The position numbers and the translations under genes were made by a program. 64,000 bases of DNA from Gracilariopsis chorda (taxonomy: Eukaryota; Rhodophyta; Florideophyceae; Gracilariales; Gracilariaceae): contig NBIV01000008.1 in assembly GCA_003194525.1 (NCBI GenBank), positions 434,001 to 498,000 of the forward strand. The letters run 5' to 3'. Positions 1 to 64,000 of the stretch are shown here, one piece after another. Position 1 is the stretch's first letter; every line of letters starts with the position of its first letter. The notes below the pieces were generated by a model. That model was not told where the DNA came from. It was given only the letters and a program-made list of their open reading frames with translations, and searched no databases.

Positions 1-1383
1 CAGGTACTTGGCCAGGGGATGCGGTCTCGCTTCATTGTGGAGTATTCCACAGCACGTTCCCCCCGACGTAATAAACTATTCAGCGTCAGTTACGTAGCGA
101 ATTGAGTGGTCTCCTTACTCACGTGATTCGCGGAATACACTCCTCGCAAACGGGGATTTGCCCTTTGGTTGGACATCTCACACAATCTGAGCATTGTTGT
201 CACTGATTCAGTACGTCTGACTCGGTACGTCTCAGTGCTTCGCGTGTGGAACTTGGCATAGAGTTTGGAACGCACGCACGAACAAAGTCCTTTATTGAGA
301 GAGGAAAGGCTACCTGTAGCTAGATGTTCTCCGGACGCTTGCTACTTCATCTTCTAACTGCACGAAGCCCTTGGGAAAACTCAAAGGCTCTCAGTTGAGA
401 CGAGACCCACCTAAGCAAAACAACAACATGAATGAATTCAGTCGTCCTCGTCGTCAGTTCTAGCCCAATAGTGATGCGCATCCCATGAACAAGAATAGGC
501 AAAGACTGCCTCAAAGCCCCTTTTTTCTCTCTAAGCGATGTCCGTTTCTTGGCCAGTCGCTTTACCTTTGCAGTTTGCAGACCAGGTCGTATCGTTTTGA
601 ATAGCACTTTTGTGCATCCTGAACCTTGCCGTTAGGTACGAGAAAACCATAGTAACAGATAGGAAGTGACGCGAGTGAACGGGCACAAGCAGAAAGAAAC
701 GGTCCCCTCCGGGCACCGTTCACATGCAGTACCGGGAACGACATGAACTGAGGCCTGGAGCCCTGCTTGTAAAAAAAAAAGCTTCACTGAAATGGGCATG
801 TGGCATCGCTCGCTCCCCACGCCAATCGCAGCTAAAGGGTTATCATCTTGCCTCACAGAAACAAAACAAGAAAATATCTCGGAGCCAATGCGCCGCGAGG
901 AAAGGGGGTCAAGCCCTGGGCACTAGCCCCCGAGCTGGGGACAGCTTGGCCACAACAGAGTCGGACCGGCAGTTTGGGAATCGCAACCAACGAGAAGGAC
1001 CCAGGAAAGCACGTACAAAACTCTAGAGGCAACAGGTCCCGCACCTGCTATTTGTCTGTTCAACGTCAGGACCAACTTGCAGTACGCAAACTCTAACTCT
1101 GCTACCAAGGGTACGACATCTTCCCAGTTTACAAACAATACTACCAACAACCAACGCATCGCGACAGCAACACCTACAAGAACACAAGCCAGGAAGCAGG
1201 GGAAAAACAGGCCAACCCCCCCCCCCAAAAAAAAAGCGCGCAACGCACAAGGGACACACAACAACACAATGGAACACATCCCAACACGACCGAGCACAAA
1301 CCAAACGACCACACCCCCGGGAGCCAAAACCGAAGCCAGACACCAACGCAACGCTCCGCCGAGCAGCGCAAAGCACCCGGAAG
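1..1383. other. Left-end intergenic region, no gene supported
   Basis: No reading frame here shows a recognisable domain. The segment holds a C/A homopolymer junction around 1216-1234. A Lys/Thr/Asn-rich open frame at 1077-1487 (+) runs into the 3' end of the cyclin gene and looks like chance. The first 700 bases resemble ordinary AT/GC-balanced spacer. Confidence 0.5.
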
Positions 1384-2679
1384 CTACCAACTGCGTATGG
1401 GACAAAAATCCACAAACTTGGGTGTCGACCATATGTTGGTCGGCACGGAGAGCAATGGTTCCACACAGTCTGAAAAGCCTCTCGTAGCACAAGGGCTTTC
1501 CACATCACTCCCCCTTGCCGCATAGCACGTGACAGCCAAGTCCGGCCAAGACGCCCACCCAACAAACGGCTCACATTCCAGTTGTGTGGATTCACTAACC
1601 GTCAAGCAAGAGGCCGCGTTGACCAAGAAGGCGCCAAATCCCCTCACGCCATGACCGCGCTCTTCCAACGCGTTTCCACGCCGATCGCAAGGAGGAGGAG
1701 GAGGCGGTGGCGGGCGGGCGGGCGACGGCAGCTCAACGAGCGGTGGTTCCGGTAACCGCTCCAGCGGCGGCAGCACCAAGTCGTCCAGCTCCTCGCTCTG
1801 TCCGATGAGCTGCAGCTTGGCGTACCGGAAGATGCCATCATCTGTGAAACGCCGTTGCAGCTCGGATACATACAACTGTTCACACACTTGCGGAAAGTCG
1901 TGTTGCAACTGCGCGCGCGCCAAGGCGGCCACCACGCGACGTCCCTCACACAGCGCGGTCGACGTGGGCACGGTGGATTGCGGTTGAGTTGGGCGCGCAC
2001 GGTGCGGCGGCTGTGGAAGAGGGTGTTGACGATGGCGCACCAAGTTTGCAGCCATGGCCCAGACGTGATGCGCAGGCGGCTGCGCAACAGAGACAGCGCT
2101 GTGGAGCGGCACTTGGCGCCAGGTGTTGGCCAGGTCAAAAGCGTTGTGCGAATCGGCGACACGGTGGTGCACAAGCGCGTGGTAGACGGTCAAGCCCTGC
2201 GGCGAATCGAGTGCACGCGCCATGAGAGCGACCTGAGCATCGTGAAACTGCTCGGTGGTGACGAAGAGGTGGTAGTCGATGGTGTGAATGAAGGTGGATT
2301 CCAGAGTGGTCAACTCCGGCAGCGACATACCAAACAGCGCTGCAAAATAGGCGGAGGAGAAATAGGCGTCTTCATGCCACTTGGCGGCGAGCATGAAGGC
2401 GACTGCAAACAAGCGCTGCACGTTTGTGGTGGTGACAAACATGTGCGGCGCCGCTTGGGTGAGGCGGTCGATATAAACGCAGGCCGTTACCAAGGCGCTG
2501 CGAGAGACGGTTGTGTTGTGGACGACGTGGTGCACGACGGCGTCCAGGGTGGCGGAGGGGTTGAGCAGGTCGAAGGGGGAGCGCGTGCGGCGCAGTGCGG
2601 CGGTGTAGAGGGTTGAGAGGTGGGCGGGCGTGAATGTGTGCAGGAGGGGGGTGGGGACGGCGAAGACCAGGGCGGCCAT
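1384..2679 (-). CDS. PHO80-like (P/U-type) cyclin, copy 1
   Basis: The protein carries a cyclin box of the PHO80 family: an F-A-V-A-F/M-L-A-A-K-W helix, then E-D-A-Y-F-S-S-A-Y-F, then a T-x-E-Q-F-H-D-A-Q segment. Such cyclins activate CDKs in phosphate signalling or cell-cycle control. It is a clear paralogue of the cyclin at 15581-16969: collinear through the cyclin box, the later R-Y-A-K-L and L-P-P-L-E segments, and the extreme C-terminal F-x-A-F-x-x-x-A-A. The annotated ATG at 2679 is probably internal. Homology to the paralogue continues upstream in the same frame to about 2800 (Y-P-L-V-N-C against I-P-L-I-N-C). The best upstream ATG is at 2855 but lies in another frame beyond C-tracts at 2804-2833. 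Either a base is wrong in those homopolymers or this copy is frameshifted. A TATA box (RC of 2945-2955) sits 90 bp upstream of 2855. The C-terminal half has a Pro run after L-P-P-L-E. Confidence 0.85.
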   Translation of the reverse strand: MAALVFAVPTPLLHTFTPAHLSTLYTAALRRTRSPFDLLNPSATLDAVVHHVVHNTTVSRSALVTACVYIDRLTQAAPHMFVTTTNVQRLFAVAFMLAAKWHEDAYFSSAYFAALFGMSLPELTTLESTFIHTIDYHLFVTTEQFHDAQVALMARALDSPQGLTVYHALVHHRVADSHNAFDLANTWRQVPLHSAVSVAQPPAHHVWAMAANLVRHRQHPLPQPPHRARPTQPQSTVPTSTALCEGRRVVAALARAQLQHDFPQVCEQLYVSELQRRFTDDGIFRYAKLQLIGQSEELDDLVLPPLERLPEPPLVELPSPARPPPPPPPPCDRRGNALEERGHGVRGFGAFLVNAASCLTVSESTQLECEPFVGWASWPDLAVTCYAARGSDVESPCATRGFSDCVEPLLSVPTNIWSTPKFVDFCPIRSW

Positions 2680-2855
2680 GTCAAAGGTGGTGGCGGAGGA
2701 GGCGGCGAGTTGAAGCCAGTACTGCCCCGCTTCGGCGCGGGCGTTTATGGCGGTCTTGACGACGGTGATGAGGGCGTTGGGGCAGTTGACGAGGGGGTAG
2801 CGAGGGGGGGTGGGGGGCGGGGATAGGGGGGGGCGGAGTTGTTGGAGGAAACCAT

Positions 2856-3466
2856 TTTTCGTTTGAGAATGCTGAAGAAGGAGGTAGGTGAACGTTTGTT
2901 TGTTTGTTGCGAGATGGTTGGGAAGGGGGGGGGGGGGGGGGGGGTTTATATATTAGTGAGCAACCGCTGGCAAGACGGTGCAGTTAGTAGGGAGGCCGCA
3001 TTTGAAGCGCGAAGGGCGTCATTAGCATAACGCGCCGCGTAGCGCCGTTGAGGAAGTGATGGTACTAATTGAAGCGGGCTGACAAGCTGACAACGGCGGG
3101 GTGAATTCGAAGCGGGAGAGGGGGGGTGGAGGGAAGGAAGGGGGGAAGGAAGGGGGGGGGGGGGGGGGGGGGAAAGGGGAAGGGGGAGAGGGGGGGGGGG
3201 GGGTGGTGGGAGGGCTGGCGGGAGATAAGGGGAGGGAGTGTCGGGGGGGGGGGGGGGGGGTGAAGAGAGGGGAGGAAGAGACGGCGGCGACAAGGGCTTT
3301 CCAGGGCGGCGGCGGGCGGGCGACGCATGAGCACCGACGCATGTTTCAAATTGTTGGTTGAAAATAATTTCGAAAACGGCGGGGGAGGGGGGGGGCGGCA
3401 ACGGGCGGATTTGCGGCGACGTCGGCGGATAGCACGTCGCGTTGTGTGACGGAGCACGCGGGCGAA
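2856..3466. repeat. G-run cluster between two minus-strand genes
   Basis: Long plus-strand G homopolymers occur at about 2927-2944, 3153-3172, 3190-3202 and 3243-3260, with many shorter runs between. There is no credible coding sequence: open frames here are homopolymer artefacts. The stretch contains the promoter of cyclin copy 1 and the 3' flank of the glycine-rich gene. Confidence 0.7.
2945..2955 (-). promoter_or_regulatory. TATA-like box of cyclin copy 1
   Basis: Read on the minus strand this is TAATATATAAA, the only such motif in a G/C-rich stretch. It lies 90 bp upstream of the ATG at 2855, which supports 2855 rather than 2679 as the true start of the cyclin gene. Confidence 0.45.
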
Positions 3467-3883
3467 TTACAAGCGCGGCGGCTGGCAGGCGCGCTGCAAG
3501 CGCTGCAAGCGGAGCGCGAGCGCGGCAGCGAGCGCGGCGGCGGCGCGCAACAGCGCGTGGCAGCGCGCTTGCGCGGCGGCGGCGGCGGCGCGCGCGTCGA
3601 AGTGGGCGGCGCGGCGCTCCAGCCACGGCAGGCGCGGCGTGTAGAAGAAGCTGACGGCGGCGCCGCGGCGCACGTGGGGCGAGCCGATGCCGGCCACGAC
3701 GCCGGCGCCAAAGCCCACGCCGCAGAAGGCGCCCAGCCCCGCGCCCGCGCCGAACAGCACGCGCGCGTTGGCGCCCACGCCGAGCCCCACAAACGGCCCC
3801 ACGCCGCACCCCACGCCGTACGCCCACCCGCGCGCGGCGAACACAAACGTGCGCGGCGGCGGCGGTAACGAGAACTCGCGCAT
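3467..3883 (-). CDS. Small glycine-rich hydrophobic protein, cadmium-induced AS8-like
   Basis: Residues about 18-70 form a Gly/Ala/Val-rich hydrophobic segment of the type G-V-G-C-G-V-G-P-F-V-G-L-G-V-G followed by G-A-G-x-G-A-F-C-G-V-G-F-G-A-G. This strongly recalls plant and algal cadmium-induced protein AS8-like sequences, whose function is not established. The C-terminal half is Ala/Arg-rich and probably helical. The frame is chosen because the competing overlapping frames give only Arg/Ala or Pro repeats, as expected for a GC-rich shadow. The ATG at 3883 precedes the conserved hydrophobic core by 17 residues. Just upstream is a run of GCCGCT-type repeats (3894-3929). Family assignment is by recall of the motif pattern and is moderate. 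Confidence 0.6.
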   Translation of the reverse strand: MREFSLPPPPRTFVFAARGWAYGVGCGVGPFVGLGVGANARVLFGAGAGLGAFCGVGFGAGVVAGIGSPHVRRGAAVSFFYTPRLPWLERRAAHFDARAAAAAAQARCHALLRAAAALAAALALRLQRLQRACQPPRL

Positions 3884-3893
3884 GGCGACCGCT

Positions 3894-3929
3894 TGCTGCC
3901 GCTACCGCTGCCGCTGCCGCTGCCGTTAG
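3894..3929. repeat. GCCGCT hexamer microsatellite
   Basis: Five to six near-identical units of GCCGCT lie directly upstream of the glycine-rich gene, probably in its 5' UTR or promoter. Confidence 0.7.
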
Positions 3930-4668
3930 CGTCATGAGCACTTGACGTCATTCTTTGCAATATGTTTATGCTTTGTTGAAAAGATTCTCCGTCAAACTCA
4001 CTGATGAAATGGTCGTCCACGTGCACACGCAGCCGTGGCTGCCAAAGCGCACAGCGTACAGGCGGTGTCTAAACAAGCGTGACGTTCACGCTCAAAACGA
4101 GTGAATACTTTACATGATGCAGCGGATAACTGAACGCGCGTTGCAACCGAAAGCGGCTCGCATATCTTATCTTACATGCACGGTGTGGGAGCTCACTACA
4201 AGCTGCTGATTCGTTCATTCAAACTCGGTTCCGCCTACGCTCGTGGAAGCTCACTACAGTTGTGAGACTACGCTGTTGCGGAGCACGGACGGCTCCATGA
4301 ATTGCAAGTGGTGTAATGCAAATCACAAAGCTATTGATTAATAGATACCAAGTTTGAATAGGGCGACGAGCCCAGCATTGTGCTGACCTGTTTCACATCC
4401 CCTACGTCATGAATCAATACAATGACCAAACTGTGACAACAGTACAAGTATCGCTGCACAAGCTCGCATCACTGTCTGGCCGCACTCTTTTGCATATCTT
4501 ATCTTACATCGACGGTGCATGCTCGCTGATAGCGCTCGCTGATAGCGCCCGCCCTCGCCCTCTGGCCGCCGTATAGGCCACACGCCTGTTGGACACATCT
4601 CACCGCCTTCGCCCGCGTCGCAGCCTATCTCACACTCTCCCCCGACGCCCTTTCCGACAACGGCTTGA
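3930..4668. repeat. Intergenic region with an 18-bp direct repeat
   Basis: The 18-mer GCATATCTTATCTTACAT occurs at 4160-4177 and again at 4492-4509. A 13-bp tandem (CGCTGATAGCGCT type) follows the second copy at about 4520-4545. No protein-coding frame is supported. The repeats could be regulatory or remnants of a small mobile element. Confidence 0.5.
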
Positions 4669-4896
4669 ATGAACATCATGCAACAGCTGTACCACCAAGT
4701 GCAACTTCCGCTCGACGCCCTTCAAACCGGCCTCATCAGCACGCGTCATCAACTCCTCGACCACGCCCGAAACCGCTACCAACCGCCGGTCGCCGACACC
4801 ATCCGTCAACCCTTTGACCAACTGCTGGCTCATCTCGCCACCTTCTCGACCCCGCCATCGAATCAATCCCATCCCTCCTCACATCCTTCATTGTAA
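4669..4896 (+). CDS. Possible small protein (75 aa), unrecognised
   Basis: The frame encodes an amphipathic, Gln/Leu/His-rich stretch (residues 5-55) that could form helices, followed by a Ser/Pro tail. An A9 tract follows the stop. There is no family match that I recognise. The other two frames in the same interval are also open over part of the length, so this may be chance. Confidence 0.25.
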   Translation: MNIMQQLYHQVQLPLDALQTGLISTRHQLLDHARNRYQPPVADTIRQPFDQLLAHLATFSTPPSNQSHPSSHPSL

Positions 4897-5256
4897 AAAA
4901 AAAGCTACACTACTTCCACCCCCGTCTTTGTAACGCCCCCGTTTGCAAACCCCGTCCCCACCCAGCTTTGCTTACGCTCAGCCACCCCCCCCCCCCCCCC
5001 CACCCTGCCACTCACTCGGTGTGGCCCGCCACGTACGTACCCGTCCCAACACGTGACCGCATCCGTCACACAAACATGCACGCCTCGCTCCCGCGTGTAA
5101 CATCCCTAATTCACCTCCCCCTCCTCAACGCCCCGCTGCCCAACTCCCTCCAAAAGCCCGTTCTTCGCGCCCCACCCTGTTAACACCCACCCATCTCCAA
5201 AAACGCCCCAACCCCGACACGTCTCTGCCCGCCGCCTCTCCCATACCACTTGCCGC
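4897..5256. other. Upstream region of the 673-aa protein gene
   Basis: C-rich spacer with an 18-base C run near 4983-5001. No gene or recognisable element is seen. It probably contains the promoter and 5' UTR of the gene that starts at 5257. Confidence 0.4.
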
Positions 5257-7278
5257 ATGCACGTCAGGGAGCTTGCGGCTCGCTTTGAGCGCCCTGCTTC
5301 AGCCCAACCATCCAACTCTCATTCCGCCCCTATCCGACACTTTACCGGCTCTTCGGTCTCGGAATTGCGACAACGACTTGAACGTGCCGTTATTCACGAG
5401 CAACAACAATCTCATACTTCACTTGTTCCGCCTCGTTCCGAAACGCATCCCGACCCCGAAACCCAACCCCACGCTCTTTCCACACCGGCCTTGTCGCCGC
5501 CGTCACAACCTTCACCACCCTACCTTCGCGACCACGCTCATTCCAGTTCACAGCCTGTTCCGCACTCCCCGCCTGTGCAACAGCACGCATCCACTGACGC
5601 CCCCGTTTCATCCGAACAACAGCTGCAACCTGCCGATGGCCAACCTCAACCCGTTCATCCCTGCGCAAGCCCACCACAACAACGTCACGCACTTCAACCC
5701 GACCATCGATCCAGCTCTCAATTCTCGCAACTCTACGCCACCTCCTCGCACTACGAGCAAACGGGCAGTTATTTCTCCGCCTCCGATTTCGCACCCCACA
5801 CTCTCGAGGACATTGGATTAATCCCCGATGTCAGCGAGGGAGAAATCGATGATATCGAAGGAATCGAACGAGTGCAAGATTTCGACTCTCAGCAAGAACA
5901 TCCCTCATCATCACCCTCTTCCGCCTCCTCCTTCACCTCCGCCTCCGCCTCCTCCACAAGTGAGGAGCATTTTCAACGCACCGACACCGTGCACCATATC
6001 GAGCGCTCGTACCGAACTGAAGGCGGCGAGTCGCTGCATATTGTTGAAGCTTCCTATTCGGCCCAATCGTGCGCTGAAAGCATTCAACAAGCGTCGAGCA
6101 GCTTGCAAGCGCCACGCGTCATCACAGAGTTATCTCACAATCCATCGCGAGTGACGTACAGTCAGTACTCGTACAGCCCGGACACAGCTCCTCTATCCTC
6201 GTTTCATGCGTCTACAATACCCTCACAACCGATTTTCTCTCGCGCTACAACGGCTTACACAGCTTCCTCTGAAAACGACTTCAGCAGCGCGAATAACCAC
6301 TTTGCATCTTCTTCACAACTCGACAAAGCGTCTTCTCCATCACAACGGAGACCATACAGCCTACCAGTCTCCGCCGCTGCAACACAACCGCCGCCGCCAC
6401 CTCCTCCTCCACCGCCACGATCTGTCCAGTCTCCAGTAGAGTCTTCAACAAGTCCTGCACCAACGTCCGTACATGCGCACTCAGCGGACGCGGACCTCCA
6501 AGACCGCTTCGTCAGCCAGGGGTCAATAAAGCGTCTCCCAAAAGCAAAGGTGCTCATCGCGAGGAGAAAAGGTCACAGCATGAGTCTGGACTCTGGCGGC
6601 GTGAGTAGCATCACCACCGAGCCCTACAAACCGGCTTCCGTCTCAGCAGATGAAATACACAACCGTCGCTTGGTGCGCGAAATCGATAACCCCGGTGAAT
6701 TCTTCGCTGGTCACGTGAGCATGGTGCAACGTGTCTCAGAGCATAGTGCAACACCGAATGACTCCTTTGACGAAGACGACCTGCCCCCCTCACCAAGCAA
6801 GAAGCCGCTTGGAGAGCTCAGCTCCTTCCACCGGAAACAACTGCGACAACATGCGTTTCGGGCGCGGTACGACGAGTACCTCGACGCTGAAGAGCTGAAC
6901 AGAAGTCCGGAATCCGACAAATCAAGCCGGTCAGAGTCGGAGTTACTCGGGGAGGGACCTGAAAGCAAGGCAAAGTATCGGCACAGAATGAGATTGTTTG
7001 GACGGAAGAATGGCGGTGGTATAGCCGGCAAGCTGGAGAAAGATCGCCTTCGCGCGAAACGGCACGAGAAACGAAAGGAGGACATTGCGAGACGGAGCAC
7101 GATGCTGAGCGGCGCTCTGGATCGCGTTTCAATGGCGGCAGACCCATGGATTGACTTTATCACAGATGCTAAAGCAATGCCTGTGCCGGAGAAGGCACGC
7201 GGCTCTTTGCGACGGGCTATGAGGAAGTTGTTTGGCGGGAAGGGGAAACAACAACAACCAGGTCTTATCAAGAAGTGA
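5257..7278 (+). CDS. Low-complexity Pro/Ser-rich protein with basic C-terminus (673 aa), unrecognised
   Basis: The frame is open for 2 kb and codon choice is uneven in a coding-like way. Residues 1-400 are Pro/Ser/Gln-rich and probably disordered, with a poly-Pro run near residue 385-394 (6390-6420). Around residues 422-436 there is a conserved-looking K-R-L-P-K-A-K-V-L-I-A-R motif. The last 130 residues are highly charged, with R-H-R-M-R-L-F-G-R-K-N and a terminal R-R-A-M-R-K-L-F-G-G-K-G-K, suggesting nucleic-acid, phosphoinositide or nuclear targeting. The convergent neighbour at 8199-8987 carries the same short motif near its N-terminus. I recognise no domain. The function is unknown; a regulatory scaffold is possible. 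Confidence 0.7.
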   Translation: MHVRELAARFERPASAQPSNSHSAPIRHFTGSSVSELRQRLERAVIHEQQQSHTSLVPPRSETHPDPETQPHALSTPALSPPSQPSPPYLRDHAHSSSQPVPHSPPVQQHASTDAPVSSEQQLQPADGQPQPVHPCASPPQQRHALQPDHRSSSQFSQLYATSSHYEQTGSYFSASDFAPHTLEDIGLIPDVSEGEIDDIEGIERVQDFDSQQEHPSSSPSSASSFTSASASSTSEEHFQRTDTVHHIERSYRTEGGESLHIVEASYSAQSCAESIQQASSSLQAPRVITELSHNPSRVTYSQYSYSPDTAPLSSFHASTIPSQPIFSRATTAYTASSENDFSSANNHFASSSQLDKASSPSQRRPYSLPVSAAATQPPPPPPPPPPRSVQSPVESSTSPAPTSVHAHSADADLQDRFVSQGSIKRLPKAKVLIARRKGHSMSLDSGGVSSITTEPYKPASVSADEIHNRRLVREIDNPGEFFAGHVSMVQRVSEHSATPNDSFDEDDLPPSPSKKPLGELSSFHRKQLRQHAFRARYDEYLDAEELNRSPESDKSSRSESELLGEGPESKAKYRHRMRLFGRKNGGGIAGKLEKDRLRAKRHEKRKEDIARRSTMLSGALDRVSMAADPWIDFITDAKAMPVPEKARGSLRRAMRKLFGGKGKQQQPGLIKK

Positions 7279-8198
7279 AAGTGAAACGTATGACTTGTTG
7301 GTTTTTCATGAAAACTAGCGTGTGATACGATAAGTTATCGGAATACGTTTTCTTGAAACGTAGATGCCAGCGAAATGGGATATACTGCAGTATCGTATTG
7401 ACCGTGGGGTGGATACACTGCTCTTCGTGCCTGACGACGATGAATTCATGGGAGGTGTGGTTGAAGTTGTGATGCGAAACGGAACGTTGGAGTTTTTGGT
7501 GATTGTGGTTGGGTGTGTGTGAAAGTGCTGGGACGAAGACGCCGGGAGTATGGCTTGTGGATGTAGTTGTACAGGATAGAAGAGAAAGAGTAGCGTTTGC
7601 CTCCCACCGCCGGTTCCACTTCTGTCAGAAAGGGGAGCGGTAAGGAAATGGCGGGGGGATGGCTAAGTCGCACATGATAGGAAGCAAGTGGGACGTTTCG
7701 GGAGGATTGGTTTTTTTAGATCGCATTCGGAACATAAAGCACACTTTAGGTGGTAGGAAGCAGAGACGATGAACACGGAGCGAAACGTATGAACGCGACA
7801 TAGACGGCAGCAAGGCCGTGCTTCCCAGACGCAAACGATGAACAAGCAACAGGGGAAAAAAGACACAGGAATAGAAAAAGATGCAGGTGCAGTTGTGTGT
7901 TGTTGAGAGGTAGAAAATGAGTGTGCATTCAAACGGTGGCTAGGAAAGGAAGAAGTGTGTGTGTGCGAGGGTGTGTGGGTGATACACAGGCACATGACGT
8001 CTTTATAAGTGTCTATAGATATGTGTATTCGGAGCACAAGATGATGAGGTGTAAAGAAAAAGGGGTGTTGCTGAGTGCGGCAGTTGAATTTTGACACGTG
8101 GGGAGGGGAGGAAGATGGTTGCGATGCATTCGCAAATGACGGAGATTCGTGAGCGAAATGCATCAACAAAACGAGCAGGGGGTAGAGCGAATTCGCAA
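7279..8198. other. Intergenic region between two convergent genes
   Basis: This holds the 3' flanks of the 673-aa and 263-aa protein genes. Open frames on the minus strand here encode His/Thr/Ser-rich sequence with no motif and look like chance. Short TG-rich simple sequence lies at about 7950-7980. Confidence 0.4.
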
Positions 8199-8987
8199 TT
8201 AGGTTCGTCGAAATCTGGCCAAGACACGAACGGCCTTCTTCGGTCGGTTATGACCGTGCATGAAGTCGTCGTAAGCAAGCGCACCAACAAAGTTGATGTC
8301 TTCTTGAATAGGCGGTGGAGCGTTTGCATGGGCAGATACCAAGGGCGGCGGCGCATTCGCGCTGGACGCGTGTTGTTTGGAGACGGAATGTCTGAAGCGA
8401 GGGGTCTTTGAAAAGAGGGAGCGAAAGGTGAAGGGCGCGCAGATAAACGGTTGTGAATGATGGGGGTGGGGATTACGATGAGACGATGACATGGTTGAAG
8501 AACGGTTTCTCGAACGGTTCCAGTCATCCAAGACGCTGTCTTGGTCGGCTACGGTTCTTCTAAACTTTTGCGAAATGGTGGTGGGAAGGATGTGATCTTC
8601 CTGACGACGGGCGAGAGAAATGCGTCGACGAATTGCACCGGTGACTGAGGGACGTCTCGGACGATTTGTGGTGGATGCGGGTGGTGGGGCGTAGTATGGG
8701 TGTGGAGGTGGTGCTGCTGTGCTTTCTGAAGCGGCTATTGAAGGGTAGTCATCGTCGAAACAGTAGGTGCGATGGGGTGGTGTGGAGGAGGAGGAGGAGG
8801 AGGAGGCGGAGGAAGATGAAGAGGAGGATTGCGAAACGAAGGAAGTTCGCGGTGGGACGTGTCTTGCGATGAAAACTGGGGCTTTTGGCAGACGTCGTTT
8901 CAGAGGGAGCAGACTTGTGACAGAGGGAATCGAAGAGGCTGTGGTGGTGCCTTCCGGGGTGACGAGCGGGACGACAAGCGACGTCAT
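8199..8987 (-). CDS. Basic Ser-rich protein sharing the KRLPKA-V-IAR motif, unrecognised
   Basis: I choose the ATG at 8987 (M-T-S-L-V-V-P-L) because the 44 residues upstream in the same frame (to 9119) are low-complexity leader-like sequence. The protein has about 262 residues. K-R-R-L-P-K-A-P-V-F-I-A-R lies at residues about 28-40, nearly identical to the motif in the convergent 673-aa protein. A poly-Ser run follows, encoded by the GAG/GGA microsatellite at 8778-8815 on the plus strand. The middle is Arg-rich (A-I-R-R-R-I-S-L-A-R-R) and the C-terminus ends with K-A-V-R-V-L-A-R-F-R-R-T. No domain is recognised. The shared motif suggests a small lineage-specific family with a common binding partner. 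Confidence 0.6.
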   Translation of the reverse strand: MTSLVVPLVTPEGTTTASSIPSVTSLLPLKRRLPKAPVFIARHVPPRTSFVSQSSSSSSSASSSSSSSTPPHRTYCFDDDYPSIAASESTAAPPPHPYYAPPPASTTNRPRRPSVTGAIRRRISLARRQEDHILPTTISQKFRRTVADQDSVLDDWNRSRNRSSTMSSSHRNPHPHHSQPFICAPFTFRSLFSKTPRFRHSVSKQHASSANAPPPLVSAHANAPPPIQEDINFVGALAYDDFMHGHNRPKKAVRVLARFRRT

Positions 8988-10092
8988 GATTGTTTGAAGC
9001 GATGTGGGTTCGTGCAGGGGCTGTGGGAGGGGTAAGGAATGACGGGTGGCAGACGGGGTGTGGAAGAGGTGAGAAACGAGGGCGGTAAGCACTGGGACGG
9101 GGGGAAGCAAGTGGGTCAAGTGAAGGGGCGCGGGCAGTGTTTAAGCAAGCGCTTATTGGCGGGGTGGAGAAGCGCTGCAAGCAAGAGGCGACAGGCGACG
9201 GCGACATGGAGCGGCGGGCGCTTTTTACGCTCGTCACAGCACGGGGAGGGCGGCAGCTGACGAGTATCTACTAGATGGTGTATGAAGGATGATCGAGGAG
9301 GGCGCGTGGTGTGCGCGGATGAAACGATACGATTTGTGAGCGACACTTGGTGGTCGCTCATGCGACGGGCTCGGAAGCATTTGTGGAAGCGCGCGCACTC
9401 GAGAGCGCGTTGGATGCGCGACGTGGAATATGTGTCGCGGGATGCGATGACGAAGATGACGGCGTGGCGAAGTCTATTGGACGTTGGCGGAGGGCTGAGC
9501 GATTTGCGACTTGCTGCCACTTGGACGGATGTGCTGCTGCTGCGGCTGGTGACGTGGCTTTAAGAAGCGTCGTGGCTTGAAGCGTCGTGGAGGGGCGGTT
9601 TGACTTGGTGCTCGCGTGGGGGGGGGGGAGGGGCGCAGCGGTGGACGAAGCGCTACTTTGCACGAGCGGAGCTCGGCGACGCGTCGGTACGGGCGGTTTG
9701 TGGCGGCTTAATGAAGTGAACTGCAGTTTTGCGTGGGCGCACGTAAGTGCTCGAGGGGCGGTTGTATGTTGGGCGTGGGTGCGGGCGCGAGCGCGAGCGC
9801 GAGCGCGGCGGAGAAGGTGCGGGTGAAAGGGCGGCAGATGTGTGAAGGGCGGCGCGCGCGCACGGAGCTCGAGAGCGGCGCTCGCTCGCTGCGGTGGCGA
9901 AGGTGTTCGCCGCGAACAACGCGACGTCGATACCGCAGTCGATGCGCTGTTAATACCTGGCGGCGCCATGTGCGCCCGCGTCGAGCCGCCGCGCCATTGG
10001 CTGCGCCCGCCACAGCGCGCCGCAGCGAGCGCGCCGCAGCTGCTCCCCCGCCACGCGTCCACGCGCGCCACGCGTCTACGTGGCCCGCCGTC

Positions 10093-10641
10093 CACGTGGC
10101 CACCGCATCGCAGCTCCGCCACGTGGCCACCGCGCCACGTCGCCAGCTCGCACGGCGCCCGGCGCGCAAGTGCGTGTTAACTAACGCGCCGGCACCGGCG
10201 CGCCGCGCGTTGCGCAACCCGAAACGCGCATTGCGCATCGCCGCCGCGCAGGGAGCAAAAACCGCTAAAAGCGCCTCGCGCGCGCAGCCGCGCGCGCGCC
10301 AAACCGATCTCGCGAACGCCGCCGCCGCACGTGATCCCGCGCACCGCTCTTAAACGCCCCTCCAAAAGTTACCTCTTTTGCACTCCACATGACGTAACGT
10401 CCGTCCGCACAGCCGCCCCGACGCGTGCGCGCGCGCTTCCGTCCGGCCTCGCCGCTCTTACCACCTCACCCCGCGCCCCCCCCCCGCTCCGAGAACCCCC
10501 GCTTTTCACAACCCCTCTTTCACAACCCCGCCCGCTTCCGCCTTCACCCCCGCATTTCTTTCCCCTCTCCCGCAATCAAGAACAATACCGCCACACGCAC
10601 ACCCCCGCCAACTACACCAAACACTACACCAAACCACGTGT
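10093..10641. promoter_or_regulatory. Cluster of four CACGTG (G-box) palindromes
   Basis: CACGTG occurs at 10093-10098, 10120-10125, 10328-10333 and 10636-10641. The first two sit in a repeated CCACGTGGCCACCGC context. CACGTG is the core bound by bHLH and bZIP factors in many eukaryotes. The cluster lies 0.6-1.2 kb upstream of the nitrate transporter, so a role in its control is possible but not shown. Confidence 0.35.
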
Positions 10642-11179
10642 ACCGTCTTACAAACGCCTATTGCAGTATTGCAGTGATTGCTGTAGTACCGAAGGCACCG
10701 TTCCCCACCCGCCACCGCAACCCCACACTCATACAGCTGCCTCAAACCGCACACCACCTTCAAATCCGCATCACCCGGCCCAGCTGTTGCAACCGCAATC
10801 GCAACATCTTCAACGCACCTCGCAAAATGCCGCAATGCGCCGCTCTACCCCGTGCTCACTGTCGCAAGCGCCCCGTTTGCTTCGTCACGCGTGCCACATG
10901 CGCCGTGTCGCACGCGCCGTGAACAGCTGCTGCGCACATCCAGTGCTTGGCCCTCCACTGTTACTCCGTTGTGCTCCACTGTCGCAACCGGCACGCTCCG
11001 TATCCCGCCCGCCGCCCTCATCGCCAGAGTACTTAACCTCCCCCCCAGACGGCCGCCATCCCCACCTCTTTCCTCCCAGCACCCTGTCCTCCAATTCCCC
11101 CGCCCTCACCCCCCCCTCCTCCTTCCCCTTCAACGGCCCTCCTATTCCTCAGAGTCGACTAACAGACACTCTGAGAGCG

Positions 11180-11201
11180 CAGCAGCAGCAGCAGCAGCAG
11201 C
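11180..11201 (+). repeat. CAG trinucleotide repeat in the NRT2 leader
   Basis: About seven CAG units lie some 67 bp upstream of the transporter ATG, probably within the 5' UTR. Confidence 0.7.
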
Positions 11202-11267
11202 GGAGACACATATCATACATACATATTACGCTCGAGATCCTTTTGGATTAACACTACATTCGAGACA

Positions 11268-12734
11268 ATGGCTTCTACTACCGATCCTGCCGCCGCCCCC
11301 GTCGAGGATGTTCCCACTACTGAAGACAAGTACCAGTTCTCCCTGCCGGTCGATGACGTAGGAAAGGCCAAGGTGCTCCGCATCTTCAGTATCCGTCGTC
11401 CGCACATGAGAGCCTTCCACTTTGCCTGGTTCTCGTTCTTCCTTGCCTTCTTCGGATGGTTCGCACTCGCCCCCCTCCAAAAGGGAATTCGTGACGCCGG
11501 CTTCATCGACGGTCTTACCAATGGCTCCCGTTTCAAAACGCAGAACATCATCGCTGTGCTCGGAACCATTATCATGCGTCTTGCCGTCGGTCCGTTCTGC
11601 GATCGTTTCGGACCTCGTACCGCTCAATCCCTCTTGCTCTCCATATTCTCCTTGCCGGTGTTCCTGGTTGCCACCGCCACCAAGTACTGGCAATGGACCA
11701 CTGCCCGTTTCTTCATCGGTTTCATCGGTGCCGCTTTCGTCGTCACCCAGTTCTGGACCTCCATCATGTTCTCCTCCAACATTGTGGCTACAGCTAATGC
11801 TACTTCTGGAGGATGGGGTAACCTTGGAGGTGGTGTCACCAACGCCCTCATGCCTCTTGTCAAGAAGGGTATGACCAAGGCCGCTGGAGGAAACGAGAAC
11901 CGTGGATGGCGTCTATCCATGATTTTCCCCGGTATCGCGCTTGTAGCGACTTCGATTGCTATGTTCTTCCTCTCTGACGATCTGCCGCAGGGTAACTACG
12001 CCGATCTGCTCAAGGAAGGAAAGAAGAAGAAGACCAATCCGTTCAAGGCCATGGGCAAGGCTGCTACCAACTGGAGGGTGTGGATTCTTTTCCTTCTCTA
12101 CGCCGCCTGCTTCGGAATCGAATTGGTGATGAATGGTAATCTTGCCACCTACTTCAGTGACGACAAAATTGAGGCTTTCGGTCTTGACGAGTCTACTGCC
12201 GGACTTATCGCCGGTCTGTTCGGTTTGATGAACTTCTTTGCGCGTTCCGTGGGAGGAATTCTGTCTGACGTGATGGCTCACAAGTTTGGCATGCGTGGGC
12301 GTCTGTGGGCGTTCTTCTTTGTGCAGCTGTGTGAAGGAATCATGTTTGTGGTGTTCTCGCGTATCCGTGTGCTCGGAGGCGCTATCCCCGCCCTGATCGG
12401 TTTCTCGCTGTTTGTGCAGATGGCTGAGGGTTGCACCTTCGGTGTGGTGCCGTTTGTGGACCCGCCCATCACCGGTGCCATTGCCGGTATCGTCGGAGCT
12501 GGAGGAAACTTTGGTGCTGTTATTGGAAACTTGTTCCTGGCGCCCAAGAAGGTGAGGGGTATCTCCAACGGGTTCCGTACCCTTGGATTCATTGTCATTG
12601 GCTCGGCTTTCCTGATTCCGCTGCTGCACTTCCCGCAGTACGGATCAATGTTCCTCAAGCCCAAGCAACAGAAGATTGTCGAGGACATCGCTGACGAGGT
12701 GGCGGAGGAGGAAGCTGCGGCTGCAAGCCAGTAA
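11268..12734 (+). CDS. NRT2: High-affinity nitrate/nitrite transporter, NRT2/NNP family
   Basis: A complete 488-residue major facilitator with about 12 hydrophobic segments, the usual length for this family. It imports nitrate with protons across the plasma membrane. The MFS loop signature G-P-F-C-D-R-F-G-P-R lies at residues about 108-117 between TM2 and TM3. Both nitrate signatures are present: G-G-W-G-N-L-G-G-G-V at about 180-190 (TM5) and A-G-G-N-F-G-A-V-I-G at about 411-420 (TM11). The central cytoplasmic loop after TM6 is Lys-rich (K-E-G-K-K-K-K-T). The C-terminus is short, acidic and Ala/Glu-rich. No intron interrupts it. The ATG at 11268 is followed by a disordered Ala/Pro/Asp leader and fits the algal proteins. 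G-box-like sites upstream may be regulatory. Confidence 0.96.
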   Translation: MASTTDPAAAPVEDVPTTEDKYQFSLPVDDVGKAKVLRIFSIRRPHMRAFHFAWFSFFLAFFGWFALAPLQKGIRDAGFIDGLTNGSRFKTQNIIAVLGTIIMRLAVGPFCDRFGPRTAQSLLLSIFSLPVFLVATATKYWQWTTARFFIGFIGAAFVVTQFWTSIMFSSNIVATANATSGGWGNLGGGVTNALMPLVKKGMTKAAGGNENRGWRLSMIFPGIALVATSIAMFFLSDDLPQGNYADLLKEGKKKKTNPFKAMGKAATNWRVWILFLLYAACFGIELVMNGNLATYFSDDKIEAFGLDESTAGLIAGLFGLMNFFARSVGGILSDVMAHKFGMRGRLWAFFFVQLCEGIMFVVFSRIRVLGGAIPALIGFSLFVQMAEGCTFGVVPFVDPPITGAIAGIVGAGGNFGAVIGNLFLAPKKVRGISNGFRTLGFIVIGSAFLIPLLHFPQYGSMFLKPKQQKIVEDIADEVAEEEAAAASQ

Positions 12735-15197
12735 TGTAACTTAGTATTTGTTTGTTGTTCCGTAATAACTCTCATGTTTTTGTTTTCGGCTTTCCGCTGA
12801 ATGAGTGAACCCGCATTTCTCTACCATGACAGTGGTGTTTATTAATTATAGCTTCTCTACGTTGCTGAGCGCTGCCCCTCAACTCTCTCTGTTGATGGCG
12901 CTTTTTGGCAATGGTGTGGAGCAATCGAGGTTATAGTTGTACTGTATGTACCTCACTCGGACGGTTTGCTTATCTTTTTTTTCGAGCTTGTTTGAATAAC
13001 GATCTGTGCTGTTGGTGCTTCTGATACTGCTGAGAAATGGTTGCGGTCTTTCCCCCCCCCCCCTTTTTTTTTTCGTAAAACCCTACACGGTTCTTTGTTA
13101 GCATCCCAATTTGCAATGCGTGGGTGCTACCCCACTCATATAAACAGCGATGTGTTTGAGAGGCAGTGAATTGCGTGTGCGCGTTGGCAGTGCTAACGTA
13201 GCACTGGTGTGTGCGGCTCCAGGGCGCGGGGCACCAGTTCATGCATGACCGAAGAAGCACACGCAAAGCATGAGCAACGACGTGCGTCGAACGTGAGGGT
13301 GAGGAGTTGGCAGACGCTGACAGCTTGTGACGCGACAAGCTCCGTTCCCGATGGTGCAGCCTTACTGGATAAGGGTTAGCGCTCAGAAGGGCTTTACTTG
13401 ACAGGGCTTAAGTTGAAACGAATTTTCTGCCAAAAAGGTGGCTGAAGATGAGGAAAACCTGTTTTTCTTTTTTGTAATTAGCCAAATTTTGGTTTTGTAA
13501 AAATTTGACTTCTAGTACAGATCCAAATTAAGGCAGAAAACAGAGTATGTCTATCAAGATGTCAATTGCAGGAGCTTTGGGTCTTGGGAGTGCCAAAATC
13601 GGCAAAAATATACCCTTCGTAGCTTTAATTAAGTGGCTGCAAACTTGAATGTGAAGTACTCAAGGATAAAAGCTTTTGCGTCTTCCGTTTAGAAGAATGA
13701 ATAGTAGATAGGCCGTACAAAGAAGCGTTTTAGTTTTGGTTAACGTTTATTGTGTCTTGCATCAAACGCGTTTGGCATAGCATTCCGTTAAGGAAAGCAA
13801 GAACGTTTGTTATGTTAACAGTGCGGCAACTACAAAGTTAGTTTTTGCCATAGTTCGCACTATTGCGGTGTATACTAACAAGATTCAGTGCCACTATGCC
13901 AAAACAGAACACAAGTTTCAAGAGACGATAAGAAGTCCAGGCTTTGTCTTTGTTTCAAGTTAAGCCCTTCTCTGTCTACCATCGGTGCGGGAGATACCAA
14001 AAGCGTTTGCAAAATTACAATCTTTAATATCTTGAATGTGTTCCAAGTTGCCCTTCTGACCGCTACCCGCATTAGGATTAAAGGGGGCGAAGGGTGAGGG
14101 CTGAGAGCGTATCGCGTGGTACGGAGTCTGTACGCTTATTCTGTAGTATCTACGGAGTGTGTACGGACGTGGGCCACGTCTGTGTATCGAGATGGTGCGG
14201 GGTGGGGTCTTGGGCGGACAGTGCAAGAGCGTAGTCGATAAGCAGCCAATATGAAAACGCGCATTGCGCTAACCACCTGACTTGCGTTCTCTCAAAAAAC
14301 ATGTCGCAGCGGCCATATCGAGACGCTCTCTCTGCGTTCGTAAGCGCCGCCGCGCTTGCTCCGCTTTCGCAGTGCGCGCGATACGTCACGCCTGCGTGTC
14401 CGCCACCCGCGCAACTCACGTGAGCTCAGGTGCCTGACGCAATTTCCACGTAAGGCCAGCGCTTGCTCCCTGTCATCTGCGCGCCCAATTGAACGCGCCC
14501 GTCGCCAATTGCGCCGCTCGTCAAATTCCGTCTGCGACGTCGCCAGCGCGCTGCGACATATGCCACGTTCACACGTCGCCACGCAACACACGTCGCCGCG
14601 CCCACCGCTGCGCGCGCGCGCCGTGCCGCACGTCTCACCTCAACATCGCCGTTTCTCCACGTGCGCCGCTTCGATTGGCGCGTACAAAAGAAGCGCGTGC
14701 AAAATCATCCAACCAACGCACGCCGCGAACTACAACAATACGTTCAGCTCACAACTGTAACCAACCGTCACCTGAACACAATGCCTTCGCCCCCGTCTCA
14801 TCCTATCATATACCGCACGGACAAAACGAGCATTTCCGTCTCAGAAGCGCACACACCCCCCACCCCCCCCCTCTCCCACATCGCCTCTCCCGAAAATCTT
14901 GCCCCCCCCCGTTTTCGCCGTCGCCTACACCTTCCGCAACGGGACAGTCGCCTTTTTTTGCAGTCGTGAACACCTTCCGCCGCGACAGAGTTCCCCACCA
15001 CCAGCCCCCTTTCGCACTCATTTCACCATTTCCGACCGACAGCGTCGCCTTTTTTGTCACCCAACTCATTTCACGTCTCCACCGACAGGGAGCAACTCTC
15101 TTCCTGCCTCGCTCATGAAGCTTCATTGCATCTCAATGCGCACTGAGCGCTCAGCTCGCTCTCCAAATCTTTACCTTCGCTTAGCCGTTCTCACCGC
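12735..15197. other. Intergenic region between NRT2 and cyclin copy 2
   Basis: No gene is supported. The first 1.3 kb is AT-richer spacer with a C/T homopolymer pair near 13050-13073. From about 14,100 the DNA becomes GC-rich with C-runs at about 14,905. Short open frames encode no recognisable motif. The end contains the core promoter of the cyclin gene. Confidence 0.45.
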
Positions 15198-15204
15198 TAT
15201 ATAA
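15198..15204 (+). promoter_or_regulatory. TATA box upstream of cyclin copy 2
   Basis: TATATAA lies in a C-rich context 377 bp upstream of the chosen ATG at 15581. Spacing implies a leader of roughly 350 nt. Confidence 0.45.
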
Positions 15205-15580
15205 CCCGCCCTCTTGGGTCCCTCCTTCTCAAGCTCTTGTCCGTCGCACACTCACACCCACCTCCACCCCACCCCCTCCAATCTCCCCCCTCCCCCGTCT
15301 GTCTGTGCCTTGGCTCATCGCACTGCGTATCGATCCACTTGGCCCCCTTCGCTTTTGCTTGTGGACACTCCACACTGCCTCGCTTCGCCTCCCTGTGGAG
15401 CACGCAAGTTCACATACAGCCTGCTCATCAATCAAAGCACCCTGTAGCTTGCACACCTGGAACCCCCTGCCGGACACGAACATCACCCCCTTCAACATTC
15501 CCCCTACCCTACTCCCCCTTCCTCGTTCACTCTACCCGCCGTCGCCTGCCTTTGCCGTGTCGATCACAACAACCAACAAA

Positions 15581-16969
15581 ATGATCCACGCGAAGAGCAC
15601 CACCTCAACCACCATCACCTCCCGCACCCCGTCTCCGTCTCCGCGCCACGGCAACAACTCCGAGGCCCAACCCAAATGCGGATCGCCCTCCATCTCCACC
15701 GCGGAATCCACCCCGTCAAACAACCGCACCCCCCGCCGCCGCACCACCGCCATGTCGCCCTCCTTCAACATCCCCTTGATCAATTGCCTGCCCGCCCTGC
15801 TCATGGTCCTGAACACCGCCTTGCACAACCGCGCAGAAAAGGGCGAGCAATGGCTCAATGCCGCCTGTGCGTCGCGTGGCCCCTTCGACTTGGCCCTCGT
15901 GGTTCCACTGGTACCAAAGCCAATGCTATCCGGCTTGACGGTCTCTCAGATCGGCCATATGTACCGCGCAGCACTGGGCGTATCTCGCTCGCCGTTTGAT
16001 CTGCTCTCGGGCTCGGCCACTTTGAATGGAGTTGTGCACCACATTGTGCGCCACACAAACGTGTCACGAAGTGCGCTCGTCATTGCCGCAGTCTATATCG
16101 ATCGTCTCACCGCGGCTGTGCCACACATGTTTGTCACGCGCACCAACATCCAGAGGCTCTTCGCCGTTGCCTTTGTCTTGGCTGCAAAGTGGCTCGAGGA
16201 CATTTTCTTCCCGTCCAACTGCTTTGCAGATTTCTTCGGTATGCACCCTGTGGAAATGGGTCAACTGGAGAGGTGGTTCGCCGCCTCCATAGGATACAGG
16301 CTGTTTGTGAGCACGGAGCAATTTCACGATGCCCAGGTGGCGTTGATGGCGGAGGCCCTGGATTCTGACTCGGGCCTCCACGTGTTCCACAGCCTGTTAC
16401 ATCACAACATCGCCTTCGTCCAAAAGGCGCTTCACATGGCGCCATCGTGGAAGGAGCTTGCTGTCCAACCGCCGGCGCCGTGCGATAATGCGATGTTATG
16501 GGGAAGTATCTGGCAAACGGCGGGCCGATTAGTGGAGACGCCCGGCGAAGAGAGCGCCCTGGACGACGCGCCTGGTGACGCTGTTGGGTGCAATTGTGTC
16601 CGAACGGAGCGCCGGATGGTGAGAGGTCAGGAGGTGGTGCAGGAACTGGCGCGAGTGCAGCTGGCGCACGACTTCTCGGTAACTCCCGAGGGACTGTTTG
16701 CACGTCATTGGCAGCGGTACTTCACGGAGATCGGGCTGGTCCGCTACGCCAAGCTAGATAGGATCGCGAGGGATGAGTGGGTGGAAAACCTGATCCTCCC
16801 TCCGCTCGAACATCCGGAGGAACCATGGGGCTCCTGGTGGCCCAAGGTGGAAGTGCCTCCCGCCGAAGAGGACGAACGCGACAGCTGTTCCTTTGATTTG
16901 GAAGCGTTTATCATGCAAGCTGCCGCCGCACCTGGACTGTCGGCCGGGAGAACACTGGCGCCGGATTGA
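15581..16969 (+). CDS. PHO80-like (P/U-type) cyclin, copy 2
   Basis: The protein is 462 residues if it starts at 15581, where ACAAAATGA is a good initiation context. A later in-frame ATG at 15752 starts directly at the region conserved with copy 1. The in-frame extension back to 15305 is C-rich leader. The cyclin box runs from about residue 130 to 260: R-S-P-F-D-L-L, then S-R-S-A-L-V-I-A-A-V-Y-I-D-R-L, F-A-V-A-F-V-L-A-A-K-W-L-E-D and a T-E-Q-F-H-D-A-Q segment. It would bind and activate a cyclin-dependent kinase. A second block conserved with copy 1 lies near residues 350-410 (R-Y-A-K-L, L-P-P-L-E). The N-terminal 55 residues are Ser/Thr/Pro-rich. Copy 1 lies 13 kb away on the opposite strand, so the pair arose by duplication with inversion. 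Confidence 0.9.
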   Translation: MIHAKSTTSTTITSRTPSPSPRHGNNSEAQPKCGSPSISTAESTPSNNRTPRRRTTAMSPSFNIPLINCLPALLMVLNTALHNRAEKGEQWLNAACASRGPFDLALVVPLVPKPMLSGLTVSQIGHMYRAALGVSRSPFDLLSGSATLNGVVHHIVRHTNVSRSALVIAAVYIDRLTAAVPHMFVTRTNIQRLFAVAFVLAAKWLEDIFFPSNCFADFFGMHPVEMGQLERWFAASIGYRLFVSTEQFHDAQVALMAEALDSDSGLHVFHSLLHHNIAFVQKALHMAPSWKELAVQPPAPCDNAMLWGSIWQTAGRLVETPGEESALDDAPGDAVGCNCVRTERRMVRGQEVVQELARVQLAHDFSVTPEGLFARHWQRYFTEIGLVRYAKLDRIARDEWVENLILPPLEHPEEPWGSWWPKVEVPPAEEDERDSCSFDLEAFIMQAAAAPGLSAGRTLAPD

Positions 16970-17941
16970 TGGTCACCAATGGACAAATGCGTGACAGTGA
17001 AGCCAAATTTACGCCTTTGCTGTTTGTTTTCGTCCAGGGCGGCATAATTCAGATGGGCCAGCCGTTTCCAAGGTGTGACGGAGAGATCCGTTGGGGGTGT
17101 CGATGATTCTCGAGAAGATTGGTGAAGATTCTTCGAGTGCTCATGAAACCGATTACAGGGATGCAAAGTCATCAAGGCTTTAGGACATCAACCAGTGTCT
17201 TTCGGACAAAAGCCTCAGCAAAGGCAAGGCAAGACAGGAGATTATAGATTTCAACTATTTTTGTCACTATCACAGCATGCATGATGCTGAGTTTGTCATT
17301 GTACGACAGTTTATGCGGGACCAAGAAGAGCAGCTTTGGAGCGATCTTTGTTTGGCTTGGGAAGCGCGCGACCTTACACGAGCCAAAGCCGCGATGCAAA
17401 AAAGTATGTAGCGTAGGAAAAGATAGCTAGAAGTCGAGAGAAGCCGTGGTACGGGCCCGGTAGTTCTAGAGTTCCTCAAGTGAGGATGGGCAAGTGAGGG
17501 TGGGCGGGCTAAGAAACATGGACTAGAAGGAAAAGGGTGATCCAAGGTTCTCGCTCATATCTACTATACTCTACTGTAAGGCTGATTGACAAAACGAACG
17601 GACGGAGAACTGGGTTGCGTTGCATTTCACGTCTTGTACGCGTGTACACGATTCATGGTCGGGCCATTTTCATTCTAGCTACTAGGCAACGCCCTCGATC
17701 TCCGCAAATCTGCTTCGCCATCTATAAATTTCAGAAGATGACATTTTGGTCACTGTGACCATCACCTGGCAGAAGTGGCATTTTAAGAGCCACCCCCCTG
17801 AGGTTACATAAGTTACTCCAGTAACTCCACGCATTGTTTGAATGCCAACTCGCTACTCGGAATCTGCGAGTTCCATGGCCACCATGCTTCTTATGTCTTT
17901 CCACGGAGCAACGTACCATCTCAGTTCGCGACGGAGCAGTA
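16970..17941. other. Intergenic region before the membrane protein gene
   Basis: No gene supported. Short minus-strand frames in 16744-17545 are antisense shadows or chance. The in-frame extension of the next gene from 17834 to 17941 encodes Cys-rich sequence and is probably leader. Confidence 0.4.
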
Positions 17942-19624
17942 ATGGAAAGCCATCAAGCATCGCCAAGCCGTCTATCACGCGAAAGCCATCCAGCAAAGCC
18001 AACCGAGACGTTGTTTGGTGGGTGGCAGTACCGTCAAATTGTACAGCTTTTTGTTCAAAACCTGGGCGATTGCCTTCTAGGAGAAGAGCACTATCAGCGT
18101 ATCCTCTCGTATGGTGAGCGTAAGACTGGAGCAGAGCAGAGATCTCTCCGCAATTTCGGTCAGCACGTACACTGGAATACGACAATCTATCAAAAGTGGC
18201 GGAGCCATCCGCAGTTCTCGCAAGTTTTGACAACATTCTTCACCCATACTGATGGATCAGAAACGCAGGAAGAGCAGGAGGCTAATGGTAAATCTCGCGC
18301 TGAGGATGTTATCTCTAGATTTGACAACGGCGAGATGGAGTTTGTGTTTGAGGAGGTCGTTAGTGTTATTGATCACGGTGGCCTATACGATCAGTACACG
18401 ATGGACACAAAAACAGAGCGATATGTTGAGCTTGTTAAGTTCTTTACGCCTCTACAATGCGCGAAGAACGAAATCAACTTAACCGCGGTATTGTACACAA
18501 AGCTTAGCTTTATTGTGCAGCACTTCATTAACGATGTTTCCTCCGTGGAAACATCCCCTCAAACCGTCAACATGGTGCTGATATGCTGCATGCTCCTGGT
18601 TGGACAAGCTTCAGCAATTACGGCTTCCGGAACACCTTGGTTGTTAAATGCCTTCTTGGTCATGACTGTGGACTCGTCAGAAGGTAGCATGAGATCCCTA
18701 TCACTTGTACTGCAAAAGGACTGCAATAGTCTATACCAGATGAGCTGGACGATGGGGTTGCTCAAAATCAAGCAAAGTGATCAGGAGGAGGAAATCACTT
18801 CTTCAATGACCATAGAAGAAGGCAGGGCATACAAGCGCTTGTTGAATGGCGGAAATGTCTCTAATGAAATGTACACGCGCCTGCGCACTTTGTCGATTAT
18901 GATGATGAGCGAGGGAATAATTGTGCAGAGTGACGGGGTGACGCGCTTGCTGCGCGGACAGATTGCAGGAGACGAGGAGGCTGTTAGAGAAGTGGAAGGT
19001 TTTCTGAGAATTGCCGAGACTAAGAACGGCTTCATCAGAGGGCAACGTCGGAACCGGTTATTGGTTTGGTTAGCGCGTCTGTATCTGGTAGTAACGGCTG
19101 CTTTGAGTATTTTTGTGGCGGCTGAGAATGTCGGCAACAGAGATAATTTATTCGAAAGAATCACTGATGGTCTCGCTACTGTGACGGCTTGTTGGTTTAC
19201 CATGCTTGGCCTGAGGAAAGTGCAAAGTGACGACGAGAAGATTATTCGACACATGGTGCTGGGTATTATACCCATCCAACACGCAGACGAACTGGTATCG
19301 TACCTACAAACCGATGCTGAGACACTCAAGGTGGCACTTAGCCGCAACGTCCAAGACTACGCGTGGCTCAGCCCCAACCAATGTTGCTTCGTAAAGGGAA
19401 AGGCAATTGGCAACTTGGAGGTTTTAGGGGGCTTGGACGCGTTTTCATGTGACCGTGCAGGCTTGTTGGAGGTAGACAAAGGAGTGGTGTATGACGTTGT
19501 GAACGCGATGCTTGGCCAAGGAAAGAAAGACGGTGAGAATTATCATGTGATGGGTTGGTCCAGAAGCACCAAGTGGTTCATTGCGAATCGGGTGCCAGAT
19601 AACTGTGTGGTGGCTGGTTCTTAG
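17942..19624 (+). CDS. Unrecognised multi-pass membrane protein (about 560 aa)
   Basis: I choose the ATG at 17942 (M-E-S-H-Q-A-S) because the earlier in-frame ATG at 17834 adds 36 unlikely residues. The N-terminal half is soluble, with mixed charge and aromatic residues (F-G-G-W-Q-Y-R-Q-I-V-Q-L-F). Hydrophobic, membrane-like segments lie at about residues 235-265 (V-L-I-C-C-M-L-L-V-G and the following W-L-L-N-A-F-L-V-M), 380-405 (L-L-V-W-L-A-R-L-Y-L-V-V-T-A-A-L) and 420-440. I recognise no family. The gene abuts the Harbinger element: its TAG stop takes TA from the TTA target duplication and G from the first base of the transposon. The unoccupied site would also read TAG, so the protein end is unchanged. 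Confidence 0.75.
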   Translation: MESHQASPSRLSRESHPAKPTETLFGGWQYRQIVQLFVQNLGDCLLGEEHYQRILSYGERKTGAEQRSLRNFGQHVHWNTTIYQKWRSHPQFSQVLTTFFTHTDGSETQEEQEANGKSRAEDVISRFDNGEMEFVFEEVVSVIDHGGLYDQYTMDTKTERYVELVKFFTPLQCAKNEINLTAVLYTKLSFIVQHFINDVSSVETSPQTVNMVLICCMLLVGQASAITASGTPWLLNAFLVMTVDSSEGSMRSLSLVLQKDCNSLYQMSWTMGLLKIKQSDQEEEITSSMTIEEGRAYKRLLNGGNVSNEMYTRLRTLSIMMMSEGIIVQSDGVTRLLRGQIAGDEEAVREVEGFLRIAETKNGFIRGQRRNRLLVWLARLYLVVTAALSIFVAAENVGNRDNLFERITDGLATVTACWFTMLGLRKVQSDDEKIIRHMVLGIIPIQHADELVSYLQTDAETLKVALSRNVQDYAWLSPNQCCFVKGKAIGNLEVLGGLDAFSCDRAGLLEVDKGVVYDVVNAMLGQGKKDGENYHVMGWSRSTKWFIANRVPDNCVVAGS

Positions 19625-19647
19625 GGCCGTTCTATGAGTTTCTAGAT
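19624..19647 (+). repeat. Left terminal inverted repeat of the Harbinger element
   Basis: The first 15 bases are identical to the reverse complement of the right end. The following bases match with single mismatches to about position 24. Preceded by TTA. Confidence 0.85.
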
Positions 19648-19780
19648 TTTAACGGATGTAAACGTGTTACGCGGTCAACTTCAAGCTTTCAGCCAAGGCT
19701 TCATTCTATGAGTTTTTTCTTAACGCGAGCCCCATACCCTCCCAGAGACAATTCAGTACGCTTACGGCCACCCTTGCACC

Positions 19781-21106
19781 ATGCCAACGTTAGAACGGGT
19801 AACGCAACGCCAATATCCGCGAATTCGAAAGCAACGTCACAGACCAAGACATCGCGCTCTATTAACCAAGAAAGATCCTTCCAGAGCAATGAGTTTGTTC
19901 GTAGACTCATCAACTATACAAAACGAAAGCGTGCTTACCGTTATTTGTATTATTCTTCTCACCATTGCAGCGGACCTATGTTCACCTATACATTTCAAAA
20001 GCCCTGTTGTTCCGAGACCACAATTCAACTTTGAAGCTCATATGGCTACTCTTTCTACTCAATTGTTTCACGGAATGTACCTTCTCTCAAAAGAGCAGTT
20101 TAATATCCTTTCCAAACTTCTCTCAGTCAAACTCTTGAGAATGAAAAGAAAACGGAGCTATATTGCTGCTTCTGTATCCGTACCTGTTATGCTATGTTTA
20201 ACTTTACGGCTCTTAGCAGGTGCAAGCTATCTAGACCTCGGGTGGGCATATGGTGTTGCTGAGTGTACCGTATATCATGTGTTTCATGAAACTCTTCACG
20301 TTCTAAATGAATTCCTTCCACAAATTCGATTTCCGATCTCTTTTGAAGAGTGTTTTGCAAACACGGATATGTTCGAGAAACGTCTCCGAAGTTCACTTGA
20401 TGGTGTAGTGGCAGCCTTGGATGGTATCGCGATCGAAATTATTCGGCCTAAGCTTCGAGAAGCGTCAGATCCTCGTAAGTACTACAATCGCAAAGGGTTT
20501 TTTGCAATCTGTGTGCAGGCAGCAGTTCAAGCAGACTACAAATTCTGCTTCGTTTCAGCGCGACATGCGGGTGGAACGCATGATTCTACAGCTTTTAAGG
20601 CACCTTTATTGTACGATTTGTTAAGTGGTCCACAGCTACCATCGTGGGCAGCTGTTGTTGCTGATGAAGCGTATACAAACGAGCACAGAATTCTAACGCC
20701 GTATCCAGGACGAAATCTAAGTACAAAAGAAGATTGTTTCAACGCGTATCATTCTTTATCCAGATTTTGTTGCTAGCAGGCGTTCGGGATGCTTGTATGT
20801 CGATTTGGCATCTTTTGGTCAGCTCTTCGTTACTCGTTGCCAACTTCTACACTTATCATTATGGTCACGTGCAAACTCCACAACTTCATTATTGATAATG
20901 GAGACAGCTCGGTGTTTGAACTCGTACCGCATCATGATGATAATCGTGTGACTGGTACGCCTATCATACACCTTCAGGATGACTGTCACACAGAAGGCGA
21001 AAACAGACGGTCAAGGAACAGGCGAAGAGAAACGTCGTCGCGGCGCAATGAACTTGCAGAAAAGCTTCATAGGCTAGGATACCTGCGAAGACGACGTTTT
21101 ATATGA
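19781..21106 (+). pseudogene. HARBI1/PIF-type transposase, catalytic Glu codon mutated to TAG
   Basis: The DDE superfamily domain (DDE_Tnp_4 type) is recognisable throughout. The first catalytic Asp is in L-D-G-I-A-I-E-I (residue 214), followed by Y-Y-N-R-K-G-F-F-A-I and H-D-S-T-A-F. The second Asp is in V-V-A-D-E-A-Y (residue 295). The third acidic residue should be the Glu of an [I/V]-E-Q-A-F-G-M-L motif. Here codon 332 (20774-20776) is TAG, directly followed in frame by Q-A-F-G-M-L. After it the frame continues to 21106 with C-K-L-H-N-F-I-I-D-N-G, the usual C-terminal helix of the family, and an Arg-rich tail. One substitution (GAG to TAG) explains the break and would also abolish catalysis. 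Transcribed inward from the left repeat. Some N-terminal residues may be leader; alternative starts lie at residues 37 and 88. Confidence 0.88.
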
Positions 21107-21254
21107 AAAGACGTTCTAGTAAACCTCCTCTTCGAGTTCTAACGAGTTCTGCATCTGTATCTGACCGGGACGCCACATTGCCACGTCCTAAACCAACAGC
21201 TCTTCCGATAGCTATACCCGTGCTAGCCGGATTCGAAATGGTAACTCAAGCTAC

Positions 21255-21321
21255 TCCTCTTGATGCGCCCCTTGACGCCCCTCTTGATGGACATCTAGAT
21301 GCGCCTCTTGACGCACCTCTG
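21255..21321. repeat. 12-bp tandem repeat (CTTGATGCGCCC type)
   Basis: About five units of a 12-mer, reading as repeated L-D-A-P on the plus strand and His/Gln-rich on the minus strand. It lies between the transposase and the C-terminal end of the SNF2 gene. Confidence 0.7.
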
Positions 21322-21453
21322 ATCGTTGCAGCATTCCCAGCTCTAATGCCTCTCGTGCCATGCACACGGTACCACGATTCACTGTCATGCTATTGTTTCC
21401 TTTTGATGAACCATCTAGTCCCTGATTAGTCCTGCCTGTGCCGGCACTGGGAC

Positions 21454-22738
21454 CTACTGGGGCTCCGCTGTGCTGGCAGTTCCCCGACAACGCGCCAGTG
21501 GATTACCGCTGCCGGTCCCAGGTTGAAGTGGTGATGACACATACGAAGAATAGAGAGCTTTAGAATTGTGGTCACCTCCTCCGTAGTTTAATACTTGTCC
21601 TATACGGATTTGTGAACCAGTCAAGAGCGTGGGAGTCCCCAAAGAATAAACCCACGCATCTCCGTTCTGGAGCATGGAGGTGGTGACCATTGACTGTACG
21701 ACGCCTTGAGATCCGGCAATCTTTCCAGAAGTTGCCTTCAATGTGCTCCTCGCGTTAGAGGGAGGCATTCCCCAGGAATTGGGAAGATCAGCTGTAGAAC
21801 GAGAATACTTCGCTGCATTCTGCACGGCTGAGGTAGCTACACGAGTCATCACAACAGCGTGGTTGACGGATCCTATCTGGCTTTGGCCATCTTCCTTTTT
21901 TTGACACTGAAACACTTTTTCCACTAGTTCCCAGGTTCACATGTTTGAAACCAGAAGACTTTATAGTTGAAGGGTTGGATTCCCTGCGAGATATGCTATG
22001 AGGCGGCAGAACATTTCCAGCCTCTTGGGGACGATGGGAAGTCGACTGATTCTCCGTTTTCAAATCAACTGTCTTCATCTTCGGTGTAGAACCTCGAGAG
22101 CCGGCAGCATTGCGAATCTGACCGTTATGACGCGACGATGCTCCAAGATTCATGTTGCGAGCTCCTCTGCCTGGCCTCTTTTGGAAGCGATTTGGGTCTC
22201 CACTCTTTATTGCTGGTTGATCTTGATAAGAAGCACCAACAGCGGTTGAAAGCCCACCTGTACGCGTTAAGAGTCAGATATCATCTCTAGGAGAAAACAT
22301 GAAAGGCCGTCCACGCTTGTAAACAGCCTGAGGCCCTGTTTCGGTCGTTCTCATTCCGGGCTTATGGTGCTCAGGAATATTGAAGCACTTAAGAACTGCG
22401 GTCAGGGGTGGCAAAAGCTCTGGCCACACCATCCCCTTCATCTTTGATGTCGCTTCAGACATTAACTTCTGGTGGGATGAATGCAACTCAAGTCCCGTCT
22501 GTCCGCTATTTGACACAGCCTTTGTACGTAAAGCACTGACGGCACGTTGCAACGCGGAATGATGCTTCTGCACAATTTCCCGATAGCTTATAATTGCCCT
22601 CGGAACCGGTCGACCGCTCTTGATATCCTTTCCAAAATCATTGAGAAGCCTATCTACAGAATGCCGGACTGGCCTGAACCGACGAACTCCCATTCGTACG
22701 AGTGGATCCGAAGACAGAAGGTCAGCAACGAGAAACAT
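21454..22738 (-). pseudogene. SNF2 ATPase segment 6: second half of SANT and C-terminal tail
   Basis: Beyond the retrotransposon the frame resumes with M-F-L-V-A-D-L-L-S-S-D-P, the second SANT helix. It continues to a TGA at 22274 and then in frame through a Gly/Ser/Gln-rich tail. At about 21890-21905 a T7 run (A7 on the coding strand) shifts the frame; the shifted frame runs to 21454. Removing the element and one copy of the ATATT duplication rejoins the SANT domain in frame. Confidence 0.75.
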
Positions 22739-22741
22739 ATT

Positions 22742-23642
22742 TGTAGTGCAATACCCGCAAGCAGGACAACACACGAAGACGTTCGGATCTTCCCTTCTGG
22801 AGGGTAACACAGCGAACGGAGCCTCTCCGGATGAGCACGACGAAGTCGGGTTGTAAAGCCGAGGCTCACCCTCACGCCAAGCGGGGAGAGTTGAAACGGT
22901 AGGATTAGGATCACCACGAATGGGAAAACAGCCCTTCCAAGGAGTACGAGTCCACGTAAGTGGGGGAAGACGTCACGGGATACCGGCACGAGAGACACGC
23001 GTCAGCGGTGACGAACAACCACAAAAAGGGGTAGAAACCACGAGAGTGGGGTAAGGGAAATACGGGGGATGCCCGATTGGGGGCGAAGGGGGTGTGGGCC
23101 AACAGGACCACGGAAAAAGGTACAAAGGAACCCTATACAGGGGCGAGAACACGGCGGTGGTGAATTAAGTGACAAGTGCCCAAGGCGGTGATACTCCTAG
23201 TGACGCAGGGTGGATAGGTTTACCGTTAGTAACGCGGCTTTACCTCCGAGGAGCGTAGAAGACTCGCGAAAGCGGAAAAGACTTAGAGCCAAGAACCCTG
23301 GTTGGGGAAGTTTACTCAGTGTCAGGGCGAGGTCGCCGAGCCACTATATAGTGTAGTAATCTCCCTACTGTAGCGTAGATAAATTTTAAATAATAAATAT
23401 AACTTAAATAAATGTCCACACTGTGGTGCCAACCTCCTCCTGACGATCCGTGTCACACGTGGTCCACTCACGCCATGGGCGGCACAAGGCGCATGCACAG
23501 GTGTGCAACTGGCGCACAGTGCGGATCCGCTGAGGTCTGAGACACCCGCTAATAGCGGTAGTAATCATAAACACGCGAAAGCGGCAAAAACACCAAGTCC
23601 ACAGGGCATCGCTGAGTCTTCCTCCATGAAGATTGCAGTTCA
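22742..23642 (-). repeat. 3' LTR of the Ty3/gypsy element
   Basis: 901 bp, starting TGTAGTGCAATAC and ending GCAGTTCA on the plus strand. It contains the palindromic TATA motif CACTATATAGTG at 23342-23353. Confidence 0.93.
23342..23353. promoter_or_regulatory. Palindromic TATA element in the 3' LTR
   Basis: CACTATATAGTG is a perfect 12-bp palindrome, present identically in both LTRs. In this copy a rightward transcript would enter the antisense ORF about 300-500 bp downstream. Confidence 0.5.
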
Positions 23643-23655
23643 TATCCCCCTCCTG
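23643..23655 (-). promoter_or_regulatory. Polypurine tract of the Ty3/gypsy element
   Basis: On the sense strand this reads AGGAGGGGGATA immediately before the 3' LTR, as expected for the plus-strand primer. Confidence 0.75.
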
Positions 23656-23677
23656 AGGTGCGAATACGACATCCACG

Positions 23678-24952
23678 ATGGCAACGGAAGCACCGGGCAA
23701 GGTCCTTAAATGTAAGTCCGGCTCGCCGGTTCTCCATCCCACCCTGGGTAACGAGCACCTAGCTGTGAACAGCGAATCGGCGAGCAACTCTTACGAGGTT
23801 CTTCCAACAACACACACGCTTTCGCGGCCTTCTTCTCCGATTACTCGGCTTCCTTCATCTACGATGAACAACAACAACAGCAACGGCAACGCCGGCAACA
23901 AAACACCGTTACAGTACTTCTCCGGATTTCATTCCGTGCCTCTACCGCAAAGCGGTCTCTCGACTCCGTCGCAACAAACAGGCGCAAGTGCGAGTGCGGC
24001 TCCCACGGGAGGGTATCTAATGGCAGCGTGGCCGTCGTACGACATGCTGATCGGGCTGCAGCCTTCGCAACATGCGATGACTCTCCAGCTGGCGCCGTGG
24101 TTCCACCCGACTGCGGTGTTCAATGATGCGCTTCTGGCGATGTATACCGATGGAAACGGGATGCTCCCGGTTGACGTTCCGGCAATCGTGACCACTTCGT
24201 GGGATTGGCGCAATCGCGTAGCGATACCCGTGCACACTATAATCCAACGGGGTCGGGAATCAACAGCTTCCGCGCACGCGGCGTTGGTCTTACTTGCTCA
24301 TCAACGGCTTCGCCGGGATCCCTTCGAGTATCCCATCCCCGATGGTATGGGCTCCAACATCGGATTGTATCGCACCCAAGGTGAAATGGGGTACCTCGAT
24401 TTCATCGACCAGGTTGACTGGGCTTCGGTTCCTCTAGATCAGAGTGGGCGTACTGCCGGTAGCAGGATACAGGACCTGTCGCCAGGGCGTCGAACTCCGC
24501 TCGCGGGTGACTTCATCTACTTCAACCCTTGGGAGGGGCATGAGATCTCCGCGGAGGAAGCGAACGAGCTCCGGTTTGCACCGAGATATATCCCCGAGGG
24601 GCATCCGACCGGTTTTGTTGACGCCGATGAGTACTACAACGTCTACGACGGTGAGGATCCGATGTTCGACAACGAGCCCAGCGAAGGTGCTGGTCACGCC
24701 GAGGCGGAGGGAGAACCATATGGTATGGATGCTCCTGGAGTCGCCCCTGCGAGTCAGCCGTCCGATCCGTCGGTCGGTCTTCCCACTGGTGGGTCCTCTA
24801 CGCCAGGTGAGGCGAACGTGGCCCCTGCGGGTCAGGCTGCCGTGATCTCTCAGTTCTTCCGCCAAGTAGGGCTGGGAGGTAATGAGGCCAGTGGCGATGT
24901 CACCGCGATGCGGGATGCTCTGATAGCCCGACTCCAGGGAAATAACCACTAA
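23678..24952 (+). CDS. Antisense ORF of the Ty3/gypsy element (424 aa), unrecognised
   Basis: This open frame lies between the polypurine tract and the chromodomain end of pol, on the strand opposite to gag-pol. It is intact, unlike gag and pol. A likely start is 23678 or the later ATG at 23863 (M-N-N-N-N-S-N-G-N). The N-terminus is Asn/Ser/Gln-rich. Residues about 105-300 look globular, with well-spread aromatic residues (A-A-W-P-S-Y-D-M-L-I, L-Q-L-A-P-W-F-H-P-T-A-V-F, T-S-W-D-W-R-N-R-V-A-I-P-V). The C-terminal third is acidic and Gly/Pro-rich. No membrane segment is present, so it is not envelope-like. Antisense ORFs in this position are known in some plant Ty3/gypsy elements. I recognise no domain. 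A polyadenylation-like AATAAA follows at 25061. Confidence 0.75.
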   Translation: MATEAPGKVLKCKSGSPVLHPTLGNEHLAVNSESASNSYEVLPTTHTLSRPSSPITRLPSSTMNNNNSNGNAGNKTPLQYFSGFHSVPLPQSGLSTPSQQTGASASAAPTGGYLMAAWPSYDMLIGLQPSQHAMTLQLAPWFHPTAVFNDALLAMYTDGNGMLPVDVPAIVTTSWDWRNRVAIPVHTIIQRGRESTASAHAALVLLAHQRLRRDPFEYPIPDGMGSNIGLYRTQGEMGYLDFIDQVDWASVPLDQSGRTAGSRIQDLSPGRRTPLAGDFIYFNPWEGHEISAEEANELRFAPRYIPEGHPTGFVDADEYYNVYDGEDPMFDNEPSEGAGHAEAEGEPYGMDAPGVAPASQPSDPSVGLPTGGSSTPGEANVAPAGQAAVISQFFRQVGLGGNEASGDVTAMRDALIARLQGNNH

Positions 24953-25060
24953 GGTGCGGGCGGTTCCAACCCGAAAGGGGGCGTGTTCCCTCACCACGGG
25001 GGTGCAACCTTGTGACGTAGTGTAGTCCTTCGACTAGTCGGTGTTCCATCGATCGTATCG

Positions 25061-25066
25061 AATAAA
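25061..25066 (+). terminator. Possible poly(A) signal of the antisense ORF
   Basis: AATAAA lies 109 bp after the antisense stop codon and is followed by T/C-rich sequence. It fits a separate antisense transcript but is only suggestive. Confidence 0.35.
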
Positions 25067-25165
25067 ATCCAAGTTTACTTGTGTTCCTTCTTCTTTCCTT
25101 TCCTTTCTTCCTTTCCACACCACAACTCGATCCTTCATTTCCTTCCTTCCACTGCAGTGGCTTGC

Positions 25166-25582
25166 TTATCCCACTTGGGCGTTTATCACCGATGCCGGGA
25201 TTCCCGTTCGCGTTCTGCGATGATATGACACCACTTTCGAACGTGGGAGGTGCTCTATCGGCTCATCCAAATCATATTCGAGCCCGAAACCGTACCAGCG
25301 TACGCGGTACTGGATGTAACCATCTGGATGGTAAGAATGTCCCACAATGTGGTCAACAACAAACTCCTGTTTGTAGACTTCCCGGCCTCGCCGTGTTCGC
25401 ACTACCGCGTCCTGCACCGCAGGCTCTACCACCACTGGTGGGTGTTGGACAGTCTTCCCCGGAAGGGGCATGGCTTGGTACTGCCTGTCCATGCCCTTAT
25501 AGGAGTCATTAACCGGTTTCCAGGTAGGTTCATCCGCTTCGCGGGCCTGGAGGTCCTCGGCACGGCCGGTTGCGTCGACCAC
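25166..25582 (-). pseudogene. Chromodomain at the C-terminus of Ty3/gypsy pol, cut off by a TAA
   Basis: The segment contains Y-K-Q-E-F-V-V-D-H-I-V-G followed by I-Q-Y-R-V-R-W-Y-G-F and D-E-P-I-E-H-L-P, the layout of a chromodomain that tethers integrase to chromatin in chromoviruses. It lies in the same frame as pol. The only interruption is one TAA at 25649-25651. The in-frame bridge between them encodes ordinary residues (S-E-E-T-A-K-W-D-T-L). Confidence 0.8.
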
Positions 25583-25648
25583 TTGATGGTGCGTATCGGG
25601 ACCCTGGCTGTGGGTTAAAGTATCCCACTTCGCGGTTTCTTCACTTCT

Positions 25649-28600
25649 TTAGGGGGCGTCTATTGACGACACCCTTTGAGGGGCTTCTAACGGATCTGAA
25701 AGATGAGCATCTGGGTCGCGAACCACAGGTTTGTGTGTAGATATCCGTCTTGACGGGGGTGCTCCAGACGACGAAGTCGGTTGCACCACGGTGCGTCGTA
25801 CAGTACGCGTCGGCTCGCCTTGGGCGGTGATTGGTGCCTTTGCCGTCCGTACGGTGTCGGGGTCACGTGCCGTTTGCAACGGATGGTCGAGGGTTGTCCG
25901 CGCCGTGTCGCGTTCCGCCTCCTCACGTGAGGACGGTTGCAACGGTGCTGCCGGTGTGTTGTCTCGCTTGGGCGACGAAGTATTTCCGTCATTGACGTGC
26001 TTTCCTTCCGGAGTGACCGGTGCGACTTCGGCGACACTGTCGTGATCAACCGAGACACTCGGAGTGAGTTCGCGACTGCGCGATGGTCCTAAACCAGAAT
26101 CCAGCTTGCTGGTCGGTTTCCTTCCGTCCTGTACGGTGTGCTTGCCCGGCCTGGCCGGTGTGTTCTGCCGTGCAGTAGGAGTTACCACGTCCGGTGTAGT
26201 CGGCTCAGAGGATCCCGCGAGGGCCTGCTCTGCATTATCCAGCGTAGCTGTTGTTGACGAACCGTGACCCATGGAATGCGGATCAACGCTCGACGGCACA
26301 GCCGGTTCAGTATCGCAAACGCGATTAGTTCCCTGCAACGATTTCACTTTGGCGAGAGACTTCCCACTGCGTGGTGCATTTTGGCGACTAGAATCCCGGT
26401 GGGGAGTGCGATCTGGCGCAGATGCGGTAGAACTTCCTCGAGAGGGTTCAGCGGTAGCTGTAGCACGCAAATGCAAAGATGGCACGTCAGTAGACGGAAT
26501 TATCGGTCCACTATTATCCTTTTCGATGTTTCCGGAGGCCCGTGCACCACGGTTGTCATGACGCGACGAAGCGGTTTCAGTGTTAGGGTCCTCCTCCCCC
26601 TCCTTAAATGGAGCGGCATGGGGAGTGGTAGAAGCGCCCAAACTGCGGGGATAGACACCGCGCAGTGGCGTTAGAGAAGAAAGGCCATTCGGGCCTGCAT
26701 CCGATAAGGACGGTATATATGAGAGTCCCCTTGAAGGGTGTGGCAACACAGAAGGCCTGTTAACCACAGATGTGGGTTGTTCCACTGGGGTGTGTTGGTT
26801 CTCATCTTGGTAAGCAACCTCTACGGAGGGTGGCGGTGCCATAACAATGCGATCGCGGGAAATCCGCTCCTGAGCGTCGTTCATTTCCACCACTAAGGTG
26901 TCGTTATCCACTGATATGACCTTGTAGGGACCGTCCGCGACGGGTGAGAGCTTATGCCGTTTCTCCTTATCAGGGTTCCAGTGCTCGTTACGGACGAAGA
27001 CGTAGTCACCCTCCGTAATTGGCGGTGCTGTACCTCGTACACGAGAGTCAAAATCACGCTTGTACGCGGCCTGTGCTCGTGCCATGGAGCTTCCTGCGAC
27101 CGGGATTAACTTTGTAAGCCACGCTTTCCATCGTTGGCGATAATCCTTCACGGAAGGGAAGTTTGCCAGCGTAGGCTGGGGTTCCAACGCTACGGCGGGC
27201 GGATGACGCGAAAGTACCAATTCAAATGGAGTCAAACCCGTTGTACGGTGTACCTGTGTGTTATACGCAAACGTCAAGGCGTCAGTGTACAGGTCCCATG
27301 TTTTGGGGTGATCAGCAATGTAAGAACGGAGAGAGGCCAACAGCGTTCGGTTAAACCGCTCGACTTGCCTATTACACTGGAGGTGGTTGGTCGTTGTGAA
27401 CAGATTCTTGATATCGAGCATCCGACACACGTCCTCAAAGAATCGCGATGCGAATTGCTTTCCGTTATCGGATAGAATGTTAACCGGTGGTCCGTAGACA
27501 AATACCCAATGGGTGACGAAGGCTTGCGCCACCACGAAAGCGGATATCTTCCGTAAAGTTACGGTGCGAACCAACTTGGAGAAACGATCCGTGATAACGA
27601 GTAAAAACTTATGTCCACGCTTTGTGGTGAGCAGCGGTCCCAAGAGGTCAATTGCGACAAACTCGAGAGGGACCCGTGTTGGAAATAACTTCAACTTCGT
27701 TGAGTGCTTCTGGAGTTTGACCCGGTTTTTGGCACACTCCGTGCATGACCGGACAGTCACGTAGCAGTCCACAGCCATGGCTGGCCAATAGTAACTCCGT
27801 CGCAACGTGAGGTAAAGTTTCCGTCCACCGGCGTGTCCACCAAGTTTTGCATAGTGCGACAAGTGCAACAATCTAGATTGTAGAGTATGTGTTACCACTA
27901 CCTGTGGGGTTGTTTGAACCGTCCTGACGAGGTATCCAACATCATTCACCTCGAAAGGGAGTTGCGCAACGCCATTAAGTCGGGCGCGAATCTGAGTACA
28001 GAAGGGATCACCTTGTTGTTCTCTGACCATCTCTTCCGGGGGTGTTGGCGCGAAATTACCCGGTGGGGGTTTCTGAGCATCGTCCGAGACGAGTAGTGCG
28101 TCCAGTTCATCATCCGATTCCGGTTCTTCATCCGAGTTATCGGGTTCACGGTCCGGGTTCTCCGGTTCTCGACCGTGGACGACGAAGCAAGGAATGTCCT
28201 CGTCCCCAGCGGGTAGAGTTTCACCATCCGTGGGTAAACGCGACAGCGCGTCCGCCTGAGCGTTCTTTGTGCCCTTCTTGTAGATCACCTCGAAGTCGAA
28301 TTCCGCCAGGCGGAGCCTCCAATGCATTAAGTGGCCTGACGGTTCAGAGACTGTCATGAGCCATCGTAATGAAGAGTGATCCGTGTAAACGGTGAAGTGC
28401 ACACCCATAAGATAGGGGCAGAGAGTGGAGAGTGCCCACACAACTGCAAGACACTCTTTCTCCGAGACGGAGTAATTCCGCTCGTGAACATTCAGTGAGC
28501 GTGACCAGTACCCAATAGGGGTTCGTTCTCCTTCGGGAGTTGTCTGAAAGAGAGGGAAACCTACTTGGTAGTCACTAGCATCCGTGTCTACGGTAAACGG

Positions 28601-30268
28601 TAGTCCGGGTTTCGGTAACGATAAGATCGGTGCTGATGTTACAGCCTCCTTGAGGGAGTTAAACGCCTCCGTCTCGACGGACGTAAAGGGTTCCAATTTC
28701 GGTGGTTGGCCTTTCCGCAAGAGCGCGTTCAAGGGTGCTGACATATCCGCACAATTCGGGATAAACCGTCGATAGACGTTGACTAATCCTAGAAAGGAGC
28801 GTAGTTCCGTTTGAGTGGCGGGTTCCTTCGCTTGACGGAGCGACTTAACTCGAGCTTCCTCGATCATCACACGCCCAGGGCGGATTATGTGGCCCAGATA
28901 CTTCACTGTATCTGTAAAGAACTCACATTTCCTCAACTTGAGAGTAACTCCAGCCTCACGTAGCGTGGTCATGATATCTCTCACGTGTGTGAGGTGGTCA
29001 TCCAGATTATCTGAGAATACTATGATATCGTCCAGGTAGACGAGGCATGTACGCCATTTGAAGCGAGCGAGTAGTATGTCGATAGCACGCTGGAAAGTAG
29101 CGGGAGCATTGGTCAAACCAAAAGGCATCCGTTTGAAACGGTAGAGTCCGGAGTGACAGATAAAAGCAGTCTTGTCGCGGTCCTGTTCCCTCACGGGCAC
29201 CTGCCAGTATCCCCAATTGGCGTCTAGAGCCGTGAAAACGGTAGCATTTCCGATTGAATCGATGTACTCATCCATTCGTGGGATCGGGTACACATCCTTG
29301 ATGGTTACGGCGTTCAGTCGACGGTAGTCGATGCAAAAGCGCCAGGATCCATCCGGTTTCGGAGCCAGTACCACTGGGGATGCCCACGGCGACTGAGCCG
29401 GTTCTATTACTCCAGCTCGGAGCATCTTTTTCACTTGGAATTCTTCCTCTTCTCGAGCTTTAGAGCCTGCTCTATAGGGGTGTTGAACGATCGGCCTGGT
29501 ATCAGGTAGCAAGTCAATCCGGTGCTCCGTTGTAGTAATCTCCCCTAGGGAGCCATCCCACATCGTGGTGAAATTCCGTAGCATCTCACGGAGACGTTCA
29601 CGGTGCGATTCCGGCACATGACCGAGGTCAAGTTCCTCGAGTTCTTTCACGGGATCAATCCGGTCGTAACTCGTTGGAACGGGCTTAGCATCCGACCATT
29701 TCGGCATTTGGACGGCAGTGTCCTCCCCCTCCTTAGAGTGAACGAGACCGAGCACATCGGTGGCGGTCATTTTCGTGGGAACCATCGCGGTGGGGTGGGG
29801 CATTACCGAACCAATGACTTGGTCTTTCACCAGTGACTGGGGCGTAGAGCCTAGATTGGCGACTAGCACGTTGAACAGTTTGTCGGGCTCAATTTGAGCT
29901 ACTCCATTCGCCACGGCGAGTTGATACCTATCATGTAGGGATGAAAGGGGTTGAATTACTCGTAAACCATGTTGACGGGAAGTGACTCGTACCCAAACTT
30001 GGGACTCCGGTGGAAGTTGGACAGACGCGGCAACGCGGAGCTTTGTAGAGTCCCGGGAAGCCGGTGGGGGTTCCTGCGCAGCAGGTAATGGAACGTGCTT
30101 CTTCGAGGCACGTCGTAGAGGACAACGTACGATCGGAACGGAGCAGCCGTCTTCCATTTCCACACGTCTTAGACGGGGCCTGATGGCATCGACGAATCTG
30201 TCACAGAAGTCGCATCCCAAGATCAAAGGGACGGCAAGTTTCCGACAAACAATAAAGTCGAGTTTCAC
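25649..30268 (-). CDS. pol: Ty3/gypsy Pol: protease end, reverse transcriptase, RNase H, integrase
   Basis: A 1,539-codon frame. It starts inside the retropepsin (I-L-G-C-D-F at residues about 17-22), so the protease is split from its D-x-G half at 30265-30699 by a frameshift. Reverse transcriptase motifs include R-M-P-F-G-L-T-N-A-P and Y-L-D-D (about residue 412). RNase H begins F-T-V-D-T-D-A-S (about 555). Integrase has the H-H-C-C zinc region ending C-T-E-C (about 845). Its catalytic Asp are in A-I-D-L-L-G-P (about 873) and L-S-D-N-G-K-Q-F (about 931), and the Glu is in Q-V-E-R-F-N-R (about 969). A GPY/F-like module (D-G-P-Y-K-V) follows. The last 370 residues are a Ser/Thr/Pro-rich linker to the chromodomain beyond the TAA at 25649. 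All RT and integrase catalytic residues are present. Confidence 0.93.
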   Translation of the reverse strand: MKLDFIVCRKLAVPLILGCDFCDRFVDAIRPRLRRVEMEDGCSVPIVRCPLRRASKKHVPLPAAQEPPPASRDSTKLRVAASVQLPPESQVWVRVTSRQHGLRVIQPLSSLHDRYQLAVANGVAQIEPDKLFNVLVANLGSTPQSLVKDQVIGSVMPHPTAMVPTKMTATDVLGLVHSKEGEDTAVQMPKWSDAKPVPTSYDRIDPVKELEELDLGHVPESHRERLREMLRNFTTMWDGSLGEITTTEHRIDLLPDTRPIVQHPYRAGSKAREEEEFQVKKMLRAGVIEPAQSPWASPVVLAPKPDGSWRFCIDYRRLNAVTIKDVYPIPRMDEYIDSIGNATVFTALDANWGYWQVPVREQDRDKTAFICHSGLYRFKRMPFGLTNAPATFQRAIDILLARFKWRTCLVYLDDIIVFSDNLDDHLTHVRDIMTTLREAGVTLKLRKCEFFTDTVKYLGHIIRPGRVMIEEARVKSLRQAKEPATQTELRSFLGLVNVYRRFIPNCADMSAPLNALLRKGQPPKLEPFTSVETEAFNSLKEAVTSAPILSLPKPGLPFTVDTDASDYQVGFPLFQTTPEGERTPIGYWSRSLNVHERNYSVSEKECLAVVWALSTLCPYLMGVHFTVYTDHSSLRWLMTVSEPSGHLMHWRLRLAEFDFEVIYKKGTKNAQADALSRLPTDGETLPAGDEDIPCFVVHGREPENPDREPDNSDEEPESDDELDALLVSDDAQKPPPGNFAPTPPEEMVREQQGDPFCTQIRARLNGVAQLPFEVNDVGYLVRTVQTTPQVVVTHTLQSRLLHLSHYAKLGGHAGGRKLYLTLRRSYYWPAMAVDCYVTVRSCTECAKNRVKLQKHSTKLKLFPTRVPLEFVAIDLLGPLLTTKRGHKFLLVITDRFSKLVRTVTLRKISAFVVAQAFVTHWVFVYGPPVNILSDNGKQFASRFFEDVCRMLDIKNLFTTTNHLQCNRQVERFNRTLLASLRSYIADHPKTWDLYTDALTFAYNTQVHRTTGLTPFELVLSRHPPAVALEPQPTLANFPSVKDYRQRWKAWLTKLIPVAGSSMARAQAAYKRDFDSRVRGTAPPITEGDYVFVRNEHWNPDKEKRHKLSPVADGPYKVISVDNDTLVVEMNDAQERISRDRIVMAPPPSVEVAYQDENQHTPVEQPTSVVNRPSVLPHPSRGLSYIPSLSDAGPNGLSSLTPLRGVYPRSLGASTTPHAAPFKEGEEDPNTETASSRHDNRGARASGNIEKDNSGPIIPSTDVPSLHLRATATAEPSRGSSTASAPDRTPHRDSSRQNAPRSGKSLAKVKSLQGTNRVCDTEPAVPSSVDPHSMGHGSSTTATLDNAEQALAGSSEPTTPDVVTPTARQNTPARPGKHTVQDGRKPTSKLDSGLGPSRSRELTPSVSVDHDSVAEVAPVTPEGKHVNDGNTSSPKRDNTPAAPLQPSSREEAERDTARTTLDHPLQTARDPDTVRTAKAPITAQGEPTRTVRRTVVQPTSSSGAPPSRRISTHKPVVRDPDAHLSDPLEAPQRVSSIDAP

Positions 30269-30720
30269 AAGAAAGGAGCCAAGGCGACCAGGTCGATTGT
30301 CTCAACCGTTGATAACGGGTTATCATTCGCATCCGCGACATCCAGTATCATGCCATGGCGGGTCTGAGACTGCAACGACGGTGGCAGGAGCGACTCAACG
30401 ATGAAGTTCGGGCCTGCACCTTTGTCCAAAACAGTGAGAACTCGCACCATAAACTGGGTGGAAAGGCCAAGGTCAGCATATACCTTGTGGTTTCTCTTGG
30501 CCATTACCAAAACTCTGTCCGGGAACCGGTTCTTTCGAACACGTTTCCACGGTCGACGCAGAACACTAAAGTGTTCAGAGTTCACGTCTGAGACGGCCTG
30601 TTTCCTAGTAAGGATTTTGACCGGGGAGCGAGGCAGTGACGCCTCGGGCGCCTTCCACCTCAACTCTGAGGGCGCCTCTCCCGTAGGGGAGACTCCCAAA
30701 ATCAGTTTTCCTGAGCGCGT
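30265..30720 (-). pseudogene. Ty3/gypsy protease N-terminal half
   Basis: Contains V-L-D-K-G-A-G-P-N-F-I, the retropepsin active-site motif with Lys at the position that is usually Ser or Thr. The frame is -1 relative to gag, so it is probably reached by programmed frameshifting. It then ends in a stop at 30265 while the protease continues in another frame (G-S-F-L-V-K-L-D-F), showing a real indel near 30275-30290. Confidence 0.75.
30677..30704 (-). promoter_or_regulatory. Candidate -1 frameshift site between gag and pol
   Basis: On the sense strand gag ends G-GAA-AAC-TGA and the protease frame is -1, reading GGA-AAA-CTG. A hairpin with a 6-bp perfect stem (TCTCCC/GGGAGA, 4-nt loop; 30677-30692) lies 9 nt downstream of the stop. 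The slippery heptamer is imperfect at one position. Confidence 0.5.
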
Positions 30721-32814
30721 TCCGCCTGAGGCGGGGTCTCAGAGTCCTGAACCACTAGCAGTGGAGTGCTAGCGGGGGTGTATTGTCGAACAAGACGGGA
30801 GTTAGTGACCTGCTCAGCAGGGGAAAGCAACGCGTGTCGGGGGTTCGTATCCGGGATATTCCGCGGGAAGTCCGTCTTCGCTCGTAAGTACGATGCAATC
30901 GGAACGGTCTGCTTCTCCGCTGGAGTACGGGCTTCATAGTTACTGATCACTCGGGTTACTTCTCTCAAATTGAGGATGCAGTCCGGTGAAATGTGACCGT
31001 GTTCGTAACATATGTGGCATATGACTCCAGAGCGTGGGGGCGGCTGACCGGAACGAGCATCCGTGTGTCTCACCGCTGGGCGGGTATCCTTCCATCCCGG
31101 ACGACTCTGCCGGAGGGCACCATTCGCATAGGGAATGCGAGGTCCGTGAACACGGGGTCCGTCAACAAAGAGCAGGGAATGCTCCTGAGCTGTGTCGTAG
31201 GACGCATTCGTCGTGGACGGCAGTTCCGTGGTCGGAATAGACTAAGCACTGGCCTGAGCGAGGTACACGTTATCGTAGTCCCTTGAAGGGCGTCCACTCG
31301 CTGTTAGCGATAAAGACGGTGAACTGGCTTCCATCATCAACGCCTTGGCGGAACGAGACTTCGATGCAGTGATACGAGCTCGAAGTGCATCCCCTTCCGC
31401 TTGCGCGTGTTGAATCAACTCCAGGTAGGTAGTATTACGACGATCCTCCCGGTATCGGGCCACCAGCGTACGGATTGCCGCATCCAATCCATCGATGTAC
31501 ATGGTGCAGCGCTCTCCAGAGGAGTACACATTGCCACACCTGTGGAAAGCCTTATTAAGGCGTACCGAGAATTCGGTTTCCGTCTCTCCAGATTTCTGGC
31601 GGGTATCGCGTAAAGCGAGAATAGCCACTTGAATAGCGTTGTTCGTCGCGTAGGATCGCAAGAGGTACTGAACCGCTTCCGGCCAGCACGTTACACCTCC
31701 TTCGGAGGCTCGGGAAGAACCTCTTACAGAGTTGTATTGATCCTCGGCGAGGCCACGTAGAAAATACGGTAGGGCAATAAACGCCTGTCCTTCGTTCATA
31801 CCAAGTATGTCCGCTTCGTAAACGAACCTTCCGAGGAAGTCTAACACTAATATGGGATCTTCTCCAGAAAAGGACTGGTTACGAAGGGAAAGTTGCATAC
31901 GCTTGATGCAGTCCTTCACCTTACCCGTACCACGGGGTGTACGATCCAATGAGGAGTCTTGAAGCCGATAATATCGGTACGATACCAACCTCTTGTATAG
32001 GGGATTAGTACATTTGAGTTCCTCAATCCTAAGTGTTTCCTCCCCTTCCTCCGGGGGCGAATCACACCTTGGGTGGAAGAAGACCGTTTAGAATGGGACA
32101 GGCGTCGGCGACGATCATCGTCCGACGAAGAATCCGACGACACCAAACCATCTGAATGGTGAGAATCTTGTGAAGACAGGGAGGAATCCGACGAGTCGTG
32201 ATCGTGCTTGGGCTGCTTTTTACGAGTGCAGCGGGTAGAGTCTTTCTTCTCGCGCTTCGCTTTTTGCGAGGCAGCAGCGGCCTCACCCGGTACGTCGTCA
32301 TCCATCAAGATAGTTTGGTCCAACGTCCTCAGACGGGCACTGACACGATCAAATCGGGTTTCCACATTCTCAACATAGTTGGCAGAACCACCAAAACATT
32401 CCAGCACAGTGTTGACATCCGCCCTTAAAAGGCAAATGTCCTCAGCCAAATCCTTCATAAAAGAGGTATCAAACCTGGCACGCAGGACTTCAAACTCCTC
32501 CACGAGGGTATTGTGTGCTTCACGCACCTCATCAAGCTGCACTTGGACACTAGGGGGGCGTCGGTATCGGGTTCTCCCCTCCGGGGTGCAGCTACATCGG
32601 CAGAAGCCGGGTTGACACCAGATTTGGGAGCGTCCTTCAACGCCTTAGGCGGGGGTTTCTGGGCTCTCGACGAGTCTTGGCCCTTCGACTTGCCTTTCAA
32701 AGTGGCACGTCGAGGGTGGCCAGCGGGGACCTTCGAGATCTCTGCCTGTTCCACGTCACTGACGGAACGACTCCGCGTGACAGCGGGTTCGGCGGAGGAT
32801 GGTCGCCGAGACAT
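30702..32814 (-). pseudogene. gag: Ty3/gypsy Gag, broken by two frameshifts and one stop
   Basis: The start at 32814 gives M-S-R-R-P-S-S-A-E-P. The first frame is Ser/Lys/Pro-rich. The second frame (from about 32545) is coiled-coil-like and charged. The third frame (from about 32020 to 30702) holds the capsid-like core (V-L-D-F-L-G-R-F-V-Y-E-A-D, F-R-I/V-R-L-N-K-A-F) and the C-terminal zinc knuckle C-H-I-C-Y-E-H-G-H-I-S-P-D-C (CX2CX4HX4C). Within the third frame there is one TAG at 31242. One frame change falls close to the G6 run near 32552. Confidence 0.85.
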
Positions 32815-32908
32815 GTGTAGACCAAAAACTCCCACGAAGTGGTAAGAAACCAAAAGTTTGGACAGTGAATCTCCGAGGAGACGTAATACAAAACTTAACC
32901 GTTTCCGA

Positions 32909-32926
32909 TTCTAGGTCGGGAGACCA
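32909..32926 (-). promoter_or_regulatory. Primer binding site of the Ty3/gypsy element
   Basis: On the sense strand the site reads TGGTCTCCCGACCTAGAA and lies 3 nt after the 5' LTR. Its complement has the layout of a tRNA 3' end: CCA, discriminator A, a 7-nt acceptor strand, a 5-nt T-stem strand and two loop bases. I cannot say which tRNA it matches. Confidence 0.75.
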
Positions 32927-32929
32927 CTT

Positions 32930-33830
32930 TGTAGTGCAATACCCGCAAGCAGGACAACACACGAAGACGTTCGGATCTTCCCCTCTGGAGGGTAACACAG
33001 CGAACGGAGCCTCTCCGGATGAGTACGACGAAGTCGGGTTGTAAAGCCGAGGCTCACCCTCACGCCAAGCGGGGAGAGTTGAAACGGTAGGATTAGGATC
33101 ACCACGAATGGGAAAACAGCCCTTCCAAGGAGTACGAGTCCACGTAAGTGGGGGAAGACGTCACGGGATACCGGCACGAGAGACACGCGTCAGCGGTGAC
33201 GAACAACCACACAAAGGGGTAGAAACCACGAAAGTGGGGTAAGGGAAATACGGGGGATGCCCGATTGGGGGCGAAGGGGGTGTGGGCCAACGGGACCACG
33301 GAAAAAGGTACAAAGGAACCCTATACAGGGGCGAGAACACGGCGGTGGTGAATTAAGTGACAAGTGCCCAAGGCGGTGATACTCCTAGTGACGCAGGGTG
33401 GATAGGTCTACCGTTAGTAACGCGGCTTTACCTCCGAGGAGCGTAGAAGACTCGCGAAAGCGGAAAAGACTTAGAGCCAAGAACCCTGGTTGGGGAAGTT
33501 TACTCAGTGTCAGGGCGAGGTCGCTGAGCCACTATATAGTGTAGTAATCTCCCTACTGTAGCGTAGATAAATTTTAAATAATAAATATAAATTAAATAAA
33601 TATCCACACTGTGGTGCCAACCTCCTCCTGACGATCCGTGTCACACGTGGTCCACTCACGCCTCGGGCGGCACACGGCGCATGCACAGGTGTGCACCTGG
33701 CGCACAGTGCGGATCCGCTGCGGTCTGAGACACCCGCTAATAGCGGTAGAAATCGTAAACACGCGAAAGCGGCCAAAACACCAAGTCCACAGGGCATCGC
33801 TGAGTCTTCCTCCTTGAGGATTGCACTTCA
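32930..33830 (-). repeat. 5' LTR of the Ty3/gypsy element
   Basis: 901 bp copy of the left LTR. The TATA palindrome is at 33530-33541 and would drive gag-pol leftwards. Its outer end abuts the ATATT duplication and the SANT codons of the SNF2 gene. Confidence 0.93.
33530..33541. promoter_or_regulatory. Palindromic TATA element in the 5' LTR
   Basis: The same CACTATATAGTG palindrome. Leftward initiation would give the gag-pol RNA; rightward initiation would read out into the host SNF2 gene in antisense. Confidence 0.55.
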
Positions 33831-33835
33831 ATATT

Positions 33836-35818
33836 GTGGTTACACGCAGAGGCAGCATCTATCAAGGCCTCATCCTCCTCCTTGGTCCAGCCATCGTTTA
33901 CTCTGTTAGGTTCGTTAGATATGCTGCTTCCATAGTTCGCAATTGAAGACTTAATTCCAGGAATCGTAAACCGTTTCGTGTTCTTCTTTGCCTTGTTCTT
34001 GAATAGACACCTACTCGAATGATGTGTATCAGATCCTGAACCTGCACTAGCTACACTCATTTCGTTCTTCGACCTAGAAGAAGAATCCGCTCTGCTCTTC
34101 TTCGAACCAGATTGGATTGAGATGGATAGTAGCTCGGGTTTTCCTTTTGTTGTCCTTGCACGATCAGCGGCACCTGATCCCTTAAGCTGCTCATCCCTGG
34201 AGGAGTCCACAGAAGATGCAGCGCGGCTGCTCGTTTGGTTAGGAGCAGAACATGCTGCTTCCAACTTGCGTCTTCTCTCAATTTCAGCCTTCCTCTTCCG
34301 CAGGTTCTCAAGACCCTTCTCTTTCTGCCTTCTCGTTGCATGCATTGTCCGGCTCATTCTGTTGTAAGGGTGCGGGAAGAAAGCTGCATCTTCCGCACAT
34401 TCTAAACCAGCCGCTGCGGTGCCATGTACTACCGACGAAACGTTAAGCTCTTCTGGACCACCGTCGCGTAGCGGCAGGTACATATTAATGTCCGCGTCGG
34501 CGTTCGTCAGCGCTTTTAAATAGCTTGCATGTCCATCATCAGTAATATCCACTTCATAAAGCAGAGTCTCCGTATCATCTTCTCCAGTGCTCTCGATTTC
34601 AGAATCATTTGCATCATCTGGACGAGAGCTCTCTCCAAGTACAGAATCGAATCCAGGAGTAGCCCAATTTGCACCAATGGTGTTGCCATGCGAGGGCTCA
34701 GGAAGAGATTCTGCCCCACTCATACGTTCAAGAACACGAAGTGCGTATCTCTGAATACGTGTTAGAGAGTTCACGAACTTCGCAAACTCATTAGTTCGAC
34801 TGCTTTTGTTGTCGGCCCTCGTCGCATCAATATGATGATCTTCCGGGGTGTCCTTAAACTCAGCTTCTAGGTCATGTTTTTCTTTCTCGGCAGCTTTGAG
34901 GGCTAGTTCTTCACGCTCATCTTCCCTGGCTAGAAGCTTGGAGGTTAATTCTTGGTACTCATCAGAGCCATCTCCAACGTCCTGAATCACTGCCTCACTG
35001 CTTGCCTTTCCCATACCATTCTCCATTTCGCTCTTATTTGCTGCTCTGAATCCTGTAAACTCCCCGTAGAAGCATTTGACACCAGTACTCTCGGCACTCC
35101 GCAATGATTCTGAAGAAACTGGTCGGCTCCTACCGTTTTCTGCTAGGTCCTGCAGTACTATAGATTTCGGAGTCGGTGAGCTGCTTCGTATTCCGTTCTT
35201 GGGAGCTCCAAGTCTTTCATTATGAACAGCAGGATGTGAGGTCTGGCTTTCTCCGGTATTCTGTGGAGACTTTACCATTTTGGAGGAATCTCGATATCTC
35301 TGAATTCCATCCGTGGTGAAACCAGGATATGAAATTATTTGCTGCTCCAGTGAACGCTTCCCCATTGCCCATTTCAGAACTTTTTCCTCTACAGTTTGTT
35401 CCGAAATCAGGCGGTACACATGTACAGGCTTCGTTTGCCCAATACGATGCGCCCGGTCTTGGGCTTGATTATTAATCGCAGGGTTGTAATCAGAATCATA
35501 GAAAATCACCGTGTCGGCACCAGTTAAGTTAATCCCAACGCCTCCTGCACGCGTGGTTAGTATCATAGAGAGAATTCTTGAATCAGAGTTAAACCATTCC
35601 ACCACTCTTTGTCTTTCGTCAGTCTTTGTTGTACCATCCAAACGAAGGTATCGAAAGCAATGGAGATTCAGAAATGATTCCAGAATGTCAAGCATTCTCG
35701 TCATCTGTGTGAAGATCAACGCACGCGAGGTCCGAACCTTAAGCTCACGTAAGAAGTGATGTAGAGTTTGTAGCTTACCACAGTCCCATTGCACAAGTCT
35801 AGTGTCTGGAATCGTCAC
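33836..35818 (-). pseudogene. SNF2 ATPase segment 5: helicase lobe 2 and first half of SANT
   Basis: Motif IV region R-A-L-I-F-T-Q-M-T-R-M-L-D, motif V R-A-G-G-V-G-I-N-L-T and motif VI Q-A-Q-D-R-A-H-R-I-G-Q-T are intact. A long charged linker of about 350 residues leads to a SANT start, W-T-K-E-E-D-E-A-L-I-D-A-A. The gene is cut two residues after C-N-H by the Ty3/gypsy insertion. Open frame beyond 33835 is LTR sequence. Confidence 0.88.
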
Positions 35819-35881
35819 CTGACTACGAACTTCAAATTCACGAAAAAGAGCACGTAGTCCCGATGACGCCCGGGTGAGCTC

Positions 35882-36619
35882 TCAAAAACTGTCTGGCTCA
35901 CGAAAGCGTGACAAATCATCCCCATAGAAACGAAGCTGAACAGTGGGCGCGATTACTTTGGTAATGCAGCACAAAAAACGATTAGCTATTGGTTTAGCCT
36001 GTTCCACTACCTGTTCGATGGAACGAACCAATGAAGGTCGAGGGGTATCCCACAAAAAACCTGAAGGGGAATCTTTCTGAAGCACATGAAACAAGGACGA
36101 AACCGTCATCGAATATATACCACGTAAATCCTGTCCTAGAAGCGCCCGTTGTCTGATCCTTAGTGCATGTACCAAAACTTGGTGGTGCAGAGTAGCATAG
36201 CGAGATGCGGTTCTTCGATGTTGGGCACGTTGACTACCTGTTCGAAAGTCCAAGCTCTCTTGGGACTCATGCAGAGATCCTAAACACTTAGGACTATCCA
36301 TTCCGTCTCGCATTACCTTTACGGCCGATAGACGTTCCAGTTCGTTTTCAATCCATTTGCCAGGCGAGTTGTGCTCCCCGTACTGAAAATATAAACCCAT
36401 AAGGTGCAGTGTTACATAATGTCTTGGATCATCTTGAATCTCTCGTGCCACTATCATAGGCACAGGTAAGAAAATGGCATTACTAGAAAATGGCGATAAA
36501 ATTGGACGCCCTTCGAAAAGGTCAGGGTGGTTACAGACTTTTCGTAGCTGAAGCAGAACATTCATAACTCCAAGCATATCTTTTGACTTCAATGTTTCTC
36601 GTGTGTCACCTCGAGCCAT
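35882..36619 (-). pseudogene. SNF2 ATPase segment 4: spacer between lobes
   Basis: Starts with L-S-K-R-Q-R-Q-L-Y-E-D-F just upstream and continues L-L-Q-L-R-K-V-C-N-H-P-D-L-F, the conserved start of lobe 2. A variable insert of about 200 residues typical of SWR1/INO80 enzymes follows. It ends at TGA with the frame continuing as E-L-T-R-A-S-S-G-L-R. Confidence 0.8.
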
Positions 36620-36676
36620 GAAATCTTCATAAAGCTGCCGCTGCCGTTTGCTCAGACGACATAATATTATGTGTTC

Positions 36677-37159
36677 TTACTTGGGCGGTAGCCCTTTCAC
36701 AACATCTTTCTTCAACCGACGAAGCAAGAAAGGGCGAAGAATGGCGTGTAGAGTGCAGACTGTTTCAGACTTACCATGGTTCAGGTCTTTTTCTGCTTCT
36801 ACGACTTCAATAAGAGGCTTCCAAAAAGTATCCTTGAACCATGAATGGCTTTCGAATAGTTTGGGCATCAAGAAATGCATTAAAGACCAAAGCTCCATAA
36901 CAGAATTTTGCAGAGGAGTACCTGTTAGCAACAGACGATGTCTCGATGAGAAGGTTAGTAGTGTTTGCCACCTCTGAGATTCAAAGTTCTTGATGTTATG
37001 GGCCTCATCCAAGATCAAGTAGTACCACTTCTTCCCACGTAATATAATGGAATCTTGCACCGACAGGGTGTAGGAAGTGATACAAACATGAAACATATCA
37101 GGCCTTGTCCAACCGCGGCGTTTCACTTTTCGTTCCTTGACAGAGCCAAAATACGTCAA
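36677..37159 (-). pseudogene. SNF2 ATPase segment 3: DEAH box
   Basis: Contains motif II L-D-E-A-H-N-I-K-N and motif III L-L-T-G-T-P-L-Q-N, then L-R-R-L-K-K-D-V. It ends at L-P-P-K then TAA, where relatives have Tyr (TAC), followed in frame by E-H-I-I-L-C-R-L-S-K-R-Q-R. Confidence 0.85.
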
Positions 37160-37198
37160 AACCTTGAATCCTGGCAGCCATTTCTTGAATTCTACTTC

Positions 37199-38062
37199 TC
37201 ATTTCACCATAACTGAGGTCAGAACAACAATGAGGTGTGGACCCCACACCCCTTTCTCAACAGCCAACCATGCCAAGAGATCAATAGTCTGAATGGTCTT
37301 TCCAAGTCCCATGTCATCCGCTAGTATTCCATTGAGGTTTTTGCGCCAGAGCGTCAGTAGCCATTCCAAACCTCTTCTTTGGTAATCTCGATGGTTTCCA
37401 CGAAATAGCGTACTTGGTAAATGAGTACTCGAAACATGCTTTCGAACGACATGAACAGGAAGTGCTTTACCGTTCTCGACAGCTCTTGAGGATTCCTCGA
37501 CCAGTTCTTTTCCCTGACCGGATGGTGAATGGTTAGAGTTGCCATTAGTTTGTGATTCGGACAAACATGGCGATTCTCTGGAAGGATGCGTACGATCCTC
37601 TTCGTTAATCTTTGTAGACTGTCCATTCATTGAAGAGTACTTCTCTACCATAGCAGCATTCGTGTTACGGTCTTTGATTACATGTTCAATATTTACAAAT
37701 GACATGTTACACCTTTCCTGACCCATTGCAATTCCTGCATCATCTCCCTTAAACCCATTCTCTACCGGAGAGAGAAGTGTGGATTTCGGATCATTGTTCG
37801 CATCCGTAGATAGAGTGGAAACTTTTGATCCACTCTGTGGTTTCAAGTATACCGTCTGATCTGCTCTATACACATCAGGTTCTATTCCTTGGGCTCTGAA
37901 AATCTCTTCAATGCTGGCTGCTGCCTCGTCGGCCAGCCTTTGACCCTCATGTACATCCGGCACGTCTTCAGCCTCCGCAGCTCTTATTGTCTCTTCATCA
38001 TCAACAACTTCATTCCTGGATGTAGGCTCACTCACGTCTGAATCGTCGACGTCTTTGTCCAA
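37199..38062 (-). pseudogene. SNF2 ATPase segment 2: Walker A / motif I
   Basis: The frame is the same as segment 1. It carries [16 protein letters not shown] sequence (here [11 protein letters not shown]) and motif [14 protein letters not shown]. Glu of the usual A-D-E-M-G is Asp. It ends at S-V-M-V-K then TGA, where relatives have Trp (TGG), followed in frame by E-V-E-F-K-K-W. Confidence 0.85.
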
Positions 38063-38128
38063 CGCTGTGTTTGAGTTTTTTTCCGAAAAATACTTCTGCA
38101 GATCAATAAACTGAGAACGAAGTAAGTC

Positions 38129-38890
38129 CTATAGTGGCAAATCAGCCTGAGTTTGTAATGCACGCAATTCATTTGGATCCCTTTCTTCTTCTGCTTCTGC
38201 AATGGCCATAGTGGTTTCATCATCGGAGCCATCAGTGTGCTCTTCGGCAGAGTTACTGGCAGGACTCGAAACCTCAGAATCACAATCCTCTTGTTTGCTG
38301 TTGCTAGGACTCAGAACATAGCCTGTGACGCGGACAATGGTTGTAGACTGTTCTCGTAAACTATTCTCATCAGGACTACCTTCTGGAAGAAGAGCACCTT
38401 CTGCCCTATCCCCGGCATGGCTCTCAACGCTTCCGCCACCAAAGGATACATGCTTTACCACATTGCAGGCGTCGTTATGATGATTAGCTGAAGGAGGGAT
38501 TCGGAGCGTAGATGCAAGCTCTGATGAGAGCGCTTCTGTTTTCTCAAAAAGGTCCTTGAGTTTAGATTGCCTTTCCTTGTCCTGCTGGGCTTTAGTCTTT
38601 AAAGCGGCTCTGTAATCAGCAATCTCCCCAATTTGCCTCCAAAACTTCGAGACATCCTTTGCCATAGAAGTTGCAAGTTTTCGCATTCGTTGCAATTCTT
38701 CTACTTGAGCTGTAGCTTGACGACGTCTCCGCTGATTGTGGTACTGTACAACCATCTTTGCAATCTTTCTCGCCATTTGCATTTTCCACTTGCGCTCTCC
38801 GATGAAATCGGTAGCCAACCATACTGCTTCTTCCATAATATAATGAACTTTGGATCTTTGCAGGGAACATTTTGAACAAGCCGTGCCCAT
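38129..38890 (-). pseudogene. SNF2 ATPase segment 1: HSA domain
   Basis: H-Y-I-M-E-E-A-V-W-L-A-T-D-F followed by E-R-K-W-K-M-Q-M-A-R-K-I is a canonical HSA domain, which in SWR1-type enzymes binds actin and actin-related proteins. An acidic linker follows, ending at L-P-L then TAG. The same frame continues with D-L-L-R-S-Q-F, where the family usually has an acidic residue at the stop position. Confidence 0.85.
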
Positions 38891-38937
38891 TACTTTGCAT
38901 TACATAGAATTCGCCGCTTCCTGCAGAGGTTATGCTA

Positions 38938-40227
38938 CTATGCAGCTCTTTCTGACTCAAGAGATGCTTTGAGGTTGTTTAGAACTCCTTCAAACAAAGC
39001 CTTTTCTTCCGCACTAACGCCTTGCTCCAACATATCCTTCACACGCACTATCGCTTCCAGCGCAGACGTAGTAGAGCGAGCTTTTGCGTCCATGACTTCA
39101 AACTGTAGCCGTCGCTTTTCCAGTTGTTCTAATTCAGCTGGGACATTTCGCTGCTGCTTTAAGGCCGATACGATCTCATCTAAACCAACAAAATTAACAT
39201 CATGCACATCTCGCTTTAGTCTCTTCTGTTGGTCACGAAAAAACTCATTTCCTCCAAACCCGTATGGGTTGACCCCAGACCCCACCCCTTCCTCCCGTTG
39301 AACATCACTCTCCAATGCACGGGTAACAAATGGTTTCAAAATAGGGTGTAGCTGCAGAAAGCAGTACCCGTGCATAATATATGCTTTGCCGTCGGCAAAC
39401 CTAGCGAACGCTTCTGGATCTCCTTGCCCCGACGCCTCAAATTTTGCTAAGCACTGACCGTATACGCTTTTGAATTCTGCAAACTTTCTCTTTAACACAC
39501 CACCTTCACGAATATAAGGACGCTCAGCAGGATTGAGCATACATATATCGTCGGATGTGATACCTCCGGAAAGAGTTGTGTTTGCAGCATGTTTGAAGGA
39601 AATGTCATTAAATAACGGCGCGATTTGTTCACTCCATGGATCTTCATTCTGTCGATCAAGCTCCTCTCTGGTTAAGCATTCCATTAGTTTGGTTCTTGCT
39701 GCAGTCATACGTGGGTCCGCAAAGACATGAAGCAGTCTACAATACTCTGCGGCTTCAAAAGCCGGGTTTCGACTTTCGTTGGGAGACGAGTTGTTGTAAA
39801 ACGATTGTAGTGATGGTTTTCCTACGACAACTTTATCTCCGATCAGTTGCAGTGCATCTCCTTGAATGAAATCGATCTGCTCTCTCCCAGATTCAGATTT
39901 ATTTATACGAACTGTCGTATGTGGTAAGTCTTGGATGTGAGTAGAAACATTGTTAGAGCTGGGTACTACGTTTTGCATTACCTGAACAAGATGCGATGCG
40001 CTTATTTTCCGCTGTACCATTTTCATGGATATAATTTTGCGCTTTGTATCTATCTTCGCGTTAATGGCTCCGCTAACTTTGAGTACCTCCAACGCTTTCT
40101 TACATTGTGAGTTGCGCAATGTGTAAGCATCAAGTTGATTACAAGCTTCATGGAGCGTTTTTGGAGGTGGCTGAGTACGGGGTCCAACTTCATGCGTACT
40201 TGATGGCTGCAGATCAGAGTCTGTCAT
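38938..40227 (-). CDS. Unrecognised 429-aa protein, probable second ORF of the Harbinger element
   Basis: The frame is intact, just inside the right terminal repeat and transcribed towards the transposase, where PIF/Harbinger elements normally keep their second (DNA-binding or accessory) protein. The core (residues about 160-310) has the spaced pattern R-L-L-H-V-F-A-D, L-x-R-E-E-L-D, W-x-x-x-I-A-x-L-F-N-D, L-K-R-K-F-A-E-F-K, and F-A-x-G-K-A-Y-I-x-H-G-Y-C-F-L. From memory this recalls a family of uncharacterised proteins abundant in oomycete and algal genomes. The last 90 residues are predicted coiled coil (L-E-Q-L-E-K-R-R-L-Q-F-E-V). The SNF2 gene starts 47 nt downstream on the same strand. 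No Myb/SANT signature is obvious. The function is unknown; helping transposase bind the ends is a guess. Confidence 0.7.
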   Translation of the reverse strand: MTDSDLQPSSTHEVGPRTQPPPKTLHEACNQLDAYTLRNSQCKKALEVLKVSGAINAKIDTKRKIISMKMVQRKISASHLVQVMQNVVPSSNNVSTHIQDLPHTTVRINKSESGREQIDFIQGDALQLIGDKVVVGKPSLQSFYNNSSPNESRNPAFEAAEYCRLLHVFADPRMTAARTKLMECLTREELDRQNEDPWSEQIAPLFNDISFKHAANTTLSGGITSDDICMLNPAERPYIREGGVLKRKFAEFKSVYGQCLAKFEASGQGDPEAFARFADGKAYIMHGYCFLQLHPILKPFVTRALESDVQREEGVGSGVNPYGFGGNEFFRDQQKRLKRDVHDVNFVGLDEIVSALKQQRNVPAELEQLEKRRLQFEVMDAKARSTTSALEAIVRVKDMLEQGVSAEEKALFEGVLNNLKASLESERAA

Positions 40228-40382
40228 GTTCGTACTAGCGGTTGTTCGTCATTCACAAAGTGCGGCAAGAAAGATATCATAGTTATTGAAACCACGCAAT
40301 TCTAGGTTTGTCATTTGGACTTGTCGGGTGGAAGCTTGTTTTTGACTGGATGCAACTGTGAAGTGTATTCTTTCAACGTTCA

Positions 40383-40435
40383 GATTTCGTTTAATGTAGG
40401 AAGCAACAATCGTGCTCCCTACATTAAACTAAATC
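40383..40435. repeat. Subterminal hairpin in the right end of the Harbinger element
   Basis: GATTTCGTTTAATGTAGG (40383-40400) and CCTACATTAAACTAAATC (40418-40435) pair over 18 bp with one mismatch and a 17-nt loop. It lies about 95 bp inside the right terminal repeat, upstream of the 429-aa ORF. Confidence 0.75.
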
Positions 40436-40505
40436 TTGAAGCGTTTGGAGGCAACGTAAAAATGCCTGATTGCTCGAGAATGGTTTTCCAGTTTCGTTTC
40501 GTTTC

Positions 40506-40529
40506 ATTTAGAATCTCATAGAACGGCCC
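40506..40529 (-). repeat. Right terminal inverted repeat of the Harbinger element
   Basis: Inverted copy of the left end, followed by TTA at 40530-40532. It lies about 280 bp outside the start codon of the 429-aa protein. Confidence 0.85.
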
Positions 40530-40599
40530 TTAGGTTACGAAGCGAAACATGTCCAGTAGCTACTGTAGGGAACAGGGAGAAATTATCCAGGAAGCAGGG

Positions 40600-40805
40600 G
40601 AAAGGGCTGAACTACATGACGTAAATAGTGTAGCCGAGTCAGAGCGCATTTGCACCAATAAAAAGAGGGATTCAGCGGGTGCATGCGACGGCGGGCCGCG
40701 CATGTGCTCGCGCAAGTTGAGATCCTACTGCAGCCAATTACATGCCCCTATTCTGAATTTCAACCAGTAGATCCGCAGAGTCAGGACATTTCCTCTATCC
40801 TGCTC
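40600..40805 (+). repeat. Left long inverted repeat
   Basis: Starts GAAAGGGCTGAACTACATGA. Its inverted partner is at 52247-52453. It begins only 67 bp beyond the TTA duplication of the Harbinger element. Confidence 0.8.
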
Positions 40806-41114
40806 CCTCCGTGCGCCAAGTCAGCAAAACGTATCATCGGGTACACCAAACATGGGTCAGCGGACAAATATGGGTCGGTTTAACAATTAACGTTACCCAC
40901 ATTTCCAAAGATGAACCTATCTCCTGCTCTTCGAACTACTTCAGCTCCAAAACGGCTCATATGAATTCAAATCTGACGACTCCATCAGATTCGGCGCGCT
41001 TTTCTCTATTGAATGACGACATCTCGTATCTCTAGGCTGTTGTTCTGCTCCCTAACACCACTGAAGACGAGCTCAGTTTCAAGCATTTGATTATTTCATT
41101 CATCAGTAGCCATC

Positions 41115-42821
41115 ATGCCGGAAAAGCGCATCACCGCCCGAAAACAACGCGCTGATCGCCAGAACTACGCCAAAGCTCTCTCCAACCTTCGTAGCTCCTC
41201 CATCTCCATCAGAAAATGCGCGCTGGCTCACAATCTCCCGTACTCCTCTTTGCAGCGTTTGACCCAGCGCGAGAATCACAACACGCCGACACGAGGCAGA
41301 GGCCGCAAAACAATATTCACAAGTGAAGAAGAACAACTTTTCAAGGCGTCGGTGCTCTCCTTCTCGCACCGTGGTACGACTCTCTCTCGAAATTGTTTGA
41401 AGGATTTGGTGCAACATTATGTCCGCTCGTTGCCAAATCAACGTAAAACAAAATTGCCGTTCAGAAACGACAGACCAGGTGATGGTTTCGTTCGGAATTT
41501 CATACGGCGACATCCAGACCTCTCTCTCAAGCGCAGGTCCCAACTGGAAGAACCCCGTCAGCTCGCTATTTCGCCAACCAACCTCGCAAAACACTTTGCC
41601 AGGCTAAAGCAGGTGTTCAAAAAGTACAAGATAACCAAACCGGAACAGGGTTTCAATATTTACGAAAGTGGTTTTTCAACGAGGACTGCATGCCGATCCC
41701 CCGCAAAAGCAGTATTTGATGCAAAAGGACGAAGCAATTCTGTTGAGCTGAACTGGGCAGCGAACGCTCAAAACTTCACTATGATGCCGGTAGTCTCCGC
41801 AGATGGCAGAGCATGGAGTCCACTTGCTGTGTTACCAGGAAAGCAAGCCAAGTTTAGGAAGAGACACGACGGAACCAGAGAAACACCTTCTACGTTTCTG
41901 CATCCCACTGCCTATTGTGTGTATAGAGAAAAGGCTGGAGTAGACACCGATATTTTCTACCACTGGGGTGAAAAGTTTGTGGAAGAAACTTCACTTCTGC
42001 GGAAAAGACATCGGAATATCATTCTGGCATTGGATAGTTACGGGGCGCATTGTTCTTACAAAGTTCTGCAACTTTTCAAGGACAACAACATCGTCTTTTT
42101 CGGATTACCGGCACATACCAGCCACCGTACGCAACCTCTTGACTTTTCGGTTTTCTCTCCATACAAGACTGCGTTTCGATACGAGCTAAACAAATGCACC
42201 ATTTGTGTGAAAGATGAGACTAAGAATCACGTCTACAGCATATGCAAGCTTCTCACAAATGCCTACAACCAAGCGGTAAACGTTCAGAACATAACGAGTG
42301 GGTTTCAGGCATGCGGACTCTGGGACAACCGAACCGGAGGCATTAACGCTGACGTTATCAAGGCAACGTACATTACCAATCTGGAGGGAGCAGAGTCTCA
42401 GTCAGCGGCCATTAAGACCTATCACGATCTGGTTCAGTCATTTTCTGCTTCTGTCAATTTGTTGCGTAGTGATGGAGACGTGTTATTGAACGGGACCCTG
42501 AATACAACTACTGGGTTATCATTGACAGAAGAGAGAGTACTTACGGAGTTACGAGAGCTCGAGGAGGAGCGTAGACAAGCAGAACAAGAGAAAAAGGAGA
42601 GAGCGTCACAGGCGGAGGCAAATCGTTTGGCAAGGCAACGAGAGCTGGCTGAGAAGCAGAGGAGGCGTGTTCAAGCTGAAGTAGAGAAGCAAGCGCATCT
42701 TGCCTGGCTTGCACTCAGCGATGAACGAGCCAGGATTCTAGCAGCAAACCTTTCAGTGCGCCGTAGCACTGCGAGGCTACGTGCACGTTCTGGTGGTGCG
42801 GTTACCTCGAATTTCCATTGA
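41115..42821 (+). CDS. Pogo/Tigger-like transposase with first catalytic Asp replaced by Tyr
   Basis: A 568-residue intact frame. The N-terminus has a Psq-type helix-turn-helix (S-I-S-I-R-K-C-A-L-A-H-N-L-P-Y-S-S-L-Q-R-L), then a CENP-B-like second helix-turn-helix region with R-N-F-I-R-R-H-P-D-L-S-L-K-R. The DDE_1 domain follows. The usual D-E-x-G-F reads Y-E-S-G-F here (Tyr at residue 183). The second Asp is intact in L-A-L-D-S-Y-G-A-H (residue 307) and the third in Q-P-L-D-F-S-V-F (residue 343). The C-terminal 100 residues are a highly charged Glu/Arg/Gln coiled coil. GAT to TAT at codon 183 would remove catalysis, so it is either a dead transposase or a protein kept for DNA binding. No pogo-type short repeats or TA duplication were identified. 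Confidence 0.88.
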   Translation: MPEKRITARKQRADRQNYAKALSNLRSSSISIRKCALAHNLPYSSLQRLTQRENHNTPTRGRGRKTIFTSEEEQLFKASVLSFSHRGTTLSRNCLKDLVQHYVRSLPNQRKTKLPFRNDRPGDGFVRNFIRRHPDLSLKRRSQLEEPRQLAISPTNLAKHFARLKQVFKKYKITKPEQGFNIYESGFSTRTACRSPAKAVFDAKGRSNSVELNWAANAQNFTMMPVVSADGRAWSPLAVLPGKQAKFRKRHDGTRETPSTFLHPTAYCVYREKAGVDTDIFYHWGEKFVEETSLLRKRHRNIILALDSYGAHCSYKVLQLFKDNNIVFFGLPAHTSHRTQPLDFSVFSPYKTAFRYELNKCTICVKDETKNHVYSICKLLTNAYNQAVNVQNITSGFQACGLWDNRTGGINADVIKATYITNLEGAESQSAAIKTYHDLVQSFSASVNLLRSDGDVLLNGTLNTTTGLSLTEERVLTELRELEEERRQAEQEKKERASQAEANRLARQRELAEKQRRRVQAEVEKQAHLAWLALSDERARILAANLSVRRSTARLRARSGGAVTSNFH

Positions 42822-43074
42822 AATTGGTTTTTAAGGACGCGATGCCACGGCGCATTTGACCCGGTATTTGTGCATGGTTCCTTGAGGATACTGAATTTGC
42901 TAACTACTGCGCCGTGAAGGAGACCTACGGAGTCCTTATTCGGTGTTTTGAGCAGATGCGACGTGAGAAGAACCATTCAAGGTCTTATAGAAGAAGTTTT
43001 TAGGTATAAAGTACACTTTCTCTATATATTCTTTTTAAATCTTTGAAAGTGACCCACCTTTTGGTACATTATGA

Positions 43075-43907
43075 TGAAGTGCAACGCCCTCAGGGAGAGA
43101 TTCCTGGTACTTGATCGTTTTCCCGATATCATCGGTTGTGTAGTGTGTATATGAACTACGCCCCACAATGGTGGGTATGGACACGTGGGACACGGCTTTG
43201 GTTCAATTGGCGGTTGGCCACAGTAGTGGATGTTGCCACGAAATGTGGAGTATTTTAGTTGATTTTATATATTTTTTTCACACCCATTTCTGGGAAGCTA
43301 GTACTTAGTGCGACGGGGCACTGCCGTCGCACCAGTAAACCTTCCCCAAGAAGGGACCCCAACCTGCGGAATTGGCTCTAGTTGTTACCGCTTGTGCGCG
43401 TGCTCTACTCCTCCTTGGAGGGAAACGCCGTGAACCATGGGACATCTAACCCCCTTGCACATCTAAAGAGGCCCATCCTCGGGAATATAATTGTTCCAAT
43501 CACATTTGTGTCTCGCCCTGTATAGGGAGTCCTGTTCACCGGCATTGCCGTATTTGTTCGTCGCTCTCGCGACTCAACTTCGCCCACTCGTCCTCCTTTC
43601 CCTTCACTCTCCTCCTTCCCCCCTTTCAGGGTAGTACATCCCGCTACCCGCGGCCCCTCCTGTGTGCACCCGCTCACACTTCCCCACTTACGTAGAACCA
43701 TACCTCTACTGAGGATCACACCCCGCTCACACGGATACCGATTCTTCGCCTTCACCTCCCTGCACAAGTCGTGACAGGTGTCCCTGGTCTTACAAACCGG
43801 CTTCGCCGTGACACCTCTGGGAGGGCTCTACCCAACTGGGTTCACCTCGTGAGAGGAAGATCCCGAACGTCTTTCGGTGTTTTTTCCCTTTGGGGCATTG
43901 CACCACA
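43075..43907 (+). repeat. Solo LTR A (833 bp) with TATGA target duplication
   Basis: Starts TGAAGTGCAACG and ends TTGCACCACA. It is flanked by TATGA at 43070-43074 and 43908-43912. There is no internal element sequence, so it is the product of LTR-LTR recombination. Ends resemble those of the Ty3/gypsy LTR in this window (TGAAGTGCAA on its sense strand), suggesting a related family. Confidence 0.9.
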
Positions 43908-43912
43908 TATGA

Positions 43913-45124
43913 TAAATGCGATGTAGAAAGAGACGATGTAACCTCGCAGCGTCGTCAAAATGTGTGAAAATGACAGATACGACAAGTACTACGTTCGCTA
44001 TTTCCAGTTGGACGATCTGGGTTCTCAACTGCTCACAATGTCTTCTTTTTATTCTGGGGCCTCGTCTGCTGACGTTGCGCATTTCATTGCGTTCAGCAAT
44101 GGAACGAAACCAAACCTCTATATATGTTGATAGAATCCAAAATAATGAACTGTATGACATTTTTACCGCTTCTTGGCAAAACATTTTGAAGCGTACAAAA
44201 ATGGGCATCAGATGCAGTACTACAAACTTGACAGTTCTTTTTGTCTTTAAGAAGTATCATATAGCTCTGATATTGATCCCAAAAGCCTAGAAAACATTAC
44301 CAGTTTATATAGATACATATTTCGAGACTTGGTTTTCTAATGTACAGTAATTTGATATCGGCAGCTATATAAAATATGTTAATTTATGTTGGTGTGCTTT
44401 TTTAATTTTTTGTATTGAATTTATGATCAGAATAATATTGAAATGATAAAAGTACAAAAATAAAACATATTATTGACAGAGGATTTGGAAATACTCAAGA
44501 AATGATTTGAATACAAATTCAATAGCAATGAAGAACAAAACAATTATAGTTCTTTTTTGAGATGTTTCACAGCTATTGTGGTGTCTTAGTACAAACGTAA
44601 GACTTTCTTACGACACTAAAAGCTTAGCGATGAACTGTTTCGTTAATTTAAACTCTTTGGATGACTATTGACCGAAGAAGAATACATCTGTTTCTTTTTT
44701 TTATTATTTTTGTCTCAAAGGTGGTGTAGAGCTACGTGCGATGGTATCGAATCGACATGACATGCTACACGTCAAATTCTTAAAGCAACAAAGAGAAAGG
44801 TTTAGCTGTGCTTGCTATGTGGTTTCGTTATCCACCATTTTCAGCACTGACCACGGCTCTATTCCGAAGAGAACTTATTCCTCTGATTACAGAAGGTTAT
44901 GTACTGAGAGGAGTCTATAGATGTCAACTAGAATCCAGATTCTACACATAATTATGCCGAAGGAGTTCTTTTGAACCGAAATCGTTACTGAAACAATGGT
45001 CGTACGGTTTCGGTCAGTACATCGTAGAGAACTCCTTCCCATGAAGAAGGATAGTAAACAATGGCAGTGTAGGAAAGGAAAGGCGGAGCCAAATATTGCG
45101 AAATGCACTTAAAACGAAGGTGAG
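43913..45124. other. AT-rich spacer between solo LTR A and an old broken frame
   Basis: No gene or repeat is recognised. Composition is clearly more AT-rich than the left third of the window. A frame at 43916-44290 shows no motif. Confidence 0.4.
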
Positions 45125-47460
45125 GTGGATATGAATCTAGTTCTGGGGGAACAAGAAGCAGATGAAGGCAATTTCGTGGATGTTTTGAACGACCTTTGTA
45201 GAGAGACGATTCTGAAACGGATGTCATTCGGTACGCTCGACTCTAAAGGCTGGGCTATACGGAAGAGCCAGCGAACAAGGGATTTCCACGAGCTGAACCA
45301 GAGCTCTGTTCACACCAGTGGGATGTATCTATCCCTCAAAATTCGTTTGAAGTAACGAGTGCGGTCTTCTGATTCTGCTTCTGGTGTAGCCGAAATTATC
45401 AACACATTGATTTAGATATGTGTATCACGGCGATCCCAGGTGATTTATAGAGTGCATTATGAGAAGAATGAAATAGATTCTGAAGTACGTCGAGTATCAG
45501 GTGTGGAGGAGGAGCTGAGAAGGGTTCGGAGTGGAGACGGTTCTGAATCAGAGATGGAAAATGACGAAGACTCACCAAAAAAGACGACGATTCGGACACA
45601 AACAAGTAAAGAAGCAGAAAAAAGTCCGAAGCAGAATTTGGCACCCTCCGAGGTGAAGGCATACACCCAACACCATACTGAAGAGTAGAATGATGCTTCG
45701 GAGAATGGTGTCCAATCTCACGAACTGAGCGAAGCGATAGTGGCCTGTTCTAATGCTCAGCTGCACAAGAAGTCAGATATAGAGCTACCATCAAGACATA
45801 TTGAAGTGCAACGCCCTCAGGGAGGGATTCTTGGTACTTGAATGCTTTCCCGATATTATCGGTTGTGTAGTGTGTATATGAACTACGCCTCACAATGGTG
45901 GATATGGACACGTGGGACACGGTTTTGGGTGAATTGGCGGTTGGCCACAGTAGTGGACGTTGCCACGGAATGTAGAGCATTTTAGTTAATTTTATTTATT
46001 ATCTTCACACCCATTTCTGGGAAGCTAGTACTTAGTGCGACGGGGCACTGCCGTCGCACCAATAAACCTTCCCCAACAAGGGACCTCAACCTGGGGAACT
46101 GGCTCTAGTTGTTGCCGCTTCCGCGCGTTCTCAACTCCTCCTTCGAGGGAAACGCCGTGAACCACGGGACCTCTAACCCCCTTGCACACCTAAATAGTCC
46201 CATCCTTGGGAGTATAATTGTTCCAATCACATTGGTGTTTGGCCCTGTATAGGGAGTCTTGTCCACCAGCATTTCCGTATTTGTTCGTCGCTCTCGCGAC
46301 TCACCCTCGCCCACCCTTCCTCCTTTCCCTTCACTCTCCTCCTTTCCCTCTTTCAGGGTAGTACATCCCGCTACCCGCGGCCCTCCTGTGTGCACCCGCT
46401 CATACATCCCCACTTACGTGGAAACATACCTCTACTGAGGTTCACACCCCGCTCACGCGGATACCGATTCTTCGCCTTCACCTCCCTGCGCAAGTCGCGA
46501 CAGGTGTCCCTGGTCCTACAAACCGGCTTCGCCGTGACACCTCTGGGAGGGCTCTACCCAACTGGCTTCACCTCGTGAGAGGAAGATCCCGAACGTCTTT
46601 CGATGTTTTTCCGCTTTGGGGCACTGCACCACACATATCTCTAAAGGACAAACTACAAAAACCGGGTCATTTTCTGAGATTCAGGGAGATTTCTGAGAGC
46701 GATTTGAAGATATCAGGAGGCGTTCAGGGGTTCACTCGAAAAATGAGGCAGGTTTTGAATGTAGAAAACACTAGCGATGTCAAACAAGAGGCTGCTGTCA
46801 GCTTGGGAAGGTCCAAGGAAGGTCTCTGGCCTCCCTGCTCTGGTTTCCTACATCACTAAGACCTTCAGGTACCTCTATGGTTTACAATACTTTTCAGTTT
46901 TGCAGACGAGAAAGTCGAGGTCGTCTGCTCCACTCACTGCAAAATTGTGGTGTCTGGGGCATAAGTCGCAATGCCACTTCAATACTTGGGCAAAGTTCTA
47001 TCCCATGGCGAGATGTTGGATAATTGATCAGGACGTGATCCAGACTCAAACACCTCAACAGTTTCTATGCCCCGATGATGTTGTGAGAAGGAGATTTGAG
47101 GGCATTCGCTTCTCTTTAGCCTCCCATCAACAAGAATGGGAACAGTACATACCAAGAAGTGGGTTATATGTACGTCTATCATGCCTATTTCGAACGATAC
47201 CTCCCTTCAAGGGAGCTGGTTTCAACAACAGCTCATCGTGCAAGGCCCTAGAGAAATCACATATACCATTATCTCTAAGCGATGCAGACACAAGTAGCAA
47301 AGACTATATGGCGTATGGCGACTCCAGTGGTAGTGAGGAGGTTTATCACTTCAATTTAGTTTTACATATCACAAATTGGCCTGGGACGGAAGGCGAAATT
47401 TATTGCCGGGCTTCGCGAGGAGGTGTGCACGAACCTAAGCTCGAGCTTTAGAAGTAACAA
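45125..47460 (+). pseudogene. Old decayed reading frame split by solo LTR B, unrecognised
   Basis: Before the LTR, frames at 45125-45355 and 45440-45796 are in one phase, acidic and Ser/Glu-rich, with in-frame stops (for example TAG at 45686). After removal of the solo LTR and one CATAT copy, the phase continues as H-I-S-K-G-Q-T-T-K-T-G-S-F-S. A different phase (46777-47451) is then open for 224 codons. The protein family is not recognised. It lies upstream of the MULE transposase remnant on the same strand and may belong to that element. Confidence 0.4.
45802..46633 (+). repeat. Solo LTR B (832 bp) with CATAT target duplication
   Basis: Same family and orientation as solo LTR A, starting TGAAGTGCAACG and ending CTGCACCACA. 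It is flanked by CATAT at 45797-45801 and 46634-46638. Different duplications prove that A and B are independent insertions, not the two LTRs of one element. Confidence 0.92.
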
Positions 47461-47751
47461 TATTCTGTTTCACAGAAAAGTGGTAGACCGGGGTCGAATC
47501 TACCGAACACCCCTCGGCAAGCACTTATCTCAGAGGAATTTATCTAGAAAGTTGGCGTTATCGATTTAAAATGCTCAGTGGGACTGCTCGATAATGCTTC
47601 TAACGCCGACAGTGACGTAGGAGGCGATTTTCGCATTTTCGCATTTGACGCTGACCGCTGTGATGCTTCTCTAAACCCATCAACACAATCCGTAGCTAGC
47701 AAATGCAATCGTCCACCCTAGAGCGCTGTGAGTGGCTAGCAAGGCTCAAAA

Positions 47752-50310
47752 ATGAGTGAAGAGAGAGAAACACGTATTGGAAACGTAGCGTATGCGCAGC
47801 ATCTTTCAGATGAGCAATTCGTTGAAGATGATGATGCCTTGCTCATTGATTGATTCTCAGCTGACGAGGAGGAGTTTCCGTCATGCTTCTTCGAGGATTC
47901 TGACGGAGACATTCTAAACGAAGAAGAATCACAATCCAGAGGGAAGGATGGCCTTGGAGAAGTACGAAGATTACTGGACAGATAACGATAGGGATCATGA
48001 AAAACAGGGAACTAAATCCGTTCCGAACACCAAACAGAATGAGAGAACTGAGAAGTATTTGAAAGCTGCTGTCTCCGCTTATCTGGAAACACTTTCTCTC
48101 GATTCTCTTAGTGTTATGCTTCTGAAGTAAGTTCAATTTATCGCGGATTGTTTCGCGTACAATCTTTTCGGAATTTCTTCTATATATCTTATACAACGAA
48201 AGAGATCTCCGGATAAGGCGAAGTCTCCGAATAGTCGTAGTGATGAACGTGGGAATAGAAGGATTCTGAAGAAAGGAATCTTAAAGTGCGATATATACGG
48301 TAACAAGACGAAACGATGCCCCTTCTTGATAACTATTAATACGGATAATTCTGGGTAGGAGGAGGATGGTGGAATGATCTACGTCACTAGTTGAAATAGT
48401 TGTAGACATGGACATTTACCCTCCGGCAGGTTTGGTATTTGAAATCTCAAGCCGCAAATGCGTTCTGAATCAATGCATATGACGAGCGATTTGCACATAA
48501 GCCTCGGAGATAGGAATAGATACCTGGATGTCAAGTAAAGTCGAAAAAAGTCCGGTATCGGCGAGGGAAAAGTTGAGGTATGCTTCCTCCACAACCAGCT
48601 CCAGTGATTTGGATTATGTCATTTTGTGTAATCTGCTCTTTTCCATAAGCAATGAAAAAGTAGGGAATAAAGGATTCTTTGCTGCGCACGATCTGAGAAT
48701 GATGAAGTACGCTTGTTGGTGATTTAGAGAGTGGATAGAAGAATACCAGAAGTTTGGCAACGTCCTAAGGGTATCTATTGATTGTAAAGCCGTATCCAAT
48801 AGATACGGCTTCTCTCTGGTCAGCATTAATGGAAGTATTAGTGATGGTCATGTTTGGACGTTCTTCAAGAGGTACACAGTCTCCGAGATAGAAATGGACT
48901 TTGTGCGAATACTTTCGTACTTCAAGTCTAAAGTCGCCCACTTACCGGCAATGATAGTGATGGAACAGAACACTGCGTGTGTAAATACAGCTGAAAAGTT
49001 GTTCAATGCGTCCTATGTAAGCGTCGACGAATGTCACCTGAACTAGAATCAGAAAAAGAATGTTGCCGATTGGTGCAGAAAGATGGATAGAATAGATTGT
49101 ATGCAAAATTTGAACAGAGACCTGTTCAACCTCAGGAATTCAGCTATGACGGAAAAAGTTTTTCGAAGGAAGGTTAATGCTAGTAAATCTATCGTTCTGA
49201 CACTCGCTTGCCCCCGCGTGGTACGAGTACTTACACCAGTATAAGCCTCATGTGCTGCCTTTTTGCTTCCGAAATTTATACATACCCGCTGCATGTTCTA
49301 AGGAACTGTCTACACCGAAGCTTCTAATTCAACATATAGGAAGATCATTATATCGAAGAGGATTCCCTTGTGCAAGGTTCCTTTGAGCGTTCGGCTTATA
49401 TCTCAGGAACGAGCTGGCACACGGAACTTGGAGCTTCTTACGAACCTTATCTTCTCAAAGCGAGAGATATCGAAAGACAAGAGAACATGAGCACTTTCTA
49501 CATGTAAAAGTTGTACAGAAGTTGGTGGCTCAGTACACGAACTACACTTTGGCACACTTCGTAGATTTTGAGCCTGAAACCATCGAAGAACTACATCCCT
49601 TCCCGCACAACGGTTGCGGTTTACTCAAAGGAAGACTGCCAAGAAGCAGTCAGAAACGTTGGAAGTAGTTTAACCCCAGCAATTGGACCTGTACCTCGCT
49701 TTAAGTTGAAATGGGGAAGCCACCTGAGTCAGAGCCGTAATGGGTCGGTGGATGAAGAACGCTCATCATAAGAGACTGTTCTACAATTCTCAAAACGGTA
49801 TACGGGGCCAGAGGATGACATAAAGGCAGAGGTTATTGGTGTCTGTTCCTGTGGGTAACCGTGGTGTGTTGGCTTTGCTTGTCGTCACATGGTTCGATGT
49901 GCCGTACTGTATCAGTAAGAACGTCTGCGGTTCCCTGAACTACGGAACATACTAGGATTCTTCATACCCCTGGAAGCGCTTTTCTCTACATATTGAAGAA
50001 AAGATACATCTGTCCTGACAGTCCCTTACATGGAGAAACTCACGTCACAGACCCGATACTTCAACAACGAGGAGATCAAGTACCGACTAACCCATTTTGA
50101 TGAGTCAACGGAGAAATGTTTTATCCCCAGTGACTCAGATATACTTAGACCCAGTAGAGAAGACTCGCAAGTAGATGGGTACAATACGTACATGGAAGGA
50201 AAGAACCTCTACGATGCTTTACATCGACGAGCTACTGGAATTGGAATTGTTGCGGTGAGTGGAGTTGTAATTTTTTCAAGGGATGCAGTAGTAGACATTC
50301 ACCAATGAAA
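47752..50310 (+). pseudogene. Decayed MULE (Mutator-like/FAR1-type) transposase with SWIM zinc finger
   Basis: The first 34 codons from 47752 are acidic and then hit TGA, with the phase continuing (F-S-A-D-E-E-E-F-P-S-C-F). Around 48800-49140 the MULE catalytic core is recognisable: S-D-G-H-V-W-T-F-F, then I-V-M-E-Q-N-T-A-C-V-N-T-A, then C-H-L-N-x-N-x-K-K-N-V. At 49840-49900 a SWIM finger reads C-S-C-G-stop-P-W-C-V-G-F-A-C-R-H-M, with Cys-x-Cys and Cys-x-His intact around an in-frame stop. The following L-R-F-P-E-L-R-N-I and a frame to 50308 are the C-terminal end. Several stops and probable small indels make it non-functional. Confidence 0.65.
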
Positions 50311-51113
50311 AGCGAGACAATTCGAAGCTAGAGGTACCTCTAAGACAAGTTTATATTCATTAACAGAAGACGCGGAACAAACCGAGAACACTGTCACTTT
50401 ACTGCACCCATCTTCTTCTACAAAAGATTTCAGTTTGTGATGGATCTGTCTGCCAAGCAATGGACGCCAGAGGGCACAAAGAAGAAATAAAAGCTCCTTG
50501 GAGCGCACGAGAAAGCAGGCGAGAACGAGCCTGCATTCGTTCTAGGAAGCATCTCAAAAATACTTTCACACACCTTCAACCTCCTTGAGACCATCTGTGG
50601 CACGCTCAAATTCCGTAGCCCAAGATGTGCAAGACAAAGCACTTCAAATTATGTCAAAGTCTCTCGGACAAATACACTAGCTGTAGCATTGACCATCGCC
50701 TTTTGGTTCCTTTCCTCTTTTCATAATCTCTTAGAGCTTTTTCTGTTCTTCATTAAGGCCCAAGTTTCTTGCTCCCATCACCTTTTCCTTCACTCTAATT
50801 CTTTATTGAACTTCTATTTATGGTCGCGTATCATAGAGAAATGCCCTTTGCATGTTCCACATTTTCATCCAAGAACGAGTGAAAAGTCTTTGTAAAATAT
50901 GAGAACCCCTGAACTGAAGTTCACGTGGGAGTGTGCCATACACCTTCATCAATGTTGAGCCAACGTATCTCCTAAAATACTCAACAATAAAATCGGCTAA
51001 ACCCATGAACAAACAATCCAATCCCCTTGAACTAGAAGCCGCACCAAAATGGCATCCGCAGTCATAGGCAGGGACCTAAGCAGTTTCTCAATCTCCTCAG
51101 CAGGTACTTTACT
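50311..51113. other. Spacer, no gene recognised
   Basis: No domain, repeat or long frame is supported. Short frames of 60-70 codons on both strands show no motif. Confidence 0.35.
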
Positions 51114-51900
51114 TTAGATAAACTCTTTCAGTTGAACTTCTAATGCAAGAGAGGGCACAAGGAAGGAAATACTGTTCTCACTTATCATATCTGAATGCTT
51201 GATTAACCCTCGCATAGGATTCCAAAGGGACATGTCAGCAGCTAAATCGATGTGTAGCCGCTCGGTCCCCTGTCGTACCATGTATTCTCCTTCCTTTTCA
51301 TCTGGTACCGAAGCAGTAAGTTTCCCGGAAAGCTCGGAAAAGGTATGCACAGCTAAGTTTGTCCGTCGCGTTGGGTCTTCAGCTTCTTGGAGATCACGTC
51401 CAAAGAACTTCAACCCAAATTCTTTCCTATTACTAGGATCTAGCTTGCCAGTAGTGGCTGTAGCGCCGATAAAGCCCCTCAAAAACTCACCACAGTGTGT
51501 TTTGTCAATCTCCACATCAGAAAGGTTACGAACAAGTTCGGAAAAGCACTCACAGAAAATATTCCCCTCGATTGGTCAGTCCACTAGACCTGCAAATAGC
51601 TCGAGACTCTTTTCCTGGTGTATAATCTTCGAACTGAACGTCTCCATTAGTACGTCATGCACAAAACCTTTGTACTTTGGAGATTTGACTTCGTCTGCAA
51701 GAGTTTACTGGACTTCACTTACTGACGGATTAGTCCACTACTTCTCCATCGCTCCAGTTATCTTCCTCTTCAAAACCTGTGGGTCCATTAATCCTGACCT
51801 AGATGTAGGCGCATTTAGAGCTAATTGATGTTGTGGTGTACAAGACACGGGTTGCAAGGAGGTAGATTTCACCCGTGTCAGATCAACAGCCTATGTAGAT
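51114..51900 (-). pseudogene. Decayed reading frame with only in-frame stops, unrecognised
   Basis: On the minus strand one phase is protein-like for about 260 codons, ending at 51114, interrupted only by in-frame stops near 51585, 51705 and 51740, with a further one near 51890. The last 133 codons are open (S-N-R-K-E-F-G-L-K-F-F-G-R-D, L-H-I-D-L-A-A-D-M-S-L-W-N-P-M-R-G). The composition is mixed and globular-looking. No family is recognised. It lies just inside the right long inverted repeat. Confidence 0.4.
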
Positions 51901-52246
51901 CGACTTGCGCCCTTGTTTGAGAGCACTCCAAACGAACCATAAGAAGAACCTCCTGGTCTCAGAGATCCAACACGACAAGCGGATGTCCCAAGCCGAAGGC
52001 TCACAGAAAAGCCGTCAATAATACCCGAGAGTTTCTGGCTCGGTTGTCTCTCTAGAGCTGTGTCCAGGTGAGTTTTACAAGTCGTAGATAGAGGATCTCA
52101 TGGCGTGATCATAAGGGGAACAAATGTTTGAGGAGCACGATCACGATCCCTCATCCTTCTTGCTTGGTTACGCTCACCAGTTTGCACAACGATGGCGCCA
52201 AATAGGAATTATGACATTTACGTTGTGCTGAATTAGTTGCCTGAGT

Positions 52247-52453
52247 GAGCAGGGATAGAGGAAATATTTTGATTCTGCGGATCTACTGGTTGAAATCCAA
52301 AATATGGGCACATAATTGGCTACAGTACGATCCCAATTGGTGTGGAAACATGTTCAACCCGCCGTGACTCGCTCCCGCTGACTCTCTCTTATTATTGTTT
52401 CAAAAGCGCGCTGACTCGCCTACACTATCTACGTCGTGTAGTTTAGCCCTTTC
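52247..52453 (-). repeat. Right long inverted repeat
   Basis: Reverse complement starts GAAAGGGCTAAACTACACGA and follows the left copy to the CTCTATCC-type inner end. Confidence 0.8.
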
Positions 52454-55400
52454 TTTTATATGGAGGCCGGAGGCTTGGCCGTTACAGTCCCACGCACTGG
52501 TATTTTGCAAGGCACTGCCCTCAGTCTTTTGGTTTTTGGCGGCACTGCCGTCTTGAACTTAGCACCCATCAGGCGTGAATTTTCCCCGTGTGACATTGTC
52601 TTTGGGCTGAATGCAGCACGCGGGCACATTTACACTTGTCCAAATATGTTCTCTATTTATTAGAAGTAGACTAAATGTAGGACAACTGTTGTAGCAGCAA
52701 GTCATATTAGCACGCCAAGCTCCCGCTCCAACTTCCTAGTAAAGTCTTTCGGACTGTTGGTGGCTTCAGAACTACAGCTCTGGTATTGCAACCTTAAGTC
52801 CTCACAGACTTACTGTACTGTCCATGCCGACAATACAGGCTGCAGCATGCACAACTATAGTTGAGGTCCCCCTCGTGTCCCACACTAGCCGGGCATTACC
52901 CGTTCTGTCTTCGTCAGTATCGGTCTTCGGCCGCTGTTAGTGCACGTTGCGCTGTCTTCTAGGCCGTTGGGCTACTGACACACTTGCCGTCTGAGTAGAC
53001 AGCGACTTATTGTGTCGTCCACGACACTTGGGGGTGGAAGCGAACCCCAGGTAGTGAGCATTGCTTACTTCGAGTAACAGACGTCTCAGCGGTAGCAGAA
53101 GTACACTTCTGCGCTCTGTCGAATTCTCAGAGAAACTCTACCCTCCTGTTGCTCTCCGTTGGGTATTCGGTCGAAGTGTCGTAAATAACGCAAGCGTTGG
53201 CCCAATTCTGGGCGCTGGTCCAGTTTCTGTGCAGTGCCCACGTTTCCCGTAGCTACCCGCAGTTCCCGGTCAGCAGATAAGTCTTGTGTCGACTCCAACA
53301 CGTTGTTAGTACGTGTATTACACGCTTGTCTCTTTGAAAGTTGTGGGTATCGCGTAGTAGCCATACTTCCGTTGGAAGCAGAGAACCGAGCTTGGGATTC
53401 GAACTACTCTAGACCTGCTACGCTCCCCCATCCAGGATCTGCCTGCTGTTGGCTCCACTCATAGAGGCTGATCTCCCGAGTAGCACATTGCCATAAAACT
53501 GTCGGCATGTCCGTTGAACGATATGGATCGAAGATTGTGACGCAAGACGAAACGATAAGACCATTGTTTGGATGCCTTGGAGTTTTTGCGTAGCTGTTGC
53601 TGCGTAACGGTACTAAATCTTTGATGTGGGTCGGTACCATTTTTGAATTTTTTTAAATGACGCCCGCAGCTACAGAAATTCTATCAGATTTTCCAATGTT
53701 AATAACCGTTGCTCAAGAAAGTGTTCTTTTTCTGTTTCTGAGTTGAGTCATTTTAGCCATGGATTGATCGAAGTTGAGTATGATTTCGCTTTTGTTTGAA
53801 GTTTAGCGCAGCTCTGTGGCTGGGGTTTTACTTTTCAAACACTGCCCCAGTACACATACCATATCGAAAGTTCAGTGAAGTTGAATTTTGCCCAGAATTT
53901 CATATTTGTCGTCTTCGCTGCGGTTTTGGCAGCATCGTATGACAAAAAGTGCGATTTGATCACGCTGTGCAGTTCTTCTTCTTGTTCGAAGCTCAGCATG
54001 TCAATCCACATAGAAAACGAACGGAAGAGAATGTGCTCTATTTGGCAACACATGTACACGTATCTGAAGATGTGTAGGACCAAATTCCTGTACAATAATA
54101 ACGCTTTGCACTACTCGCAGTGTGCAGTAAAAGGGACGTACTTCTTTGTACTGCTCTTCTGTCCGCACAGAAGCTATAAAAAGATCCCAATTATGCCACA
54201 AAAAGAGATGAGGCTGACCGGCATAGTAGGTAGCAAGAGTGCCTGCTTTTCTACGCGATCTTTGCAGATGGATAAAAGTTCAAAAAAAGAGAGGTATGCA
54301 CCAGTGTGTTTTTGTTGATGAACGTTATTATAGGGTGCTTACTACTCTAAGAAAAGAGCCTGTGTCATCTAAGAACTCCCTCTACACGTAAGCCCGGGCG
54401 AGTGTAAGGAATTATGTGCAAAACTCACCATTTCCTATCGCTTCTCTCTTCGAAGCTGAATAATTATTTGCGTTATATTTTGTAGAACTGATCTCGAAGT
54501 TTCAGAAGTACTCATGCAGTGCAACACTGAAGTCTTACACTGCATGAATAGTTCTGATAGGATACAAGAAACCACCAAAAGTTAATAAATGCTTGATTTG
54601 CATTATAGTGAAGATTTAGATGAAGGAAGAAGAGTGGGGATTAGAAGAGAATTTATAACACAAGCATACTGCCGCATGCCCTACGATCAAGTTTGTGCCC
54701 AAAAGTGAACAAATGTTCGTCAAATCTTTATTTGGTTTCACCATTATTCCATTGGAGGGATTCGGTAGCTCGAGGTCATCAGCACAAATAACCCTAAGGA
54801 TAGGGAGGCCATGCGGCGGCTAATTCCTACACATACTTTGGAGCAACGAGTGAAAAAAAAACTCTTATCACGATTAAAGGAATAGATCAATGCGGTTGAG
54901 TAAGAGCAGTGAGCTTCAAGTCATGAACTAGTTTCGTAAATGCACGTAGGGGTCCAGGACTAGAGATTTGGATTCATGCCCTTGTATCCGTCTGTTTACT
55001 GAGGGGTCTGAGCACCACCAACTAAGTACTATGTGTACGGCCGCTCCTAGGTACTGGATATTACAATATCTAGATATTCTAGACGGATGCGCAGTGGCAA
55101 TCACATACTGTACGAAAACCTCATATTTTGAAAAATATACATAAGAGTACACCTACTGGTAGCCGAAACGGGTATCCCCTGCTACCTGGAATTACCTTCC
55201 TATTATGAACCACCGCCAGCTACTTAGGCAAAAACTGCACTTTGGATAACCGAATATTCATTACGCCATACTTTTAGCAACAGAAACATTTCAGGCATGG
55301 AAATGCCTTCTATCCAATACCTCTCCAGCATAGCGTTTTACAAGAACGTCTTCCCGGTGAAACAGATTAACGTATTTTCCCATGTAATCGAATAACCACC

Positions 55401-55598
55401 GGAGCTTGTGGAAAAATGGGACGGTCGTCCGTAAGATATGATCACATACATGTAAATCTGAGTATGGCCGTTTCGAAACAGAGTGCACATGCTGAAAGAT
55501 TCAAGTCTCGCAAGAAAAGATAGAAGCAAAAGCCTTTGGTAGACGCCAGGCCTAAGGATGCACCATGGCAAGGTAAAAAATGGAAATGTCGTGATATA
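52454..55598. other. Unannotated region between the MULE-like end and the copia element
   Basis: No gene supported. Frames at 53061-53640 and 53835-54318 on both strands are short and motif-free. A GGATTCGAAC motif near 53391-53400 resembles a tRNA T-arm, but the flanks do not pair. The sequence is probably degraded transposon DNA. Confidence 0.4.
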
Positions 55599-55958
55599 AT
55601 ACGTTAAAAAAGGGGGTGGCCTGTAGTGGTAGCTAGGGGCGGCCCAAAAAGGATGATTCCTTTGCTTAGAGAAGTATAGTTAATGATGAAAATGGGTTGG
55701 GGAACAGACTAGAGGCGAAATCCGAGCTCTGTTCCCTCCTTTTATACCAAGAGAGAAGGACGCTAGTCGTTTTTCTCGGTAGTTAGAGCCTAACATGCTC
55801 GCATGAAAGCGACATTTTAAGCAGCCATCACATTATCCTGGAGGATGGTGAGAAGGCAGGATACTTTTTCACCATCCCCAAGGATGGTGAGATGGTCCAT
55901 TCCATCTTCGTTTTCCTCACCGTCTGACAAGGACGGTGAGCGGAGTTTTATCCTCACA
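55599..55958 (-). repeat. 3' LTR of the copia element
   Basis: About 337-360 bp. Contains three spaced GGATGGTGAG/GGACGGTGAG units near 55840-55940 and a CTTTTATAC TATA-like site near 55740. Confidence 0.85.
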
Positions 55959-55980
55959 TTCCCTTCTCTTTTCGTATGAC

Positions 55981-57569
55981 TTACAATTGTCGCGTAAAAT
56001 CACGTATAACTAGTTGATCAATATCTAAAACGCATTTGGAAGTACTTAAAAGTTGGTTCAAAGCATCACAGTTCTTAACTTTGGTAAAACAATCCGCGGG
56101 ATTGTTGGCGGAGGTGATATACCCAGCATCAGAAATTTTGTGGTTCGAGTAGGCTTCACGAACTGCAAAAATGTCGATCCTTAGTCGCTTCTCAGATGTC
56201 GATGAGCTTTTTTTTATTACGTCGAACAAAAGTTTTGAGTCAGTAAGCATTGTGACTGGAATTTGTTTTCCAATTATTGACTCTAAGTCAAGTTTGATAA
56301 CATAAGCTCTATCGATGGCATCTGAAAAAGCGTATAGCTCTCCTCCTAAAACGGATCTGGTCACACGCCGGCTTTTGTGACTTGAGAAATGAAGAATATT
56401 TCAGTTATCGAACTTTTCCACGAGAAGCGTAATGAATCCGATCTGGGATGAATTGTCTTCATTGGTGGCAAATGATGAATCGGAATATACCTTGAGCCGG
56501 AGTGATTTGATATCAAGTTTCACATATTTCACAATTACATTTTGACTTTGCTGAATATGTTTCACGACTTTGTTGATGTTCTTCACATCTCCGCCTGAGA
56601 AAGATTGTTCTGTAACTTGTTCAGCCATGTTGACAGCACAGCAAATGTCTGGTCGCGTGTGAGTCAACCAAACAAGTTTGTGTCTCAATGAACGGAAATC
56701 AGAAAAGTTGCAATCTTTCGGAAGAATTCGCAATCGTTTGGCATAGTGTTCCTGACTTAGTGAAAATCCGTTACTGTTTGTGCGTATTTTTACGCCTGCA
56801 AATACAGCGGAATCCATTTCCAAGTCTTTTAATTTAAATTTCTGAATGGCGAGGGTTGCTTGTTGCAGGAATTGATCGGTTCCACATTGAAGAAGGTCAT
56901 CTACGAAAACACCGGTTAGGCCAATGAGCTTTGCCTGTTTGTGTTCATAAACAGTGACAGATCTACTTTCTTCGGGGTCATTCCTAGGTCGTCTTTCAGA
57001 TGAGTTGTTATTGTTCTGTACCAATAGTCTCCAGACTTTGAGAGTCCATAGAGAGAGCGGAGAAGTTCCAGCAACATGTCTGCTGGAAGGTCCAATTCTT
57101 TTGGAGGCTTCAATTATACTTTACGCATGAGTTTCTGTGCAGATTGTAAGTATGCTTGGCGAGTTTCTGCGTTCCATACTCTATACCCAAGAATAGCGGC
57201 GATGGTAACGAGAATTCGTGTTGAGTATTATCTTAGATTAGGTGAATTGTGTACGAGAAGAGCTTTTTCTGGATCGTTGTGCCCTTGGGCGACAAATCTG
57301 GCTTTGAATATTTCTTCATGAGTTTCTGGGTTTTTGATGGCGAGTACAACTTTTCCAGTGAGAATATTAGCGTCTTCTGGCACGTCCTGTCTAAAGACTT
57401 TCCAGGTTCCGCACGATATTAATCCTGCCAGCTCTTTTCGTTTAGCTTCACTGAATGCTGGTAGGTTCCGACGGTGATCGAAAGGACCTAACACTTCAGT
57501 GATTTGAACATCATATAGTTCAAAATCACCAGGAAGTATTAGTTGGAGACAAGTATGAAGATTTTTCAT
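55981..57569 (-). pseudogene. Copia reverse transcriptase and RNase H, broken
   Basis: From 57569 the RVT_2 start is clear: A-F-S-E-A-K-R-K-E-L, C-G-T-W-K-V-F, K-A-R-F-V-A-Q-G-H. A stop near 57228 and a phase change near 57020 follow. The R-S-L-Y-G-L-S-K-S-G-D-Y-W motif and the catalytic V-F-V-D-D-L-L box are present. RNase H has V-Y-S-D-S-S-F-A and, after a stop at 56401, G-G-E-L-Y-A-F-S-D-A and N-P-A-D-C-F-T-K. Confidence 0.85.
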
Positions 57570-58885
57570 TAGTTCGTCACGATGGAAGGGTTTGACTTGC
57601 GCAATAGAATGTTGGACTGTTTCTCCATTGCGGTAATGAAGACCTGCTTGTCATCAATTTTCACAATTCTGAAGGGCCCAGTCCACTTAATTGGCTTCAA
57701 GTCCTCCCGATAAACAAGAGCTTCTTGTCCAATCTTCAAGGCTGTCGATGCGGCAGATGGAATGCGAGCGACCATTGCACGGCGCAAACGAAGCTCCAAA
57801 GTGAAGGTTTCCATGTCAGTGCACGCAATTTGAAGAGATCTCATTCACTCTTCATGATTTAGAAGTTCTGTGCTAAAGGGCGGGAAGCGGGGAAGAACTC
57901 CAAATACGAGTAGCGAAGGTACTAGTCCTTCGGGGTTCATTGTATCGTTCATGGCCTTGACAGCAAGTCGAAGGGCTAAGGCGATGGGGACATTGGGCTC
58001 GCTGTATCGAACCTTTTGGTAGATACGACGTAAGGGTTCATGGTAACGTTCACCGGTTCCAAGGGAATTATAACTTTCAACGCCTGAGAACTGTAAGGCG
58101 ATTCCAGCCATGCTTTTCAGTGCTTTCCATCGACCAGTTGTGAATTATCTGGCTTTATCCAGTCTCATCTTGTCTGGATAGCCGGTGTATAACGTGGCCC
58201 GACAACCGAGAAATGCGTACCAGATTGCTTCAGTGGTCTGATTCTTGAAGAAAACTGCAGAGCTGAAGTGCGTTTGTGTGTCGACAACGTGTAGAACTGG
58301 CATTTTGTCCAAGAACATAACATCCAAAGCAATTTCACTGTTGAATATTATTTTGCCTGGAATGGATACTTGGAAGGACTGTCGCCGGGGTGTAAAACGT
58401 TGGCACGGGGCACATAGTTTTGAGATATGCTCAATGAGTTTCCTGGTCTCAACCGTGGCATTTTCTGGCTTTGCTCTGGAGATCAAGTTTAAAAGCTTGT
58501 TTGTGCTTGGATGGTAGAAGTGCATATGCATATTTCGTAGTTCACTCTTTGTGTAAAGAATATCAGAGAAGTCCCATTCTAAGTACATATGACCGAATTT
58601 CCGCGTGATTGGTATCGAGAAATTGAACTTCTTGTTGAGTAACATTTTGTACACGTTGTCAGGTACAAGAGCGTTTAAGTCCAAGATATCGAGTCCAATA
58701 AGGAGAGGTACAGAGGCGTCGACGACGTCAATCTCAAGTGGAAGAAAATTGTTGCCAGGGATTGGAAGGCGTACTTGCATGGTTCCACGGCTGAAATATA
58801 TGCCATCTCCAAATTTAAAAGCTTTGTTGGAGTGATTCAGCCTGAATGGAATGCATTCAAGTTTATAGTACGCTTGGGATAACAA
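57569..58885 (-). pseudogene. Copia protease end and integrase, three open pieces in one frame
   Basis: One phase throughout, interrupted by in-frame stops at 58145 and 57845. It begins with the retropepsin tail (V-P-L-L-I-G-L-D-I-L-D). The integrase zinc region follows (H-x-H-F-Y-H-P-S, C-A-P-C-Q-R-F), then the core: E-I-A-L-D-V-M-F-L and V-V-D-T-Q-T-H-F-S-S, M-R-L-D-K-A-R directly before the first stop, and G-E-R-Y-H-E-P-L-R. The end has a W-T-G-P-F-R-I-V module. The active-site D-T/S-G of the protease is not recognisable upstream. Confidence 0.82.
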
Positions 58886-59036
58886 GGTTCAAACGAGGTC
58901 TTCGTGAACTGTATCTTGCTTGCTTCCGTGGGCAAAAAACGAATGATTCGAGGTGAGCCATTGGAGGACTTGTCTGGTCCTTTGTTGTTCTGCTGCTTGG
59001 GAGGAGCACTACGGTAGAAATCGTGAGTACTCCCAG

Positions 59037-60649
59037 TTAAAAATTCTCAAGGCAATTCGAGAGGGAAGGTTCGCTACTCCGCATTCCAAAATTAGATGCA
59101 AAGAATTGTTCGGAACGATGAGACTTTTCGTCGTTTGCACTATTTTCTGCAATTTCATTGCAAGCAAAGAATGTTTCCGTGCTTTCAAATTCATCGGAAT
59201 CACTGGACTCCTCGAGTTGTTCGCAGATTTTGTACAGGACGCGTTTGAAAGCCTTGTCCTGGTCCTTATAGCCATTTCGTTGCAAATATTGCACACGGCT
59301 GGCAGCATTATTGGTGAGCTCCTTGCGTTGCCTGCAATCGGCAGTTACGTGTCCGAGTTTTTCACAATTCCAACACTGAACGTTTCGTTTGTTCCTGGAT
59401 TGACAAAATTTTGCCCTGTTTGTGGAATGCGGGTGACGTATGTGTCGGGATTGGCCAGCATCGAACGCTTCACTCGTGTCAGAGTTCTGAAAATCATCGG
59501 TGGAAAGTGAGTCCAACTGAAGACTCTTTTGATCTCGCATGCGACCGATTTTCTCTTCTTGGTCCAGTTGAATTGGGGCTTCGAACTGACCGTAAACTTC
59601 ATGATAACTAATCAGTCCCGCATTGGCCCTGCTGCAGGCATAGCACGCCCACGAACTACCAATTATAGCATTCTGTAAATATTCGATTCTGCTGCGCTCG
59701 GATCGGCAGTGCATAGGGCCTTGTGGGGCAACCTCGAAATTTTTTCGTGGAGTTTCTCGAAAGCGTCGCTTAATGAAGAGCTCTTTGAAATAAATTTATG
59801 GATCCGTAAGTTACGTAAATAGGCAGCAATGCGGTTCTGACGGGAAAAGGAATTATACTCCTTTTCCATTACTGCTGAAGCTTCCCGGAAACTTCGCACT
59901 CTGCCATCAACGTTTTGTATGTAAAAACGTTTCGCGTTTCCACGAAAAAGGTGGTGTAAGTATTGGAGTTTTTGATGGTTGGTTAGATTGTAATCAAGAG
60001 CCACATACTTATAGACGCTCGGAAATTCCTCCCAACATTCACCAAGGGCTTTTGAGGATTTATATGATTCATCTTTGAAACGAGACGCAATATAGTGAGC
60101 CATTCTGTCTTGGCTGTCTCCAAAGTTTGTTTGTGGCTCATTGGTAACGTTTTGAGCACGCCATGGCTGGCGTTGGCGATTTTGCTCATTCATGCGTTTC
60201 GGAGGTGAGAGCTCACGGTGTTGCTAAACCTCAGTTTCTTCTTCGATGTCTGCAAATCTCTGCGATTGTTGTCGGGTAGGCGGAGCAGGTGCCGGCGTTT
60301 GCTCGAATAAATCTATAGCAGTGAAAGCATCTTCTAAATGAGACTGCTCAAAAATCGTTTTGGTAATTTCTTTTAGGAGTTGACCGCTTTCATGTTATGT
60401 GGGACTAATTCCAAAATCTTCTAAGAACTTTACGAACTTGTGCATAAGCAATCAATTACTTAGAATTGTAAAAGTGAGTAGCTTTTCTGGAGGGTATTCA
60501 TTTCTCAAGAGTTCGATTACTTGAGCAGGCTCTGTTTGGGTATTGTTTTCCTGAACATTCATAAATGATAAATTGTCGTTGTTCCTGATTTGCATACCTA
60601 ACATTGGTAGTAAAATTTCCGTTAAGTGGCGGCATAATGAACTAAACAA
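59037..60649 (-). pseudogene. Copia Gag with CCHC zinc knuckle, broken
   Basis: The N-terminal part (from 60649) contains three in-frame stops (near 60449, 60395 and 60225). An open piece from 60193 follows, with Y-L-H-H-L-F-R-G-N-A-K-R-F-Y typical of retrotransposon capsid. The phase changes near 59670-59710. The last piece has the zinc knuckle C-W-N-C-E-K-L-G-H-V-T-A-D-C (CX2CX4HX4C) and an acidic tail. Confidence 0.82.
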
Positions 60650-60772
60650 ATTACTACAGTGTTATGTATGCTAATATAATAGAGCACTGTGTTTAACTAA
60701 GCTTTACTCGTACACAATTAGCTTATTAGTATTGGTAAGTAAGCTTAGAGTAATACGCAAAAGCAAAACTAT

Positions 60773-61408
60773 TTATTTATTTAAGTTTTGATTGTAGAGC
60801 ACTTTAAAGTGTGCTTTGCCGTTTTTGTGGCGGTTCAAATGATGATGCGACTCAAACGAGCGCTTACAGGTAGCACAGTAAAGCGGAGTACGCTTACAAT
60901 GCACGCGGTTGCGGTTTGTTTTAGACTGGCAGTGGTGAGAAAAGGTTTTTGCACTGTTGCACTGAGTTTTGCACAACGTGCAGAAGCGTTTGGCACAAGC
61001 CACACGCGTGGTCTTCTTCTTCGGTTGCAATTGGTCAGCCAAACACTTGGCCTTTTTCTTGCAAAGCTTCCGTATGCCACTGGTGCTTGGTTGTACTGGC
61101 ACTTGTGGTTGCTGGCGGCGGCGGGGCACCGGTATTCCTTCGGCTCCAAGGTCAACGACACTTGGCAGATTGGGGCTGGATGCAGTTGAGTGGTAGATCG
61201 TTTCTGATTTAGTGTCTATTTCTGAAGCCGTTAGAAGGTCTAAGATGCGCGGTGTCTTCTGAGTGGTTGGCGGCGCTGGGAGTACACCAATGTGCTGACA
61301 ATGCAGGGAGGGTGGGTGCTCTACGGTTACCGTAGGATAGATTGAATTGTTAATAAAAACAGTGCCTGGCTTTCTACGAGCCACTGTATTTACATGCTGA
61401 TTAGGCAC
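60773..61408 (-). CDS. Extra 5' ORF of the copia element: C2H2 zinc-finger protein (211 aa)
   Basis: The frame is intact, lies between the 5' LTR and gag, and runs in the sense direction. The C-terminal 75 residues hold two zinc fingers. The second is canonical: Y-C-A-T-C-K-R-S-F-E-S-H-H-H-L-N-R-H-K-N with a final H, a CX2C-X12-HX5H arrangement like U1/matrin-type fingers. The first, C-T-L-C-K-T-Q-C-N then H-H-C, is similar but irregular. A Lys/Arg-rich stretch (K-K-K-A-K, K-K-K-T-T-R) before the fingers could be a nuclear signal or nucleic-acid contact. The N-terminal half is Ser/Pro/Thr-rich. An extra 5' ORF is unusual for copia elements. It could bind element RNA or DNA. Confidence 0.7.
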   Translation of the reverse strand: MPNQHVNTVARRKPGTVFINNSIYPTVTVEHPPSLHCQHIGVLPAPPTTQKTPRILDLLTASEIDTKSETIYHSTASSPNLPSVVDLGAEGIPVPRRRQQPQVPVQPSTSGIRKLCKKKAKCLADQLQPKKKTTRVACAKRFCTLCKTQCNSAKTFSHHCQSKTNRNRVHCKRTPLYCATCKRSFESHHHLNRHKNGKAHFKVLYNQNLNK

Positions 61409-61563
61409 TCAAAGAATATAGATTAGAAAAAATGTGTGGTTAGTGATTACGTCTTATACGTATTGGTTAACAACGCGTAGTCAGTACCAACAGAATTTTC
61501 CAATTCTTTAGATGTAGAATGAATTACTTGTAAACTGTATAACTCAGCGATTATCCACGGATC

Positions 61564-61925
61564 ATACGTTAAAGAAAAGTGGCGGCCTGTAGTGGTAGCT
61601 AGGGGTGGCCCAAAAAGGATGATTCCTTTGCTTAGAGAAGTATAGTTAATGATGATAAAGGGTTGGGGAACAGACTAGAGGCGAAGGACGAGCTCTGTTC
61701 CCTCCTTTTATACTCAGAGAGAAAGACGTTAGTCGTCTTTCTCAGTAGTTAGAGTCCTAACATGCTCTTATGAAAGCGGCATTGTAAGCAGCCATCACAC
61801 TATCCTCGGGGATGGTGAGAAGGCAAGATACTTTTTCACCATTCCCAAGGATGGTGAGATGGTCCATTCCATCTTCGTTTTCCTCACCGTCTGACGAGGA
61901 CGGTGAGCAGAGCTTTATCCTCACA
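61564..61925 (-). repeat. 5' LTR of the copia element
   Basis: Matches the left LTR with roughly 5-7% differences by eye, so this insertion is older than the Ty3/gypsy insertion. Confidence 0.85.
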
Positions 61926-64000
61926 GTACATTAGCAGGTGATTTGCTGGAGATGTCATAAAATTAGCTGCTGTGAAGGTGATGGAAGCATTAGAGATAAT
62001 GATTATAGAACGGACGAGGGCGTACAGTATCAATCATTAGGGATCTGTATAGAGAGCAAAGTGCGTATCAATCATATGCAGCCTCTTTGTCTTCTACCGC
62101 TGCGAGATCTGGGGATGGTATATTTGGACAGATTCAATATCTTGGAGATTGTTTTTGCTCAACTTCGTCATGCCACACTCAGAGTATGCATGGACAGAAA
62201 AAAGGCGTGCACTGCTAAGGTGACATCTTGCGTATAGTATACCGTTCCGGAAGATGTTAGGATGTTCTTTTGAGTTCAGATTAAAGCATATAAAAAACGT
62301 TATATCTGCTTCCAATGAGCTTGAAATGTGGTTCTATAACTTTCAAATATCATAAGTCGTATCAAACGCACTCTTCACGCCAGAGAAATTGGCGAGAATT
62401 TGTCTCCTTTGACATACACCAAGATGTCTTGCAACTATACGGAGACCTTTAGCTAAATCTCGATTCTGTTGGAAGATAAGAAGGTAATGTATTCAATAAT
62501 TCTTTACTTCGAAAGAACCTTATGTGCTGCGAAGAGACCATCAGTTCAAGAAAGCAGGAAACCTTTAGCATGTGCCCAGGTCTCCTGTATCTTCATAACG
62601 ACTAATTTGTTACAAAAGCTTTCTATGCAACAAATGAAGACGAAATTTCGTGCTCAGTAGCGTCAACATTCCTTGAATGGCTTGAGAATTATGGAAGTCA
62701 CGGCATTACAGCGGGCGTGAGCGCGGAGTGTAGCCCCTGATCGAAGAGATTTGGAGTCCTAATAGTAACCATCAATGAGGAGATCCAACTCTAGGATTTT
62801 GAGTACTCTCTTTGTGGGCTACCTACCCAATGAACCATCAACAACCAATGAGTGGTTCATTTCAGAATTCAAAATACTCATTACACTTCCACCGACATCG
62901 TTTGTTATAGAACAAAAGTTGTCATCCGTCGAAGCCATTTGTAAGGTGTTTCAGAGATCGTACATCGCGCCGGATTACTTGCACCTTGACCAAAACCAAA
63001 ATTGGAAAATTAGGAAACTGGGGCTTAAAAGTTGGGAAAAGCTCCTGGGTGAACCGTTTACACGCAGAACTCTACGTTCTTCGACATTATACCACTGTTG
63101 CAAAGTATACTTGTAGAAGGCAGACTATTGAAATTGTGTAATTCTCGGATTTCTAGCAACCCCTTCCACTATACCTCTATCACTAGCAACCCACGTTGTG
63201 TGTAACCTCTTGCAAAAACCTATTCTTCCCCTATAGACTCTTTTTCAAAATAAGAGATACTGTGGGTTTCTAATGGAAGATACAGGAGGATTATGTTGCG
63301 AAAACACTTTCCATTCTTGGAGGAGGTACCCTATACTAGGCGTGGCATACCTCCAATTCTCATGAAATACAAATGAAACCAGCCTCCATCTTCAGCTTTA
63401 CTGAGAACACTGATGAGAACAGAAATCCCTTTTCCTGTCTCTATACTCGACATTCTGCTTATAACATTCACCTCGTGCAGCCTAGATTACTTTTTTATTC
63501 CAAAATGCGCAAAGATGTACTTTCTATGATTTTCAGAGGGTTGAATATCGAAAATCGTTTGCGATGGACTTGGAAACGTTTGGATCTAAGGTACAACGGG
63601 AGCACTACGTAGTGCAAAGGTAGGACATCATACCCCAGTTCTTTGTAAAGTACGGCAAAGAATACGTATGTGACCAGGCAGATCTCCCGTCACACAAGCA
63701 GACTTTTTACAAACTGCACTTGTCGTTTATATACTATCAAGAAGGTTGTGGAGTTAAAAGGGAACTTCGCGCTTTCTGCACATTTCGCTTTTCTCACACC
63801 CACATAATTGCTTGTCCCGACATTTCGTCAAATAGAGCTCTTGTATAAAGAACAACAGACCACTGCAACACAGCTGAAAACTATTTTTAGCACTACAATA
63901 ACTATCTAGTGAATGGGACTTGACTTTCACCCTCCAAGCGGTTCAATATTTCACCAACGTGCTCCATATAACTTCGTTCACCAGTGAGGTATCCGTAACG
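61926..64000. other. Right-end region, no gene supported
   Basis: Frames at 61938-62237, 62775-63116 and 63373-63612 on the plus strand are short and carry no motif I recognise. The neighbourhood and the many near-adjacent stops suggest decayed transposon sequence. Confidence 0.4.

Follow-up and report, generated by a model that had tools for sequence, protein, structure and literature searches.

Gene capture by two-ORF Harbinger-type transposons in the red alga Gracilariopsis chorda: a fragment of the host SWR1 gene as cargo

Does a transposon that holds a chromatin-remodelling ATPase between its terminal repeats carry a working gene or a passenger? The question is raised by a Harbinger-type element of 20.9 kb (positions 19624-40529 of the window, the whole stretch of 64,000 nucleotides analysed here) in the genome of G. 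chorda. The first-pass annotation of this DNA had described a giant transposon enclosing a HARBI1 transposase, a second ORF and a whole SNF2 ATPase gene, and had proposed that the ATPase opens chromatin or aids escape from silencing. Very probably, a two-ORF element of PIF/Harbinger type (PHIS superfamily) captured an internal stretch of the host SWR1 gene and spread it as a passenger.

The element, its genes and its copies

The terminal repeats of about 24 bp are located at 19624-19647 (plus strand, beginning GGGCCGTTCTATGAG) and 40506-40529 (minus strand), with the target duplication TTA directly outside both ends of the window copy (19621-19623 and 40530-40532). With the TTA included, the repeats (19620-19647 and 40506-40533) comprise 28 nt and are 89% complementary, as had been annotated in outline. 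These ends recur genome-wide: the left 277 bp of the element has 33 matches, the right 280 bp gives 56 match rows, and the same ends are also found in many short MITE-like pairs of about 400 bp. The right subterminal region contains a 24-bp inverted repeat forming a hairpin (40382-40436).

The description of the element as giant holds for its span but not for its basic form of 9.8 kb, since a nested Gypsy-type LTR retrotransposon of 11.1 kb (22742-33830, minus strand) accounts for about half of the 20.9 kb. This retrotransposon lies inside the SWR1 cargo, is flanked by the 5-bp target duplication ATATT, has LTRs (about 22742-23642 and 32930-33830) that are 97.8% identical, and encodes RT, RNase H and integrase in an ORF at 25649-30157. 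It is missing at the corresponding point in five other copies (C24, C46, C352, C294 and C121) and entered the SWR1 piece of the window copy later.

The annotated transposase was confirmed by a DDE_Tnp_4 match (E 7.5e-16, 58.6 bits vs cut-off 24.8) in a frame of about 441 aa (19781-21104, plus strand; open part 19781-20776), which one in-frame stop interrupts in the window copy; none of the six copies read has it intact, each showing a stop or frameshift. The second ORF, likewise as annotated, encodes 429 aa (38938-40227, minus strand), is open in the window copy and belongs to a genome-wide family. Its homologues numbered 6 proteins in one search and 7 in another, the sole named one being from Chondrus crispus. 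The second ORF of the PIF/Harbinger, Pangu and Nuwa groups is by class a Myb/SANT DNA-binding protein. In a predicted model, the core of the 429-aa protein weakly resembles a DNA-binding domain (Sap1); the model of the full protein had a pLDDT of 54. Myb/SANT proteins were absent from its Foldseek list, an absence that is no argument against that fold. The protein would play a part in the element. Both genes are convergent, and the SWR1 cargo sits between their 3' ends.

The ATPase block is represented in at least 10 further places of the genome (at least 11 in all). Copies C24, C46, C352 and C294 are full length and C121 is nearly so (394-bp internal gap); they are 93-97.5% identical and collinear with the window copy minus its retrotransposon. 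The same order, ends and breakpoints were found at several places on different contigs. Among 10 copies with both ends located, the window included, 8 have matching 3-bp target duplications, namely TTA (window), TAA (C24, C294, C139, C340, C146) and TGA (C46, C352), and those of C121 and C155 do not match. Joined-flank probes for eight insertions, with 40 of 1030 candidates scored, revealed related empty sites for three of them (C46, C294 and C139), which were aligned base by base. Two copies (C49 and C195) were entered on matches alone, and C219 shows a 69% match to the SWR1 core at match level only. A search for other copies between the same repeats, with different flanks and TTA duplications, and for empty sites had been proposed as a check of the first-pass annotation; its inference that the ATPase moves with the element is supported by the collinear copies, their different target duplications and the empty sites.

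The IS5/HARBI1-type DDE transposase and the terminal inverted repeats with 3-bp target duplications place the element in the PIF/Harbinger (PHIS) superfamily. Target duplications of PIF/Harbinger proper are limited to TTA/TAA; given the TGA in C46 and C352, a TNA target suits the NuwaII group better. NuwaII elements (PMC4482050) are alike in the HARBI1/IS5-type DDE transposase, second ORF and TNA duplication; their target is reported as C|TNA|G, of which the flanking C and G are present here in some copies only, and the account of them describes no host cargo in the parts consulted, unlike the red-algal element.

Origin of the SWR1 block and cargoes of sister elements

HSA (38675-38860), SNF2-rel_dom (36518-37384, interrupted twice by in-frame stops in the window copy) and Helicase_C (35438-35701, residues 2-89 of ORF 33737-35704) matches are present on the minus strand, in agreement with an SNF2 ATPase as cargo. 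The gene is not whole, contrary to the first description: it is split by the retrotransposon, contains in-frame stops and lacks the N- and C-terminal ends. The cargo is one continuous block of 6.62 kb from inside the host SWR1 coding sequence, about 96% identical to it and devoid of the promoter, start and either end of the host gene. Its main part (33831-38844, minus strand) is 96.9% identical to host C223:124191->119178, and its 3' part, the C-terminal portion left of the retrotransposon (21125-22741, minus strand), is 93.0% identical to C223:119182->117568. The upper end of the HSA match extends 16 bases beyond the capture breakpoint.

The host SWR1 gene at C223 is an open frame of 2534 codons. 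The best solved relatives of its protein (2231 of the 2534 codons searched) are SRCAP (6igm, E 2e-228) and SWR1 (6gej, E 1.5e-192); bearing HSA, SNF2 and Helicase_C, it is a remodeller of the SWR1/SRCAP kind, and the cargo corresponds to a fragment of it. Read by majority, the element's ATPase product shares 96.3% identity with the C223 protein over 1951 aa, vs about 32-56% amino-acid identity in matched pieces of four other SNF2 loci of the genome. With C223 recognised as donor, an ancient or foreign SNF2 family was rejected as the source of the cargo.

Comparison of 11 copies placed the 5' breakpoint at host base 1310 in nine of them and the 3' breakpoint at host base 7933 likewise in nine. 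C155 lacks both, the 5' breakpoint of C146 is shifted by 5 bp, and no 3' breakpoint was found in C302. The sequences indicate that the SWR1 block was captured a single time and amplified afterwards. Same-breakpoint copies diverge from the host to very different extents (about 4% to 15%); C155, which has lost its breakpoints, differs by 19%. A single capture with a single clock does not predict such unevenness. Hypermutation by CpG deamination was rejected as the source of this unevenness: CpG transitions reach only about 2-3x the non-CpG rate, and about half of the changes in 7 copies are transversions.

Sister elements hold other host genes (leucyl-tRNA synthetase plus glyoxalase-like, BTAF1, kinase, DUF676) and some hold none. 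In C41 the same slot contains two blocks, one matching C108 at 93% and the other C140 at 96% identity; both loci are taken as donors because of their open 997- and 558-codon frames. In C10 it holds BTAF1 sequence that agrees at 91-92% with the host gene at C9 and runs sense to the transposase, in C258 kinase and DUF676, and in C4 DUF3684. Four elements have their DDE and ORF429-like matches just 252-255 bp apart, leaving no space for cargo. The pattern amounts to capture of host genes, known as transduplication, by Harbinger elements with two ORFs.

Very probably, the element is a cut-and-paste transposon whose core consists of the convergent genes for the HARBI1-type transposase and the 429-aa protein; its terminal repeats are of the GGGCCGTTCTA type, and each insertion creates a TNA duplication of 3 bp. 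The 6.62-kb SWR1 stretch was acquired once between the 3' ends of these genes, probably when aberrant repair in or at the transposon copied the host template, and the composite then reached at least 11 places via transposase acting on the terminal repeats. As none of the six copies read has an intact transposase frame, copies were presumably mobilised in trans. The SWR1 piece needs no function for its spread and is decaying as a passenger.

Decay of the cargo and its possible functions

In-frame stops occur in the SWR1 cargo of all six main copies read. Four are common to the window copy, C24 and C46 (three also to C352) and absent in C294 and C121; the youngest copies share several stops, so spread continued without a readable ATPase in them. 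Pooled pN/pS among six copies was 1.17 for the cargo, 0.97 for the transposase and 0.72 for ORF429. By these measures the cargo evolves almost neutrally, as a decaying passenger; the intact cargo under purifying selection that marks a transposon-encoded chromatin modifier of the anti-silencing type was not found in the six copies read. The host-copy dN/dS was 0.65-0.85 in the six main copies (C340 was excluded, its misaligned interior inflating the value), and amino-acid changes affected 8.0% of cells (849 of 10596) at sites conserved between the host and the closest relative found, fewer than the 12.1% (304 of 2508) seen where sites vary, hence an early spell of constraint may have existed.

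The SWR1 cargo may accordingly have had an early, short-lived role. A broader reading, which we consider unlikely, describes a large clade of two-gene Harbinger elements with a standing capture slot between converging 3' ends, repeatedly filled with kilobases of host genes (once by two donors, one after the other) although the mobility genes were kept, in which the SWR1 cargo may have helped early as truncated ATPase or as antisense RNA directed at host SWR1 before its decay.

We regard it as distinctly improbable that antisense or small RNA from transposase-side transcription through the cargo lowers host SWR1 and weakens its control of the element. In its favour, the block follows the transposase immediately on the downstream side in antisense orientation, occurs at no fewer than 11 places and, in the young copies, is about 96% identical to the host, an identity that suffices for RNA silencing in principle. 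However, the BTAF1 cargo in C10 is sense to the transposase, and the unrelated cargoes speak against an SWR1-specific benefit.

There is still less reason to expect a working accessory gene that loosens target or donor chromatin or counters silencing, as first proposed, although HSA and both ATPase lobes fall within the captured stretch, three ATPase motifs have been preserved (in 6, 6 and 5 of the 7 copies examined, respectively), and the dN/dS and conserved-site figures point the same way. Chromatin- and DNA-modifying enzymes are also carried as an extra ORF by other Harbinger lineages, such as the SET methyltransferase in HarbingerS and TET/JBP in fungal elements (PMC12730594); there the extra gene recurs across families (15 TET families listed), whereas the red-algal cargo is a single host fragment in decay, one cargo among several. 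Against this role stand the missing promoter, start and C-terminal end, the stops predating the spread of the youngest copies, a pN/pS between copies of about 1.2, and the unrelated genes in the same slot of sister elements. Chance assembly of a host SWR1 duplicate between unrelated solo repeats, for which the MITE-like pairs would provide material, is virtually excluded by the collinear copies with shared order, breakpoints and ends on different contigs, by their different target duplications and by the empty sites.

Relation to known elements

Capture of host DNA has precedents in other Harbinger elements. Gene capture is known in the grapevine PIF elements Pifvine-3, with extra DNA of up to 3.5 kb in the long 5' region (PMC2528002), whereas the red-algal element holds 6.6 kb of one host gene between two convergent 3' ends. 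Pack-TYPE transposons, Harbinger-PIF included (PMC8903248), likewise enclose host coding DNA between terminal inverted repeats, as the 6.62-kb SWR1 block is enclosed here, and spread it by transposition; they are non-autonomous by definition and lack a transposase gene, but the present element has kept its transposase and second-ORF genes, though broken in copies read (the transposase in six). Turmoil-1 of C. elegans (PMC2572040) is a Harbinger element with captured host coding pieces, for which a capture hotspot was suggested; its pieces lie inside 760-bp inverted repeats and one complete copy is reported. Our literature search, within the sources it returned, found no published report of an SNF2- or SWR1-bearing Harbinger element, or of Harbinger elements or transduplication in red algae, Chondrus included.

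A "transposon with chromatin remodeller" hence becomes a clear case of capture by a two-ORF Harbinger element outside plants and animals. The donor gene, the breakpoints, the two-donor cargo of a sister element and the empty sites are all readable in one genome, which opens the repair route of capture to testing. Annotators should be aware that SNF2-, BTAF1-, LeuRS- and kinase-like "genes" in genomes of this kind can turn out to be cargo of transposons.

Structure of the window element

Both the inverted repeats and the TTA duplication reported by the first-pass annotation were confirmed, the two 28-nt arms (19620-19647 and 40506-40533) being 89% complementary with TTA outside each of them. 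Domain search between the arms of the window copy (19624-40529) revealed a plus-strand DDE_Tnp_4 transposase (HARBI1-type, 19781..21104). The minus strand holds pieces of HSA, SNF2-rel and Helicase_C domains together with a 429-aa ORF (38938-40227) that had no Pfam match. A Gypsy-type LTR retrotransposon (22742-33830), flanked by the 5-bp duplication ATATT, is nested in the SWR1 cargo; its LTRs of ~900 bp each are 97.8% identical, and one long ORF with RT, RNase H and integrase domains was seen in it. The five best other copies lack this insertion at the corresponding point, and the window transposon without it measures 9.8 kb. The window copy is two elements.

The element adjoins two further ORFs. 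The stop codon of a 560-aa ORF without Pfam match (17942-19624) coincides with the insertion point, and reading across the joined flanks stops at the same point. On the other side lies a 568-aa ORF (41115-42821) with a DDE_1 domain, presumably of pogo/Tigger type, which is another DNA transposon or a derived gene. Two cyclin-type ORFs, ~13 kb apart, are located at 1387-2679 (minus strand) and 15581-16966 (plus strand).

Copies, target duplications and empty sites

Search of the genome (91.3 Mb, 1081 contigs) with the left 277 bp of the element gave matches at 33 places, and the right 280 bp produced 56 match rows, some of them representing an internal inverted repeat on the opposite strand. 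Many left and right ends are separated by ~400 bp, a MITE-like arrangement. Ten further places with paired ends were retrieved, bringing the set to 11 copies, named here after their contigs. The first-pass annotation had proposed looking for other copies of the whole arrangement in different flanks and for empty sites, and examples of both were recovered. C24, C46, C352 and C294 match the window element over its full length (93-97.5%), C121 does so save for one 394-bp gap, and C146, C139, C340, C155 and C302 show greater divergence or rearrangement. Both ends were located in 10 of the 11 copies, the exception being C302, in which the left end is off pattern and the right end lies beyond the retrieved sequence. 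Matching 3-bp duplications flank eight of these ten (TAA in five, TGA in two, TTA in one); those at the two ends of C121 and of C155 do not match.

Eight joined flanks were used as the empty-site probe, and among the 40 of 1030 candidates scored, related sites that span the junction with a single target triplet and without the element were found for three copies: C46 (C163, C161), C294 (C88, C86 and others) and C139 (C376 and others, where the first base of the triplet differs). The C352 probe gave two matches reaching only 20 bp past the junction. The copies are independent transposition events.

Capture of host genes between transposase and second ORF

The SWR1 block occupies the gap between the end of the transposase (~21104) and that of the 429-aa ORF (38938). 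DNA comparison with the host SWR1 gene at C223 places it at 38844-33831 and 22741-21125 in the window, corresponding to one continuous block of the donor (C223:124191 to 117568). The proposed remodelling ATPase is present in the element with its HSA and SNF2 domains, but not as a whole gene; the block lies entirely within coding sequence. The majority frame of the six main copies (window, C24, C46, C352, C294, C121) is a single intronless minus-strand frame of ~2000 codons, continuous through the retrotransposon site and 96.3% identical to the host gene over 1951 aa. The open frame of the latter comprises 2534 codons, of which the 2231 searched contain HSA, SNF2 and Helicase_C domains and are closest, among solved structures, to SRCAP and Swr1; the nearest named relative of SWR1 is from Agarophyton chilense.

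The 5' and the 3' breakpoint are each identical in nine of the 11 copies; C155 has neither, the 5' breakpoint of C146 is shifted by 5 bp, and the 3' breakpoint of C302 was not found. On the simplest reading of these sequences, one capture would have been followed by amplification. The SWR1 core is present at 13 places, namely the donor, the window, ten others with element-end or 429-aa ORF matches, and C219 (69%); C139 and C302 come in addition from HSA matches. Divergence from the donor varies several-fold among the copies (C24 ... C155) with the same capture breakpoints. Other SNF2-domain loci with in-frame stops (C223:30379, C806:1782, C273:46240, C244:73768, C219:45971) are possibly more cargo or pseudogenes.

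The 429-aa ORF is one of a family dispersed over the genome (222 candidates, of which 98 were scored, giving 100 match rows), its nearest named relative being from Chondrus crispus. This relative and the one of SWR1 from Agarophyton chilense are the grounds for regarding the host as a red alga. With 150 of 792 DDE_Tnp_4 candidates scored, a convergent transposase match lies within 25 kb of at least 42 of the 100 rows, and within 10 kb of at least 41 of them; five non-convergent pairs within 10 kb occur among the matches listed. In 10 rows the gap between the two is 0.25-2.3 kb, in 31 it is 3.3-8.0 kb, and the window copy has 18 kb; C121 and C130 are each counted twice in this tally.

Outside the SWR1 family, six elements of this or a sister kind were read (C41, C10, C82, C258, C4, C8:342). 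The C41 cargo, with leucyl-tRNA-synthetase and glyoxalase/EF-hand pieces, matches C108 in two blocks (93%) on either side of a block matching C140 (96%), with little sequence in common at the joins. C10 and C82 are 97.8% identical and carry a BTAF1/MOT1-like gene, the C10 cargo being 91-92% identical to the host gene at C9; C258 contains pieces of a kinase and of DUF676, C4 has one of DUF3684, and in C8:342 no cargo was recognised. The terminal core GGGCCGTTCTA is common to C10, C82, C41 and C258, and C10 and C41 are bordered by TTA on either side. In the C10/C82 type the second ORF shows no more than distant similarity (24%).

C10 and C82 form a second Harbinger family with the host-gene cargo on the strand of the transposase; C236, C149, C171 and C106 were placed with it by position, from neighbouring DDE and SNF2 matches only. 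A ~150-bp part of the C41 cargo (6149-6300 of the retrieved C41 sequence) matches at least 26 other places at 91-92%, spaced by 16-18 kb on several small contigs, and may belong to a tandemly repeated unit, for instance rDNA.

Known Harbinger elements and selection on the cargo

Harbinger-29_CCri is taken here to come from Chondrus crispus, so red algae were already known to contain Harbinger elements in general. Neither gene capture of this kind in a red alga nor SWR1 as transposon cargo was found reported in the literature searched. PIF elements of the grapevine Pifvine-3 type capture genes while retaining transposase and second ORF (PMC2528002), non-autonomous Pack-type Harbinger-PIF elements occur in rice and maize (PMC8903248), and C. 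elegans has a Harbinger with captured pieces (PMC2572040). Chromatin- or DNA-modifying genes (SET, TET/JBP) are present in some Harbinger lineages according to PMC12730594, which also names Harbinger-29_CCri from Repbase. By its TNA duplication the present family is nearest to NuwaII (PMC4482050).

In-frame stops interrupt the cargo in all six main copies. Four are common to C24, C46 and the window, C352 has three of them, and all four are missing from C294 and C121; the ATPase frame was therefore already broken when the youngest branch spread. Pooled pN/pS among the six copies amounts to 1.17 for the cargo, 0.97 for the transposase and 0.72 for the 429-aa ORF, and private changes of the cargo comprise 460 nonsynonymous and 131 synonymous ones. 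Evidence against pure neutrality comes from host-copy dN/dS of 0.65-0.85 in the six main copies, from the frequency of cargo changes, which is lower at conserved (849 of 10596 cells) than at variable sites (304 of 2508), and from three ATPase motifs that are unaltered in 6/7, 6/7 and 5/7 copies. With one relative as outgroup, 24 of the 43 amino-acid differences that are fixed across the six copies were assigned to the element side and 8 to the host side, 11 being undecided. The cargo may have passed through a short functional phase early on.
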